DNA of 51,962 bases. Source: Candidatus Binatia bacterium (GTDB taxonomy: Bacteria > Vulcanimicrobiota > Vulcanimicrobiia > Vulcanimicrobiales > Vulcanimicrobiaceae). The translations under genes were made by a program, and so were the position numbers. Location: contig DATKMJ010000038.1 of assembly GCA_035541935.1 (NCBI GenBank), positions 1 to 51,962 on the forward strand. The letters are read 5' to 3'. The notes beneath the pieces are model-generated. The model searched no databases, had not been told where the DNA came from, and saw only the letters and a list, made by a program, of their open reading frames with translations. Position 1 is the stretch's first letter; every line of letters starts with the position of its first letter. Positions 1 to 51,962 of this stretch are shown piece after piece.

Positions 1-2469
1 GGTTCGGCCGCGCTCACGATCTCCGACAGCACAGGCACAACGAACAGTTTCGCCGCCTACGGCAGCCTCTACAAGACGAAAGAGTTTCTGCCGCAGATCT
101 CGAGGATGGTCGCAAGTTTGAGTAACGGTCCATACTCAAGCGGCGGTTGGAGTGACGTTCGCGGCACGAGCTTTGACGGACTCGATCGGCCGCTCAAGAA
201 ATTCGAGCTTGCTTTCGGCACGGTCCCGGTGACGAAGAATACCTACGACGCGTCCGGTCAGTATGACCTGCTCAACCAGACAACCAACGCCGTCGGACAA
301 ATCACAACGTATGCCTACGACCATATCGACCGCGTCAACCAGATTACGTTCAGCGGCACCAGCCCGCTCGCCGATGGCCGAAGCTATACATATGATGCGG
401 ACGGCAGAACGGCGACGGCGACGAACTCTCAGCTCGGGACCTTGAGTTACGTCTACGATGTCGATGGCGATATGACGAGCGTGACGGAACCCGCGCAGGC
501 GGGAGCCCAATCGCTGATCTGTTACGCATATTATCCCGACGGTATGCGTGCGTATCTCGGGATCGGCGAACCCAGTCTTGACAGCTGCGGCACGAATACG
601 AACGGCATCACGGCGCAAAATCCAAGCAACGGTGGCATCCGCCAACCACAAATCTTCAGCTACGCTTATACCGAGGACGGCCTTCTCGCAGCGCAAGTCG
701 TAAACTGGGGCATCAATCAGGAGAAGTTTTCATGGACATATACCCCGAGCCAGCGTGAGACGAGCGAGACCGATCCACTCTATCAGCAGGTCGCATATCA
801 GCCGCCGAACGGTAGCACCCAGATTCAATTCGGGGAGAAGACGTATCAATACGACCAGTACGGCCGCGTAAACCAGTTAGTGTTTCCCGCAGGATACACA
901 GAATCCAACCCGGTCTACGATTACGACGACGAGCTCGCTGGCTATGCGCAGGGCGTACCGCAGCCTACGATCACGCGCTACCTTACGCTGAATGCCAGAG
1001 GCGAACTGCTTGGTGATTTTCCGCAACAAAATCCGCCACCGGGAAGCACGTGGGCGCAGGGGCCGACCTATTCGGCGAACGGTGCGCAACTGGGGAACGG
1101 AAGCACGTGCACCGGGACTAATCCTGTACAGGCGCCCCCGAACGCGCTGCAAGTCGACGTCCGCAGCAACATGGTGACGGCGATTCTCAACCCGGGCTGC
1201 GCCCAAGGCATCCCCGGGGCGTTTGTTTATACGTACGACGGCGCCGGTCGGCAGATCAATGTGACGGACTGGCCGAGTTGGCCTAACGGCGGGGGCACCC
1301 AAGGAGCATCGACGACGGACTACGATGCGGAAAACCATGTCGCGGACACCCAGAACGGCGTTACAAGTTCCACTGCGCTGTGGGGGCCCGACACCCATCA
1401 GCGTGTCGATACATCGACGTCAAACAGCCAGAGCGAAACAGACTCGGCGCACTGGGACGGCGAGACGATCCTATTTTCCAGCTCCAACCCCGGTTCGCCT
1501 AAGCTCTATATCGGCAAGTTCGCGACGATGGACTACGCCGGGGACATCACAGTCATTGATCGCGATCAGAGCGGGGCCGAGGTCACCGCCCATGGCTACC
1601 AGTCAGGCAACCTCGGACTTCCGCCGTGGATCACCAACGGGAACTGGTACGACGGTTGGTCAACAGGCACTGTGAGGACGCTCTACGTTTACAAAGCCCA
1701 AAAAATGTACCCCGTTCAACTCTTCCCTGGCAACTGCAACGTGACCAATACGAATAACAACTACTACACGTGCCCGACCACCGCGAATGGGGCGTTCGCC
1801 ATGAAGCGAGCAGATGGCTACGCCATGGTCGGCGGACTAGTCCAGGGGGCCCGCACCTATGATCCGACCAGCGGCCAGTGGCTCACGCCCGATCCGTATG
1901 CGGGCGATATAAGAGACCCTCTATCGCAAAAGCCCTTCATGTGGAATAATAACAATCCGGTCCAATGGAGCGACCCGAGCGGATATGAAGGATGCGAACC
2001 CGGAACTTGTGGTATTGACCCGATCCATCCGCCGCAACCCCCGGCAAATGCGGAAACGTATGGCAAGTTAGAGGGGCACATCGGGCCCGCATCGGTTTCC
2101 ATCACCGTAACAGAACGCAGTGGAGCCTTTTTGAGCCTAGGCGCCACCGGTAACTTGAAAACAGTTGTCGGCAACCTGGTTAACCTCACAAAGGGAAGGT
2201 TGAGCGCAGGCGCGTCTCTCACCGGGGGAGTGTGCCTTCCTTCTGCAGGCAAGAGTTGCGGAGACGTCCTTAAGGAAGGGAGCGGTGGTATGAGTCTCAG
2301 CGTGGGAGAGGGTATAAACGCTACTGTAGAGGGTCAACGCAATGGCAGCGGCTTCTTGGTAGGCGGAGGCATATCGCTGGGCCCCCCTGGACTTAATGCA
2401 TCAGGAGGTTACGGTGTTCGCGTCACCGATGGCGCTAAGCAAAAGCATGCCGCAACCAAGCGGTATTAG
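1..2469 (+). CDS. RHS/YD-repeat protein, 3' part (5' end outside window)
   Basis: The reading frame is open from base 1, so about 822 residues of a longer protein are visible; the first ATG at 106 is internal. YD-type repeats (YDxxGR, YDYDDELAGY, YTYDGAGRQ) run over the first ~480 residues. The RHS-associated core follows (ARTYDPTSGQWLTPDP, then NNNNPVQWSDPSGYEG, about residues 615-665). RHS proteins are large surface or secreted proteins whose YD repeats form a shell around a variable C-terminal tip, often a toxin. Here the tip after the core is about 155 residues, rich in Gly and Ser with a Lys-rich end, and matches no toxin family I know. A small membrane protein starts 6 bases after the stop and could be its cognate immunity protein. 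The RHS call is firm; toxin activity is inference. Confidence 0.88.
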   Translation, partial: GSAALTISDSTGTTNSFAAYGSLYKTKEFLPQISRMVASLSNGPYSSGGWSDVRGTSFDGLDRPLKKFELAFGTVPVTKNTYDASGQYDLLNQTTNAVGQITTYAYDHIDRVNQITFSGTSPLADGRSYTYDADGRTATATNSQLGTLSYVYDVDGDMTSVTEPAQAGAQSLICYAYYPDGMRAYLGIGEPSLDSCGTNTNGITAQNPSNGGIRQPQIFSYAYTEDGLLAAQVVNWGINQEKFSWTYTPSQRETSETDPLYQQVAYQPPNGSTQIQFGEKTYQYDQYGRVNQLVFPAGYTESNPVYDYDDELAGYAQGVPQPTITRYLTLNARGELLGDFPQQNPPPGSTWAQGPTYSANGAQLGNGSTCTGTNPVQAPPNALQVDVRSNMVTAILNPGCAQGIPGAFVYTYDGAGRQINVTDWPSWPNGGGTQGASTTDYDAENHVADTQNGVTSSTALWGPDTHQRVDTSTSNSQSETDSAHWDGETILFSSSNPGSPKLYIGKFATMDYAGDITVIDRDQSGAEVTAHGYQSGNLGLPPWITNGNWYDGWSTGTVRTLYVYKAQKMYPVQLFPGNCNVTNTNNNYYTCPTTANGAFAMKRADGYAMVGGLVQGARTYDPTSGQWLTPDPYAGDIRDPLSQKPFMWNNNNPVQWSDPSGYEGCEPGTCGIDPIHPPQPPANAETYGKLEGHIGPASVSITVTERSGAFLSLGATGNLKTVVGNLVNLTKGRLSAGASLTGGVCLPSAGKSCGDVLKEGSGGMSLSVGEGINATVEGQRNGSGFLVGGGISLGPPGLNASGGYGVRVTDGAKQKHAATKRY

Positions 2470-2475
2470 TCGCAC

Positions 2476-2745
2476 ATGGTTGCTGTTTACGCCGGTGCCA
2501 TCGTCGCGCTATGCGTCTATTCGCGATGGATTTGGCTGCACACGCGAAGACTGCAGTTCTTTTTGCGAGTCCTGTTACTTCTGCTCCAAGCGCTTATGAT
2601 TGCGTCGATAGTAGCGGCTGCGTATTATCATGTCGGCAAAAGAGCCGAGCTGTCACTGGAGGCACTCGGGTTAACGATCGCCGTAACAGCAATCATCGCG
2701 CTATATTTCAAGGACCGAATCGATCTCGATGATACACAACGCTGA
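2476..2745 (+). CDS. small two-helix membrane protein, possible RHS immunity protein
   Basis: 89 residues. An N-terminal hydrophobic helix (VAVYAGAIVALCVYS), a basic stretch (WLHTRRLQFF), then a long hydrophobic region split by HVGKRAEL and a second membrane segment (LGLTIAVTAIIALYF) before an acidic tail (KDRIDLDDTQR). It starts 6 bases after the RHS stop, so the two genes are probably co-transcribed. Small membrane proteins directly downstream of RHS genes often protect against the RHS tip toxin. Nothing in the sequence proves that role. No clear Shine-Dalgarno is visible, which fits translational coupling to the upstream gene. No family recognised. Confidence 0.6.
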   Translation: MVAVYAGAIVALCVYSRWIWLHTRRLQFFLRVLLLLLQALMIASIVAAAYYHVGKRAELSLEALGLTIAVTAIIALYFKDRIDLDDTQR

Positions 2746-2787
2746 GAAGAGTCAACAAAAAGCGCGCCGCAGTAAAGGCGTTCTAAT

Positions 2788-3288
2788 ATGAACGGATGCT
2801 TACGTACGTTCTTGTGCAGGCTTCTCGCCGTCATTACTATCGTGCTTTTCGTTTCGCACGCGGCTAGAGGCCAAGATCAAGCTGGCCAGGTGAAGCGGTT
2901 GGCCTTTCTCGCTGGATCGTGGCGATGTGCAGTTCACGGACCAGGTGTGCCGGACGGCATCGTGGATGAACTGACCTATACGTTCACGCCAGATTGGTCT
3001 TGGATGATCGAGACGTCACACGTACGGCAACCCGGAAAGGACCATTGGAGTACCCAGCTTTGGGGATACGACGCACGTGATCAGCGATTGGTCGCATATC
3101 AGTTCGACTCAACCGGCGTCTCGACTAAGACGGTAGAGGGTTGGGTCGAAGGCCGCTTCCAGAGTAGGCGCGATGATAATGGATCAACCGTCGTATTGGA
3201 TCCATCGCGAGGTAACGCATTCGACTGGACAATCAAGACTGCCGATGGCTCAAAGGTGATCACGGAGTCCTGTACACGCTCACGATAG
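2788..3288 (+). CDS. secreted DUF1579-like protein
   Basis: 166 residues. It has an N-terminal signal peptide (basic start, hydrophobic core LLAVITIVLFVSHAA, likely cleavage near ARG-QD). The mature part opens with RLAFLAGSWRC, the opening signature of DUF1579 and related lipocalin-like small proteins, followed by Trp-rich beta strands (DWSWMIETSH, STQLWGYDARDQ). Such proteins are predicted exported beta-barrels of unknown ligand. It lies 42 bases downstream of the small membrane protein on the same strand and may be the last gene of the RHS transcript. The family match rests on the opening motif and the predicted all-beta character, so the fold is likely and the function unknown. Confidence 0.6.
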   Translation: MNGCLRTFLCRLLAVITIVLFVSHAARGQDQAGQVKRLAFLAGSWRCAVHGPGVPDGIVDELTYTFTPDWSWMIETSHVRQPGKDHWSTQLWGYDARDQRLVAYQFDSTGVSTKTVEGWVEGRFQSRRDDNGSTVVLDPSRGNAFDWTIKTADGSKVITESCTRSR

Positions 3289-3317
3289 CGGAGGCCTCTT
3301 GCGCGCTCGGGGGGGAC

Positions 3318-3353
3318 GGGGGCCAGCCGGCCCGTAGGGGCCCAACGGCCCCC
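3318..3353. terminator. GC-rich two-part stem-loop
   Basis: An outer stem GGGGGCC/GGCCCCC and an inner stem GGCCC/GGGCC are separated by a symmetric 4-base internal loop. The hairpin lies 30 bases past the stop of the secreted-protein gene and could end transcription from the left. No clean T-run follows; CTTTCTC is the closest on the plus strand. Confidence 0.45.
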
Positions 3354-3378
3354 TTTCTCAGGGGCATCAAGGGGCGGC

Positions 3379-3534
3379 TCACGCCAGCTCCAGCCGACCG
3401 TTGCGCAGCCAGCCGTGGTAGCCGGAGCTGCCGATGCCGCCGATCTGGATCGATGGGGTCGCCGTCACCGTCGGCGGGGTGGCCTTGGGATCGCCCGGAT
3501 CGAATCCAGCCGCGGCTGGTAACGGGTCTGACAT
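3379..3534 (-). CDS. possible small protein, 51 residues
   Basis: An ATG-started frame on the minus strand encodes 51 residues. The N-terminal half is rich in Pro, Asp, Thr and Ala. The C-terminal half reads like a folded or anchoring tail (IGGIGSSGYHGWL, then RNGRLELA). The amino-acid make-up looks more protein-like than the Arg-rich readings of the other frames here. The GC-rich hairpin at 3318-3353 lies just after its stop in its own direction and could be its terminator. No clear Shine-Dalgarno precedes it (GCCACCTC). It may be genuine, a remnant of a mobile-element gene, or chance. No family recognised. Confidence 0.25.
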   Translation of the reverse strand: MSDPLPAAAGFDPGDPKATPPTVTATPSIQIGGIGSSGYHGWLRNGRLELA

Positions 3535-4043
3535 GAGGTGGCAAAACGGTTCAGGTTAAAATTGTGAGTTCCGGGCCACCGATCGTAACGCGAGGCTTCA
3601 AAGTCAGGTGCTTCGCCGAGTGGCCCACATTTGGCCCACATAGTCGCGGCAACCGAAGACAACCGGTGACCACAGCGATAGCGGCATCTTCCTTAGAAAG
3701 CGCGCTCTTAGTCGTCGTCAGTACTTTCGAGTCGTGCTGCTGTATCGCTTTCGATTCCCGTTGGCGCTACCAGCTTGTCATCCTGAGCTTGTCGAAGGAT
3801 GTATGTGCGGTTTTTTGATGCTTGCAATGAGACGGTTGCGACCGCGGGGGCCCGCAAAACAAGCCATCGGCTCGCGGCCTCGACGTGAGGACCGCGGCAG
3901 GCGTTCTCGCTCTCGCTTCGCCGGCCGCATCGCAACTGCGCCAGCGGGCCTCTCAGCGGTCGGGTAGCGGAGGCAATTGCGCTCGGTATTTGCGGTTGCC
4001 AAACGGTTGCCGTCGGTGGCCGATCGTTTAATCGGAACCGTGA
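3535..4043. other. gene-poor intergenic stretch
   Basis: About 500 bases with no convincing gene on either strand; the open frames are short and Arg-rich. It holds a doubled TGGCCCACA element near 3620-3640 and the dispersed repeat at 3777-3801. The minus-strand reading across 3600-3660 (MWAKCGPLGE) resembles the ends of some tyrosine-integrase genes next to attachment sites. That is too weak to call, but it fits an old insertion site. Confidence 0.4.
3777..3801. repeat. dispersed REP-like element
   Basis: Contains the core TCCTGAGCTTGTCGAAGGA flanked by GTCA and TG. This short, partly palindromic element occurs in intergenic DNA of many unrelated high-GC bacteria; when read through it gives the peptide CHPELVEG. 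Only one copy was found in this window. It is often seen near gene ends. Its function is unknown. Confidence 0.55.
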
Positions 4044-4077
4044 AGCGAGCGCTGCCCCAAAGAGGGCGGCGCTCGCT
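4044..4077 (-). terminator. stem-loop downstream of the DUF4397 lipoprotein gene
   Basis: Perfect 9-base arms AGCGAGCGC and GCGCTCGCT, with further CCC/GGG pairing inside. It starts about 30 bases after the stop of the minus-strand gene at 4109. There is only a short TT in the expected direction, so it is a probable rather than textbook terminator. Confidence 0.6.
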
Positions 4078-4108
4078 GGAAGGTTCGCTTTGAGACTTGC
4101 CCGCGACC

Positions 4109-5017
4109 CTACGGATCGAGGGTTCCGATCAGCCGTGCAGCGGACTTCGTATCGATGGCAAAGACCGAAAGGTGCGCGTCGCTCGGAATCTCGGATGATT
4201 TGTCGCCTAGTAACGCTTTCTCGCTGTCGGTCTTATGCTTGAGGCCTTTCGCGAGACCGGTGATGTTCGCTGCAATCAGCGGTGCAAACATACCGCTTGC
4301 GCCCGGTGCCCCAGCGGCAAAACCAACGGACTTTGGCAGCGTCGAAGGCAAGGGCGATAAAAAGAATTCGCCGCCCGAAACCTTGCCGCTTTTTGCGGGC
4401 CCGCTTGTGCCTTTCGCGAGGGCGAATTCGAATACGGTGGAAACCTCCGGCGGCACTTTTTGCGCCGCATCGTAGACCCCGACGGCAACCGGGCCGTTAA
4501 GGACTTGCTGCACGTAGGGAGACGCATGATGGACCACGAGGGCCGTCTCGCTCGAAGATTCATTGGGTTCGACAAAGTTAACGAAGCGTAGCGTTTGCGC
4601 GGAGACTTGGCCTGCAACCACGACGCTATAGCTGGCGCCCCCCTTCAATCGTACGTCCTCTGACGCGACTGCGGGTCCCATCGAGCCGAACTTCACGACG
4701 TCGACGGTATACGCACCGGCCGGCACGCTGAGGAAGTCGGTAATCTGCGGATATTGTGCGTTGGCGATCGTTGGTTGTTTCGGCCGCTTGGCGCCTTTTG
4801 AATAGACGTAGATGTCAACGGCGCCGGCATCCGGAGAACCGTGTATGGCCCGCAACGATGCCTGGCCCATCGCGCCCGGCTTCACCATTGGCGCTTGCGC
4901 CGCGGCTGCTCCTTGCGGTGTGAGCAGACCAGATCCTCCCGGCCCCGAGCAGCCCGTGCAGAGCGCGGCCGCTATTGCAAGGCCGATCAGGCGTTGCAAA
5001 TTTCCAGAATAGTTCAC
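4109..5017 (-). CDS. DUF4397-domain lipoprotein
   Basis: 302 residues. It starts with GTG at 5017, preceded by AGAAAGG at good spacing. The N-terminus is a lipoprotein-type signal (hydrophobic LIGLAIAAAL, then CTGC, Cys23 as the likely lipidated residue). After a low-complexity Gly/Pro/Ala linker comes the DUF4397 signature ASLRAIHGSPDAGAVDIYV (residues ~53-71), followed by Ig-like beta strands (FLSVPAGAYTVDVVKFG) and a second, diverged beta domain. DUF4397 proteins are secreted beta-sandwich proteins of unknown function. It is probably anchored at a membrane facing the periplasm or surface. It lies 79 bases downstream of the TIGR01777 gene on the same strand and has its own ribosome site. 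Confidence 0.82.
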   Translation of the reverse strand: MNYSGNLQRLIGLAIAAALCTGCSGPGGSGLLTPQGAAAAQAPMVKPGAMGQASLRAIHGSPDAGAVDIYVYSKGAKRPKQPTIANAQYPQITDFLSVPAGAYTVDVVKFGSMGPAVASEDVRLKGGASYSVVVAGQVSAQTLRFVNFVEPNESSSETALVVHHASPYVQQVLNGPVAVGVYDAAQKVPPEVSTVFEFALAKGTSGPAKSGKVSGGEFFLSPLPSTLPKSVGFAAGAPGASGMFAPLIAANITGLAKGLKHKTDSEKALLGDKSSEIPSDAHLSVFAIDTKSAARLIGTLDP

Positions 5018-5096
5018 GTCAATGTACCTTTCTTTGGGTTGGTTAAAAGTAATGGCACGGCGTTCGACTTGGGTATGCGTGTAGTGAAGGGCGCGT

Positions 5097-6431
5097 TTAC
5101 CGCGGTGCAGCAGCCGCCGCCGGCTCCGAAGCGAAGCGACGTTCGATCTCCTCGCGCCGATAGGCGAAGATCGCTTCTACGTCGTGGCGCACCAATGGCA
5201 GCGCGATCGCGCTGAACGGCGCGAACGGCAGCGCGTACGTCACGTCGTCGGCGATCACGGTGCCTCCGGGAATTTCCATGAAGGTGTGCTCGTGTTCCCA
5301 GAGTGCGTACGGGCCGCGCAGCTGCACGTCGACGAAGCCATGCGGCGGGTTCCACTTGGCGATGAGCGTCTTCCAGGAGAGTGGCACGCCGTGCAGGCGC
5401 AGATCGTACTCGATGACGCTACCCTCTTGGATAGCCGCCGCGCCACTCTTAATCGTGAAATGTAGCGACGACGGCGTGATCGCTTCGAGATTGCGCGCGT
5501 CGGAGAAGAAGGCGAATATCTCCTCCACCGGCAGCGGCACGAACTGCTGCGATGCAAAGGTTTGCAGTACCGCCGGCGTGCCCGCCGCGTCCGGATTGAA
5601 GAGATGCTGCAGCGCCGTTTCGAGTCGCTTCTCGCGCCACACGTAGCCGGCGCTCGCGGCAACGGCCGGCAGCACGAGCTGACTGATGAGAAGGCTTTCG
5701 GCAAACTCGCCGAGCATCGCGCGCAGCGCAAACGGAGGTGCGGGCGCGAGCGCGGGGCGGTACATCGCCGCGCCGATCGCTTGCGCGACGCGCGCGTTGG
5801 TTGCGACGTCGGGCGAGACCGCATTGACCGCGCCGCGCACCGTCTCGGTCTCGATGGCAAGGAGGTAGAGGCCGACGATATCGTCGAGCGCAATCCATGG
5901 TACGAACTGTCGCCCGCTGCCGAGCGGGCCGCCGGCGCCAAAGGCAAACGGGCGCGCGATTTTCGGTAACGCGCCGCCGTCGCGTGCAAGCACGATGCCG
6001 GTGCGCATGACGACCGTGCGAATCCCCAGCGCCTGCGCGCCAAACGCCTCGCGCTCCCAGTCTCGACAGACCGTTGCGAGGAAATCGTTGCCGGGCGGCG
6101 AGGTTTCGAAGAGCGGTTCGTCGCCGCGATCGCCGTAGTACCCTACGGCCGACGCGCTCACCAGTACGCGCGGCTTCCTGCGGCAGGCCGAGAGAGCCCG
6201 GACGAGGGCGCGCGTGCCCTCGACGCGCGACTGCCGGATCTCCGTTTTCTTTTCAAGGGTCCAGCGGCCGTCGATCGGCTCACCGGCCAGGTTGATGACC
6301 GCATCGAGCGTCTCCAGCTGCCCGGGGTCCGGTCGCCGCAGCAACGGAACCGCGACCCAGCCCCGCTCGTGAAAGGCATGGGCGAGAGCCCGCCCGATGA
6401 GTCCACTGGCACCCGTCATTCCCACTCGCAT
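5097..6431 (-). CDS. TIGR01777-family SDR with C-terminal SRPBCC domain
   Basis: 444 residues from the ATG that gives MRVGMTGASGLIG; an in-frame ATG 18 bases upstream is less likely. Residues 1-295 are an extended SDR of the TIGR01777/YfcH type: NAD(P)-binding TGASGLIG (6-13), INLAGEPI (46-53) and the family hallmark SAVGYYGDRGDE (94-105). Residues ~296-430 form an SRPBCC ligand-binding domain (FVPLPVEEIFAFFSDARNLE), like polyketide-cyclase or oligoketide transport proteins. The fusion of these two domains is known in other bacteria. It is divergent from the carotenoid operon and shares its promoter region. In several phyla TIGR01777 genes sit beside carotenoid or photolyase genes under B12-light regulators, so a light-induced role is plausible. 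Substrate unknown. Confidence 0.85.
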   Translation of the reverse strand: MRVGMTGASGLIGRALAHAFHERGWVAVPLLRRPDPGQLETLDAVINLAGEPIDGRWTLEKKTEIRQSRVEGTRALVRALSACRRKPRVLVSASAVGYYGDRGDEPLFETSPPGNDFLATVCRDWEREAFGAQALGIRTVVMRTGIVLARDGGALPKIARPFAFGAGGPLGSGRQFVPWIALDDIVGLYLLAIETETVRGAVNAVSPDVATNARVAQAIGAAMYRPALAPAPPFALRAMLGEFAESLLISQLVLPAVAASAGYVWREKRLETALQHLFNPDAAGTPAVLQTFASQQFVPLPVEEIFAFFSDARNLEAITPSSLHFTIKSGAAAIQEGSVIEYDLRLHGVPLSWKTLIAKWNPPHGFVDVQLRGPYALWEHEHTFMEIPGGTVIADDVTYALPFAPFSAIALPLVRHDVEAIFAYRREEIERRFASEPAAAAAPR

Positions 6432-6448
6432 AACCGCATGGTGGCACA

Positions 6449-6486
6449 TTTGCCCGTATTTGTCCAGGGCAAACCATAGACAAAAT
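6449..6486. promoter_or_regulatory. interlaced palindromes in the divergent crt promoter
   Basis: Two inverted repeats overlap between the divergent genes. TTTGCCC (6449-6455) pairs with GGGCAAA (6467-6473), and ATTTGTC (6458-6464) pairs with GACAAAAT (6479-6486). TTTGTC followed 16 bases later by CAAAAT reads as a weak promoter towards the desaturase gene, and almost the same pattern reads towards the SDR gene. The site is a good candidate operator for the CarH-like repressor encoded at the end of the operon. Binding is inferred. Confidence 0.5.
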
Positions 6487-6511
6487 TGCCACAGCCTGGT
6501 AGAGTGCCGGC

Positions 6512-7984
6512 GTGGGGATCTCTGGGAAACGCGCGGTCGTGGTCGGGGCGGGCATAGCCGGCCTTACCGCGGCGGCTCGGTTAGCAAAGGAAGGCTATGC
6601 GACGACGCTGCTCGAGAAGGGTGCCGACGCAGGCGGCCGCGCCGGCCGGCTGGAGCGTGAGGGCTTCCGCTTCGATCTCGGGCCGACGCTGCTGTTCATG
6701 CCCGACGTCTTCCGCGCGGCCTTTGCGGCGTGCGGCGCCGATTTCGACCGTGAGGTGCCTCTGGCGCGTCTTCCGGTGAACTATCGGCTGCATTTTGCCG
6801 ACGGGCGCACGCTCGAACTGTCGCCCGTGCTCTCCGACACCCTGGCGTCGCTCGAGAGCTTCGCGCCCGGCTCGGGTCGCTCGCTCTTGCGCTACCTCGC
6901 CGGCAGCGCGCGTGCGTACGAACTCGCGCGCGAACACTTTGTCGGCAGGCGTATCAAGAGCGCCTGGCAGTTTCTCTCGCCGCGTTCGATCGGTGCGCTC
7001 GTGGCGAGCGGCGCATTTCGCTCGCTGCGCGCGACCGCGGCGCGCGCGTTCGGCACGTCCGAACTCGCGGCCGCGCTCTCCTTTCAAACGATGTACCTCG
7101 GCATGTCGCCGTTTGCGAGCCCCGAGTTGTACCGCCTCTTGCTCTTCACCGAGATGGGCGAGGGCATTTTCTACCCCCAAGGTGGGATGTACGCTTTGGT
7201 TTCGGCGCTCGAGCGAGTCGCACGCGCACGCGGCGCCCTGCTCCAGTACGGCATCGAGGTTGACGGCGTGGTGCGCAAAGGCGACACCGTCGTCGGCGTG
7301 CGTGCCGGCGACGTTACCTATCCGTGCGACGTCGCGCTCTTTACCGCCGATCTTCCCCATGCGTTCGAAACGATTCTCGGCGAAAAACATCGCTCAACTT
7401 CGATGCGGCTGACGCCATCGGCGCTGCTGCTCTACGTAGCGCTCGACAAGCGCTATTGCGGCCTGCGCCATCACGAGTTTCTCATGCCGGCCGATCTGCG
7501 CGAAACGTGCCGCGATATCTTCGAGCGCGGCATCTTTCCGCGCGATCCCGCGATCTATCTGGCGGCGCCATCGGGTACCGATCCCGGCTGCGCACCCGAC
7601 GGAAAGGAAGCGCTCTACGTGCTCGTTCCGGTTCCGAACTTGCGCGGCAGCATCGCGTGGGAGACGGAGACCGAGGCGCTTGCCGCCGAGGTCCTCGAGC
7701 GCATCGAGCGCCGGCTTTTGAGCGGATTGCGCGGGCGGGTGCGCTGGTTCGAGACGCGCACGCCGCGCGATTTCGCACGTACGCTCAATCTGTACGGCGG
7801 CGCGGCGTTCGGGTTGTCGCACGATCTGCTGCAGATCGGTCCATTTCGGCCGGACACCCGCCATCCGCGCTTGCGCAACCTCTACTTTGCAGGCGCGAGC
7901 ACGCGCCCGGCGACGGGGCTTCCGCTCGTCACGATGAGCGCCATGCAGACCGTCGAGCGAATCTGCGAAGAAGTGCCCGCATGA
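6512..7984 (+). CDS. crtI: phytoene desaturase-type carotenoid oxidoreductase
   Basis: 490 residues, GTG start. It has an N-terminal FAD-binding Rossmann motif (VVGAGIAGLTAAARL, GxGxxG at 12-17) and the following EKGADAGGRAGRLE segment. The C-terminus carries the CrtI signature NLYFAGASTRPATGLP. CrtI-type enzymes introduce double bonds into phytoene (C40) or diapophytoene (C30) using FAD at the membrane. The stop overlaps the start of the phytoene synthase gene by 4 bases (ATGA), so the two are translationally coupled. It is the first gene of the operon, directly behind the palindromic promoter. A second desaturase lies two genes on, so the division of labour between them is not clear from sequence. 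Confidence 0.93.
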   Translation: MGISGKRAVVVGAGIAGLTAAARLAKEGYATTLLEKGADAGGRAGRLEREGFRFDLGPTLLFMPDVFRAAFAACGADFDREVPLARLPVNYRLHFADGRTLELSPVLSDTLASLESFAPGSGRSLLRYLAGSARAYELAREHFVGRRIKSAWQFLSPRSIGALVASGAFRSLRATAARAFGTSELAAALSFQTMYLGMSPFASPELYRLLLFTEMGEGIFYPQGGMYALVSALERVARARGALLQYGIEVDGVVRKGDTVVGVRAGDVTYPCDVALFTADLPHAFETILGEKHRSTSMRLTPSALLLYVALDKRYCGLRHHEFLMPADLRETCRDIFERGIFPRDPAIYLAAPSGTDPGCAPDGKEALYVLVPVPNLRGSIAWETETEALAAEVLERIERRLLSGLRGRVRWFETRTPRDFARTLNLYGGAAFGLSHDLLQIGPFRPDTRHPRLRNLYFAGASTRPATGLPLVTMSAMQTVERICEEVPA

Positions 7985-8820
7985 TCGGCTTGCGCGACAG
8001 CCGTGCCTTCTGCGCGCGCGTGATGCGCGTGCACTCGCGCAGTTTCTATCTTTCGACACGGCTGCTGCCGCGGGTCAAACGCGAGGCGATCGAGGCGCTC
8101 TACGCCTTCTTTCGTTGCGTCGACGATACCGTCGATACGGGCTCGGAGACGGCGCCGCAGCGCCGCGCGCGCCTGCTTCACTATCGCCGAGACGTTGCGG
8201 GACTTGGCGTTCGCAGCTACGCGAGCTGCCGCGAGTGGTTTCCGGCGCTGGCCGCCGCGTACGCCGATTTCTCGCTCGACGTCGGGCCGCTCGCGGAGCT
8301 GATCGACGGTTGCGAGAGCGATCTCGCCGGCGTGGACGTGCGTACGACCGTGGAGATGGAGGCGTACGCGCGCGCCGTCGCCGGAACCGTAGGCCGCAGC
8401 GTAATTCCAATTCTGGGCGCGTCGGACGCAGACTCACTCGAACGTGCCGAGCGCCTAGGCATCGCGATGCAGTACACCAACATTCTGCGCGACGTTGCCG
8501 ACGACCGCGCGATGGGGCGGAACTATCTACCGCTCGCAGAGTTTCCGCACGAGACCGCCTCGTCGGTAATGCGCCGCGTCGCCGCCAAGGCACGCCGGTA
8601 CTATCGCGAAGCTTCCCTGCTGCAAGCGCGCTTGCCGAACGACGGTTCGCGGGCCGCGTTCTTGATGGCGAGCAGCTTCTACGAACGCATTCTCCGAGGA
8701 ATCGAAGCGCGCTGTTTCGATCCGGAGGGTTCGCGCGTCGTCGTCAGCGGCGCGCGCAAGCTCGAGCTCGCGGCGCGCTGCATGATTACGGCTTACACGG
8801 GCTTAGCGATCATCAGATAA
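7981..8820 (+). CDS. crtB: phytoene synthase / squalene synthase-type prenyl condensing enzyme
   Basis: 279 residues from ATG at 7981, overlapping the upstream stop. Class I prenyl synthase motifs are intact: HSRSFYLSTRLLP near the N-terminus, the first Asp-rich motif CVDDTVD (48-52) and the second QYTNILRDVADD (D171, D175). These bind Mg-diphosphate. The family joins two GGPP (phytoene, CrtB) or two FPP (diapophytoene, CrtM). The motifs do not separate the two. The acyltransferase and glycosyltransferase downstream resemble the staphyloxanthin set, so a C30 product is possible. The last 28 bases overlap the 3' end of the convergent membrane-protein gene. Confidence 0.93.
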   Translation: MIGLRDSRAFCARVMRVHSRSFYLSTRLLPRVKREAIEALYAFFRCVDDTVDTGSETAPQRRARLLHYRRDVAGLGVRSYASCREWFPALAAAYADFSLDVGPLAELIDGCESDLAGVDVRTTVEMEAYARAVAGTVGRSVIPILGASDADSLERAERLGIAMQYTNILRDVADDRAMGRNYLPLAEFPHETASSVMRRVAAKARRYYREASLLQARLPNDGSRAAFLMASSFYERILRGIEARCFDPEGSRVVVSGARKLELAARCMITAYTGLAIIR

Positions 8821-9236
8821 ATGACCGAAAAAAGTGCGATGGTCACCAGCCATCCGGCGGCGTTCCAGAGGGCAAAGAGCGTCGGTAATCCCGGCGAGCC
8901 GTCGCGCGCGCGGCGACGCATCGTCAGCTCGACGGGCAGCAGCACGCCCAGCCAAATAAGCCCGCCGAAAATGACCACCTCGAGCGCCCGTCGCGTCCAG
9001 AGCACGCGCACCGGATCGAAGCCCTCGAGGTGCGCGAGAGCGACGCCGCTGGCGACGACCGCGCCCCCGAAACACGCGGTGAAGAGCACGTCGGTGAAGA
9101 GAATCTCGCGCGTTGCAAACGCAAAGAGCGCTTTGTCGCGGGCGAAGTATGCGCGCAGTGCCCACACGCCCGTGACCGCGAAGTTTCCCAGCCATAAGAC
9201 GGCGGCGGCAACGTGCAGCGTTTTGAGGAATGTCAC
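8793..9236 (-). CDS. DUF2269-like integral membrane protein
   Basis: 147 residues with four predicted membrane helices: the N-terminal segment LKTLHVAAAVLWLGNFAVTG, then VLFTACFGGAVVASG, VVIFGGLIWLGVLLP and AAGWLVTIALFSVIYLM. The spacing and the HVAAAVLWLGN opening recall DUF2269 and other small CopD-like helix bundles. It is encoded against the carotenoid genes, starts 24 bases upstream of the second desaturase and ends inside crtB, so it splits the crt operon into two plus-strand blocks. No catalytic residues are evident. Function unknown. Confidence 0.75.
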   Translation of the reverse strand: MTFLKTLHVAAAVLWLGNFAVTGVWALRAYFARDKALFAFATREILFTDVLFTACFGGAVVASGVALAHLEGFDPVRVLWTRRALEVVIFGGLIWLGVLLPVELTMRRRARDGSPGLPTLFALWNAAGWLVTIALFSVIYLMIAKPV

Positions 9237-9260
9237 TGCTGCGCCCTTCGGGAGGGGCCG

Positions 9261-10700
9261 GTGAAGTCCGTCATCGTGGTCGGCGCCGGATTCGCGGGAC
9301 TCTCGGCCGCGATCGAGCTGGCGCGCCGCGACCTACGCGTGACGGTCGTAGAATCGCAGAGTTCCCCCGGCGGTCGCGCACAACGCTTGCACGCGGCGGG
9401 CGGCTACACGTTCGATGCCGGCCCGACGCTGTTGGTGATGACCGACGTACTGCGCTCGGTGCTCGGTGCCGATGCGTTCGAAGACCTCTCGCTGGAGCGT
9501 CTGGAGCCGGGATATCGCGTCTTGTGGCCCGGCGGGGAGCGCTTTGAAATGAGCTCGAACTTGGCGCGCTTCCTAGAAGAAATCGCCCGCTTCGAGGGTT
9601 TCGACCGCCGCAGCCCGGCGTTGGAATATCTTGCCGCGGTTCACGAGCAGTATCTCCAAGCGCGCGCCAAGATTCTCGACGTCGATCATACGCCGCTGTC
9701 ATTTCTGGCAACGCTGCTGCGGCCGGGGCGCTTTGCGCCGTGGTCGCTCCGACCGCTGCTGCGCTTCGCGCGCAAGTATTTTCGGAGCGACCGTGTGGTG
9801 CAGGCGCTCACGTTTCAGCCGCTCTATCTCGGCACGTCGCCGCTGCGTGCGCCCGGCGTCTACGCGATGCTCGCCGTCGAAGAGATCGTGGGCGGCGTGT
9901 GGTACGCGCGCGGCGGCATCGGCACGGTCGTCGACGCGCTCGAAGCGCAGGCGCGCGCGCTGGGCGTGACGTTCGCGTACGACGCGCCGGCGCGCGCGGT
10001 CGTCGAGGAACGTGGACGAGCGCGCGGCGTGCGTTGCGACGGCGGCGAACTGCGCGCCGACGGGGTCGTCGTGACGGCCGACCGGGAGCCGGCGATGCGC
10101 GCGCTCTTCGCCGATCCGCCGCGGATGCGGCGCCGGTTGCGTTACGGCCATTCGGCGATCGTATGGTATTTGGGCATCGAAGGTTCCGTGGAGCTGCCGC
10201 ACCACAGCATGCTCTTGCCGGACGATGCGTGGAGCGCGTACGAGGCACTCGATCGCGGCGAAGAGCCGTCCGAGCCGCTCGTCTATGCATGCAATCCGTG
10301 CATCTCCGATGAGTCCCGCGCGCCGCGCGGTCATTCGGTTTTGACGCTGCTCGCGCCGGTGCCCAATGCTTCGGCCCTGCCGCGGCTCGACGAAGAGGCG
10401 CTCTTCGCGCGCGTGCTCGCGCGAGTGGAGCGCGAAGCCGGACCGTTGCGCCGGCGGATTCGCTATGCCGGGTCGCGCGGCCCCCGGACCTTTGCTTCGC
10501 AGCTGCAGCTCGCGCGCGGCGCCGCGTTCGGACCCGATCACACGCTCGATCAAATGGCCGTGCTGCGCCCGTCAATTCGCCATCCGCGCATCGGCAACGT
10601 GGTCTTTGCGGGCAGCGGGACTCACCCAGGCTCGGGCGTGCCGATGGTATTAATCTCGGGCCGTCTTGCGGCGCAGCACTTGGTAGAGGCGATCGCGTGA
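9261..10700 (+). CDS. second CrtI/CrtN-family carotenoid desaturase or oxidase
   Basis: 479 residues from GTG at 9261, chosen because GGAGGGG sits 5 bases upstream and the FAD motif follows at once (SVIVVGAGFAGLSAAIELA). It has the paired ESQSSPGGRAQRL segment and the C-terminal NVVFAGSGTHPGSGVP signature. It is clearly paralogous to the desaturase at 6512. Organisms with two such enzymes use the second for further desaturation, or to oxidise an end group (CrtP/CrtNb in C30 pathways, CrtD in spirilloxanthin). The stop overlaps the acyltransferase start by 4 bases. Exact reaction undetermined. Confidence 0.88.
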   Translation: MKSVIVVGAGFAGLSAAIELARRDLRVTVVESQSSPGGRAQRLHAAGGYTFDAGPTLLVMTDVLRSVLGADAFEDLSLERLEPGYRVLWPGGERFEMSSNLARFLEEIARFEGFDRRSPALEYLAAVHEQYLQARAKILDVDHTPLSFLATLLRPGRFAPWSLRPLLRFARKYFRSDRVVQALTFQPLYLGTSPLRAPGVYAMLAVEEIVGGVWYARGGIGTVVDALEAQARALGVTFAYDAPARAVVEERGRARGVRCDGGELRADGVVVTADREPAMRALFADPPRMRRRLRYGHSAIVWYLGIEGSVELPHHSMLLPDDAWSAYEALDRGEEPSEPLVYACNPCISDESRAPRGHSVLTLLAPVPNASALPRLDEEALFARVLARVEREAGPLRRRIRYAGSRGPRTFASQLQLARGAAFGPDHTLDQMAVLRPSIRHPRIGNVVFAGSGTHPGSGVPMVLISGRLAAQHLVEAIA

Positions 10701-11404
10701 TCGCGGCGCGACGGTACGAAGGCTTCGTCGCGACTTTCGGCGCCTACGTGCACTGGCTCTTGCGACGGTCGTTTCGTGGCGTCTGGGTATCGAAGGGCGC
10801 CACGTTTCCTTCGAGCGGCTTCGTGGCGGTCGCGAATCATACGTCGTGGTGGGATGGATTCGTGGCGTTTGCCGTGCAGCGCGCGATCGCACCGCGGCAC
10901 CCGTTCTACGTGATGATGAGCGAAGATGGTTTGCGGCGCTTTCCCTTCTTTCGTTACGGCGGAGCCTTTGCCGTGGACGCGTCGTCGCCGCGCCGTGCGC
11001 GTGACGCAATTCTCTATGCCGCCGATCGCGCGGCCGCGGGTACGGGTCTCTGGATCTTTCCGCAGGGCCGGCTCGAGGCGCCCGGGACGTCGCTCGTTTT
11101 CACCCGGGGCTTCGCCCACGTCGCGCGCCGAGCTAACGTGCCGGTGATCCCCTGCGCGATGCGTTTCGCGCTGCTCGACGGACAGCGTCCGGATGCGTTT
11201 CTCGAAGTCGGCCCGACGGTATACGACGCGTCGCGCGCGACGGGCGAACTCGCGCGCGGCGCCGTTGCAGCGATGTTGGCCCGGCTCGATTGCGAGATTT
11301 CATCCGGTCGCGCGTTTGAGAACCGTCGCTCGCTAGTGGCGCCGGCGCGAGGCGTCGATGACGTCACCGGGCGCATCTTCGCGCCGTTAGGAAAGTCGTT
11401 GTAG
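10697..11404 (+). CDS. PlsC-like acyltransferase of the carotenoid operon
   Basis: 235 residues, GTG start overlapping the upstream stop (GTGA). LPLAT-superfamily motifs are present: the catalytic NHTSWWD block (His48, Asp53, HX4D), a DGLRRFPFFRYGG block, and FPQGR (121-125) as the phosphate-binding motif normally written FPEG. The family acylates glycerophosphates or other hydroxyls with fatty acyl-CoA or acyl-ACP. Between a desaturase and a glycosyltransferase it most likely esterifies the sugar of a glycosyl-carotenoid, as CrtO does in staphyloxanthin synthesis, although CrtO itself is a different family. Substrate is inferred from context only. Confidence 0.82.
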   Translation: MIAARRYEGFVATFGAYVHWLLRRSFRGVWVSKGATFPSSGFVAVANHTSWWDGFVAFAVQRAIAPRHPFYVMMSEDGLRRFPFFRYGGAFAVDASSPRRARDAILYAADRAAAGTGLWIFPQGRLEAPGTSLVFTRGFAHVARRANVPVIPCAMRFALLDGQRPDAFLEVGPTVYDASRATGELARGAVAAMLARLDCEISSGRAFENRRSLVAPARGVDDVTGRIFAPLGKSL

Positions 11405-11405
11405 C

Positions 11406-12494
11406 GTGGCGATTGCCGTTCTCGCGTGGCTTTGCACGGCGATTGCATGCGGCGGGCTCGCCGTGCAGCTGCTGAACATGCGCTTCTACCCGAGACTGCG
11501 GCCGCGCACGTTGCCCGAACGCTCGATCGTCGCCTGTGTAGCCATGCGGAACGAAGAAGAGAACGCGCGCGCGTGCATTGATGGACTGGCGGCGCAGCCC
11601 GAAATCGGCGCGATCCTCGTCTGCGACGACGGATCGTGCGATCGAACCCTCCCGCTGCTGATGGAGCGTGCGGCGCGCGACTCACGCATTTTCGTAGTGC
11701 CTCTGCCGGATTCGAAGAACGCGTCGAAATCCGCGGCGCTCGCCGTCGCCGGTGCGTACGCAGCGTCGCTGCCGTATCGCTATCTCTTGTTTACCGATGC
11801 CGACGTGCGCCTCGAGCGCGGCGCGGCCGGCGCGCTGCTGACGCGCTTGCACGAAGCGGACGCGACGGCGTTGACGGCGTGGCCGCGCGTGCGCGGTGAG
11901 GCGCTTGCCGACGTGCTGCTGGCGCCGCTGGTGACGTTGCTTTTGCTGCAGGCCTTGCCGATGTGGCGGTCGCGCGCCGGCGATCCACGTTTCGTCGCCG
12001 GAAACGGGCAGCTCTTCTTGGTCGACGCGCACGCCTATCGCCATTGCGGCGGCCACGCGGCAATCACCGATGCCGTGGAAGATGTCGCGTTGGCGCGCAA
12101 TCTCGCCCGCTGCGGCTACGCCGTCGCCTTTGCGAGCGCGGCCTCGATTGCCGGTACGCGCGGATACGGATCGCTGCGCGCCGCCATTGGCGGCTTGGGG
12201 AGATCGCTTTACGCCGGCGGCGGCGTCGCCGCCTGCGCGGCGTTTGCCCTGTGGCAGGCGACGGCGTTCGCACTACCCTACGTGCTGTTGCCCTTCGTTC
12301 CGGCAATTGCGGCATGTGCCATCGCAGCCGGCATCGTGGCGCGCGTCGTGCTGGCGTTGCGCATGGGCGAAAGCCCGGCCGGCGTGCTGCTCGCGCCGGC
12401 GGCCGCCGCCGTTGCGACGGCCGGGGCGCTCGGCGTTGCCCTTGCCGGCGCGCGGGGCCGCCTGACGTGGCGTGGAAGAACGATTCGCCGATGA
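11406..12494 (+). CDS. family 2 glycosyltransferase (CrtQ/HpnB-like)
   Basis: 362 residues, GTG start one base after the preceding stop. An N-terminal membrane helix (2-22) precedes a GT-A domain with VCDDGSCD (DDG 74-76), the metal-binding TDAD (130-133) and a VEDVALARNL acidic motif (ED 225-226). Two or three membrane helices follow at the C-terminus. The layout matches CrtQ, which glucosylates diaponeurosporenoate, and the hopanoid-linked HpnB group. In this operon it probably adds a sugar to an oxidised carotenoid end group, which the adjacent acyltransferase could then acylate. Its stop overlaps the regulator gene by 4 bases. Confidence 0.87.
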   Translation: MAIAVLAWLCTAIACGGLAVQLLNMRFYPRLRPRTLPERSIVACVAMRNEEENARACIDGLAAQPEIGAILVCDDGSCDRTLPLLMERAARDSRIFVVPLPDSKNASKSAALAVAGAYAASLPYRYLLFTDADVRLERGAAGALLTRLHEADATALTAWPRVRGEALADVLLAPLVTLLLLQALPMWRSRAGDPRFVAGNGQLFLVDAHAYRHCGGHAAITDAVEDVALARNLARCGYAVAFASAASIAGTRGYGSLRAAIGGLGRSLYAGGGVAACAAFALWQATAFALPYVLLPFVPAIAACAIAAGIVARVVLALRMGESPAGVLLAPAAAAVATAGALGVALAGARGRLTWRGRTIRR

Positions 12495-13363
12495 AACATT
12501 CGATTGCGGCCGTCGCTCGTATGGCCAATCTCTCGCCCGACGTCATCCGTTCCTGGGAACGGCGCTACAAGATCGTCGAACCGGCGCGCAACGCCTCGGG
12601 CGTGCGACTCTATAGCGATGAAGACGTCGCGCGCCTTACGTTAGCGCGCGAAGCGACGCGGCTTGGGCACCCGATCCGGCACGTCGCGCAGCTCAGCGAC
12701 GAACAACTCGAGGAGCTGCTCGACCGCAAACCGGTGGAGAGCGGCGGAAACCTCGAGGTCGTCGCGCGCCTGCTCGACGCGATGCACGCTCACGATCTCG
12801 CCACCGCGTCGCAAATCCTGCGCGTCGCCGCCCTGCTGATCCCCGTGCGGGAGCTGGTGCTCGAAATTCTCGCGCCTGCGCTGCGCGAAGTCGGGCGCCA
12901 GTGGGAGCACGGCGACCTGGCAATCTGGCAAGAGCATTTTCTTTCCAATGAAGTCCTTGGCATTGCGGGGCCGCTGCAGCAGCTAGCACCTGGCCCGCGC
13001 GTCCTTTTTGCAACGCCGCCGTTCGAGCGCCACAGTTTCGGTATAGGCTTGGCCGCGCTGCTCGCCGCCGCGCGCGGCGTTGCCGCCTGCAACCTCGGCG
13101 TGATGGTGCCCGCGGCGCAGGTGATTGCCGCCGCACGACAGCTGCACGCGGCAGCGGTCGTTATCGGCATGACGCACGAAGCTCTGCCGAAAGAAGACGC
13201 GATTGAGTACGTGCGCCAACTCGATGCGGGCTTGCCGGCCGGCGTGGATTTGGTGCTCGGCGGCACCGCCGGCGCGCGCGTTGCCGCGTCGGTAGCGTCG
13301 CCGCGCGTACGCAGCATCGCGACGCTCGAAGAGTTCGACGCTCTCTGCGTACAGTGGCGCTAA
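12491..13363 (+). CDS. carH: CarH/LitR-like MerR regulator with B12-binding photoreceptor domain
   Basis: 290 residues from ATG at 12491, in the 4-base overlap with the glycosyltransferase. Residues 1-70 are a MerR helix-turn-helix (SIAAVARMANLSPDVIRSWE). Residues ~85-160 are the four-helix cap with W138-x9-E148-H149, the motif that shields the upper face of adenosylcobalamin in CarH. Residues ~168-290 are a Rossmann-like B12 domain with E179-R-H181-SFG, matching the ExHxxG lower-ligand motif, and LVLGG near 257. The usual SxL element is changed (IGMT). CarH represses carotenoid genes in the dark as a tetramer and releases DNA when light breaks the Co-C bond. As last gene of the operon it would control its own synthesis. 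Confidence 0.88.
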   Translation: MKHSIAAVARMANLSPDVIRSWERRYKIVEPARNASGVRLYSDEDVARLTLAREATRLGHPIRHVAQLSDEQLEELLDRKPVESGGNLEVVARLLDAMHAHDLATASQILRVAALLIPVRELVLEILAPALREVGRQWEHGDLAIWQEHFLSNEVLGIAGPLQQLAPGPRVLFATPPFERHSFGIGLAALLAAARGVAACNLGVMVPAAQVIAAARQLHAAAVVIGMTHEALPKEDAIEYVRQLDAGLPAGVDLVLGGTAGARVAASVASPRVRSIATLEEFDALCVQWR

Positions 13364-13482
13364 CGGCGCTTAACGCTCGGCCGTCACCGCCGTCGCAACG
13401 TCGTGCGGACCGTCCGCCATAACCCGATGCGATCGAGGCAGTGCCGTGCGCCGCGGCGCCGACTTCTCGAAGATGCGGCGAG

Positions 13483-14073
13483 TTAATTACGTTCGCCGCC
13501 GAGCTCGCCTAAGACGCGGCGACACGCAGCGAGGATCTCGCCCGAGAGCCTTGGATTCGCTTTCGCCACGCCACGCGCCACGGCGATGGCCCCAATTGCG
13601 CCGACGGCAATCGTTAAGGCACGTTCGCGTGGAGTCGCCGTGAGGGAGGCCTCCTGCATTGCCGCTTCAATGGCGCGTACGGTTCGTTCGAACCCTTGGG
13701 CAAACGAACGGCTCACAGTTTTATCGTGCCGGCCAATTTCGCTGCCCGACGCCGCCATCGCGCAGCCGTCGGCGACGTTGTCCCGATGCCGTTTGCTGAT
13801 GTACCAATCCAGATAATTCCCGATCGTCGGTGCGGACCCGCTCGCACTTACTAAGCGCGTGAAGGTGCGCTCGAGAGCATCCGCGAGCGCTTCTGCGGCT
13901 ATAGCCTCTTTTGACGGAAACTGAGCGTAGAGCGCGCCATGCGTCAGCTCGGCCTCTTTGGCGATTTCGGCCACGCCGACGCCGTCGATACCATACTCCC
14001 GAAACAGCTTACTCGCTGCACGCACGAGCGCTTCGCGGTTTTGGGCGGATTGCTCCTTGGTCACTTTCATCAT
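13483..14073 (-). CDS. TetR-family transcriptional regulator
   Basis: 196 residues (195 from the second ATG). The N-terminal helix-turn-helix is typical of TetR/AcrR (FREYGIDGVGVAEIAKEAEL, then THGALYAQFPSKEAI). The C-terminal half is a helical ligand pocket with WYISKRHRDN and CAMAASGSEIGR, like regulators of reactive-compound detoxification. It is divergent from an SDR-MDR gene pair. Its promoter has TTGGCA, a 17-base spacer and TATAAT; the start codon lies 5 bases past the -10, so the mRNA should be leaderless or nearly so. A palindromic operator covers the -10, implying self-repression. Effector unknown; an electrophile or carbonyl compound would fit its targets. Confidence 0.9.
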   Translation of the reverse strand: MMKVTKEQSAQNREALVRAASKLFREYGIDGVGVAEIAKEAELTHGALYAQFPSKEAIAAEALADALERTFTRLVSASGSAPTIGNYLDWYISKRHRDNVADGCAMAASGSEIGRHDKTVSRSFAQGFERTVRAIEAAMQEASLTATPRERALTIAVGAIGAIAVARGVAKANPRLSGEILAACRRVLGELGGERN

Positions 14074-14076
14074 TAA

Positions 14077-14094
14077 TGATTATATCCACAATCA
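14077..14094. promoter_or_regulatory. TetR operator 1
   Basis: TGATTATATCCACAATCA, an imperfect palindrome with TGATT/AATCA arms. It covers the -10 hexamer of the tetR promoter and nearly reaches the start codon. It matches the second site at 14126 in 14 of 18 positions. Confidence 0.75.
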
Positions 14095-14107
14095 AACCTA
14101 TTGCCAA
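14079..14107 (-). promoter_or_regulatory. tetR promoter, leaderless
   Basis: Minus strand: -35 TTGGCA (14107-14102), 17-base spacer, -10 TATAAT (14084-14079), an almost ideal housekeeping promoter. Transcription should start about at the ATG of the regulator gene (14073 or 14070). The -35 overlaps the opposing -35 of the SDR promoter at the shared TTGCCAA. Confidence 0.75.
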
Positions 14108-14129
14108 CCCCGCCGCGTCGTGTTATGAT
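14101..14129 (+). promoter_or_regulatory. SDR-MDR operon promoter
   Basis: Plus strand: -35 TTGCCA (14101-14106), 17-base spacer, -10 TATGAT (14124-14129). The expected start near 14136 leaves a leader of about 20 bases with the ribosome site AAAAGGAG. Operator 2 overlaps the -10 and the start point. Confidence 0.75.
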
Positions 14130-14143
14130 TGCGACCACAATCA
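14126..14143. promoter_or_regulatory. TetR operator 2
   Basis: TGATTGCGACCACAATCA, a palindrome with perfect 6-base arms TGATTG/CAATCA. It covers the end of the SDR -10 and the predicted start point. The centre-to-centre distance to operator 1 is 49 bases. Confidence 0.8.
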
Positions 14144-14156
14144 AAAAGGAGACGGC

Positions 14157-14879
14157 ATGGAGCTCAATAAGACCATCGCCCTAGTCACCGGGGCCAACCG
14201 CGGCATCGGGCGGACATACGCGGAGCATCTCGCGCGGGCGGGGGCGCCGCGGGTGTACGCGGCGGCCAGGGACCTTGCATCGCTCGCATCGCTCCAAGAA
14301 CGCTTCCCGGCCGTCGTGCCGCTCTACTTGGACGTCACTGATCGCGACTCAATCGCCCGGGCTGCTGCTCGTGCCGGCGACGTGAACCTGCTCATTAACA
14401 ATGCTGGTATCCTTCGCGTCGGCGGAATCGCGGGGCGATCCTCGCTCGACGAGGCGCACGAGGAGATGGAGGTAAATTACTTCGGTCTGCTCGAGGTAAC
14501 CCGAGCATTCGCGCCGCTGCTGACCGCTAACGTGCCATCGGCAATTATCAACGTCCTATCCATTCTCGGCCTGATGGGGACGCCCGGCGCCGCGACGTAC
14601 AGCGCCTCTAAGGCCGCGGCGCTTTCCGCCACGCGGGCCATTCGCGCCGAGCTGGCGCCCAAACAAGTACGCGTCGTTGCGGTGATGCCGGGATATGTCG
14701 ACACGGAAATGACTTCTTTCCTCCAGGTCGATAAAATTTCGCCCGATGACGTGGTGGCTGCGACGTTCGCGGCATTGGCATCAGGTGATGAGGAAGTCTA
14801 TCCCGGCGGCCTGGCGACGGAATTGGCACGTGCCTTTTTCACCGATCACAAGGCGCTGGAACGGCAGTTAGCGAGCTAG
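14157..14879 (+). CDS. short-chain dehydrogenase/reductase
   Basis: 240 residues from ATG at 14157, with AAAAGGAG about 6 bases upstream. A classical SDR: the NAD(P)-binding motif TGANRGIG (11-18), NNAG (81-84) and a catalytic set Ser135, Tyr148, Lys152 (YSASK). The Arg at the cofactor motif and the downstream AAARD suggest NADP(H). The enzyme should be soluble and reduce a carbonyl or oxidise an alcohol. It is the first gene of a two-gene operon with a quinone-reductase-like MDR, under the divergent TetR. SDR-MDR pairs with TetR are often responses to toxic aldehydes, enones or quinones. Substrate unknown. Confidence 0.92.
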   Translation: MELNKTIALVTGANRGIGRTYAEHLARAGAPRVYAAARDLASLASLQERFPAVVPLYLDVTDRDSIARAAARAGDVNLLINNAGILRVGGIAGRSSLDEAHEEMEVNYFGLLEVTRAFAPLLTANVPSAIINVLSILGLMGTPGAATYSASKAAALSATRAIRAELAPKQVRVVAVMPGYVDTEMTSFLQVDKISPDDVVAATFAALASGDEEVYPGGLATELARAFFTDHKALERQLAS

Positions 14880-14889
14880 GCGCGGAGTC

Positions 14890-15891
14890 ATGAAGGCCTT
14901 CGTCATCGACCGTTACGGGAGCAGAGAGGGTTTACGCCTCGCCGACATGCCGGAGCCGAAACTGCAGGCTGATGACGTACTCGTTGAGGTCCATGCTGCG
15001 GGCGTGAATCCACTCGACGCTAAAATCAGAGACGGTGAGTTCAGATTCATACTGCCCTATCGCCTACCTCTCATTTCAGGAAATGACGTCGCGGGGCGCG
15101 TTTTGCGGGTTGGATCCAAGGTTCGGCAGTTTAGGCCCGGCGACGAGATCTACGCGCGACCGAATCAGCATAGGATCGGGGCATTTGCAGAATTCATTGC
15201 CGTGAATGAATCTGACGTTGCGATGAAGCCTAAGAATCTCACCATGGAAGAAGCAGCTTCGATACCGTTAGTGGGTCTGACCGCTTGGCAGGCATTGATC
15301 GGACGATCGAATCTAAAGAAAGGGCAGAAAGTGCTCATCCATGCCGGCGCGGGCGGCGTGGGAACGTTCGCAATTCAGTTGGCAAAACATATCGGAGCGA
15401 CCGTAGCAACTACAACCAGCACGGCAAACGTCGAACTGGTCAAGAGTCTAGGCGCCGATGTCGTCGTGGATTACAAAAAGGACCGCTTCGAGAAGATCCT
15501 CAATGGCTACGACGTCGTCTTGAATAGTCTCGGCAAGGACACGCTCGAAAAATCCGTGGACGTGCTAAAGAGTGGTGGAAAGTTAATCTCAATATCTGGT
15601 CCGCCCGATGCTGCATTTGCACGGCAGAATGAGTCCAGTTGGTTGTTGCAGCAGGTCATGCGTGGTTTGAGCTTCGGTATTCGCAACAGAGCCGCGCGCC
15701 ATAACGTGAACTATTCATTCCTTTTTATGCGGGCAAATGGTGAACAGCTAAGCAAAATCACGCATCTTATTGAATCTAAAGTAATCCGGCCCGTCATCGA
15801 TCGCGTTTTTCCATTCGAAGAGACCACAGACGCCTTGTCGTACGTCGAAACCGGACGTTCGCGAGGCAAAGTCGTCGTTCAAGTGAGATAA
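14890..15891 (+). CDS. zinc-independent MDR, quinone oxidoreductase-like
   Basis: 333 residues, 10 bases after the SDR stop. The N-terminal GroES-like half (EVHAAGVNPLDAKIRDG, GNDVAGRVLRVG) lacks the zinc-ligand set of alcohol dehydrogenases. The Rossmann half has HAGAGGVGTFAIQLAKH (GxGGVG 153-158), as in QOR and reticulon-4-interacting-protein-1-like reductases. These reduce quinones or alpha,beta-unsaturated carbonyls with NADPH. Base composition is a little less GC-rich, with AAA/AAT codons more frequent than in neighbours, and it lies next to an integrase remnant, so it may have arrived by transfer. The function is inferred from the family. Confidence 0.9.
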   Translation: MKAFVIDRYGSREGLRLADMPEPKLQADDVLVEVHAAGVNPLDAKIRDGEFRFILPYRLPLISGNDVAGRVLRVGSKVRQFRPGDEIYARPNQHRIGAFAEFIAVNESDVAMKPKNLTMEEAASIPLVGLTAWQALIGRSNLKKGQKVLIHAGAGGVGTFAIQLAKHIGATVATTTSTANVELVKSLGADVVVDYKKDRFEKILNGYDVVLNSLGKDTLEKSVDVLKSGGKLISISGPPDAAFARQNESSWLLQQVMRGLSFGIRNRAARHNVNYSFLFMRANGEQLSKITHLIESKVIRPVIDRVFPFEETTDALSYVETGRSRGKVVVQVR

Positions 15892-15906
15892 CACAACGTA
15901 CTGAAC

Positions 15907-15930
15907 GAACCGCCTGCTCCTAAGCGGTTC
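15907..15930. terminator. inverted repeat after the MDR gene
   Basis: GAACCGC and GCGGTTC form a perfect 7-base stem with a 10-base loop, 15 bases past the MDR stop and overlapping the end of the integrase remnant. No T-run follows, so termination is uncertain. Confidence 0.35.
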
Positions 15931-16157
15931 CTGCCAGGAGCGTCGCGCAGGGGGTGACCGTCGCGAGTCGTTCAAGACGCTCGCCAAGGCGGTCGACGGC
16001 GTCTCGTCGAGCCTCCGGCATGAGGTGCGCGTAGGTCAAGAGCGTGAGGCTCGGTGACGCATGACCGAGCACGCCCGCAGCCGTCCGAACGTCAACGCCC
16101 GCGGTCAGCAACGTCGTCGCTGCGGTGTGGCGCAGGTCGTGCAAGTGCGTCGTCGAG
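15920..16157 (-). pseudogene. tyrosine recombinase (phage-type integrase), C-terminal fragment
   Basis: Only the last ~80 residues remain. The homologous part begins [14 protein letters not shown], giving the second catalytic Arg in the HxLRH box, continues with LGHAS (catalytic His) and ends with TYAHLMPE (catalytic Tyr), followed by a short tail. The N-terminal core-binding domain and the first catalytic Arg are missing. A TAG lies seven codons upstream of the TTG that would start the fragment. Homology stops about where an opposite-strand glycosylase fragment begins, so an old rearrangement fused two gene ends. It cannot be an active recombinase. Confidence 0.82.
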
Positions 16158-16301
16158 ATTCGCTATGCGGAGAGCGAGACGAACTATTGCCCGACGTACC
16201 AGACCGGTGGCAAACTCCTCGCCGACCGCAATCTCTCGCGCCTACTCCGCTCTGACTGGCCCAAAACGCTCGAGGAACTGGAAGCTCTCACGCGGGGATG
16301 A
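16158..16301 (+). pseudogene. Fpg/Nei-type DNA glycosylase, C-terminal zinc-finger fragment
   Basis: A frame of about 47 codons reads [18 protein letters not shown] and then [19 protein letters not shown] before a TGA. This matches what I recall of the zinc-finger end of actinobacterial and chloroflexal formamidopyrimidine-DNA glycosylases (NYCxxCQTGG...DRxLSRLL). The second Cys of that pair is Tyr here, and the catalytic N-terminus and helix-two-turn-helix are absent. It abuts the integrase remnant on the other strand. It is most likely a dead remnant left by integration or deletion. The family call is from memory of the motif. Confidence 0.5.
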
Positions 16302-16358
16302 TGAACCTTTTATGTCGTTTGATTGGCCGTTTGGCCGTTTCCGTGGTAGCCTGCCCGC

Positions 16359-17669
16359 ATGAAGGCCACTATCGCAGCCGCGCTCGCCCTAGCCACGTTT
16401 TGCACGGTGGCCCGCGCCGCCCAGGCGGACGCGATGTTCCGCAGCGACGCTGCCCACACCGGCGCGTACGCATCGGCGGCGCCGCAGCTCAACCACGTGC
16501 GCTGGCGCTTTCGGGCAAAGGGCGCCTTCATCTCCTCGCCTACGGTCAACGGAGGCTCGGTCTACATCGGCTCCGACGACGGGCACATCTATGCGTTGAA
16601 GGCCGCGGACGGGGCGCTCGTATGGGAACAGGTGACGCAAGGCCCGGTCCGATCGACGCCCGCCGTGGCGAATGGCCTCGTTTTTGCGAGCAGTCTCGAC
16701 GGCAACGTCTACGCGCTCGAAGCTGCAAACGGAGAGCCAGTGTGGCATTTCACCACCGGCGGCGAGCGGCGATTCACCGCGCCCGGCATTCACGGCATCA
16801 TTCCCAAAAACGAATTGATGGCCGATCCATTCGACATTTTTATATCGTCGCCGGTCGTTGCGGACGGCGTGGTCTACGTCGGTAGCGGCGACCATGACGT
16901 CTACGCTCTCGACGCCGCGACCGGAGCGCTCAAATGGAAGTTTGCGACCGGCGACGTGGTCCACGCATCTCCGGCGGTCGCGAACGGTACGGTGTACGTC
17001 GGCAGTTGGGATCGTTTTTTCTACGCGCTCGATGCAAAAACCGGAGCCCTTCGGTGGAAATTCGAAACCGGCGACGATAGGAATATCTACAACCAGGTCG
17101 GCATCGCGAGTTCGGCCGCGGTTGCGAATGGCGTCGTCTACTTTGGATGCCGCGACAGCAAGCTCTACGCGCTCAATGCAACGACCGGAACGCTGCGCTG
17201 GAAGCACGACGAACACGGCAGTTGGGTCGTCGGCGCGCCCGCCGTGAAGGGCGGAAACGTCTTTTTTACCACCTCTGATGAGAAGAAGTTTTTCGCTCTC
17301 GATGCCGCGACTGGCACCGAGAAATTCAACCAAGGCTATAGCGCCTTTTCGTTTTCGTCGCCGTCGCTCGCCGGCAACGAGGCCTACTTTGGAACCTTCG
17401 ACGGATTGCTCTTCGAGATCAACACGCGTACCGGAGCCGTCGACGGTCAGTTCGCAACCGATGGCGCCCGCTCGAAACGCGCGGCGCATCTCGACGCGAA
17501 GGGCGCGATCGACCTCAACACCTTCTACGCGGACGATACGTACGAGGGCATCGTCGTCGGTCTGAGCCGCATCTTCGAGCTCGGCTCGATTCCAGGCTCG
17601 CCCGCAATCGCAAACGGCACGCTCTTCATCGGCGACACAACCGGCGTACTCTACGCCATGGGGGACTGA
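16359..17669 (+). CDS. secreted PQQ-repeat beta-propeller protein
   Basis: 436 residues. The signal peptide is about 1-20 (LALATFCTVARA). At least seven PQQ-like blades follow, seen as repeated VYVGSxDxxxYALDAATGALxWKF units (for example VYIGSDDGHIYALKAADG, then VYVGSWDRFFYALDAKTG). Such propellers bind PQQ in quinoprotein dehydrogenases or serve as scaffolds, as in BamB. The catalytic residues of the dehydrogenases are not evident, so a binding or scaffold role in the periplasm is more likely. A hydrolase gene follows after 3 bases, so the two are probably one operon. Confidence 0.88.
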   Translation: MKATIAAALALATFCTVARAAQADAMFRSDAAHTGAYASAAPQLNHVRWRFRAKGAFISSPTVNGGSVYIGSDDGHIYALKAADGALVWEQVTQGPVRSTPAVANGLVFASSLDGNVYALEAANGEPVWHFTTGGERRFTAPGIHGIIPKNELMADPFDIFISSPVVADGVVYVGSGDHDVYALDAATGALKWKFATGDVVHASPAVANGTVYVGSWDRFFYALDAKTGALRWKFETGDDRNIYNQVGIASSAAVANGVVYFGCRDSKLYALNATTGTLRWKHDEHGSWVVGAPAVKGGNVFFTTSDEKKFFALDAATGTEKFNQGYSAFSFSSPSLAGNEAYFGTFDGLLFEINTRTGAVDGQFATDGARSKRAAHLDAKGAIDLNTFYADDTYEGIVVGLSRIFELGSIPGSPAIANGTLFIGDTTGVLYAMGD

Positions 17670-17672
17670 CAC

Positions 17673-18716
17673 ATGCTCCTCGCGTACCTTATCGCAGCGG
17701 CCTTAGCTCCGACGCCATCGCCGGCGCCGACGCCGGCCTTCGAAACACACGACTACCGCGTCGAGGCGGGCGACGTCGAACTCGCGGGCAGGCTCTTCGC
17801 CCCGCGGGGAGCGACGACGTACCCACTGGTCATTCTGGTGCAAGGCGCGGACTACAACGACGCAAACGCCTCGGTCTATTGGCGCTTGATCGCTCACACC
17901 TATGCAAAGAACGGAATCGCGTCGTTCTCGTTTAACAAGCGCGGCATCGCCGGGTCCACGGGAACCCAAACCGACGACCCAACCGTCCAGGCACGCGACG
18001 TCGCAGCGGTCTGCCGGTTCGCCTCATCGCTCCCTGGCGTCATGGCCAACCACGTCGGTTATTTCGGGACGAGCCAAGGCGGTTGGATCGTGCCCCGCGC
18101 ACTGCGCAGTTGCCCTGGCTCGTTCGTGATTCTGGCAAGTCCCGCCGGCGTTGCGGCCGCCGACGAAATCGGGTATTACCTGTGGAATCAATACCGTGCG
18201 GTGGGCATGTCGCCGAACGAGGCGAAGGCCGCGGAAGCGCTCCACGCAACGTTGGCAGCCTACTATAGAACCGGCTCCGGATATCGTGCGGCGCAGAACG
18301 CGGTCGATCGCGCGGTGGCGTCCTCGTGGTATGCGAAACTGCAAAAGGTGGATTATCGTCAAGATATTCCCGACTCACACCGTCTTCCCACACCGGAGCA
18401 ATTGACCATCGAGAACCGGCGCGATCCCTCCACCTACGCCCTCTATCGCGATCCCAACTCCTGGAGCGTTCCACGGGACCTGTACGCATCGTTGACCGCG
18501 CCATTGCTGCTCGTCTACGGGGGCAAAGACGTGAACCTCGACGTCTTGAAATCGATCGACGTGTTTCAACGCGCTTTGAGCGCGAACGGGAACGTGGACG
18601 TTACTATTCGCATCTTCGAAACGGCCGACCACTCGATCCAGATCGGACCGCGCCTTCTTCCAGGCTATCGCGAATACATGTCTGCATGGATTCTGCAGCA
18701 CGTCGCGCAGCCATAG
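17673..18716 (+). CDS. secreted alpha/beta hydrolase
   Basis: 347 residues. A short signal-like N-terminus (LLAYLIAAALAPTPSP) and a Pro-rich linker precede the fold. The oxyanion region is VILVQGADYND, the nucleophile elbow is GTSQGG (GxSxG), a late Asp lies in VYGGKDVNLD, and the catalytic His is in ADHSIQIG. The layout resembles dienelactone-hydrolase or prolyl-oligopeptidase-like esterases. It begins 3 bases after the propeller gene. Exported esterase or peptidase activity is likely; substrate unknown. Confidence 0.87.
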   Translation: MLLAYLIAAALAPTPSPAPTPAFETHDYRVEAGDVELAGRLFAPRGATTYPLVILVQGADYNDANASVYWRLIAHTYAKNGIASFSFNKRGIAGSTGTQTDDPTVQARDVAAVCRFASSLPGVMANHVGYFGTSQGGWIVPRALRSCPGSFVILASPAGVAAADEIGYYLWNQYRAVGMSPNEAKAAEALHATLAAYYRTGSGYRAAQNAVDRAVASSWYAKLQKVDYRQDIPDSHRLPTPEQLTIENRRDPSTYALYRDPNSWSVPRDLYASLTAPLLLVYGGKDVNLDVLKSIDVFQRALSANGNVDVTIRIFETADHSIQIGPRLLPGYREYMSAWILQHVAQP

Positions 18717-18794
18717 CGCTCACGGCGCGTAGCCGCCGCTCGCAATTGCGCCGAAGCACTCGCGGCACGCGACTGAACCCTGGTTAGCACGATC

Positions 18795-19826
18795 TCATTC
18801 GACATTGACGTACACCAACTCGACCGCGTTGTTTCCGTAGCCTAAGCGGTTCCAGCGGTGGGCTTCCGGCTGTACGTTGCCGGCAACATCGGTGGCTCGC
18901 GCGCGCAGGGTGTGCCGTCCGGCTTCGTTTAGATGCCAGGCATACGACCATGCCTGCCATTGGTATTCGCCTGACGGCGCGTCCAACTCGGCGGCACGCC
19001 AATCGCCGCCGTCGGTACTGACCTCGACGCTCGTAATCGGACCTGATCCCGACCAGGCCTTCCCGCGCGCAACGTAGTTCCCAGCTCGTATCGTTTCACC
19101 GGGGCTCGGCGCCATAATCTTCGCCCGCGGAAGCATTAGCGTGACCGGTTCCTCGGGGCGATCCGGCCAGTAGTAGACGTAGCGGTGGGTTTGGAACATT
19201 CCTTGAAACGGCGCCGTCAACACGTCGATTCGAGTCAGCCACTTCACCGATGCTATTGCATACCAACGCGGCACGATCAATCGAAAGGGCGCGCCGTGTT
19301 CGGCGTTGAGCGGCTCCCCGTTCATCTCAAACGCAATGAGAATCTCCGCTGCGGGATCGACGGCACGATCGAAGGGCAACGACCGGACGAAGTTGACGTC
19401 GGCGCCTTCGTGACCCGGACCACGATCGGCCCCTTGGAAACTCACTTCGACTCCGCCGGCCGAGGGGCGAGCCTCGCGCAGCACGTCGTGCAAGCGAACG
19501 CCGGTCCAGCGCGCCGTTGAAACCGCATTCCCTGTCCACGGCTCTCCCGTCGGCAGCGGCGTCTGCCCGAGGCGAGCGTTACCGGCGCACTCGAGCGTCA
19601 CGACGAGCTCGCTACGATCCATGCGCCGTAGGTCGTCGAGCGTTAGCGTATAGGGATTGGCTACAGCTCCGCCGATTGCGAGCCGCCCGTCGTGCTTGGG
19701 GAGCGCGAAGCTTCTGCGGACGAAATGGAGGTCGGTCGGCGTGATCGGCAGCTCGAGCGCCGCAAGCGGCGCCTCCGCGTTGAAGGGTTCGGCCCGGATC
19801 GTGATGAGTCTATCTGGCGGCTCCAT
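18795..19826 (-). CDS. sulfite-oxidase-family molybdopterin oxidoreductase
   Basis: 343 residues from the ATG giving MEPPDRLITI. A longer frame reaches 19952, but it would overlap the divergent gene at 19915 and adds no family sequence. The molybdenum-cofactor domain has TLECAGNAR with Cys80 as Mo ligand, GADVNFVRSLPFD and HGAPFRLIVPRWY. The C-terminal ~110 residues are the Mo-co dimerisation domain (VSTDGGDWRAAEL). These enzymes oxidise sulfite or reduce sulfoxides. No twin-Arg signal is visible, so a cytoplasmic or otherwise unusual location is possible. It is convergent with the hydrolase gene. Confidence 0.88.
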   Translation of the reverse strand: MEPPDRLITIRAEPFNAEAPLAALELPITPTDLHFVRRSFALPKHDGRLAIGGAVANPYTLTLDDLRRMDRSELVVTLECAGNARLGQTPLPTGEPWTGNAVSTARWTGVRLHDVLREARPSAGGVEVSFQGADRGPGHEGADVNFVRSLPFDRAVDPAAEILIAFEMNGEPLNAEHGAPFRLIVPRWYAIASVKWLTRIDVLTAPFQGMFQTHRYVYYWPDRPEEPVTLMLPRAKIMAPSPGETIRAGNYVARGKAWSGSGPITSVEVSTDGGDWRAAELDAPSGEYQWQAWSYAWHLNEAGRHTLRARATDVAGNVQPEAHRWNRLGYGNNAVELVYVNVE

Positions 19827-19914
19827 CGCGCTAGAGTTCGCCGCCCATGCTGATGTTCCGGGCACGATTCCGCTAAAGCGGGAGTAGCCGCGGAGTGAGT
19901 TCAAGACTGACGTC

Positions 19915-20409
19915 GTGGACCTGATCGGGGGCTTGGCGGCAAAGTATTGCATCCGTCAAGACGCACGCGGCTTCATCGAGTTGTGGGGACTCTCGATCGC
20001 GCTCACCGTTGGCGCGATCGCGACCCTGCGCTCGTCACGCTTTTTTGCAAGCGTTCTCATTTTCTTCGTACTGGCCGGCGGTGGCGTCGCATTGGCCACG
20101 TTCTGGTCGTGCTACGAGTCGGCGGGGCCGTCTTTGGGAGTGGTCCTGCCGAACTCGCCCGCGAGGGGCCTCGACGCGATGATCTGTCTGAGCTCACACG
20201 CGGTCGAAAACATCGAGGGATGGATACTACTCGTCGTCTCGATCGTCGTGGCTTGCGGACTCGCCGTGCTTGGAGTCCTCGGTCCGAAGAGCCTCACGCG
20301 CCGAGCATTGGTCTTCGCCGGAGCCGCGGCGGCGCTGCTCTTCGCGATCGGCCTCGGCGCCCTGTTGCTCTTCGGTATCTCCTGGTGCCAGTCGTCACGG
20401 CTCTTCTAA
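19915..20409 (+). CDS. small integral membrane protein, tandem copy 1
   Basis: 164 residues, GTG start at 19915. Four predicted membrane helices: ELWGLSIALTVGAIATL, FASVLIFFVLAGGGVAL, GWILLVVSIVVACGLAVLG and RRALVFAGAAAALLFAIG. The loop between helices 2 and 3 and the tail each carry Cys residues (WSCYES, MICLSS, SWCQSS) that could form disulfides in the periplasm. The stop lies two bases before a second, shorter membrane-protein gene with similar opening and helix content. No family recognised. It is divergent from the sulfite-oxidase-like gene. Confidence 0.65.
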   Translation: MDLIGGLAAKYCIRQDARGFIELWGLSIALTVGAIATLRSSRFFASVLIFFVLAGGGVALATFWSCYESAGPSLGVVLPNSPARGLDAMICLSSHAVENIEGWILLVVSIVVACGLAVLGVLGPKSLTRRALVFAGAAAALLFAIGLGALLLFGISWCQSSRLF

Positions 20410-20411
20410 CC

Positions 20412-20726
20412 GTGAAGCTCGCCGCCGCGGCAAACCCTCTCTATGAGGTCCTTGCCAAGGATCTGGCGTCGCGATACTGTCCCGTCGATCGAAGCGTGTT
20501 CTTGGGCCGGCTCGGGATTTCGTTCGCCGTATTCGCGTCGATCGCGCTGCTGTTGCTTGCATTCGCGACGTTCGGCAAGCAGAGTTCGCAGCGGAAAGCG
20601 CTGACCTATCTCGTCGCGTGCGCCGTTGCGGTCTTTGCAATCGGAAGCGGCGCGCTCGTTATCGTCGGCCTCTCCGGCTGCAGCGGCGCGTATCAAGCCG
20701 GGCTGACTTGGGACTGGCCATGGTAA
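20412..20726 (+). CDS. small integral membrane protein, tandem copy 2
   Basis: 104 residues from GTG at 20412, two bases after the previous stop. The opening (LYEVLAKDLASRYCPVDR) resembles that of the upstream protein (GGLAAKYCIRQDAR), followed by helices FAVFASIALLLLAFATFG and YLVACAVAVFAIGSGAL and a Cys/Trp-containing tail (LSGCSGAYQAGL). It probably arose by duplication of the upstream gene with loss of two helices. The start is chosen for coupling and for the shared opening; a longer reading in the same frame is Arg-rich and unlikely. Function unknown. Confidence 0.55.
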   Translation: MKLAAAANPLYEVLAKDLASRYCPVDRSVFLGRLGISFAVFASIALLLLAFATFGKQSSQRKALTYLVACAVAVFAIGSGALVIVGLSGCSGAYQAGLTWDWPW

Positions 20727-20730
20727 GCCG

Positions 20731-23700
20731 TCATGTACGCCGACGTTCGGCGCGGGGCTCGCTCGATCGCGCAATCGTCGCGTTGATCGGAACGAGCAGA
20801 AACGCCTTTCTTGTTTGCTCGTCTGCGATGCGCTCGGCAAACGCGTGAAGTTCGCGGCGCGCTCGTGCCGCTGCTTCGCGAGCACCGCTCGCATCTCCGC
20901 CGGCGGCTAAGCCTTGCGAAGCGGCCCACCACGCGTACTGCGGCCAAAACGCGCCGTCGAACGATGCGGCGCCGATCGAAAGGAGCTCGCGCGCGGTAGC
21001 GAGAGCTTTGTCGCTTCGGCCGGTTGCAACGTATGCGAGCGTGAGGTCGGAGAGATCGTCGACGAAGTCTCGAGGCTCTTGAAGCGACCGGCGAATCGCC
21101 AAGCCCGCCTCCATGTGCTCGATCGCGGCATCCACCTCGCCGAGGGCGAGTTCCGCGTTGCCGAGATTGGCTAGGGCGGCGGCTTCGAACACGGGATATG
21201 CCATCTCGCGAGTGATTTCCACCGCTGACGTCGCGAAGGCTTTCGCTTCGGACGCGTTTCCCAACTGCAGGTTGACGAAGCTCGCATTGACTTGGTTGAC
21301 GGCGAAGGTCCGCCGCTCTTGAACCGTTTCAAACAGCTTGTTCGATCGTTCGATGGAAACGAGCGCTTCGGCGAACATGCCCGTGCGCATGAGCAGGAGC
21401 GTCTTGTTCGCGTGCGCGGTAGCCAGCCCGCGCTTGTGTCCGAGCGCCTCGTAGATCGTTATCGCCGCGTCGAACTCGCGGAGCGCGACCGTATAATTGC
21501 CTAGCCACGCCGCCGTGACGGCCAAACGACCGCGCGACGCCGCCTCGCCCTCGCGATCGTTGAGCTTCAGATGCAACTCGAGACAACGTTCGGTCAACGA
21601 TAAGGAATCGCGATACTCTTGGCGCAGCAACGCCGCAACGCTCGCGGCGGCCAACGCCCGCACCTCCATCGCCTGATCGCCGAGTAACGCCGCCCGTTCG
21701 CGCGTTTGGTCCAAGTAGGTGCGCGCGGCATCCAGGTCGGCGATGTTCGATGCATACTCGACGAGGAGGCAAAGGCACTGGAGCTGACCCTGCAGATCGT
21801 CGCGCTCTTCGTAAATCGCCAGCGCGCGGCGCGCCGGCTCGATCGCCTCCGACGATCGGCTGCAGTTTCCCAGGTGCGTCGCCGCCTCCGTAAGCGCGCG
21901 CGCTCGTGCCGCATCGCCGAGCAAGGCAGCCTGCTCCTCGAGCCGCGCGATGTATCGGCGCTCGTCTTCCGCATCGCCCAAAGCTCGAGCCAGAAAGACG
22001 CGCCGGAGCAGAACGTCGAATTGCGCCGCCGGATCGCCTGCCGCCAATCGTTCGAGCGCGTCGATATCCTCGCGTTGACCTTCACGATCGCCGCGGCGGC
22101 TGCGCGCGGTTTCGCGTATTTCGAGCGCCTCACGACGCACGTCGTCGGAACCGGCGTCTCGAAGCGCCTTTCCGGCGAGCTCGATCGCATCGCCGTGCGC
22201 GTGTACGGCCGCGGCGTCCCGCGCTGCCGTCAAATGCCAAAGCGCAGCTCGGTCGCGGGCGCCCGCCGCCTCGTAATGGCGCGCGATTTCGCGCGGGGAA
22301 GCCGATGCTTCCGATTCGTAGATCGCTTCGAGGCATTCGGCGGTTCTGAAATGCCGCTGCTCGCGAAACGCCGGCTCGATGCCCGCATACACGGCGTCGG
22401 CGATCAAATGATGGCTGAAGACGTAATCGTAACCGGTGCGGGCTCCCGCTTCACGGAGAATGCGCTGGTCCAATAGCTCGTCGAGACCGCGCGCGATCGC
22501 GGTGCTCGAGAGATTCGATACCTCTCGAATTAAGTGAACGCTGCAACCGGCGCCCCCCACGGCGGCGATCTCCGCAACCGACCGGCCATCTTGACTCAGT
22601 CGCTCGATGCGATCCGCGATCATCTCCGACATCCTCGCCGATTCGAGCTGCGATTCGCGATTCTCGAGCAACGCGTTGATCGCTCCCTCGAGGAACAGCG
22701 CGTTGCCCTCACATTGCGCGTACAGCGTTCGGGCGAGATCGTCCCCTCGTTCGCGCAGACCCTCGATGCGGCCGACGAGCTCGCCGACGTGCTCCTCACC
22801 GAGGCGCTCGAGCTCGAGTTCCTCGACCCCGCTGTGCGTGCGCAGCGCCCGCTGCAGCGCGCGCAGCGGGTGGCTGGCCGGCGTTTCCTCTTGCCGGCAG
22901 GTCGCGACGATGAGAATCGGCGACCGAATCGCGTCGCGAAATATGCCACCGAGCGCTTCGATCGTCGCCAACCCCGCCCAGTGCAAGTCCTCGAGCACGA
23001 GTAAGAGGGGACGCGGAAACGCGAGCCCTCGAACGGCAAACGATAGCGCTTCGTAAATTCGTGCCGTCGCGCGTTCCGGCGAGGTTTCCGAGAAGCGCAC
23101 GTCGGGCACGTCCGGATCGCGCAGCTCGGGCAGCAGCGGCGACAATACCGTCCTGCGTTCGGCGGAGATCTGTCGCGCGAGCAACAGCGGCGATCCGGCG
23201 CGCAACGCCTCGACGATCGGCTGGTACGGCATCGATTCCGGAGCTGCGGTCGTTCCGACGAACACCCTCCCGCCTTCCGCTTGAACGGTGCGGGCCAGCT
23301 CCGCCGCGAGGCGCGTCTTGCCGACGCCGGCTTCGCCCGCGATCAGGACGAGCCCAGCCGGTCCGCGCGCCGCGCGCCGCCATGCGTTGCACAAAAACGT
23401 CAGTTCTCTCGCTCGCCCGACGAACGGAAGAATCGAAACGGTCCGCCGCCCTTCGTCGTTTCTCGCGGCCGAAACGCCGGCGGTGCCCGGTACGGCTTCT
23501 TGCCGCAAGATGAGCTGCCGAATCGCCACGGTCTCCGGCATTGGTGCGATCGTGAGCTCGTCGCGCAAGCGCTTCGCGAAGCGGTCGTACTCGGCAAGTG
23601 CGCCGGCCGTGTCGCCCGACTCGTATCGAACGGCCACGAGCGCGCGCAGTGCGTCTTCGCGCCAGGGGTCGCTCGAGAGCATGCGCTTGGCGCAAGCGAT

Positions 23701-24201
23701 GGCAGCGCCAAAGTTGCGCTCCGAGCGATAGCGAGCGATCAGCTGGTCGAGCAGGGCGAAGTATCTCGCGCGCAGTCGCTCGCGCTCTTCAAGAACCCAA
23801 TCGTCGTATACGTTCTCCAGCAGATCGCCGGCATAGAGATCGACGGCGCGCTGCTGCGTTTGCGGATCGTCGGCCAAACGCTCGAACTCGACAACGTCCA
23901 CGAACGCCTCGTCCAGGCCGTTCCAGCGCACCGTTTCGGCATCGCTGACGATCCACGGGTCGCCGTTTCGGGCCGGCAGCGCCTTGTTTGCGAGATACAA
24001 GTAGCGGCGCAGCTCCGCGAGGGCATTCGCTTCGTCGTCGTCGGGAAAGAGCGTAAACGCGAGCGACTGGCGCGAAAGCGCGCGTCCGCCTTTGAGCATG
24101 AGGAGGGCGAGCATGGCGATCGTCGCGGACCGCTTGGCGAATTTGACGGGCGCGCCGTCGTAGCTGATCTCCGGCTGGCCGAAAAACCGAATTTCCAGCA
24201 T
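20731..24201 (-). CDS. BTAD/AAA ATPase/TPR transcriptional regulator (SARP-like)
   Basis: About 1156 residues from the ATG giving MLEIRFFGQPEI; an alternative TTG lies 24 bases upstream. Residues ~1-100 are a diverged OmpR-like winged helix (SATIAMLALLMLKGGRALSR). Residues ~100-240 are the bacterial transcriptional activation (BTAD) domain (YAGDLLENVYDDW). An STAND-type ATPase follows with Walker A GEAGVGKT (~297-304) and Walker B LLLVLEDLHWAG. The C-terminal ~500 residues are TPR helices (LGNYTVALREFDAAITIYEA). There is no C-terminal LuxR helix-turn-helix. Such proteins integrate a signal through the TPR/ATPase part to activate transcription. The 66-residue gene at 24306 is divergent and may be a target. 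Confidence 0.88.
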   Translation of the reverse strand: MLEIRFFGQPEISYDGAPVKFAKRSATIAMLALLMLKGGRALSRQSLAFTLFPDDDEANALAELRRYLYLANKALPARNGDPWIVSDAETVRWNGLDEAFVDVVEFERLADDPQTQQRAVDLYAGDLLENVYDDWVLEERERLRARYFALLDQLIARYRSERNFGAAIACAKRMLSSDPWREDALRALVAVRYESGDTAGALAEYDRFAKRLRDELTIAPMPETVAIRQLILRQEAVPGTAGVSAARNDEGRRTVSILPFVGRARELTFLCNAWRRAARGPAGLVLIAGEAGVGKTRLAAELARTVQAEGGRVFVGTTAAPESMPYQPIVEALRAGSPLLLARQISAERRTVLSPLLPELRDPDVPDVRFSETSPERATARIYEALSFAVRGLAFPRPLLLVLEDLHWAGLATIEALGGIFRDAIRSPILIVATCRQEETPASHPLRALQRALRTHSGVEELELERLGEEHVGELVGRIEGLRERGDDLARTLYAQCEGNALFLEGAINALLENRESQLESARMSEMIADRIERLSQDGRSVAEIAAVGGAGCSVHLIREVSNLSSTAIARGLDELLDQRILREAGARTGYDYVFSHHLIADAVYAGIEPAFREQRHFRTAECLEAIYESEASASPREIARHYEAAGARDRAALWHLTAARDAAAVHAHGDAIELAGKALRDAGSDDVRREALEIRETARSRRGDREGQREDIDALERLAAGDPAAQFDVLLRRVFLARALGDAEDERRYIARLEEQAALLGDAARARALTEAATHLGNCSRSSEAIEPARRALAIYEERDDLQGQLQCLCLLVEYASNIADLDAARTYLDQTRERAALLGDQAMEVRALAAASVAALLRQEYRDSLSLTERCLELHLKLNDREGEAASRGRLAVTAAWLGNYTVALREFDAAITIYEALGHKRGLATAHANKTLLLMRTGMFAEALVSIERSNKLFETVQERRTFAVNQVNASFVNLQLGNASEAKAFATSAVEITREMAYPVFEAAALANLGNAELALGEVDAAIEHMEAGLAIRRSLQEPRDFVDDLSDLTLAYVATGRSDKALATARELLSIGAASFDGAFWPQYAWWAASQGLAAGGDASGAREAAARARRELHAFAERIADEQTRKAFLLVPINATIARSSEPRAERRRT

Positions 24202-24268
24202 GGGCTGTGCCCGGTTTGCCGTCAAACGCGAAGGCTCCCGTCGCTCGGTCGCCTGCTCTTTCGCTCTC

Positions 24269-24304
24269 GCACGCAGGCGGCACGCCCGCGGCCTATGCTC
24301 GGAG
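24269..24304 (+). promoter_or_regulatory. promoter-like repeat, copy 1
   Basis: GCACGC, then GGCACGCCC, then TATGCTCGGAG just before the start codon of the 66-residue gene. TATGCT is a good -10, and its position suggests a very short leader. The same arrangement recurs exactly 250 bases downstream. Confidence 0.45.
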
Positions 24305-24305
24305 C

Positions 24306-24506
24306 ATGGACTCGAAACGCCAGGAGGTGACGTTCCTGGTTCGGATGTGGCTATCGGAAGAGACGGACGGCGACGCGCAGTGGCGCGGCTCGGTCGTGGA
24401 GGTGGCGTCGGGTCGACGCTTTTTCGTGACGCAGCCCCGCGACGTTGCAGATTTCATCACCGCCCACCTCGCCGAAGCGCGGATTCGAAAGGCGCAAACG
24501 ACGTGA
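24306..24506 (+). CDS. small conserved-looking soluble protein, 66 residues
   Basis: Starts at the ATG giving MDSKRQEVTFLVRMW with GGAGC directly upstream; the in-frame extension to 24207 lies across the promoter-like repeat and is unlikely. The sequence alternates charged and hydrophobic residues, with two short beta-like segments (EVTFLVRMWLS, WRGSVVEVASG) and a helix at the end (ADFITAHLAEARIR). The pattern WRGSVVEVxSGxRxxF recalls small proteins that accompany regulators in this kind of genome. It is divergent from the BTAD regulator and 74 bases upstream of a lipoprotein gene. No family named. Confidence 0.65.
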   Translation: MDSKRQEVTFLVRMWLSEETDGDAQWRGSVVEVASGRRFFVTQPRDVADFITAHLAEARIRKAQTT

Positions 24507-24518
24507 CGCAGCGCGCTA

Positions 24519-24554
24519 GCACGCGGATGGCACGCCCCGCCGTTATGCTCGGAG
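24519..24554 (+). promoter_or_regulatory. promoter-like repeat, copy 2
   Basis: The same elements as copy 1 at an offset of 250 bases: GCACGC, GGCACGCCC, TATGCTCGGAG. About 21 of 30 positions match without gaps. It lies upstream of the lipoprotein gene at 24581, with TATGCT as a likely -10. Confidence 0.45.
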
Positions 24555-24580
24555 GAATCGAAGCCGATAGGAGCACCGTG

Positions 24581-25582
24581 ATGAGAAAACAGACGTATAT
24601 TTCGATCGCCTCGGTTTTGGCGGCCATCGCCGTCGCAAGCGGTTGCGGCGCGCAGAACGGATCGATCGCTGCGCTTCCCAATCGTGGCGTTGCTTCCTCG
24701 CGAAGCGCCGGGGCGCCGACGGTGCAACGGTTCGCGTCGGTCAAGCGCGCAATTCGGCTGCACTCGAGGATGCTGCCCGCTGCCGGGAAAGGCAGGTTGC
24801 TCTACGTCGCCGATCCCTGGAGCAACGAGCTACTGGTGTACACGTATCCGCAGCTCTCCGGCGCCGGCGTAATTTCGGGCTTTGCATCGGTCGACGGCGT
24901 CTGCACCGACCGCCAAGGGTACGTGTGGGTCGTCGACACGAGCGACGTCGTCGTGTGGGAGTTCGCGCACGGCGGCACCGAGCCGATCAACTACCTCCAG
25001 CCGGGCGACACTAACGGCAATCCGGGTGTCAGCTACGGGTGCGCCGTGAACGAGCGCAGTGGCGATCTCGCCGTCGCCGGCTTTGGGGGGCTCACGGTGT
25101 TTCGTAACGGTCAACAGAGTCATGCGACGTATTGGGATTATAATTTCTTGGACTTTCACTCCGTCGGCTACGATGGGAGCGGCAATCTGTACGCCGACGG
25201 CTTGCTTTCGTACGGACTGAAGTTCGGGCTCGTGGAACTGCCGGCAGGCTCGTCGAGCATCAACGAGGTGACGCTCTCCGGCGGTACGCTCGCCGGTCCC
25301 GGCGGGATTCAGTGGGATGGGAAGTATCTCGATATCGGCGACAGCGCGTCGGGCACCATCTATCAGACGGACGGCGCATCGATTCTCGGCAGTATCGGCA
25401 CCGCCGCCGCCTGTCAGGGGCAGTTTTACATACTCTCCAACCACAAGCGCGTCATCGTGCCCGATCCGTGCAGCGCTCGGACGGGAATCTACGCCTATCC
25501 GGCCGGCGGGTCCGCGATCAAGTTCGCGTCTGGAGGTCAACAATCTCCCGACGGCGCCGCCATCAGCATGGCGAGCCGCTGA
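24581..25582 (+). CDS. propeller lipoprotein with WDGKY motif
   Basis: 333 residues from ATG at 24581, with GGAG 7 bases upstream. Lipoprotein signal with lipobox VASGC (Cys22). After a disordered linker, NHL/SMP-30-like blades follow: LLYVADPWSNELLVYTYP, then VDGVCTDRQGYVWVVD, and IQWDGKYLDIGD. The same order and the WDGKY segment occur in the lipoprotein at 25668 and in the N-terminal third of the protein at 47804. This defines a lineage-type family of surface or periplasmic propellers of unknown ligand. It is convergent with its paralogue at 25668. Confidence 0.82.
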   Translation: MRKQTYISIASVLAAIAVASGCGAQNGSIAALPNRGVASSRSAGAPTVQRFASVKRAIRLHSRMLPAAGKGRLLYVADPWSNELLVYTYPQLSGAGVISGFASVDGVCTDRQGYVWVVDTSDVVVWEFAHGGTEPINYLQPGDTNGNPGVSYGCAVNERSGDLAVAGFGGLTVFRNGQQSHATYWDYNFLDFHSVGYDGSGNLYADGLLSYGLKFGLVELPAGSSSINEVTLSGGTLAGPGGIQWDGKYLDIGDSASGTIYQTDGASILGSIGTAAACQGQFYILSNHKRVIVPDPCSARTGIYAYPAGGSAIKFASGGQQSPDGAAISMASR

Positions 25583-25609
25583 GCCCTATGCGAAAGGCGG
25601 GCAAAACGT

Positions 25610-25654
25610 CGTCAGCGCGCAGCAGTGAGACTCCGAACGGCGCGGGCGCTGACG
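25610..25654. terminator. long-loop stem between convergent lipoprotein genes
   Basis: CGTCAGCGC and GCGCTGACG form a perfect 9-base stem around a 27-base loop, midway between the two convergent stops. It may end transcription in both directions, though it lacks T-runs. Confidence 0.35.
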
Positions 25655-25667
25655 CACGCGCGTATGC

Positions 25668-26684
25668 TTACCTAATGATGCTGACGGATATGCCGCCCGC
25701 TTGGGACGCGATGGTCTTGAAGGGGTCTTCGCTCTTCGGGTAGCGCCAGAGGCGAAGGTCTGCGCTGCAGAACTCGTTTGCGCCGGCGATCACGTTGCCT
25801 TGCTTGTCGTTAACCGGCGTGTTTTTGCGCCCGACGATGAAGGGCGAAACGACGTGCGTCGAGCCGCCGTCGCAGGTGTCGTCCAGCGTGCTTTGAGAGT
25901 GATAGGTCAACGTCGAGCCCGAGAGCGTCACGTCAATGACGCCCGATTGCAGGCCGCCTCCGATCTGTTGATCGCCGAGCGCGATGTACTTGCCGTCCCA
26001 CATCGTCGAGGCCGGCGAGTAGATCGCGAATCCCTTAGCGGTCAGCGTGGTCAGCGAGTTCGATCCTTTGAGCACGCCGCAATACGTGACGGCTTCCGAC
26101 GCCTCGTTCTCAGCGCTCGCGATAAGGTTGCCCCGATCGTCGTAGCCCGCGGGCCAGATAAAATAGCAATCGGCAGGGTCGGAGTAAACGGTTCCTTTGG
26201 TGGAGCCTTTCGGAAAGACCGTGATGCTTCCGGCGCTATAACTCGGGCCGACGAAATCCGTAACGGCGAGATCGCCCTTCTTGTCGACCGAACAGCCAAA
26301 CGCGCCTCCGCTCGTCGAGTACGTGTTGATGGTGTTCGTTCCGCCGTGCGCGTACTCGTCCACGGACCCGTCGCCGTTGGTTACGTAGACGTCGCCCTGC
26401 GCGTCGACGCACTGGCCTGCCGGCGAGGCGAGGCCGGTGAGCATCCCGACCTGACTGCCGCTCGGGTAATCGTAGACGTTGACGGACGTTCCGTTAAGCA
26501 CCGAAACGTAGAGCAGCTTCGATTTCTTACTCGCCGACGGGCTCATCCAAGACCTCTGCGGGGCGGAACCCATCGGATGCGCGGCGGGCGCCAGCGCGGG
26601 GTTCTGATTGGACCCGGCGCAACCCGCCAGTAGAACCGGAACGAAAAAGAGACCGCGGATCGCAGAGGCAGTGCGTGTCGTCAT
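25668..26684 (-). CDS. propeller lipoprotein with WDGKY motif, paralogue
   Basis: 338 residues from the ATG giving MTTRTASAIRG; a 51-codon upstream extension would run into the divergent promoter and precede the signal peptide. Lipobox LLAGC (Cys22). Blades read LLYVSVLNGTSVNVYDYP, then GQCVDAQGDVYVTNGDG, DEYAHGG, and STMWDGKYIALGD. The shared pattern (YDYPSG, VDEYAHGG, AxGCSVDxxGDLAV, WDGKY) makes it a clear paralogue of the gene at 24581. Likely anchored in a membrane and facing outward or into the periplasm. Divergent from the TPR gene at 26785. Confidence 0.82.
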   Translation of the reverse strand: MTTRTASAIRGLFFVPVLLAGCAGSNQNPALAPAAHPMGSAPQRSWMSPSASKKSKLLYVSVLNGTSVNVYDYPSGSQVGMLTGLASPAGQCVDAQGDVYVTNGDGSVDEYAHGGTNTINTYSTSGGAFGCSVDKKGDLAVTDFVGPSYSAGSITVFPKGSTKGTVYSDPADCYFIWPAGYDDRGNLIASAENEASEAVTYCGVLKGSNSLTTLTAKGFAIYSPASTMWDGKYIALGDQQIGGGLQSGVIDVTLSGSTLTYHSQSTLDDTCDGGSTHVVSPFIVGRKNTPVNDKQGNVIAGANEFCSADLRLWRYPKSEDPFKTIASQAGGISVSIIR

Positions 26685-26784
26685 TTGTAGGCCCCGTATT
26701 GCAACGAAAAATTGCGATGGAAGACGATTCTCTGCACGCACGAAGAGGCCTGGCCGCCCCCGGTGAAAAACGCGGTCATCCACG

Positions 26785-28251
26785 ATGAAAGCACTCGTAT
26801 CGCTCGCCCTGTTTTTCTGCTTCCCGGTCGTCGCCACGGCACAGCAGCCGGCGGCGCCGATCGTGCATCACGCCGTTTCGGCGAATGCGGCCGCGCAGGC
26901 GGCGTTCGACCGGGGTTTGCTCGACTACTACGCCTACAATCCCGAGGCCGCCGAGCACGAGTTCTACACGGCGTCGGACCTCGATCCGAAATCCGCCATG
27001 GCGTGGTGGGGCATCGCGCTGAGCAACGCGCCGAACCTCAACGTGCCGGCGACCGACGGTCGGAACGATCAGGCCCAGGAGGCGATCGAGCAGGCGAAGG
27101 CGCTTGAAGCCGGTGCGTCCGCCGAGGATAAACTGTTCATAGACGCGGCGGCCGCGCGTTTCGACGACAAAACGAAGGCGTCGCCGGCCACCCTGCTCGT
27201 CAACTATCGAGATGCGCTGCAACGCATCGCCCAGGCGTACCCCGACGACCCCGACGCCGCGGCGCTTTACGCTGAGGCCGCGCTCTACGTCGCCGTCGGC
27301 GACGTCGGCGAGAATCGCGAGGGCTGGACCGCCGCTCAACGGGCGGCCTTTGCCGCGACCGTCGCCGCGCTGCTTCCATACTTCCAGGCGAGTCTCGCGA
27401 AATTTCCAACGCACGTCGGGCTGCTGCATTTCTACATCCATGCGGCGCAGTTCGCGAACCAGTCGCCGGCCGCGGTCGCGGCGGCAACGCAGCTCGCCGG
27501 GTTCACCCTCCCACCGGAGGACTCGCACCTGACGCACATGCCGGGTCATACGTTCTTCGACGTCGGCATGTACGACGCGGCCCTCGACGTCGGCCGGCGG
27601 TCGGTCGCAATGGATTACGCGGCGATAGACTGCTGCCATCCGGGGTATTACAGCGCGCCGCGTTACTATCACGCGCACAACGTCTCGTTCTTGCTCTACG
27701 CGATGGCGCAGACCGGGCACGCGGCCGAGGCGGTTGCGATCGCGCGTCGCGCCGATATACCGATCCTCACCGCGCGCGCTCTCATCGCCGCCGGGCAGTG
27801 GCAAGCGGTCCTCGATATTCGCAACGACGGCGAGGGCGGTCCGACGATACCGTTTGCGCGCGCTCTCGCATACGCAAAGCTCGGCGACGTAGCGAAGGCG
27901 CAGGCCGCGCTCGGCGGGTTGCCCGCGGCGTCCGCAGAGCATCCGGCGAGGGGCGCGATCCTGAGCGCGATGCGGGATATCGTGCAGGCCCAGATCGCGC
28001 TCGACCAGAGCAACGATTCGCAGGCGCTCCAGTTACTGCAACGGGCCTCCGACGAGGCGACGCGCGGCGACGCGGGCGGCGTCGAAATGCCGACGATCTA
28101 CTACTACTCGCCGCACATGGCGCTGGCGCAACTCGCGATCAAGATGGGCGATACGAGCGTCGCTCGGAGCGCGCTCGAAGCCGAGCTCGCGGCGAGTCCG
28201 CGCTCGAAGGCGGCTACACAAGCGCTCGCACAACTTGGAGGATCGAAGTAG
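26785..28251 (+). CDS. secreted TPR-repeat protein with His-rich central motif
   Basis: 488 residues. Signal peptide about 1-19 (LFFCFPVVATA). The first TPR (AFDRGLLDYYAYNPEAAEHEF) is followed by DPKSAMAWWGIALSNAPN, further TPR helices, and a central HLTHMPGHTFFDVGMYDAA motif. A HNVSFLLYAMAQTGHAAEA unit and more repeats complete the protein. The HMPxH-x2-xRVGxY type of motif occurs in a widespread group of secreted TPR proteins of unknown role. It is the last plus-strand gene before the minus-strand copper operon and may be separate from it. Confidence 0.8.
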   Translation: MKALVSLALFFCFPVVATAQQPAAPIVHHAVSANAAAQAAFDRGLLDYYAYNPEAAEHEFYTASDLDPKSAMAWWGIALSNAPNLNVPATDGRNDQAQEAIEQAKALEAGASAEDKLFIDAAAARFDDKTKASPATLLVNYRDALQRIAQAYPDDPDAAALYAEAALYVAVGDVGENREGWTAAQRAAFAATVAALLPYFQASLAKFPTHVGLLHFYIHAAQFANQSPAAVAAATQLAGFTLPPEDSHLTHMPGHTFFDVGMYDAALDVGRRSVAMDYAAIDCCHPGYYSAPRYYHAHNVSFLLYAMAQTGHAAEAVAIARRADIPILTARALIAAGQWQAVLDIRNDGEGGPTIPFARALAYAKLGDVAKAQAALGGLPAASAEHPARGAILSAMRDIVQAQIALDQSNDSQALQLLQRASDEATRGDAGGVEMPTIYYYSPHMALAQLAIKMGDTSVARSALEAELAASPRSKAATQALAQLGGSK

Positions 28252-28276
28252 GGGAGCTCCGGGGCGCTCGGTGCGG

Positions 28277-29242
28277 CTAGGGTTCTCGCCTCGTCCGCGA
28301 GCGCAGCTCGACGAGCAATCGAACGAGCATCGCACAGGCGAAGAGTATCACGACGAGCGCGGCGACGTCGGTAAGGAGCAGGCCGGCGCGCACGTGGCCG
28401 TTTTCGTCGATGGCGCCGCACGCCCGCGCGGCGCGACCGGCACCCGATCGCAGTTGCAGGACGAACCGCTGCCACCAGTTCGATGCGAGGCCCGATGCGT
28501 CGCCGACGTCGGCAACGACCTCCTCGGGGCGCCACGAGTTGCCCGGCACGATGATTCGCACCGTTCCATCCGGGTTGACTATGGCGACCGCCTCGGTGTG
28601 CACGATTGCGTTTCGCCCAATTCGGCTGATGCCGATTCCGAACTCGAGCGCGATGCGGCGCAGAGCCGACGCCGTGCCGGTCGCCAGCGTCCAAGGCGGA
28701 TCGGCGGCGCCAAACAGGGCGCCGTACCGCGCGAGCACTGCAGGCGTGTCGTAGTCCGGATCGAGCGTGAACTCGATCATGCGGGCGCCGGGTGGGATGA
28801 GGCGCTGCATGGCGGCGAATTTTGCCGACACGAGCGGGCACATCTGCGCGTCGCGGCAGCGGGTGTAGATGAACGACACGACGACGACGCGGCCGCGAAA
28901 GCTTCGCCACGACAGAGCGCGGCCTCGTTGGTCGACGAAATTTGCATCGGGGACGATGGACCCCGCTCGCAATTGCGGAACGAAGGGCGCAAACTCGGCG
29001 CGGGACGGCGCGGTTCTCTCCGCGGTCACTCGCAGCGTCCAGGGCTCCGACGTCTCGTCGACGACGCCGGTGACCCGGTCGCCAGGCGCGGGCTGTAAGC
29101 CTCGGCGGTCGATATCGAACGTCATCGTCATCGCCGGCATGCCGGCGAATGCGTCGTGATGAATCGTCGCCACGTGGTTCCGCTCGTCCACGCCGAGCAC
29201 GGTGCCGTGTAAAATGACCGCTGACGCTAGGATCGGCAGCAT
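28277..29242 (-). CDS. CusF-like domain fused to SCO-type copper protein
   Basis: 321 residues from ATG at 29242, 11 bases past the preceding stop. After a short hydrophobic start, residues ~12-75 match the CusF/copper-binding fold (GTVLGVDERNHVATIHHD, then FAGMPAMTMTFDI), with His and Met ligands. Residues ~90-260 are a SCO1/SenC thioredoxin fold with Cys129-x5-Cys135 (YTRCRDAQMCP) and the copper-ligand His215 (VHTEAVAI). One membrane helix closes the protein (AALVVILFACAMLVRLL). SCO proteins load copper into cytochrome oxidase CuA or act as thiol-disulfide reductases. A CusF-SCO fusion could pass Cu(I) between its own domains. Last gene of the minus-strand copper operon. Confidence 0.85.
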   Translation of the reverse strand: MLPILASAVILHGTVLGVDERNHVATIHHDAFAGMPAMTMTFDIDRRGLQPAPGDRVTGVVDETSEPWTLRVTAERTAPSRAEFAPFVPQLRAGSIVPDANFVDQRGRALSWRSFRGRVVVVSFIYTRCRDAQMCPLVSAKFAAMQRLIPPGARMIEFTLDPDYDTPAVLARYGALFGAADPPWTLATGTASALRRIALEFGIGISRIGRNAIVHTEAVAIVNPDGTVRIIVPGNSWRPEEVVADVGDASGLASNWWQRFVLQLRSGAGRAARACGAIDENGHVRAGLLLTDVAALVVILFACAMLVRLLVELRSRTRREP

Positions 29243-29252
29243 CGGTGTATCG

Positions 29253-30248
29253 TCAGTGGATCGTGATGGGGACGATCCGCACATCCATCACGCCCGCCGC
29301 GTTGCGAGCGATGAATCGAAGATCGTACGGGCGGTGATACTGCGGTATGACGTCGAGGACGTTCTGCGAGAACTCGAAGAGCCCGAAGTCGCGACGGTCG
29401 GCGGTGAAGGAAAACGATTCGGTTCTAATTTCGACGCTCGCAACATTCGTCGAGGCGACGATGCGCCCCGTCCAGGGCTTGCCGGGCCGGACCGTTGTGT
29501 CGTTCATCCATACCGTGACGATGCGCGGAGGCGCGCCCGGCGGCAGCGCGGGCGGCGTCGGCCACACCGCGGGAGCCGTCACGACGTCGGCCGGATCGAG
29601 CCTGCGCCCGTCGGTCGAATAGAGGAAGCGGCCGCAGGCGACCGCGACGTTCTCGAGGGTGGCCATCAGGCCGCGCGACCAGAGTTTCAGTCGGTCGAAC
29701 GGGCTATTCGGCACGCCGAGCGTCTGCCGCACCTCTGCCAGCGCTTCTTCGGGTTGCCAGTCGTTGCCCGCGTTGTATGAGACCAGGCGTTGTCGGGCGT
29801 CGAAAATCGCCAACACCTCACCGTGCTCGAGCTGGCCGTTCCCCTGCGGCGAGACGGCGATCGTAACGTTCAGCCGGCGCGCGAACGTTACTATCGCGAG
29901 CGGGTTGCCCGTTGCGAGCGTCCAGTAGTTGCGATCCTGACCGAACATCGCCCCGTAGCGGCGGAGCACTCGCGGCGTATCCTTCAGCGGGTCGAGCGTA
30001 ACTTCGAGCAGCCGGCTGCCGGGTGGGAGCAGATGCTGCATGTACGCGAACTTGGCTGAGAGCGTCGCACATTCGCGGCTGTCGCGACAGTGGGAATAGA
30101 AGAACGCGAGGACGACGCATCGTCCTTTGAGGGCGCTCCATCGAAACACTTGTCCGTCCTGATTGACGAACTCTTGGTCGGGCGGCAGGTCTGCGTCGAT
30201 TCGCGGCGGCGGCTTGCGGAAGCTGGGCGACAGCGCGATGCCGGCCAC
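29253..30248 (-). CDS. SCO-like protein with novel C-terminal domain
   Basis: 331 residues from GTG at 30248. A hydrophobic anchor (SGALLLSAAALILVV) is readable in frame upstream of this GTG, with no ATG, GTG or TTG before it, so the true start may be an unusual codon up to about 60 bases upstream, coupled to the PCuAC stop. The SCO domain has Cys54-x5-Cys60 (YSHCRDSREC) and a His in QLEHGEVLAIF. The last ~95 residues (GAPPRIVTVWMND through to NAAGVMDVRIVP) form an all-beta, Ig-like domain absent from known SCO proteins but shared with the paralogue at 31343. Probably membrane-anchored in the periplasm. Confidence 0.82.
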   Translation of the reverse strand: MAGIALSPSFRKPPPRIDADLPPDQEFVNQDGQVFRWSALKGRCVVLAFFYSHCRDSRECATLSAKFAYMQHLLPPGSRLLEVTLDPLKDTPRVLRRYGAMFGQDRNYWTLATGNPLAIVTFARRLNVTIAVSPQGNGQLEHGEVLAIFDARQRLVSYNAGNDWQPEEALAEVRQTLGVPNSPFDRLKLWSRGLMATLENVAVACGRFLYSTDGRRLDPADVVTAPAVWPTPPALPPGAPPRIVTVWMNDTTVRPGKPWTGRIVASTNVASVEIRTESFSFTADRRDFGLFEFSQNVLDVIPQYHRPYDLRFIARNAAGVMDVRIVPITIH

Positions 30249-30288
30249 GACGAGGATCAGCGCCGCAGCCGACAGGAGGAGCGCACCG

Positions 30289-30771
30289 CTACGGTGAGGT
30301 CGTCGTAACGTTCGAATTCACCTCGATCGTGCCCGCATGGCGGAAGTGCAACGAAACCGGAATCTTGTCGCCCGGCTTCAGGTCGCGAAACAGGCCGATT
30401 AACATGATGTGATAACCGCCCGGCTGGAGCTGCACGGAGCCGTGCGCGGGTACGGATATCGCCTGCACCTGATGCATGCCCATCATCATGCCGCCGGCCA
30501 TCGACCCCATGGGGCTCGGCATCGACCCCATGGCGCTCGGCATCGACGCTGTACTCTCGTGCATCTCGGCGGTTTTGCAGACGGGCGAATCTACCCCGAT
30601 AAGGTCGTCGGCAGCGGATCCGTCGTTGCGGATCTTCGCGTAGACGACACCGGTGCCGATCGCCGGTCGCGACCAGACGCCGGTAACGACGATCGTCTGC
30701 CCGGCGTTCGCCGGCAGCGCGCAGAACAGTAGCCCGAGCGCGGCCGGTCCGATGCTCGTCCATCTCATCAT
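30289..30771 (-). CDS. PCu(A)C copper chaperone with Met-rich insert
   Basis: 160 residues; ATG overlaps the upstream SCO stop (ATGA). Signal peptide ~1-23 (LLFCALPANA). The PCuAC cupredoxin-like fold has VTGVWSRPAIGTG, AEMHES with the first His/Met ligands, and GGYHIMLIGL with the C-terminal HxM pair. Between them lies an unusual run of Met/Ser/Pro repeats (SMPSAMGSMPSPMGSM, then GGMMMGMHQ). PCuAC binds Cu(I) and Cu(II) in the periplasm and delivers copper with SCO to cytochrome oxidase. The adjacent canonical SCO gene fits that partnership; the Met-rich insert should add Cu(I) sites. Confidence 0.9.
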   Translation of the reverse strand: MMRWTSIGPAALGLLFCALPANAGQTIVVTGVWSRPAIGTGVVYAKIRNDGSAADDLIGVDSPVCKTAEMHESTASMPSAMGSMPSPMGSMAGGMMMGMHQVQAISVPAHGSVQLQPGGYHIMLIGLFRDLKPGDKIPVSLHFRHAGTIEVNSNVTTTSP

Positions 30772-31337
30772 TTCGTCAACTCCTTCATATCGTGCGTGAG
30801 CGATCGCAGACTATCGTGCCAATCGTGGAGCACGCGCAGGCGGCCGTCCGGGGCGATGAAGTATATCGTCGAACCGTGGGCGACGAGGTACCCGGTTGCC
30901 GGACTGCCGGGCAGCTTCTGATGCCAGGCGTGATACGCGGCGTACACCGGGTCGAGCTGTGCCTCCGTTCCGGTGAGTCCGTAGAACGTGGGGTTGAAGA
31001 TGCGGACGTAGCGGCGCAGCGTCGCCGCATCGTCGCGCTGCGGATCCACGGTGACGAATGCCACCCGGACGCGCGCCCGCTGCTCCGGCGCGAGCTTTTG
31101 CAGCGCTGCCGCGAGCGCCGCCAGCGTCGTCGGACAGACGTCGGGGCAGTGCGTGTAGCCGAAGAAAAGGATCACTTCTTTACCGCGTTGCTGCGATAGG
31201 GTAAAGTGCTTACCGTCCTGATCGGTGAGGGTAAAATCCGACGCCGGCATGTCCACTGCGTTTCCGGCGAGCGAGTATTGGCGTGCCGCCGAGCACGCGG
31301 TCAAAAGGGCTAACGCCCCGATGGCGCAGATGCGCAT
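30768..31337 (-). CDS. canonical SCO1/SenC lipoprotein
   Basis: 189 residues from the ATG giving MRICAIGALA, 6 bases after the stop of the upstream gene. Lipobox LTAC (Cys15). Thioredoxin fold with the classical copper site Cys64-PDV-Cys68 (THCPDVCP) and His154 (LVAHGSTIYFI), plus VTVDPQRDDAATLRRY. This is the conventional CuA-loading SCO, tethered to the membrane by its lipid. It is translationally coupled to the PCuAC gene. The other three SCO-type proteins of this operon have Cx5C instead, so this one is the likely partner of PCuAC in oxidase assembly. Confidence 0.92.
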   Translation of the reverse strand: MRICAIGALALLTACSAARQYSLAGNAVDMPASDFTLTDQDGKHFTLSQQRGKEVILFFGYTHCPDVCPTTLAALAAALQKLAPEQRARVRVAFVTVDPQRDDAATLRRYVRIFNPTFYGLTGTEAQLDPVYAAYHAWHQKLPGSPATGYLVAHGSTIYFIAPDGRLRVLHDWHDSLRSLTHDMKELTK

Positions 31338-31342
31338 CGCGC

Positions 31343-32401
31343 TCACTCCACCCACAGCGTAGCTCGCTCCGTTTCTTGCACGCCTGGAGTGTTACGCGCG
31401 ATGATGTAGAGATCGTACGGATGCCGGCGAGCGAGAGGGGGGAGCTCCAAAATGCGCATGTGAAACGTATAGATCCCGGGCGCTGCGTGTACGCTATTGA
31501 TCGAAAACGATGCGGTCCGCACCTCGACGGATGCCACGTTCGAGCTGGCTACGATCGTTCCGTCGAACCAACTGCCCGGCCGAAGCCGGAGCGTCGAGAA
31601 CCAGACCTTGACGATATGGGGCGGCGCGCCCGGCCGCCGGATCGGCACCGCCGGCCAAGCTTCGGGCCGTTTCGCCGTAACCACGAGATTCGACGGAGCG
31701 GAAGGGGCGGAGATAGTGTCCTCGGCCAGCAGTCGCCCGCATGTAATCGCCACGTTTTGGAGCGCCGCAGCAACGTGACGTGAGAACAAGGCAAGTCTCT
31801 CGAACGGATCGCTTCGTCTGCCTAGAGCGTGCCGGACCTCTGCGAGCGCTTCGTCCGGCTGCCAGTCGTTGCCGGCGTTCAACGAAACGAGACGCTGACG
31901 GCGGTCGAAGATCGCCAACGCTTCTCCATGTGCTAGTTGTCCGGCACCGTTCGGCGATACGGCGATCGAAATATTGAATCTCCTCGCAAATTCGAGAACG
32001 CCGACCGGATCGCCGGTCGCCAGCGTCCAGTATTTGGGATCTTGTCCGAACGTGGCGCCGTATCGGCGAAGCACGTCGGGCGTGTCGTACGTCGGATCGA
32101 GCGTCACCTCGACCAAACGGCTGTCGCGAGGAAGACGGTGCTGCATGTACGCGAACTTTGCCGATAAAAGGGAGCATTCGTGCGAGTCGCGGCAACGGGA
32201 GTAGAAGAATGCCAGCACGACGCATCGTCCCCCGAGCTCGCTCCACCGGAACGGGCGTCCATTCTGGTCGAGGAATGCTTGGTCGACGGCGAACGACCGG
32301 CCGCCGGGAAGTGCGGTCGACCAAGCCTTCAGCGCCAAACTTAACGTTGCGATCGCGACGATCGCCGCGCAGAATCCGACGCGGGCGAACCAAATGCGCA
32401 C
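31343..32401 (-). CDS. SCO-like protein with novel C-terminal domain, paralogue
   Basis: 352 residues. An N-terminal signal anchor (FCAAIVAIATLSLALKAW) precedes a SCO domain with Cys70-x5-Cys76 (YSRCRDSHEC) and His158 (QLAHGEALAIF). Long stretches match the protein at 29253 (FAYMQH, EVTLDP, VLRRYGA, YWTLATG, SLNAGNDWQP). The C-terminal ~100 residues are the same beta-rich domain (GAPPHIVKVWFSTLRLRPG through to YIIARNTPGV). Classical SCO proteins lack it, so it may dock a partner or a cuproenzyme. The pair probably arose by duplication. It is upstream of the canonical SCO gene by 5 bases, clearly in one operon. Confidence 0.87.
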   Translation of the reverse strand: MRIWFARVGFCAAIVAIATLSLALKAWSTALPGGRSFAVDQAFLDQNGRPFRWSELGGRCVVLAFFYSRCRDSHECSLLSAKFAYMQHRLPRDSRLVEVTLDPTYDTPDVLRRYGATFGQDPKYWTLATGDPVGVLEFARRFNISIAVSPNGAGQLAHGEALAIFDRRQRLVSLNAGNDWQPDEALAEVRHALGRRSDPFERLALFSRHVAAALQNVAITCGRLLAEDTISAPSAPSNLVVTAKRPEAWPAVPIRRPGAPPHIVKVWFSTLRLRPGSWFDGTIVASSNVASVEVRTASFSINSVHAAPGIYTFHMRILELPPLARRHPYDLYIIARNTPGVQETERATLWVE

Positions 32402-32491
32402 GGGTTATGGCCGTTGCACCGCCGAGCGGCGCGACGAACGAGAGACCAAGTGTAATCCTCGCTAGAAGAGTTGTGTCGGCTGTAAGTTGGC

Positions 32492-33136
32492 TTAGCTAGC
32501 GAGAACCGGCGGTGCGCGCTTTCCGTGAATTTGCGAAACGTCCCAGACGTAGTCGAACGTCGTTAGCGCAGCCCGCTTCGCGAGGGTCGTAGCGGCGGCC
32601 GTCGGATAGTGCGCTCGTAAGAGGAGCGTAACGACGAAAACGAGGCGCGCGTGCGCGCTGGCCAGCCAGCCGCAAAAGGCTCCCGCCAGCGCGTTGAAAA
32701 GCGCACCAATTGCGAGGATTGCTCCCGCCCCCGCGAGCGGTACGCTGCCAAAAGCGCTCGCTACCCCATCGAAGCGCCCCGACGCTAACTGCTCGCCGCT
32801 CTCCATCGCCAGCAAGACGAGAGAGGCGCACAGCGACGTCGCGAGGATCGATCCCGGGCCGATTAGCCCCCTAAGGGAGCGAGCGAGCGATGGCAGCGAC
32901 GCATCGTCGAGGCCCGCGAGATACGCTCCGTAGAGGAGCATTCCGCAGAGCGCGAGCGCGGCTGCGGCCAAGCAGACCGGAAAGACGGACGCATGCTCGT
33001 GGCGCGCGTAATCGCCGCCGAGCACTCCCGCCGATTGCGCGATCTCGAGGAGCGCATGAGCCGCCAGTGCCGTTGCGAGCGCTATGGAAAGAAATCCCGC
33101 CGACGCGACGGCGACGTAGAGCCTGCGCGTGGTCAC
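32492..33136 (-). CDS. GGDY-x2-HxH membrane protein, copy A
   Basis: 214 residues, about five membrane helices. The first ends in ALAAHALLEIAQ, followed by the loop VLGGDYARHEHASVFP, a probable metal-binding element. Further marks are MESGEQLASGRFDGVASAFG and a C-terminal QIHGKRAPPVLAS. The gene at 40615 encodes a protein of exactly the same length with all these elements in the same places. The two copies lie near the outer sides of the divergent copper region. No named family is recognised; a role in metal sensing, holding or transport is inferred from context. First gene of the minus-strand set. Confidence 0.72.
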   Translation of the reverse strand: MTTRRLYVAVASAGFLSIALATALAAHALLEIAQSAGVLGGDYARHEHASVFPVCLAAAALALCGMLLYGAYLAGLDDASLPSLARSLRGLIGPGSILATSLCASLVLLAMESGEQLASGRFDGVASAFGSVPLAGAGAILAIGALFNALAGAFCGWLASAHARLVFVVTLLLRAHYPTAAATTLAKRAALTTFDYVWDVSQIHGKRAPPVLAS

Positions 33137-33222
33137 CTAACCACCTTGCACGCGCTCGCAACATCGGCCTGCCTCGCCGACGACGGGGGGCCGCTTAGCG
33201 CCGCGTCGAAGCCGCGCGCGTT

Positions 33223-33765
33223 ATGCGACGCTTCCCGGGCGCGATCGCGCTGGGTTTGTTGACGGCCTTTTCGGCACACGCGATCCTTTACGGAAACGGT
33301 CACGTCATGGGCGGGTCGTATGGCGCTGCGCTCCGCGCTCTCGCAACGGTGGCCGCGCTCGGTCTCGGCGCTTTCTGGTTTGCGATCTGTTGGGCGAGCC
33401 GCAAGCGGCTCTGCCAGGGAAGCGTGCTGACGGCCGACATCGGCGAACTGTTGCCTTCGATGCGTGCGACGTTCGCAGCATCGGTCTGCTGGTTTTGGCT
33501 TGCAGAGTCCGTCGAAGAGGGCCACGCTTGGGCACCGAATGCCGCCATCGTCGCAGCGCTCTTCCTGGCGGCGGCGATCGTGCGATTCGTCGCATTTTCC
33601 GGACTGCGCGAGCTTGCCCTGATCGCCTTCGCCTGCGACTCCGGCGGTTTCCAGAATCGCGTGCCGTCGTGGATTCCGATCGCAGACCGTCCGATCGCGA
33701 GCGTTCCGCTCGCGCACGCGCTGCGGCTCTTCTCGCGTCCCCCTCCGATGCGCTTCGGCTCGTAG
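33223..33765 (+). CDS. small membrane protein heading the plus-strand copper set
   Basis: 180 residues. Helices: ALGLLTAFSAHAILYG, RALATVAALGLGAFWFAI and AAIVAALFLAAAIVRFVA, plus a semipolar segment around VCWFWLAESVEEGHAW. His and Met side chains cluster after helix 1 (HAILYGNGHVMGGSYG), reminiscent of the GGDY loops in the neighbouring membrane proteins. It starts 86 bases from the divergent gene at 33136 and ends 41 bases before the CopC-CopD fusion, so it is probably the first gene of that transcript. No family recognised; a link to copper is contextual. Confidence 0.65.
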   Translation: MRRFPGAIALGLLTAFSAHAILYGNGHVMGGSYGAALRALATVAALGLGAFWFAICWASRKRLCQGSVLTADIGELLPSMRATFAASVCWFWLAESVEEGHAWAPNAAIVAALFLAAAIVRFVAFSGLRELALIAFACDSGGFQNRVPSWIPIADRPIASVPLAHALRLFSRPPPMRFGS

Positions 33766-33806
33766 ATACAGAGCAGCCTTTCTCTCGCGTTCGGAGGTTT
33801 TTCTTT

Positions 33807-35828
33807 TTGCCCCCATTCCGCAGGGCGTTTTGCGCCCTTACGCTTCTTTGGCTGTCGTCCACGGCCGTCGCGGCGGCACACGCATACGTCGTGGGCGCGC
33901 AGCCGCCCGCCAACAGCGGCAACGAACGGTCGCAGGGTTGGGTTTCGATTTCGTTCGACGAACCGATCGACCTGATCGACGCGGACGCGCTGCAGGTCTT
34001 CGCGCCCGATGGAAAGCGCATCGACGCTCGCGACGTCAAGATCGACCCGGCCGATGCCACGCGCGTCGTCGTCCACATTCCCCGATCGTTGCGGCGCGGA
34101 GTATACACGGTTCGGTGGCGGGTGATTTCGGCGGATTCCCACGTCGTTCACGGCAGCTACCAAGTTGGAATCGGCGTGCCGGTCTCGGGTACGGCCGGCG
34201 GCGAAATCGCATCGCCGTACGATCCCGCCTCGCCGCCGGCGGCCTTCCTGCGCTGGCTCACGCTGATGGGAGCGCTCCTAGCGACGGGCGCGATCTTCAT
34301 GCGGCTCTACGCGCTCGATCGGCTCGAAGCGGCCTATCCGGGCGTGGTCGAACTCGCCAGACGTTGCACTATCGCCGGCGCCGTCGTCGTGCTCGCCGCA
34401 TGGGCGCCAACCGTCATCGTTCAGTCGGCTGCGGCCAGCGGCGTGCTCGGCAGCGGCATCGCCGGCACGCTCGCGCGCACACCATGGGGAATAGCGCTTA
34501 TCGCCCGCGCGGTCGCCGCGGCGGCTCTATTGCTGCTCGCGGCGCGCGGCTGGAAAACGGCGGGCCGCGGCGCGATTGCGATCGCCGCCGCGCTCTTAGC
34601 GACTTTTAGCGTGACGGGACACGCCTTCGCGCAGCCCGGCGGTCTTGCGCGAGCGCTCGCCGTCGCGATCGATTTCGCCCATCTCTGCTGCGCCGCCGTG
34701 TGGATCGGCGGCCTCTTCGTGCTCGCGGCGCTGCTCGCACCGTGGTTCCGTGCGAAGGGCGATGCTCGCGAACGAGCGCGCGCGCTCTTCGCCGCGTTCA
34801 CCCCGGCGGCCATCCTCTGCGTAGGGACGATCGTCGCAACCGGGATCTACGCCTCCGCCGTTCACGTCGACGCGCCCGCAGATCTCTTCGTGACTGCCTA
34901 CGGGCGCTTATTGTTGGCGAAAGCTGCGATCCTCGTGGTTTTGGTAGCGTTTGGGTGGCATCACTCGCGCGTCGGAGCCGGCATTCGATCCAACGCGCAC
35001 AACGCGACCATCGCCTACGAAGCGATCTGGGGAATCGCGGTCGTGGCCTTGACCGCCGTGCTCGTGGGGCAAGCCCCACCGGCAAACGACGTCGCCGTAC
35101 CCACATCTCCCGCCGCGGCGCTGCTGCTGCTCCTCTGCGGTGGGATCGTTGCGAGATTCCTGTTCGTTGCCAAGACCGGCGCGCGGGGCTCGAACGCGCG
35201 GACCGCGCCCGTCTACTTCGACGTCGCGCTCGTCGCCGCCGGGATGCTTTTTCTCTGCATCGGAGTCGTGGGGAGGCTGGTCACGATCACGTCCGTTTCG
35301 ATGTATCCGACGCTTGCGCTCGGCGACGTCGTCTTCGTCGATCGCGTGACGTACGGCCTGCGCGCCCCCCGCGACGGTGAGATCCTCGTGTTGCGGCCAC
35401 CCGTTCGCCGAGTGCGAGACGAAGCTCAGCGCGTCATCGGCGTTGGCGGAGACGCGGTAGAGATTGCAAACGGCGTCGTGTACCGCAACGGGGCCGTCCT
35501 GCGCGAGCCCTACGCGACCGGGCCAATCGCTTACGATTTACGGATCAAAGATTACGAGATCTACGTGAACGGCGTTCCGCTCGACCCCAGTCTTGCAAAC
35601 GTTCCTCCGAGAGCGATGTGGCAGTCGCCCAGCCGCATTCCGAGGGGCTTCTATCTCGTGCTGGGCGACAACCGGAACTATGCCGTCGACTCCCACTATT
35701 GGGGCTTCGCGCAAACCGGTGGAGCCTTCGCGGCGGGATTGCTGAGGGCGCAGCGCGTGCCCGTTCCCGGCAGGCCGCTCTTCATCACGTGGCCCGCGAG
35801 CAGAGCGGGCGGATTGGAGGCATCCTGA
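33807..35828 (+). CDS. CopC-CopD fusion with C-terminal signal-peptidase-I-like domain
   Basis: 673 residues from TTG at 33807, with GGAGG 9 bases upstream. The signal peptide ends in AAA, leaving His25 as mature N-terminus (HAYVVGAQPP). With Asp110 and His112 (ADSHVVHG) this forms the Cu(II) site of CopC. Residues ~145-455 are the CopD membrane domain (eight or so helices, with FAHLCCAAVWIGGLFVLAAL). Residues ~470-665 match type I signal peptidase: membrane helix, SVSMYPTL with nucleophile Ser498, RVIGVGGDAVEI and LGDNRNYAVDSHYWGF. The catalytic Lys that precedes RVIG is Gln541, so protease activity is doubtful. CopC-CopD moves copper from periplasm to cytoplasm; the third domain is very unusual. 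Confidence 0.9.
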   Translation: MPPFRRAFCALTLLWLSSTAVAAAHAYVVGAQPPANSGNERSQGWVSISFDEPIDLIDADALQVFAPDGKRIDARDVKIDPADATRVVVHIPRSLRRGVYTVRWRVISADSHVVHGSYQVGIGVPVSGTAGGEIASPYDPASPPAAFLRWLTLMGALLATGAIFMRLYALDRLEAAYPGVVELARRCTIAGAVVVLAAWAPTVIVQSAAASGVLGSGIAGTLARTPWGIALIARAVAAAALLLLAARGWKTAGRGAIAIAAALLATFSVTGHAFAQPGGLARALAVAIDFAHLCCAAVWIGGLFVLAALLAPWFRAKGDARERARALFAAFTPAAILCVGTIVATGIYASAVHVDAPADLFVTAYGRLLLAKAAILVVLVAFGWHHSRVGAGIRSNAHNATIAYEAIWGIAVVALTAVLVGQAPPANDVAVPTSPAAALLLLLCGGIVARFLFVAKTGARGSNARTAPVYFDVALVAAGMLFLCIGVVGRLVTITSVSMYPTLALGDVVFVDRVTYGLRAPRDGEILVLRPPVRRVRDEAQRVIGVGGDAVEIANGVVYRNGAVLREPYATGPIAYDLRIKDYEIYVNGVPLDPSLANVPPRAMWQSPSRIPRGFYLVLGDNRNYAVDSHYWGFAQTGGAFAAGLLRAQRVPVPGRPLFITWPASRAGGLEAS

Positions 35829-35829
35829 T

Positions 35830-36318
35830 ATGATTCGACGACTCGCTGCGTTAACCGCGTTGGCGGCACTCTGCTTTCCGAGTTCGAGTGCCGCGCACGT
35901 GCGCGTCTTTCCGGATTTAGAGAGCACGCAGGCACCCGCTTGCAGCTTCATCACATTCGTCGTACGCGTCCCCGTCGAGCGGCCCGTCCCGACCGTTCGC
36001 GTCGATCTCGCGATTCCCAAGGGCGTCGTCGTAGCCGCGGTTCAACCGAAGCCGCCGTGGCGATTCGATCTGCAGACCACGAAGGGGATCGTAACGCGAA
36101 TCTCCTGGACCGGCGGGCGCTTGATGCCTCACGAGTTCGAAGAGTTCGCCTTTCTTGCGGCCACGCCAAGAACGCCGGGAACGCTCGATTGGGACGCTTG
36201 GCAATACTACGACGACGGGACCGTCGTGAGCTGGACCGGGTCCACCAACGCCGATACCCCGCACTCGGTGACGACCGTAACGTCCGGCTCGTGTAAACCG
36301 CCGAAGAAAACGAGGTAA
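35830..36318 (+). CDS. YcnI/DUF1775 copper-binding protein
   Basis: 162 residues, starting one base after the previous stop. The signal peptide (ALTALAALCFPSSSAA) leaves His23 at the mature N-terminus (HVRVFPDLEST), and KPPWRFDL supplies the Trp typical of YcnI. In YcnI the N-terminal His, a Glu and a Trp form a Cu(II) site. DUF1775 genes commonly sit beside CopCD or PCuAC genes, as here. There is no C-terminal membrane anchor, so it should be free in the periplasm. It probably hands copper to, or takes it from, the CopC domain encoded just upstream. Confidence 0.88.
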   Translation: MIRRLAALTALAALCFPSSSAAHVRVFPDLESTQAPACSFITFVVRVPVERPVPTVRVDLAIPKGVVVAAVQPKPPWRFDLQTTKGIVTRISWTGGRLMPHEFEEFAFLAATPRTPGTLDWDAWQYYDDGTVVSWTGSTNADTPHSVTTVTSGSCKPPKKTR

Positions 36319-36320
36319 CC

Positions 36321-37217
36321 ATGAAAAGATTTGCAGCAATATTCGCCTTTCTCGCGCTCTCGCCAACGCTTGGCGCGGGAGCCGAGACGCCGGCGGCCGG
36401 TACGTTCGCGCTGCAGGGCGGGGCGCCGCACGCTGCGGCGTATTTGCTCGCGCCGCAGAACGGAACGAATCGCCTCGATCGGCATCTCGATGCGTGGATG
36501 ACTCCGATCGGATCGACTACCGAAATCATCCGATCGTATCAAATCGACATGACCAAGTATTTGCACATGATCGCGATCAGCGACGATTTTCGCACGTTCT
36601 TGCACGTTCACCCGACGCTGGAAGCCGACGGCCACTTTCTCTTGGATCAAGCGTTTCCCGCGCCGGCACGGTATCATATCTATATCGACGCGCAACCGGA
36701 GAACTTCGGGCAGCAGGTGTTTCGTTTTGACGAGGACTTCGGGGGGCCGGCGAACCGAGGACCCCGCGATCTGAGCGAGACGGGCACCGTGGCCGCCGCC
36801 GGTCCGTACGCCGTCAGCATCTCGTCGAACTCGCTCTCCTCGCAAAGCGAGTCGAAGATCGTCGTGCATATCACGAAGAACGGCAAACCGGCCTCGGACC
36901 TCCACCCGTACCTCGGTGCCCTGGCGCACGCGGTCTTCATCAACGCCGACGACCTCAGTTACGTGCACGCGCATCCGATGCCGCTACCGTCCGGCACGGG
37001 CGGCGCTCCGATGGCGATGGACTCGATGCCGATGGACTCGATGACGATGGATTCGGGGGAGATGGCGATGCCCTCGCCGCTGCCCGACTCCGCGACCTCG
37101 TCGCCCGACATGCTGCTTCACGTCGCATTGCGCGAGCCGGGTACGTATAAGCTGTGGCTGCAGTTTCGCGGGGGAAGCACGCTCTACGTCGCGCCCTTCG
37201 TTCTGACCGCCCGTTGA
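36321..37217 (+). CDS. secreted Met/His-rich metal-binding protein
   Basis: 298 residues. Signal peptide ~1-21 (AIFAFLALSPTLGAGA). The protein has two similar beta-rich halves, each with His motifs: YLHMIAISDDFRTFLHVHP and LGALAHAVFINADDLSYVHAHP. A run of MDSMPMDSM-type repeats (about residues 230-255) would bind Cu(I). The HMIxIS..FLHVHP pattern is seen in periplasmic proteins near copper and cation-efflux genes (DUF or FixH-like). It is 2 bases after the YcnI gene, and its stop overlaps the transporter start. Likely a periplasmic copper reservoir or carrier; the exact family is not named. Confidence 0.78.
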   Translation: MKRFAAIFAFLALSPTLGAGAETPAAGTFALQGGAPHAAAYLLAPQNGTNRLDRHLDAWMTPIGSTTEIIRSYQIDMTKYLHMIAISDDFRTFLHVHPTLEADGHFLLDQAFPAPARYHIYIDAQPENFGQQVFRFDEDFGGPANRGPRDLSETGTVAAAGPYAVSISSNSLSSQSESKIVVHITKNGKPASDLHPYLGALAHAVFINADDLSYVHAHPMPLPSGTGGAPMAMDSMPMDSMTMDSGEMAMPSPLPDSATSSPDMLLHVALREPGTYKLWLQFRGGSTLYVAPFVLTAR

Positions 37218-38437
37218 AGACGCTGCTGCGTTTTCTCGCGGTCGCCGGCCCCGGGATCGTCGTGATGTTCGCAGACACCGAGGCGGGCAGCATCACGACG
37301 GCCGCGGCATCGGGAGCGCAGTTCGGCTACAAGCTAATTCTCCTGCAGTTGCTGCTGATCGTGCCGCTCTTCGTCGTACAAGAGATGACCGTTCGGTTGG
37401 GGACCGTCACCGGCAAAGGTCACGCGCGGCTCATACGAGAGAACTACGGCCTCGGGTGGGCGTCGATCTCGCTCGGAACGATGTTCGTCACAAACGTCGC
37501 CGCGCTCGTTACGGAGTTCGCAGGAATTGCGGGCGCGGCCGGAATCTTTGGGGTTTCGCCGCCGCTCCTCGTCATCGTGGCCGCGCTCCTTCTCTGCATG
37601 GTCATCTTTACCGCCTCCTACAAGCGCGCCGAGGCTTTCGCGCTCGCTCTCTGCGCGATCGAGCTTCTCTTCTTTCCCGCTGCGCTCGCTTCGCACGCCT
37701 CGCTGCACGACATCGTAACGACCGGGATCCTCAGCCGCCAACCGCTCGGCGATCGGGCGTATCTATTGCTGGTCGCTTCGAACATCGGGGCAGTCATCAT
37801 GCCTTGGATGATTTTCTATCAACAGAGCGCCGTGGTGGACAAAGGCCTTCGCGAAGGCGACCTGCCCTACGCCCGCGCGGACACGGCGATCGGCGCGCTG
37901 ATCACTCAAGGGATCATGTGCGCTATCATCGTCACGGCCGCGGCGACGCTGTTCGCGCATCGCATCGCGCTCGTCGATGCGGCTCACGCGGCCATCGCGC
38001 TCGTGCCGCTGCTCGGCCGGTTCGCGGGAGTAACCTTCGGCGCGGGTTTGATCGGGGCGTCGATGCTCGGGGCCTTCGTCGTCTCGCTGGCGACTGCGTG
38101 GGCTTTTGGAGAAGCCTTTCAATGGCGATGCTCCCTCAACGACGGGCTGCGCGCAAAGCGGTTCGTTTCGCTCTACCTGGCCTGCGTCGTGGTCGCCGCC
38201 GCAATCGTTCTCATTCCGGGACTGCCGCTCGTACGGATTACGGTCGACGTCGAAGCGTTCAACGGGTTCGTTCTCCCCATCGTGCTGACGTTTCTCCTCG
38301 TCCTCGTAAACGACCGCCGGGTCATCGGCGACCGTCACAATCGACTACCCGAAAACCTGATTACGGCCTCGCTTTCGCTGGCCGTGGTGATGCTGGGGAT
38401 TTGGATGGCGGTCCGCACGCTCGTGCCGTCGGGATGA
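37214..38437 (+). CDS. Nramp-family metal transporter with changed site motifs
   Basis: 407 residues from TTG at 37214, overlapping the preceding stop (TTGA); longer readings precede the first helix and are unlikely. About eleven helices. The region equal to the Nramp TM1 DPGN motif reads FADTEAGSITTAA, and the TM6 MPH region reads VIMPWMIFYQQSAVVD. So the classical Asn and His are replaced while the helices align. Nramp proteins import Mn2+ or Fe2+ with protons; altered clades carry Mg2+ or other ions. Within a copper operon it may import a different metal or serve metal balance. Substrate not predictable. Confidence 0.85.
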   Translation: MKTLLRFLAVAGPGIVVMFADTEAGSITTAAASGAQFGYKLILLQLLLIVPLFVVQEMTVRLGTVTGKGHARLIRENYGLGWASISLGTMFVTNVAALVTEFAGIAGAAGIFGVSPPLLVIVAALLLCMVIFTASYKRAEAFALALCAIELLFFPAALASHASLHDIVTTGILSRQPLGDRAYLLLVASNIGAVIMPWMIFYQQSAVVDKGLREGDLPYARADTAIGALITQGIMCAIIVTAAATLFAHRIALVDAAHAAIALVPLLGRFAGVTFGAGLIGASMLGAFVVSLATAWAFGEAFQWRCSLNDGLRAKRFVSLYLACVVVAAAIVLIPGLPLVRITVDVEAFNGFVLPIVLTFLLVLVNDRRVIGDRHNRLPENLITASLSLAVVMLGIWMAVRTLVPSG

Positions 38438-38447
38438 GATTCGCGCG

Positions 38448-39512
38448 ATGACGAACGGAGGGCGCGGGCGTCAGTCGACGCCGCTCGATTGGCTGATTAC
38501 GCTTGCAGCCGTCTGGATCATGACGGGCTTGTTCATCGATGCACACCAACACCTCTTCTTGGCCGTCGAGTCCTTCATAAATCCCTGGCACTTGACGCTC
38601 TACAGCGGAGCCGTGTTCGCGGCAGCCGTGCTTGCCGTTACGATCGCGGTTAACTATCGCCGCGCCGGGGGATTCTGGAAGGCGGTTCCCCTCGGCTACG
38701 GGCAGAGCGTGCTCGGAGTTGCAGGGCTCCTCATCGGCGGCGCGTGCGACGCGGCGTGGCATGCCGTGTTCGGCTTCGAGCATCAACTCGATCTCCTGCT
38801 TAGCCCGCCGCACCTGTTCTTGCTGACCGGTCTCTTCTTCCTGATCACGGGACCGGTGCGCAGCGCTCTCGCTCGACCCGATGCAAAGGACCTTCTCGAT
38901 CAGCTGCCGATGCTGATCTGCCTGGGTCTCGCCTTCGAGATCGCCCAGTTCGTGACGCAATACGGCTTCTATCCGGAAGCGCTCATGCGCGATCGTCCGC
39001 TTTCACAGATCGAGTTTCACGACGAGCAGTTCGTATTGTCGGTCTTCCTCTTTTACCGGCAGGCGCTGGAGATAGCCATCATTATCTGGCAGAGCGTGCT
39101 GCTCGCCGCCGCGATCCTCTATGCGTGCGTCGGAACACGCTTGCATTTTGGTGCGATCGCAATCGTCTGCGTGGTCGAGAAGCTATGGGTCGGAGGCGAG
39201 CTTTCGACCGACATCGCGGCGCTCGCTCTGGTCGTTCTCGCGTCGCTGGTCGCCGGCGCGCTCGGAGACGTCGTCGTGGCGACTCTGCGGCCGTCCGTAA
39301 GAAATCCCAACGCATTCCGCTTGCTGGGATTCGTCGTCCCGTCGGCATATTTTGGAGCGTACTTCGCGCTGGCGGTCCCGATGTTCGGAGGAACGTGGTG
39401 GGATGCGAGCTTCGTCTTCGGCGCGATCGTCGAAGGAGGATTAGTCGGGCTCTGCATCAGTCAGCTCTATCTCGCCGGAGCGCGAGCCGTACCGCTGGTT
39501 GGCAAATCATGA
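38448..39512 (+). CDS. polytopic membrane protein with conserved His/Asp, tandem copy 1
   Basis: 354 residues, around ten membrane helices. Charged and His residues are placed inside or at the ends of helices: FIDAHQHLFLAVESF, PWHLTLYSG, GACDAAWHAVFGFEHQ and LLSPPHLFLLTG. The same pattern recurs in the next gene (IDAWYHFHSTVESF, PAHALLYAG, GDMIKHSLWGFEQ, LLSPTHLVIGAG). Such intramembrane D-x-x-x-H and PxH sites suggest metal or proton binding. It starts 10 bases after the transporter stop, and its own stop overlaps the next start (ATGA). Family not recognised; a copper role is inferred from the operon. Confidence 0.72.
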   Translation: MTNGGRGRQSTPLDWLITLAAVWIMTGLFIDAHQHLFLAVESFINPWHLTLYSGAVFAAAVLAVTIAVNYRRAGGFWKAVPLGYGQSVLGVAGLLIGGACDAAWHAVFGFEHQLDLLLSPPHLFLLTGLFFLITGPVRSALARPDAKDLLDQLPMLICLGLAFEIAQFVTQYGFYPEALMRDRPLSQIEFHDEQFVLSVFLFYRQALEIAIIIWQSVLLAAAILYACVGTRLHFGAIAIVCVVEKLWVGGELSTDIAALALVVLASLVAGALGDVVVATLRPSVRNPNAFRLLGFVVPSAYFGAYFALAVPMFGGTWWDASFVFGAIVEGGLVGLCISQLYLAGARAVPLVGKS

Positions 39513-40555
39513 TCGGAACGAGTCGCGCGAGCGCGTCCGCCGGCTGGTACGACTGGCTGATGGCGGTCGCATCGCTCTGGCTCTCGGGCGGCATCATGAT
39601 CGACGCGTGGTATCATTTTCACTCGACCGTCGAATCGTTCTTCGAGCCGGCGCACGCGTTGCTCTATGCAGGCTTGCTCGCAGCCTACGTCTTCACGGCT
39701 CTTGCAGCGGTCTCCGGCCGCCGCCGGGGTTATCCATGGCGGCTCGCGCTCCCGGCGGGCTACGAGACGACGTTTGCCGGGCTGATCGTCTGCCTCATCG
39801 GAGGCATCGGCGATATGATCAAGCATTCGCTCTGGGGATTCGAACAGGGCTTTAACGCGCTCCTCAGTCCAACGCATCTCGTCATCGGCGCGGGGATGTT
39901 CTTGATCATCGCCGGCCCGATTCGATCGGGCCTGACGAGAGCGAGACCTCCGGCAACGTTGATCGCTCAGCTTCCCATGTTGCTGTCGGCGGCATCCATG
40001 ATGGAGCTGGCGCACTGGGGGACGCAGTTCATCTTCATGAGCGAGGCCGAAAGCTTCAACGCTCCACTGCCGCCCGCGAGCGTTCCACACTGGACCCTGA
40101 CGCTGCTCACGCTGCAGTACGATAAGCAGGGCATTGGATTGCTTGCCGTGATCGTTCAGAGCATCTTGATCGTGGGATTCGTCCTGTATATCGCTCGGCG
40201 GCTCCGCCCGGCGCCCGGCGCGGCAACCGTGCTGCTGGTGACGGGAAACGCGTTCATCGCCGCGGCCGGTTCGAATTACGCGGGTCAGTTTCTCTCGGTC
40301 GTCTTTGCCTCGCTCGTGGCGGGAGGTATCGCGGATGCTGCGAGGCTCGATCCCGCGGATCAACTGTCCCTGCGATGGCCTATCGCCGCGTTCGCAATAC
40401 CGTCCGGCTACTGGACGGCGATGCTCGCCGCCCTTGCGGTCACGATGGGCGGCATCTGGTGGTCTCCCGACGTGATATCGGGTTCGATTCTCTTCGCAGG
40501 GCTGGCCGGGCTCTTTCTCAACGCGCTAACCGGACCGTTCCAACGGGCGACCTGA
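39509..40555 (+). CDS. polytopic membrane protein with conserved His/Asp, tandem copy 2
   Basis: 348 residues, about ten membrane helices, ATG overlapping the upstream stop. Diverged paralogue of the previous gene: the helix order and the key segments IDAWYHFHSTVESFFEP, GGIGDMIKHSLWGFEQ, LLSPTHL and GTQFIFMSEAESF are aligned, while the rest differs widely. Tandem, translationally coupled paralogues usually form a heterodimer. The pair could be a two-subunit membrane complex for metal handling. No enzymatic signature or named family is recognised. Confidence 0.72.
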   Translation: MIGTSRASASAGWYDWLMAVASLWLSGGIMIDAWYHFHSTVESFFEPAHALLYAGLLAAYVFTALAAVSGRRRGYPWRLALPAGYETTFAGLIVCLIGGIGDMIKHSLWGFEQGFNALLSPTHLVIGAGMFLIIAGPIRSGLTRARPPATLIAQLPMLLSAASMMELAHWGTQFIFMSEAESFNAPLPPASVPHWTLTLLTLQYDKQGIGLLAVIVQSILIVGFVLYIARRLRPAPGAATVLLVTGNAFIAAAGSNYAGQFLSVVFASLVAGGIADAARLDPADQLSLRWPIAAFAIPSGYWTAMLAALAVTMGGIWWSPDVISGSILFAGLAGLFLNALTGPFQRAT

Positions 40556-40614
40556 GATTCGCGGTTCGAGCGATCGGCCGGGATTCTCTCAAACGCACGC
40601 GAAGTGAATCCGGC

Positions 40615-41259
40615 GTGCCGCATAGACTCTCCGCGAGCATCGCTGCGGCCGGCGTTCTGTCGGCAACGCTTGCCGTTGCGCTTGCCGCTCATACCGCGAT
40701 CGACCTGGGGAACGTGGCCGGGCTGCTCGGCGGAGATTACGGCAGCCACCGTCACGGGACGATTTTTCCGCTCGGTCTCGCCGGTCTCACGGCCGGTCTG
40801 AGCGCGGCTTTCTTCTATATCGTTCACCTCGCGGGAGCCGGTCTGCCGTCGCTCCCGTCTCTTGCGCGCCGGTTTCTCGCGCACATCGGCTGGAGAACCG
40901 TTGCGATCGTCGCGCTTGCGGCAAGCCTCGTGCTCGTCGGAATGGAAACCGCCGAACAACTCGTCTCGGGACGATTCGACGGCCTGCTGAGCGCGTTCGG
41001 CGGCTCGCCGGCGATCGGGCTCGGACTCATCCTGCTCTTGAGCTGCGCCGCTACCGCCGGGCTGCGCGCGTTGTGTGCTTGGCTCGCCGAAGCGCACGCG
41101 CGCATCGTCCTCGCCGTTGCCTGTCTGCTCCGATGCCGCGACCAAAGCGCGCCTTGCGCCCGTACGGGTGCTAAGAGCGTCGCGCTCGGGGGCTCTCGCT
41201 ACGCTTGCGACATTCCTCAGGCGCTCGGCGACCGCGGTCCTCCGATCCTCGCTCGTTAA
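40615..41259 (+). CDS. GGDY-x2-HxH membrane protein, copy B
   Basis: 214 residues from GTG at 40615; longer in-frame readings upstream are Arg-rich. About five membrane helices. It is the twin of the protein at 32492: AAHTAIDLGNVAGLLGGDYGSHRHG, METAEQLVSGRFDGLLSAFG and a QALGDRGPPILAR end all match in position, and both have exactly 214 residues. The GGDYGSHRH loop, probably periplasmic, could bind copper. One copy belongs to each arm of the divergent region, so each arm may need its own partner. It ends 47 bases before the TonB-receptor gene. Function unknown. Confidence 0.72.
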   Translation: MPHRLSASIAAAGVLSATLAVALAAHTAIDLGNVAGLLGGDYGSHRHGTIFPLGLAGLTAGLSAAFFYIVHLAGAGLPSLPSLARRFLAHIGWRTVAIVALAASLVLVGMETAEQLVSGRFDGLLSAFGGSPAIGLGLILLLSCAATAGLRALCAWLAEAHARIVLAVACLLRCRDQSAPCARTGAKSVALGGSRYACDIPQALGDRGPPILAR

Positions 41260-41306
41260 GCAGCAACCCCAACAACCAACCCCTGCTTTTTTAGCGAGGT
41301 TTTGCC

Positions 41307-43889
41307 ATGCCGGCCAGTTCGGCGCGCCGGGCGGTGCGCGATATCCTGTTTTCCGCTTCGATCGGAGCGCTCACGGTCGTCGCTTTTGTCACGCTGCTTG
41401 CGGGGCGTTCGGTTGCGGCCGCTGCGCCGGCGACGTCGGTCCTCGTCAGAGTCGCCCAGACCGCGAACGGAGCCGTGCTTACCGATTCCGATGGGTTCAC
41501 GCTCTACATCTACGATGCGGACTCCGCCAATCGTTCCACGTGCGTCGCGGCGTGTTCGCTGACGTGGCCGCCGCTGGTCGTCGCGTCCGGCGCGACGCCG
41601 ACGGAGCCGTACTCGATCGTCGTGCGCTCGGACGGCACGAGGCAGTGGGCCTATCGGGGCAGACCGCTCTATCGTTACCGAGGCGACGCGCGCCCGGGCG
41701 AGACGCTCGGATCCGCAGGCGGCTGGCACGTCGCACGACCCACCGCGGCCGACGCGGCTCGAGCGCAGCCGTTGACGATCGGCACGACGACCGCGCGGTC
41801 CCAAGCGACGTCATATCGAGCCCTCGACGCTTCGACGGCGACGAAGACCGACACGCCGATCTTGCAAACGCCCGTTAGCGTCGTCGTCGTCACGCAACAA
41901 GTGCTTCAAGATCAGCAGGACGTCAACATCGCTCAAGCCATCGCCAACGTGAGCGGCGTCAGCGTCGGAGGCGGCGGTGCGGCCGACAACGGTCAACCGT
42001 TCTCTTCCATATTCTTACGAGGGTTCTTGACCGACTCGCACTTTCGCGACGGCGTCCGCCTGGACAGCTTCGGCGGAGACAGCGACACGTACGGCCTGCA
42101 GTTGGCCAACGTGGACAGCGTCGAGGTTCTCAAGGGGCCCGCTGCGATTCTGTACGGCGCCGTGGAGCCGGGCGGCATCGTCAACGTGGTTACCAAGCAG
42201 CCGCTGGCGACGCCCTACTACTCGATTTTGCAGCAACTGGGTTCCTACGACTTCTCCCGCCTCGCAATCGATACGTCGGGCCCGCTTTCGTCAGACGGGA
42301 AGCTGCTCTACCGGGTCAACGCATCGTTCGAGAATCAGGGGTCGTGGGTCGACTACGTCTACGATAACAACTCGTTCTTCGCGCCCGTCATGCGATACAA
42401 GTTCGACCCGGCAACGCAGCTTACGCTCCAGTACGAATACCATCATCTCGACCTCGGCCAGAACTATGGCTTCGTTCCGTTGCTCAATGGGGCGCCGGTC
42501 AATCCAAGCATCAATGCCAACTACGGGAACGTTTCACCCGACGTTGAGACGACGAACTTCTGGGACCTGAGCTTTTCGCACCATTTCGCGAGCGGTTGGG
42601 AAATTAAGCAGACGTTCGTGCTGAACGACACCGACGTCGACTCCGCCGGACTCTATCCGAGCACGATCAAGAATCACGCAGACACTTCCAGCGGCTGGGG
42701 CGTCGGCCGCGCGATCAACAACGTCGTAAACGAGAACCAAAATTGGTCGGCGATCACGGACCTCACCCAACATGCGACGACGGGCGACGTTAAGCACACG
42801 CTCCTCTTCGGCGGGGACTTCTATCATTTCGGAACGGATGGTCAGATCAACCAGGCCGGTGAGACGAACAAAAACCTATCCTACGTGGATCTGTTCGACC
42901 CGGTCAACCCAGGAACGCCGTTCAAGAGACCGACGACGCCGCTGCTGTTCGACACGAACGCGAACGGATCGCTCGGCCTCTACGCGCAAGATCAAGTCGA
43001 GTTCCCGGGCAACATCTTCGCGCTTGCGGGGCTGCGCTATCAAGAACTGCATCAGACCAGCAGCGTGACCTTCTACCCGTATCCCGCGGCTGCGAGCCCG
43101 ATTCTCAACGCGACCGCGATAACGCCGCGCCTCGGGCTGCTCTGGCAGCCGCAGAAGTACCTGAGTCTCTACGCCGACTATTCCGGGAATTTCGGTCCGA
43201 ACGCGCCGGGCGATATTCTGCCGAGCGGAGCCAACGTTCCGCCGACGAGCGCGACGCAATGGGAGTTCGGGGTGAAGAGTGCGCTCCTCGGTTCGCAACT
43301 CACTGTGAGCGCGGCGTATTTCGACCTCACCAAGACGAACATCCCGACGCCGGATCCCTCGAACCCCAACTTCGTCTTGATCACGGGGGCAGCTCGGAGC
43401 ACCGGCGTCGAGTTCGATCTGCAGGGGCAGTTCGCTCCCCAATGGCAGGCCGTCGCAAACTACGCCGTCACGAACGCCGTCGTGACGTCGTCGAACGATC
43501 CGATCAACCCCGTCGGCTCGCCGCTCGGCGAGGTCCCGCATTATCTCGCGCGCCTGTGGGTTACGCACGACTTTCGCAAGTCGCCCAACGGGCCGAAGAT
43601 CGGCGGTGGGATCGGCTTCAACGGCCCCGAGCCCTACCTCTACGCCGGCGGCTCGGGGCTCGTCATACCGCCCTACTGTACCGTGGATTTAATGGCGTCC
43701 GACGGCTTTAGGATTGGCCAGTCGAGCGTTCGCGCGCAGATCAATGCGACGAACGTTTTCAATCGGCGCTACTACGCGGACGCTCAGAACTCGTCGAGTT
43801 TCTTCGTCACGAAGGCGCCGTATACAGCCTTTACGGCGCTCTACGGCCCGCCGCAGCAAGTCACGGGAGAGATCGTCTTTGGACTATAA
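41307..43889 (+). CDS. TonB-dependent receptor with N-terminal COG4315 domain
   Basis: 860 residues. N-terminal signal peptide or anchor (TVVAFVTLLAGRSVAAAA). Residues ~45-145 are a COG4315/PF03640 secreted-repeat domain (GFTLYIYDADSANRSTC, CSLTWPPL with Cys79 and Cys83, GRPLYRYRGDARPGE). From ~170 a TonB plug follows (TPVSVVVVTQQVLQDQ, FLRGFLTDSHFRDG, VLKGPAAILYG, EPGGIVNVVTKQP), then a 22-strand-type barrel to the end. It resembles ferri-siderophore receptors. The plug/barrel takes metal complexes through the outer membrane with TonB energy. The N-terminal fusion is unusual and might reduce or hold metal. Its stop overlaps the PepSY gene start. Ligand (iron or copper chelate) is open. Confidence 0.9.
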   Translation: MPASSARRAVRDILFSASIGALTVVAFVTLLAGRSVAAAAPATSVLVRVAQTANGAVLTDSDGFTLYIYDADSANRSTCVAACSLTWPPLVVASGATPTEPYSIVVRSDGTRQWAYRGRPLYRYRGDARPGETLGSAGGWHVARPTAADAARAQPLTIGTTTARSQATSYRALDASTATKTDTPILQTPVSVVVVTQQVLQDQQDVNIAQAIANVSGVSVGGGGAADNGQPFSSIFLRGFLTDSHFRDGVRLDSFGGDSDTYGLQLANVDSVEVLKGPAAILYGAVEPGGIVNVVTKQPLATPYYSILQQLGSYDFSRLAIDTSGPLSSDGKLLYRVNASFENQGSWVDYVYDNNSFFAPVMRYKFDPATQLTLQYEYHHLDLGQNYGFVPLLNGAPVNPSINANYGNVSPDVETTNFWDLSFSHHFASGWEIKQTFVLNDTDVDSAGLYPSTIKNHADTSSGWGVGRAINNVVNENQNWSAITDLTQHATTGDVKHTLLFGGDFYHFGTDGQINQAGETNKNLSYVDLFDPVNPGTPFKRPTTPLLFDTNANGSLGLYAQDQVEFPGNIFALAGLRYQELHQTSSVTFYPYPAAASPILNATAITPRLGLLWQPQKYLSLYADYSGNFGPNAPGDILPSGANVPPTSATQWEFGVKSALLGSQLTVSAAYFDLTKTNIPTPDPSNPNFVLITGAARSTGVEFDLQGQFAPQWQAVANYAVTNAVVTSSNDPINPVGSPLGEVPHYLARLWVTHDFRKSPNGPKIGGGIGFNGPEPYLYAGGSGLVIPPYCTVDLMASDGFRIGQSSVRAQINATNVFNRRYYADAQNSSSFFVTKAPYTAFTALYGPPQQVTGEIVFGL

Positions 43890-45087
43890 GGCGCTACGCG
43901 GAGCGTTCGTCTTGGCGCATCGGTACGTCGGGCTTGCGCTCGCCGCGTTTCTCGTCATCGAAGGCTTGACCGGCAGTCTTCTTGCATTCAACGCGCAACT
44001 TGAGCGGCTGATAAGCCCCCAGCTCTTCGCCGTGCCGGCCCCGGGTGCGCGCCGGCTCTCGCTCGGCGAGCTTGCCGAAAAGGCCGAGGCGCTCGTGCCG
44101 AACGGGCAGGTCGATTACCTCTTCGCCTATCCCAACCAAACGATGGTGCGCATGGAACCTCGGCCTCTGCCAGGTCTGAAGGACGGAAAGCCGATCGGGT
44201 TCACGCAGCTCTTCCTCGATCCGTGGACCGGCAGAGAGCTTGGCCGGCGCGACTTCGGTAATCTCGGGCAAGGGCCGATTAACGTTATGCCTTTCATTTA
44301 CAATCTTCACAGCGATTTGGCATTCGGGCCTAACGGCGAGCTCGTCCTCGGCGTCGTCGCATTGCTTTGGACGATCGATTGCTTCGTGGCATTTTATCTA
44401 ACGCTTCCGCCAGTGCGCCGCGAGTTTTGGCGACGCTGGCGGTTGGCGTGGAAGGTCAAATGGACCGTCGGAGCTTTTCGTCTGAATTTCGACCTGCATC
44501 GGTCGGGCGGACTATGGCTCTGGCCAATGCTTTTCGTCTTTGCCTGGTCGAGCGTGATGCTCGCGCTGCCGTCGGTCTACGGGCGCGTCACCGGAGAACT
44601 CTTCGATTATCGCTCGGAGGACTCGCTGCTCACGTTTCCGGCGCACTCGCTTTCGCGGCCTAAACTCGATTGGATCTCAGCCGAGCGCATCGGTGCGCGG
44701 CTTCTCGCCGAGCAGGGAGCCTCGCACGGATTCACTGTGGTTGCCGAGCCGGATACTCTTGCCTACATCCGGGAGGAAAGCGCTTACTCCTACGGTGCGC
44801 GGACGACGTTGGATATCCGAGGCGAAACATCCGATACCGGCGTGTGGTTTGATGCCGATACGGGTGCCTTTCGCCACCTCTTCTTGCCGAGCGGTCAGCA
44901 TACCGGAAACACGATCGGTACGTGGCTGTGGGCGCTGCACTTTGCAGATCTCGGCGACAGTCCGGTTTATCACGGCTTCGTTTGCATCATTGGGCTCGTA
45001 ATTGTCATGCTCGCATTCACAGGCGTCTACATTTGGTTTAAGAAGCGCAGCGCGCGGCGTTTTCGTATTCGCGCGAAAACGTCTTGA
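43879..45087 (+). CDS. PepSY-TM membrane protein, ferric/cupric-chelate reductase-like
   Basis: 402 residues from TTG at 43879, inside the end of the TonB-receptor gene, with GGGAGAG 7 bases upstream. It opens with the PepSY-TM helix (LAHRYVGLALAAFLVIEGLTG), then a periplasmic PepSY domain (PWTGRELGRRDFG). Helices ELVLGVVALLWTIDCFVAFYL and LWLWPMLFVFAWSSVML follow, then a second PepSY part and a last helix (LVIVMLAFTGVYIWF). His residues at helix ends (HRYVG, NLHSDL, DLHRSGG, LWALHFADLG) fit haem ligands as in FsrB-type siderophore reductases. Paired with a TonB receptor it probably reduces the imported metal chelate at the inner membrane. Confidence 0.88.
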   Translation: MDYKALRGAFVLAHRYVGLALAAFLVIEGLTGSLLAFNAQLERLISPQLFAVPAPGARRLSLGELAEKAEALVPNGQVDYLFAYPNQTMVRMEPRPLPGLKDGKPIGFTQLFLDPWTGRELGRRDFGNLGQGPINVMPFIYNLHSDLAFGPNGELVLGVVALLWTIDCFVAFYLTLPPVRREFWRRWRLAWKVKWTVGAFRLNFDLHRSGGLWLWPMLFVFAWSSVMLALPSVYGRVTGELFDYRSEDSLLTFPAHSLSRPKLDWISAERIGARLLAEQGASHGFTVVAEPDTLAYIREESAYSYGARTTLDIRGETSDTGVWFDADTGAFRHLFLPSGQHTGNTIGTWLWALHFADLGDSPVYHGFVCIIGLVIVMLAFTGVYIWFKKRSARRFRIRAKTS

Positions 45088-45136
45088 GTCGGCCCCTATG
45101 AGTCGCACTTTCGTTTTGAAGAGAAAGGTTGGCACG

Positions 45137-46393
45137 ATGAGCGTAACGGCACGTAAGGCGATCGTTCGGATTTGCGTCGCACTGGGAGTGCCTATGCTCG
45201 TTTCCGGATGCGCGGAACGATTGCCGCAGTGGCAGTTCGGCGCGCGACCGGTGTTTAGGATCGCCGGAGCACCCGGCGAGTCCGTCGCCGATCCGTCGCT
45301 TGCGTGGACTTCGGGCGGTCGATTGTATGTCGGTGTCTCGACATCGATTGGGGCGTCTTCCGCGTTCGCGTTGTTCAGCACGAGCGGCGACGGAGATCAT
45401 CTTGTGAAGAACGGCGTGGCACCGGTGCGCCCGAGTTTGGTAACTGGGGGACAAAGCGGACCGATCTACGCGCTCGATCGCGACGAGCACGAACACATTC
45501 TATGGTCCGACGAGGCTTCGGGGACGCACCATCTGTATGCAATGCAGCGTGGTTGGGCCGATCCGGCGTGGGTGCTCGCCGACGTGCGCGACAAGAGCGC
45601 TTCGGCGAAAAAATGGATCGCCTTCGGTGGGCTCTCCACCGGTCCACACGACACCGTATACGCGAGCTTTCTCGACGAGCGTGGCAACAAAACACCTGCC
45701 GAAGACGTAAGTTCGGTGTGGTTCGCGCGCTCGGCAAATGGCAGAGCTTTCTCGCCCAACATTCAGATCGCGGCACATACCTGTTCGTGCTGCAGGACCG
45801 CGACGGCCGCCGCTCCCGACGGAAAAACCGTCTACGTTGCGTTCCGCGGGAACTACGACACCGACGTGCGCGACATGGCCGTCGCGACGTCATACGATGG
45901 CGGACGGACCTTCGGGAAGCCCGTACGCTTAGGGCCCGACGGGTGGCAGATACACGGCTGTCCGGAGGCGGGGCCGTCGCTCCTCGTGCAAGGAGATCGA
46001 CTTTATGTCGTTTGGTTCACCCTTGGAGCAGAGTCGCGGCCGACGATCCGCCTTGCAATCTCCGACGATTTCGGTCGCTCGTTCTCGCGGGCGAAAATTA
46101 TCTCCGGAGGAATTCTCGACGTAAATCATCCGAAGATCGCCGCGCTGACTCACGATAGCGAGGTCGTCGTCTTCGAGGGCACGGATCCGTCACGTCTTGC
46201 GGGTAATGGGAACAGACAGGCTTGGGCGGAGACGATTACCGGGACGACGCCCGGCGTTCCGGCCGCCGCGACGCCGCCGGAGGTCTCGATTCACGATCCC
46301 GTCGTCGCCGCAGCCAACGCTCAACTTATTTACGTTGCCGCAGTGGCCGGAGACGACGTAATCATTATGCGTGGAAGAGCGCGCACGCCCTAA
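45137..46393 (+). CDS. BNR/sialidase-like propeller lipoprotein with CxCC motif
   Basis: 418 residues from the ATG giving MSVTARK, preceded by AGAAAGG; an ATG at 45098 is an alternative. Lipobox VSGC (Cys25). Asp-box/BNR repeats typical of six-bladed sialidase-fold propellers are present (SYDGGRTFGKP, SDDFGRSFSRA). Two Cys motifs stand out: HTCSCCRTATAA and WQIHGCPEAGP. They are shared by a family of exported sialidase-like proteins whose function I do not know; the Cys and His residues could bind metal or form a disulfide network. It lies 49 bases after the PepSY gene and is the last gene of the plus-strand copper set. Sialidase catalytic Arg residues were not identified. Confidence 0.8.
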   Translation: MSVTARKAIVRICVALGVPMLVSGCAERLPQWQFGARPVFRIAGAPGESVADPSLAWTSGGRLYVGVSTSIGASSAFALFSTSGDGDHLVKNGVAPVRPSLVTGGQSGPIYALDRDEHEHILWSDEASGTHHLYAMQRGWADPAWVLADVRDKSASAKKWIAFGGLSTGPHDTVYASFLDERGNKTPAEDVSSVWFARSANGRAFSPNIQIAAHTCSCCRTATAAAPDGKTVYVAFRGNYDTDVRDMAVATSYDGGRTFGKPVRLGPDGWQIHGCPEAGPSLLVQGDRLYVVWFTLGAESRPTIRLAISDDFGRSFSRAKIISGGILDVNHPKIAALTHDSEVVVFEGTDPSRLAGNGNRQAWAETITGTTPGVPAAATPPEVSIHDPVVAAANAQLIYVAAVAGDDVIIMRGRARTP

Positions 46394-46472
46394 TAGCGGC
46401 CGTTGCACGATGTCACCATCGAGGTAAGGCCGTGTTTACTCCGCCGTTGCTCGACACTGCAAGGAGGATGCG

Positions 46473-47501
46473 ATGCGCAAGTCAGTGACCCGTTTTTTGT
46501 TGCTTCTGCTAATCGAGTCCACGGTCGGCGTGGCGGCGCCGCCTTTGACCGCACAGTACCCCGACGGGCAGATTCTGAGCTCAAAGCCTTGGCCGGCGTT
46601 GCCTCCTTATGAGTCCCTGGATGATTTCGGTCGCGGCTATTTTTCGCGCGCAGCCTACGAAGCCGCTCGCGCGCAAACGGGGTTCGACACGCTCGAAATC
46701 ACATACGCTAGCGATGGGTTTCAAGTGCACGGATTGTTAATCAAGCCAAAAGCGCCGGGTTCGCGGAAATGGCCGGCGATAATATTCAACCGAGGAGGCA
46801 ACGGCGAACTCGGGCGTATCACTGATAACGGGCTGCCTTGCGGGGCTGCAAACACGTCGTGCTTAGACGTCGCCGACCTTTACCTTCTCGCTAAGGCCGG
46901 CTTCGTGGTCATCGCGTCCAACTACCGCTACGAAGGTGCCACCGAAAAACGCGATGAGTGGGGCGGAGTTGACGTCGACGACGTCCTCAATCTCGTCCCG
47001 GCGCTGAAGGCGCTCGGCTTCGTGGACCCCGAGCGGCTGTTCATGCTCGGTCTATCGCGTGGCGGCACGATGACCTACCTTGCGATCAAACGAGGAATTC
47101 CCATCCGGGCTGCAGCCGTCATCGGCGCGGTCGCCGACGTGAAAGCATGGGTGGATGCCAGGCCAGAGATGGGCCTCGTCAACGGGAATCAGTATATCGA
47201 CGGCTTCGCAAATATCTGGCCGGATTACGAACACCGCGCCGAAGAAGAGTACCGAGCGCGATCAGCTGTCTATTGGGCCGACCGGATCAACGTGCCGATT
47301 CTCATTCTGCATAGCCGAACGGACAGACTCGTGCCTGTAACCCAAGCTCTCCGAATGGCAGAGGCGCTTCAGGAAAACGGCAAGGTGTTCGCCCTTCACA
47401 TCTACGATCGCGACGGCCACGCCCTGCCGCGGAATCGCGACGACCGGGATCGGATGATCATCGATTGGTTCAACCGAGCCGCTAGCCAGAGCGGCCAATA
47501 A
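46473..47501 (+). CDS. secreted S9-like alpha/beta hydrolase
   Basis: 342 residues with AAGGAGG about 5 bases upstream of the ATG. Signal peptide ~1-20 (LLLLLIESTVGVAA). The C-terminal two thirds is a prolyl-oligopeptidase-type hydrolase: oxyanion region PAIIFNRGGNG, nucleophile elbow GLSRGG, acid residue in LHSRTDRLVP, and His in YDRDGHALPRN. The seven-bladed propeller of full-size S9 peptidases is absent; a short N-terminal helical region takes its place. It is probably an exported peptidase or esterase. It lies 79 bases downstream of the copper set and may have its own promoter. Confidence 0.87.
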   Translation: MRKSVTRFLLLLLIESTVGVAAPPLTAQYPDGQILSSKPWPALPPYESLDDFGRGYFSRAAYEAARAQTGFDTLEITYASDGFQVHGLLIKPKAPGSRKWPAIIFNRGGNGELGRITDNGLPCGAANTSCLDVADLYLLAKAGFVVIASNYRYEGATEKRDEWGGVDVDDVLNLVPALKALGFVDPERLFMLGLSRGGTMTYLAIKRGIPIRAAAVIGAVADVKAWVDARPEMGLVNGNQYIDGFANIWPDYEHRAEEEYRARSAVYWADRINVPILILHSRTDRLVPVTQALRMAEALQENGKVFALHIYDRDGHALPRNRDDRDRMIIDWFNRAASQSGQ

Positions 47502-47531
47502 TCGCAAAGAGCTCTTCACCGGCCGTTGGAG

Positions 47532-47681
47532 TTATGGCCGCGACAAAGTCCGTAGAAGTGGCGAAGGAGTCTCGGTAGCGACGCGCGACCGCTCGGAGGC
47601 GACGACGCCGTCGGGCTCGCCGGTGAGATCGCGCATGACCTGCCACCGGATCGCCGGATCGTCTGCCAACAACCACCGCAT
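47532..47681 (-). pseudogene. fragment of a squalene-cyclase-like repeat protein
   Basis: About 50 codons beginning MRWLLADDPAIRWQVMRD and continuing LTGEPDGVVASERSRVATE before the frame loses similarity and stops. The motif DPAIRWQVxRDL, followed by ERxRVAxEGW, opens a common family annotated as prenyltransferase/squalene-oxidase repeat proteins. The expected GWGARLLALQ continuation and the rest of the ~300-residue protein are missing, so this is a truncated remnant. An in-frame extension upstream to 47729 is possible. The stretch 47502-47803 holds nothing else except the palindrome near its end. Confidence 0.5.
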
Positions 47682-47768
47682 GGCGCTCGCCTCGCTCGTC
47701 GCTGCCTCGCTACGGTAGAGCCAAGCCAACCACCCGCGCCGGGCTCGTTCCGCCCCGGGGCAAAATGG

Positions 47769-47791
47769 TGTAGTATGAATTCTGCACTACA
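47769..47791. promoter_or_regulatory. palindrome upstream of the mosaic lipoprotein gene
   Basis: TGTAGT and ACTACA form perfect 6-base arms around 11 bases, just ahead of the ribosome site GGAGG (47794-47798). TAGTAT inside the left arm could be a -10, with TTCCGC 17 bases upstream as a poor -35. The position over a promoter suggests a repressor site; the protein is unknown. Confidence 0.5.
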
Positions 47792-47803
47792 TCGGAGGCG
47801 AAT

Positions 47804-50563
47804 ATGACGTTGCGCTCGACCTTATCGTTCGTTCTTCTCGCCGGCGTTCTCTCGCTTAGCGCGTGCAACGGCACGGGCACCACGCGGACCGGCTCGCTCA
47901 TTCCATCCCAGCCGAACGGCGCAGCGGCGCGCGAGCGGGGCGGGGCCTCGTCAATCGCGGGCGACGCCGCGACGCGAGATCTCCTGTACGTATCGAATCG
48001 TAAGGACGGAAGCGTTGACGTCTTCGCCTATCCCGCCGGCACGCCGGAAGGCTCGCTGCTCGGCGTGCACGCGAGCGGCCTCTGTTCGGACTCCGACGGC
48101 AACGTCTTTATCCCGGCCGGCAACCGCGTGTTGGAGTTCGCCCACGCCGACGCGCGGCCGCTCGCCACGCTCCCCAACCCGATCGGCGGAGACGCGCAAT
48201 TCTGTGCGGTCGATCCCGCGACGGGAGACCTCGCCGTTTCCGGAGGCCACGGCATCGCGATCTACGCCGGCGCCAAAGGCGCTCCGAAGACCGCCGTGGA
48301 TCGCGACAGCACCCTCCGCTATGGCTCGGCCGCGTACGACGGCAAGGGGAACCTCTTCATCGAGGTTGCCGCGCGCGCGGGCAGTGCGAATCTCGTCGAG
48401 CTGCCCAAGGGCGCCGTGCGAGTCGAAAGCATCGCGTGGGAGAAGCGACCGAATCTCGGATCGATTCAGTGGGACGGCAAGTACCTCGCAGCCGAGAGCC
48501 CGCAGCGCGGCGCCGGCGCGACGATCCTGCGGTACGATATAAGCGGAAAGCAGGCCGTGCCGGCGGGTAAGATCGTGGTCGCCGATGCCGGCAACCCGAT
48601 GCAGTTTTCGATCGCGGGCGGGCGCGTCGTCGTGCCCGGCGATGCCGGCGTTACCGTCGCCGACTATCCGAGCGGCGAACGCTCGGTGCAGATCGGCGCC
48701 GGCGCTCGCGAACCCCAAGCCGCCGCGATCAGTGCCGCGAAGCATCGCAAGATCGCCGTCACGACCTATCACTACAACAACATGCGCACGGGCTGGGACG
48801 ACCAAGAAACGATCCTGAACCAAACGAACGTCAGGTCGAACTTCGGTTTACTGCACGCGGTCGCGCTCGACGATCAGGTCGATACGCAGCCCCTGCTCGT
48901 AGCGAACGAGGTGACGACCCGCGGCTCGACGCCCGGAAAGCACGACGTCGTCTACGTCACGACCGAAAACGACAGCGTCTACGCCATCGATGCGACGACC
49001 GGAACGGTGCTCTTCCAACAGAGCCTCGGCACGCCGGTTCCCTACCCGTTGGGTTGCAACAATAACGGACCGAACGTGGGCATAGACGGGACGCCGGTCA
49101 TCGACAAGAAGGCGAACGTCATGTACGTCGTCGCCTACGTCATGCAGAGCAACACGCCGAAGTATTACATTCACGAGCTCAGTCTGGCCAACCTCACCGA
49201 CGTCATATCGCCGGTCTTGGTCACCGCATCGCACAAGTTGACGAACGGCAAGACCTATAACTTCAATGCGGAGTATCAGCGCCAGCGGCCCGCGCTCCTC
49301 GAAGCGAACGGGAATATCTACGCGGGATTCGGCAGCTTCTGCGATTTCAACGCCTCGCAATCGCGTGGATGGCTGCTCGGCTGGCAGGCCGGGACGCTGA
49401 CGCCGCTCGCCGCGAATCGCTTGAACGACGCGCTCTCGTCGTCGCAAGACAATTTCTTCCTATCCGCGATCTGGATGTCGGGCTACGGCCCCGCCGCGGA
49501 CTCCGCCGGCAACGTCTACTTCGTCACCGGCAACTCCGACTATTCCGGAAACTCATACGACCCCGTCAACAACGTCGCCGAAAGCGTCGTGAAGGTCAGT
49601 GGCGATCTGACGCAGCTGCTCAGCGTCTTCACGCCGTCGGACGAGAGCGACCTCGACGAGAGCGACGCAGACTTCGGATCGGGCGGCGTGATGTTGCTGC
49701 CGAAATCGGCGGCGAGACTGCCGCTCGCCGTGGCGGCCGGTAAAGAGGGAACGATGTTCCTCATGAACCGGAAGAACTTGGGCGGTTATAATCCCAGCGG
49801 TTCGAACCACGTGCTGGATTCGGAGAACATCGGCGGATGCTGGTGCGGCCCGTCGTACTTCGGTGCGGCCAGCGATGGGACGCCGCGCATCGTCGGGAGC
49901 GGCGGCAACACCGTCACCGTCTGGAAAGTCGAGAAGTCGCACGGAACGAAGCTCGTCATGGACGGATACTCGCAAGGATTGCCCGGCGGACAAGATCCCG
50001 GCTTCTTTACGGCGATCTCATCGAACGGCCACGCTCCCGGTGCGATTATCTGGGCACTCGCGCGACCGGATTACGTGCCGGGCAACATCACGCTCTTCGC
50101 GTTCGCGGCCGACCCGCCCAGCTCGGAATTGCAGACGCTCTTTCAGGGGACGGCGGGCTCGTGGGGCGCCGCCGGTGGGAACGCGAATCTCGTGCCGGTC
50201 GTCGCCAACGGACAGGTCTACGTGGCGAGCTTCGAGCAGCTCGACATCTTCGGGCTCATCGGCACCAACGGTAAGCGCGCGACGCCGTTGACGGCGAAGG
50301 CCGAGTTGACGCCGGCGGGCGCACCGCACGAAGTCACGGGAACGCTCGTCGCCCTAAAGGGCTCGCAGTTCACGTTACGCACTCGCACCGGAAACCTCGT
50401 GCGCGTGGACGGCTCCGATGCCGCGGCGCACGAACGCAGCGTCTTGCTCGTCGCGGGCGAGGCCTTCGACGCGCGGGGCGTCTACGACGCCGGCGGTGTG
50501 CTGCACGCGAGCGCGATCGTGCGGGCCAAGCCCGCGCAATCCATGTGGCCTGCCGACAGGTAA
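47804..50563 (+). CDS. mosaic lipoprotein: WDGKY propeller, PQQ-type propeller and DUF5666-like end
   Basis: 919 residues, ATG 5 bases after GGAGG. Lipobox LSAC (Cys21). Residues ~60-310 repeat the lipoprotein family seen at 24581 and 25668 (LLYVSNRKDGSVDVFAYP, IQWDGKYLAAES). Residues ~325-830 are a second, larger propeller opening with TTYHYNNMRTGWDDQE and DVVYVTTENDSVYAIDATTG, like acidobacterial PQQ-repeat proteins. It includes a Cys cluster (IGGCWCGPS). The last ~80 residues (HEVTGTLVALKGSQFTLRTR) resemble the small DUF5666 beta-barrel. It should be a large, surface- or periplasm-facing scaffold. Three building blocks joined in one chain suggest domain shuffling. Function unknown. Confidence 0.83.
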   Translation: MTLRSTLSFVLLAGVLSLSACNGTGTTRTGSLIPSQPNGAAARERGGASSIAGDAATRDLLYVSNRKDGSVDVFAYPAGTPEGSLLGVHASGLCSDSDGNVFIPAGNRVLEFAHADARPLATLPNPIGGDAQFCAVDPATGDLAVSGGHGIAIYAGAKGAPKTAVDRDSTLRYGSAAYDGKGNLFIEVAARAGSANLVELPKGAVRVESIAWEKRPNLGSIQWDGKYLAAESPQRGAGATILRYDISGKQAVPAGKIVVADAGNPMQFSIAGGRVVVPGDAGVTVADYPSGERSVQIGAGAREPQAAAISAAKHRKIAVTTYHYNNMRTGWDDQETILNQTNVRSNFGLLHAVALDDQVDTQPLLVANEVTTRGSTPGKHDVVYVTTENDSVYAIDATTGTVLFQQSLGTPVPYPLGCNNNGPNVGIDGTPVIDKKANVMYVVAYVMQSNTPKYYIHELSLANLTDVISPVLVTASHKLTNGKTYNFNAEYQRQRPALLEANGNIYAGFGSFCDFNASQSRGWLLGWQAGTLTPLAANRLNDALSSSQDNFFLSAIWMSGYGPAADSAGNVYFVTGNSDYSGNSYDPVNNVAESVVKVSGDLTQLLSVFTPSDESDLDESDADFGSGGVMLLPKSAARLPLAVAAGKEGTMFLMNRKNLGGYNPSGSNHVLDSENIGGCWCGPSYFGAASDGTPRIVGSGGNTVTVWKVEKSHGTKLVMDGYSQGLPGGQDPGFFTAISSNGHAPGAIIWALARPDYVPGNITLFAFAADPPSSELQTLFQGTAGSWGAAGGNANLVPVVANGQVYVASFEQLDIFGLIGTNGKRATPLTAKAELTPAGAPHEVTGTLVALKGSQFTLRTRTGNLVRVDGSDAAAHERSVLLVAGEAFDARGVYDAGGVLHASAIVRAKPAQSMWPADR

Positions 50564-50632
50564 GGCAAGGGGCCGGTAGCTCGACCAAGAACCTGTGAAC
50601 CGCCGAGCGCCTCGCTCGGGGATGGAGAGAAC

Positions 50633-51115
50633 ATGAAGCTGACGATTACGGCAATCGCCTGTGCTTTCGCGCTGAGCGCCCTCGCGCTCACGGCGTCGGC
50701 GGCGCAGACGAGCTACACGCTCTCGGGAACCTGCAAGGTTTCGACGCAAAAGAGCATTCAAACGGGAGAGACGGGGCGAACGTTCGCCGTCTCGACCGGA
50801 AAATGCACCGACAAGGAGACGATCAACGGCGAAGCGTCGACCGGCGGTCAGTACGCCGAATATAGCGACAGTACCGCAACCCAAACAAAATCTTCCGGCA
50901 TCTACGCCGTCACGTTCAAGAGCGGCGATAAGATTCTCTACCAATACGACATAACGCTGGCGATGAAAGGCAACACCGTTGAATCGGGCAGCGGAACGTT
51001 CAGTGCAATCAGCGGCACGGGGAAGATGAAGGGCATCGCCGCCAAGGGGACGTGCACGTTTAGCGCGGGGCCGGCTCCGATGACGAACAACTTCACTTGC
51101 ACCGGAAGCTACTAA
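50633..51115 (+). CDS. small secreted beta-rich protein
   Basis: 160 residues. Signal peptide ~1-23 (AFALSALALTASA). The mature protein is rich in Thr, Ser and Gly with alternating strands (TSYTLSGTCKVSTQ, GIYAVTFKSGDKILYQYD, GSGTFSAISGTGKMKGIAAKGT). Four Cys residues (GTCKVS, GKCTDK, GTCTFS, FTCTGSY) could form two disulfides. The GSGTFxxIxGTGKxKG pattern is seen in secreted proteins of the allene-oxide-cyclase-like barrel type. Predicted exported; ligand unknown. It is 69 bases downstream of the mosaic lipoprotein. Confidence 0.72.
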   Translation: MKLTITAIACAFALSALALTASAAQTSYTLSGTCKVSTQKSIQTGETGRTFAVSTGKCTDKETINGEASTGGQYAEYSDSTATQTKSSGIYAVTFKSGDKILYQYDITLAMKGNTVESGSGTFSAISGTGKMKGIAAKGTCTFSAGPAPMTNNFTCTGSY

Positions 51116-51149
51116 CCACGCAAGCGACGCAGCTCTCGGCGGCGGAGTT

Positions 51150-51419
51150 GTGAAGTACGTTCTCTACTACGAATCTGCGGATGACGTGGCGACGAAGGCA
51201 CCCGCCTTCGCCGCCGCTCACCGCGCTCATTGGCAGAGGTACGTCGCGGACGGCACGCTGCTGATGATCGGCCCATTTGCGAATCCGCAGGAAGGCGCGA
51301 TGGGCGTCTTCACGACGCGCGAAGCAGCCGAGGCGTTTGCGAGCGCCGATCCGTTCGTGCTCAACGGCGTCATCGCCGGCTGGACCGTGCGGGACTGGGT
51401 AGAAGTCGCCGTAGAATAG
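51150..51419 (+). CDS. YciI-like protein
   Basis: 89 residues, GTG start at 51150, with GGCGGAG upstream. A ferredoxin-like alpha/beta fold of the YCII family: KYVLYYESADD strand, an AHRAHWQRYVADGTLLMIGP helix-strand with the conserved His/Asp, EGAMGVFTTREAAEAFASADPF, and WTVRDWVEV at the end. YciI proteins are small soluble enzymes or binding proteins, mostly of unknown substrate. It is 8 bases upstream of the cyclase gene, so the two probably share a transcript. Confidence 0.85.
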   Translation: MKYVLYYESADDVATKAPAFAAAHRAHWQRYVADGTLLMIGPFANPQEGAMGVFTTREAAEAFASADPFVLNGVIAGWTVRDWVEVAVE

Positions 51420-51427
51420 GCGACGCC

Positions 51428-51962
51428 ATGGCCGACGGTGTCGTAACGTTCCTCTTCTCGGACATCGAAGGCAGCACGGAGCGCTGGGAGCGCGATTCCG
51501 CAGCGATGGCGGCGGCGCTGGCGCGCCACAACGAACTCGTGCGCAACGCGATCGAGGCGCACGGCGGCCGAGTCTTCAAAATCGTCGGCGACGCGTTCTG
51601 CGCCGTCTTTACCGGCGCGGCCGAAGCGACGGCCGCCGCACTCGACGCCCAGCGCGCGCTCTCCACCGAGGATTTCTCGGCGGTTCGGGGCTTGCGCGTG
51701 CGCATGGCGGTGCACTCCGGCGAAGCGGAAGAGGCCGAGGGCGATTATCTCGGGCCGACGCTCAACAGGATCGCGCGCTTGGTGGCGGTCGGTCACGGCG
51801 GCCAGATTTTGATCTCGCACACGACCGCGGACCTGCTGCAAGACGCCGGAGCCCCCGAAAACGCTCTTCGCGATCTCGGCATGCACCGGTTACGCGACCT
51901 CGCCCGGCCGATCCACGTCTTCCAACTCGCGGCGCCCGAGCTGCTCGAGGCCTTTCCACCGC
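51428..51962 (+). CDS. class III adenylate/guanylate cyclase domain protein, 5' part
   Basis: 178 residues are visible and the frame is open at the window end. A class III nucleotidyl cyclase domain starts almost at the N-terminus: TFLFSDIEGSTERWE with metal-binding Asp12, VFKIVGDAFCAVF with the second Asp55, VRMAVHSGEAEE, and LNRIARLVAVGHGGQIL with the transition-state Asn/Arg region. The domain ends near HRLRDLARPIHVFQL. Proteins with this domain at the very N-terminus are usually followed by a large AAA ATPase and TPR region. It would make cAMP or a related cyclic nucleotide in the cytoplasm. It lies 8 bases after the YciI-like gene. Confidence 0.88.
   Translation, partial: MADGVVTFLFSDIEGSTERWERDSAAMAAALARHNELVRNAIEAHGGRVFKIVGDAFCAVFTGAAEATAAALDAQRALSTEDFSAVRGLRVRMAVHSGEAEEAEGDYLGPTLNRIARLVAVGHGGQILISHTTADLLQDAGAPENALRDLGMHRLRDLARPIHVFQLAAPELLEAFPP

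Follow-up and report, generated by a model that had tools for sequence, protein, structure and literature searches.

A divergent copper island whose three units are each headed by a putative polytopic arrest leader in a Vulcanimicrobiaceae genome

Introduction

What purpose do the genes of a densely packed, divergent cluster in a Vulcanimicrobiaceae genome serve (Candidatus Binatia bacterium, assembly GCA_035541935.1, contig DATKMJ010000038.1), and how might they be switched on? A preliminary description had regarded the cluster as one system that moves copper from outside the cell to cuproenzymes. Having analysed the window, that is, the whole stretch of 51,962 nt, we read the cluster, with a probability of roughly 0.6, as a copper island in which a polytopic arrest-leader switch stands at the head of every one of three units, with copper proteins and a membrane client, M7, downstream.

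Results

The island handles copper

The genes of the island form three tightly packed units in a divergent layout, with most gaps ranging from -32 to +90 nt and 86 nt separating M4a from M4b (Table 1). Pfam searches recovered every family that had been named for the locus, namely four SCO domains, PCuAC, CopC, CopD, DUF1775, Nramp, TonB receptor and PepSY_TM, together with a CusF domain, and the dense divergent layout and the secreted Met/His-rich protein were likewise borne out. On the other hand, what had been described as four unnamed His-rich membrane proteins are five proteins of two unnamed families (M4a, M4b and M4c; M7a and M7b), and with a His+Met content of 3.7-5.2% they are not His-rich. 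Two ORFs (30257-30763 and 33133-33816) were rejected as genes, being in wrong frames. No Rfam family matched in the window, and scans of it for sigma-70 promoters and terminators performed no better than chance.

Because the only PCuAC copy found by genome search and four of the genome's six SCO domains sit here, and the genome encodes two CuA-type oxidases, we conclude that the locus handles copper; both oxidases would need chaperones of the SCO/PCuAC type. Such genes could also serve detoxification, with CopCD, CusF and the Met/His proteins sequestering copper in the periplasm and shielding the envelope. The CusF domain and the Met/His-rich protein fit this role, CopC and CopD were originally known from resistance, and in one congener (G007) a multicopper oxidase lies 3' of the CopCD-S26 gene. 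However, SCO, PCuAC and YcnI are delivery proteins, the island genes include no efflux pump, and genome-wide there was no TIGR01511 match above the curated cut-off of 397 bits, in agreement with the earlier claim that a P-type copper efflux ATPase is absent. We regard detoxification as improbable. The best TIGR01511 match (C33) was rejected as a Cu-ATPase, as direct reading identified it as KdpB next to KdpA.

Table 1. Features of the copper island, in window coordinates.
Feature	Coordinates	Strand	Basis or remark
CusF-like domain, atypical SCO (C-x5-C), C-terminal TM	28277..29284	-	Pfam SCO1-SenC 1.8e-17, CusF_Ec 2e-6
SCO-Ig2, SCO fused to Ig-like domain	29253..30248	-	Pfam SCO 7.5e-15
PCuAC copper chaperone, Met-rich insert	30289..30771	-	Pfam 7.6e-31
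Canonical SCO1 (CPDVC)	30768..31355	-	Pfam 1.1e-40
SCO-Ig1, SCO fused to Ig-like domain	31343..32401	-	Pfam 1.6e-14
Remnant 14-codon ORF	32405..32449	-	Resembles N-terminus of thioredoxin 3' of M4a in congener G008
Shine-Dalgarno CTAGCGAGG of SCO-Ig1 unit	32457..32465	-	Complementary to M4a codons 32503-32496 (CTCGCTAG)
M4a, polytopic putative arrest leader	32492..33136	-	Ends ...GKRAPPVLAS
M4b, polytopic putative arrest leader	33223..33765	+	Ends ...FSRPPPMRFGS
Hairpin, M4b/CopCD	33742..33797	+	M4b PPP codons CCTCCGATGCG (33742-33752) with CopCD SD region CGCGTTCGGAGG (33786-33797)
CopC-CopD-signal peptidase S26 fusion (CopCD)	33807..35828	+	Pfam
YcnI/DUF1775	35830..36318	+	Pfam 1.2e-16
Secreted Met/His-rich protein	36321..37217	+	No Pfam family; His+Met 9.1%
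Nramp-family transporter, TTG start	37214..38437	+	Pfam 6.9e-71
M7a, membrane protein	38448..39512	+	Two D-x3-H...P-x-H motifs (D31, H35, H48; D101, H105, H122)
M7b, second M7 protein	39509..40555	+	
M4c, polytopic putative arrest leader	40615..41259	+	Ends ...GDRGPPILAR
Hairpin, M4c/TonB receptor	41247..41299	+	M4c codons just 3' of RGPP (CCTCGCT, 41247-41253) with receptor SD (AGCGAGG, 41293-41299)
TonB-dependent receptor, siderophore type, N-terminal Lipoprotein_15 repeats	41307..43889	+	Pfam
PepSY_TM protein, FoxB-like	43879..45087	+	Pfam
BNR-repeat lipoprotein with CSCC motif	45137..46393	+	Last gene of island

The S26 domain lies at the C-terminus of CopCD and keeps the SMYPTL and GDNR motifs, with Gln in place of the catalytic Lys. 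None of three such fusions has the Ser/Lys dyad, Ser being kept and Lys replaced by Gln, Gln and Glu, while both housekeeping signal peptidases of the genome retain Lys when aligned with this domain. In the minus-strand arm, the C-terminal part of SCO-Ig2 matches a small lipoprotein that is divergent from M7 genes in relatives, and the remnant ORF ends with TAA, followed by CCC and then the in-frame GTG of SCO-Ig1.

The preliminary description had looked to co-occurrence of the genes in relatives. This holds for a core of M4b, CopCD, YcnI, the Met/His-rich protein and two M7 proteins, which recurs in two of 17 congeners, but not for the whole gene set, of which the relatives searched gave no second instance. 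PCuAC was found in four of 60 relatives and in none of the 17 congeners tested, and CopCD-S26 occurs in three of 149 genomes of the phylum.

Each unit begins with a putative arrest leader

The three M4 genes are each the first gene of one unit, with M4a, M4b and M4c lying 90, 41 and 47 nt upstream of the next gene in the same direction. Their products have 3-5 hydrophobic windows predicted as TM segments and end shortly after an R-x-P-P motif, with four residues separating RAPP (M4a) and RGPP (M4c) from the C-terminus and five in the case of RPPP (M4b). Among the 303 window ORFs of 60 or more residues, only these three combine a C-terminal R[AGP]PP with TM segments. The tail is present in 17/17 aligned M4 homologues and falls inside the last ~11 residues in 15 of them, the reading frames of the other two continuing beyond the motif; as background, R[AGPS]PP occurs within the last 20 residues in 43 of 9072 other ORFs. 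M4 matched neither DUF2946 nor any other Pfam family, and a plasmid collection contained no match. Outside the island, M4 genes precede TonB receptors, redoxin, CopCD or SCO genes.

In all three units, motif or post-motif codons are complementary to the Shine-Dalgarno (SD) sequence of the next gene (Table 1). Taken singly, the hairpins exceed shuffled sequences only slightly in stability (z -0.7 to -1.9; for M4c, z -1.89 and 7/200 shuffles). Across 19 M4/next-gene pairs, a few of them with an uncertain choice of start codon (among them those of M4a in the window and M4b in G007), the pairing averaged -16.4 kcal/mol when matched and -12.2 kcal/mol when mismatched, and 0 of 20,000 permutations did as well as the matched set. 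The arms vary in sequence between loci and their complementarity is kept.

Judged by sequence, the M4 proteins look like ribosome-arrest leaders of the SecM/CutF/CruR type, yet they are polytopic. We infer that the C-terminal R-x-P-P of a leader being synthesised would make the ribosome pause, that the RxPP codons, or those directly after them, would form the hairpin arm hiding the SD of the next gene, and that the paused ribosome would open this hairpin and thereby turn on the SCO-Ig1, CopCD and TonB-receptor arms. The RPPP of M4b lies outside the two motifs reported as the readiest arresters, RAPP and RGPP. Copper, thiol redox state and membrane insertion are candidates for the signal that might set the pause; it need not be copper, because in several cases an M4 relative lies ahead of a TonB receptor, which may take another substrate. 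Should the leaders operate in this way, a single island would hold three polytopic nascent-chain switches in which the arrest codons double as the anti-SD strand, and the RAPP proteins recently found in silico upstream of copper genes would offer directly testable hairpins.

The receptor unit may serve siderophore uptake

With FoxA, a ferrioxamine receptor, the TonB receptor scored 190 bits; its score with the copper receptor CrtA (9RVQ), which is not its closest counterpart, was 58 bits. Since it is nearer to FoxA than to CrtA and has a FoxB-like PepSY partner, it may import a ferric siderophore. These likenesses count against a single complete route in which outside copper would pass through the TonB receptor and a PepSY reductase, and then YcnI, CopCD, SCO and PCuAC, before reaching cuproenzymes such as the cytochrome oxidases. 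Such a route gains from the two CuA oxidases, from the sole PCuAC and the canonical SCO of the genome lying at the island, and from two precedents, CrtA-PepSY operons, a described copper route that in some cases includes PCuAC and ScoI (PMC12914433), and the supply of oxidases by YcnJ/YcnI (PMC13344008). With the absence of PCuAC from congeners and the rarity of CopCD-S26 also weighing against it, we consider it unlikely. What stands of the proposed outside-to-cuproenzyme system is the copper locus itself; a conserved single pathway is not supported.

A serious contender, which we put somewhat short of even odds, is that the island combines, by chance adjacency, two modules with similar leaders, one for copper (SCO, PCuAC, CopCD, YcnI and M7) and, independent of it, one for siderophores (M4c, TonB receptor, PepSY and BNR lipoprotein). 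This agrees with the FoxA/FoxB similarity, with the lack of TonB receptor, PepSY and Nramp homologues in the stretches read of the congener clusters G007 and G008, and with the frequent position of M4 relatives ahead of TonB receptors alone. Yet the receptor unit follows on the same strand at 47-nt spacing without a break, and in another genus (L182) a relative of the BNR lipoprotein accompanies PCuAC and SCO. Chance adjacency is compatible with the leader mechanism and differs over the purpose of the receptor unit.

M7 is a candidate copper client

In a leader-switched copper island, copper handling on the periplasmic face downstream of the switches would involve YcnI and CopC-CopD and then SCO and PCuAC. 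Besides the two CuA oxidases, the M7 pair is the likeliest candidate client. The double D-x3-H...P-x-H motif is found in 106 of 109 M7 proteins and in 2 of 8977 other ORFs, with a modal spacing of 71 residues, and the predicted topology puts the six conserved D/H residues at the periplasmic face. M7 spans several phyla and repeatedly adjoins copper genes: a YtkA-PCuAC lipoprotein lies downstream (median 19 nt) in 25 Chloroflexota loci, which are probably mostly one clade, multicopper oxidase and ctaD genes are neighbours in Rhodococcus and Cu-ATPase/CsoR-type genes in Deinococcus, and SCO-Ig fusions next to M7 occur in both domain orders. In most Eremiobacterota, where PCuAC is rare, M7 is accompanied by an Ig-like protein alone; the Ig-like protein beside M7 has no conserved Cys, His or Met.

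The M7 residues resemble the ligands of PmoC at CuC (D156/H160/H173) and CuD (N227/H231/H245; PMC12576850), and pmo operons are also flanked by the copper-chaperone genes copC, copD and pCuAC (PMC6189053). M7 and PmoC/AmoC (PF04896) share a two-site array of D/N-x3-H...P-x-H hairpin motifs, usually 71 residues apart, which align in register in hmmsearch and hhalign; in M7 the second motif opens with D, not N, and the protein is longer (about 350 residues, ~10 helices in the model). In hhalign, M7 and PmoC scored 33-38 (P 2e-4 to 4e-3, probability at most about 50%), compared with at most 28.5 for 12 other membrane families and at most 18.7 for reversed controls, and this comparison weakly supports homology (P about 2e-4). 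No Pfam family, PF04896 included, matched M7a or M7b, and assignment of M7 to PmoC by profile was rejected, since in hmmsearch against the PDB an 18-sequence profile reached E=1 and a 64-sequence profile had no match. Genome searches gave no PF04896 match, the controls being silent in the same search, and no copper membrane monooxygenase subunits A or B (PF02461, PF04744), with the positive control found. Using structure models (pLDDT 89), fold searches with whole M7 and a four-helix fragment produced no significant match; a bo3 oxidase subunit ranked top (E 0.16) and AMO subunit C 38th (probability 0.15). A likeness to oxidase subunit III that came up by fold did not show in profile comparison.

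It strikes us as possible but doubtful that M7 is remotely related to PmoC/AmoC and works on its own, without either subunit A or subunit B, receiving its copper from SCO, PCuAC and CopCD. If true, it would represent an unrecognised branch of copper membrane oxygenases in Chloroflexota, Eremiobacterota, Actinomycetota, Deinococcota and several candidate phyla. The family narrows the residues to examine to a few and offers numerous genomes in which to seek PmoC-type copper sites outside known monooxygenase complexes.

Comparison with known systems

CruR and CutF (DUF2946), which are copper-responsive upstream ORFs, and RAPP-type arrest peptides are close known counterparts of M4, and in CutF a delayed ribosome opens an SD-hiding stem-loop (PMC9426467, PMC9973294, PMC12992588). 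They share with M4 the C-terminal RAPP/RGPP, an exported or membrane-inserted leader and a position as first gene ahead of TonB-receptor, SCO/PCuAC or CopC-type genes. In contrast to them, M4 is polytopic and lacks DUF2946, the CXXC/CxxxC copper-site motif is absent from M4a and M4b (M4c has CLLRC), three copies head three units in one island, and the RxPP-proximal codons themselves are predicted to hide the SD. Four-TM RAPP/RGPP arrest proteins of the S. lividans SLIV_18480 type, which lie upstream of metal genes (PMC12992588), resemble M4, as described, in being polytopic and in their C-terminal motif and metal-gene neighbours. YcnJ/YcnI of B. subtilis, together with the YtkA domain, provide copper to oxidases; there, as in the island, a CopC-CopD fusion is followed by YcnI, but the third domain of YcnJ is YtkA, where the island CopCD instead has a signal-peptidase fold without the catalytic Lys (PMC13344008). 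Finally, the CrtA-CrpH copper pair differs from the island, whose receptor is nearer to FoxA, and has in common with it the order of receptor and then PepSY_TM, with a RAPP-type leader first (PMC12914433, PMC13038864).

Gene content and conservation of the copper island

The window is contig C38 of a genome of 2.4 Mb with a completeness of 99%. After gene models had been adjusted by start codons and Shine-Dalgarno (SD) sites, the minus arm of the copper island reads M4a, SCO-Ig1 (SCO fused to an Ig-like domain), SCO1, PCuAC, SCO-Ig2 and CusF-SCO, and the plus arm M4b, a CopC-CopD/signal peptidase S26 fusion (CopCD-S26), YcnI, Met/His protein, Nramp, M7a, M7b, M4c, TonB receptor, PepSY and BNR protein, with intergenic gaps of -32 to +90 nt. 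Each family named in the preliminary description was confirmed by Pfam and the island as observed stands, with corrections: the four unnamed His-rich membrane proteins reported there are present, but they number five, fall into an M4 and an M7 family and are not rich in His.

Seeking the same gene set and order in related genomes, we found that the congeners G007 and G008 share a comparable core of M4b, CopCD-S26, YcnI, Met/His, M7a, Ig-like lipoprotein and M7b, with M4a too in G008. No homologues of Nramp, TonB receptor, PepSY and BNR turned up in these two stretches of G007 and G008, and PCuAC, present in 4 of 60 relatives, was missing from all congeners examined. Thus a core but not the full set is a conserved unit. 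The proposed 'complete acquisition and delivery system' is supported in part. The absence of a P-type Cu efflux ATPase was borne out, with no match above the TIGR01511 cut-off in the genome, and both genome oxidases (contigs C59 and C10) carry CuA motifs. The TonB receptor scored 190 bits against the ferrioxamine receptor FoxA versus 58 bits against the copper receptor CrtA (9RVQ), and the PepSY protein matched its single solved relative, 7abw, presumably FoxB, over its full length.

The CopCD-S26 fusion occurs in 3 of 149 genomes, all within the genus. Its S26 domain keeps the Ser and GDNR, with Gln at the position of the general-base Lys. The two further fusions have Gln and Glu at this position, and the genome's own two signal peptidases retain the Lys. 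Judged by these residues, the domain is probably a catalytically dead peptidase fold, possibly a pseudo-peptidase binding signal peptides or pre-proteins.

Features with coordinates in the window and in loci of relatives
Feature	Location	Coordinates	Strand	Observation
Secreted protein	window, flank	24200-25582	+	propeller-like 'LLYVSN/YVAD...YPSG' repeats, similar in all three flanking proteins
Secreted protein	window, flank	25668-26837	-	same repeats
Thioredoxin-like remnant	window	32405-32449	-	TTG + 14 codons, between M4a and SCO-Ig1
CopCD-S26	window	33807-35828		
TonB receptor	window	41307-43889		N-terminal Lipoprotein_15 repeats (SCO0930-like, 72 bits), unusual in a receptor
BNR-type lipoprotein	window	45137-46393		CSCC motif; relative in L182 between PCuAC and SCO genes
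Secreted protein	window, flank	47804-50563	+	same repeats
Pentameric ligand-gated ion channel homologue	L190	16155-17198	-	close to G008 copper cluster
Tandem of four M7 genes	L133, Chloroflexota contig	7875-12433		

M7 proteins carry a putative PmoC-like ligand array

Conserved M7 residues form two motifs (D31, H35, P46, H48 and D101, H105, G109, E111, P120, H122), both predicted from loop charges to be periplasmic. The double motif was found in 106 of 109 M7 proteins versus 2 of 8977 other ORFs, and the two motifs begin 71 residues apart in most M7 proteins, compared with 71 or 73 in the monooxygenase subunits AmoC/PmoC. The PmoC ligands are D156, H160 and H173 (CuC) and N227, H231 and H245 (CuD) (PMC12576850). 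Using hmmsearch and hhalign, M7 and PmoC/AmoC aligned in motif register (P down to ~2e-4), and the profile alignment scored better than reversed controls and each of 12 further membrane families, short of database-level significance. Foldseek with M7 gave no significant matches, and the window's genome lacks monooxygenase subunits A and B. The putative ligand array is PmoC-like; homology to PmoC is unproven.

We found M7 in 43 of 60 relatives and in four copies in the window's genome. The closest named relatives of the window's M7 proteins are from Candidatus Eremiobacterota MAGs, so the organism itself probably belongs to this phylum. A scan of 84,980 genomes yielded 212 M7 loci, the best 80 of which belong to Chloroflexota, Eremiobacterota, Rokubacteria, Actinobacteria, Armatimonadetes, Acetothermia and CPR bacteria; plasmids of Rhodococcus, Deinococcus, Paenibacillus and Nonomuraea carry M7 too, and none of the M7 proteins scanned received a Pfam or NCBIfam name. 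M7 relatives in L043, L048 and L049 (ORFs of 618-631 aa) contain a TolB-like beta-propeller as loop insertion.

In Eremiobacterota, an Ig-like lipoprotein gene is divergent from M7; in the window this M7-associated protein is fused to SCO (SCO-Ig), and G036 has the reverse domain order. A YtkA-PCuAC lipoprotein gene lies 3' of M7 (median 19 nt) in 25 Chloroflexota loci, probably mostly a single clade, SCO neighbours M7 in Rokubacteria locus L107, multicopper oxidase and ctaD are M7 neighbours on two Rhodococcus plasmids, and in Deinococcus aetherius M7 is near a heavy-metal P-type ATPase, a metal-sensitive regulator and an HMA-domain protein. The role of M7 may vary between loci, because other neighbours also occur: a cytochrome P450-like gene immediately 3' of M7 in L063, L067 and L079 (Pfam-confirmed in L063) and, directly after M7 in some other loci, a SAM methyltransferase.

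M4 proteins as putative arrest leaders

M4 received no name from any of the family libraries searched. Among 17 aligned M4 homologues, R and PP close to the C-terminus and one membrane Glu are invariant, and the tails read GKRAPPVLAS (M4a), FSRPPPMRFGS (M4b) and GDRGPPILAR (M4c). R[AGPS]PP within the last 20 residues was found in just 43 of 9072 other ORFs, and M4a-c alone in the window combine an RxPP-type tail with TM segments. Each M4 in the island lies directly 5' of a gene unit, with 90 nt from M4a to SCO-Ig1, 41 nt from M4b to CopCD and 47 nt from M4c to the TonB receptor. In relatives, the next gene encodes a TonB receptor (L181, L185, L186), a receptor-sized CarboxypepD_reg protein (L189), redoxin/thioredoxin (L180, L190, L192), CopCD (L190) or SCO (L182). 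Ribosomes stall most readily on RAPP and RGPP, motifs reported in silico 5' of TonB-receptor, YcnI, PCuAC and PepSY genes, and CruR acts by RAPP-mediated arrest upstream of a copper TonB receptor gene (PMC12992588, PMC9426467).

Directly after the RGPP codons of M4c, CCTCGCT is complementary to AGCGAGG, the SD of the TonB receptor; CCTCC inside the PPP codons of M4b is complementary to GGAGG of CopCD, and CTCGCTAG of M4a to the SD CTAGCGAG. The latter SD is intact, and the codons 3' of it, which close with TAA-CCC-GTG at SCO-Ig1, resemble the thioredoxin N-terminus of G008; loss of a thioredoxin gene at this site is probable. Across 19 M4/next-gene pairs, duplexes between the RxPP-to-stop segment and the SD averaged -16.4 kcal/mol versus -12.2 for mismatched partners, and 0 of 20,000 permutations were as strong, in a test on related sequences with starts picked by SD score, some of them doubtful. 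Mismatched partners contain these Pro codons and SDs as well, so the excess goes beyond CCN-to-GG complementarity.

We infer that ribosomes stall on M4 and that a signal for stalling exists. Two features would be unexpected to a specialist: three putative polytopic RxPP leaders, each with anti-SD codons to match, and an unnamed but widespread family of membrane proteins that carries a putative PmoC-like ligand array. In CutF, a hairpin over the next gene's SD is opened by a delayed ribosome (PMC9973294), and the M4 junctions in the island show the same architecture, with the leader 3' end pairing with the SD of the next gene.
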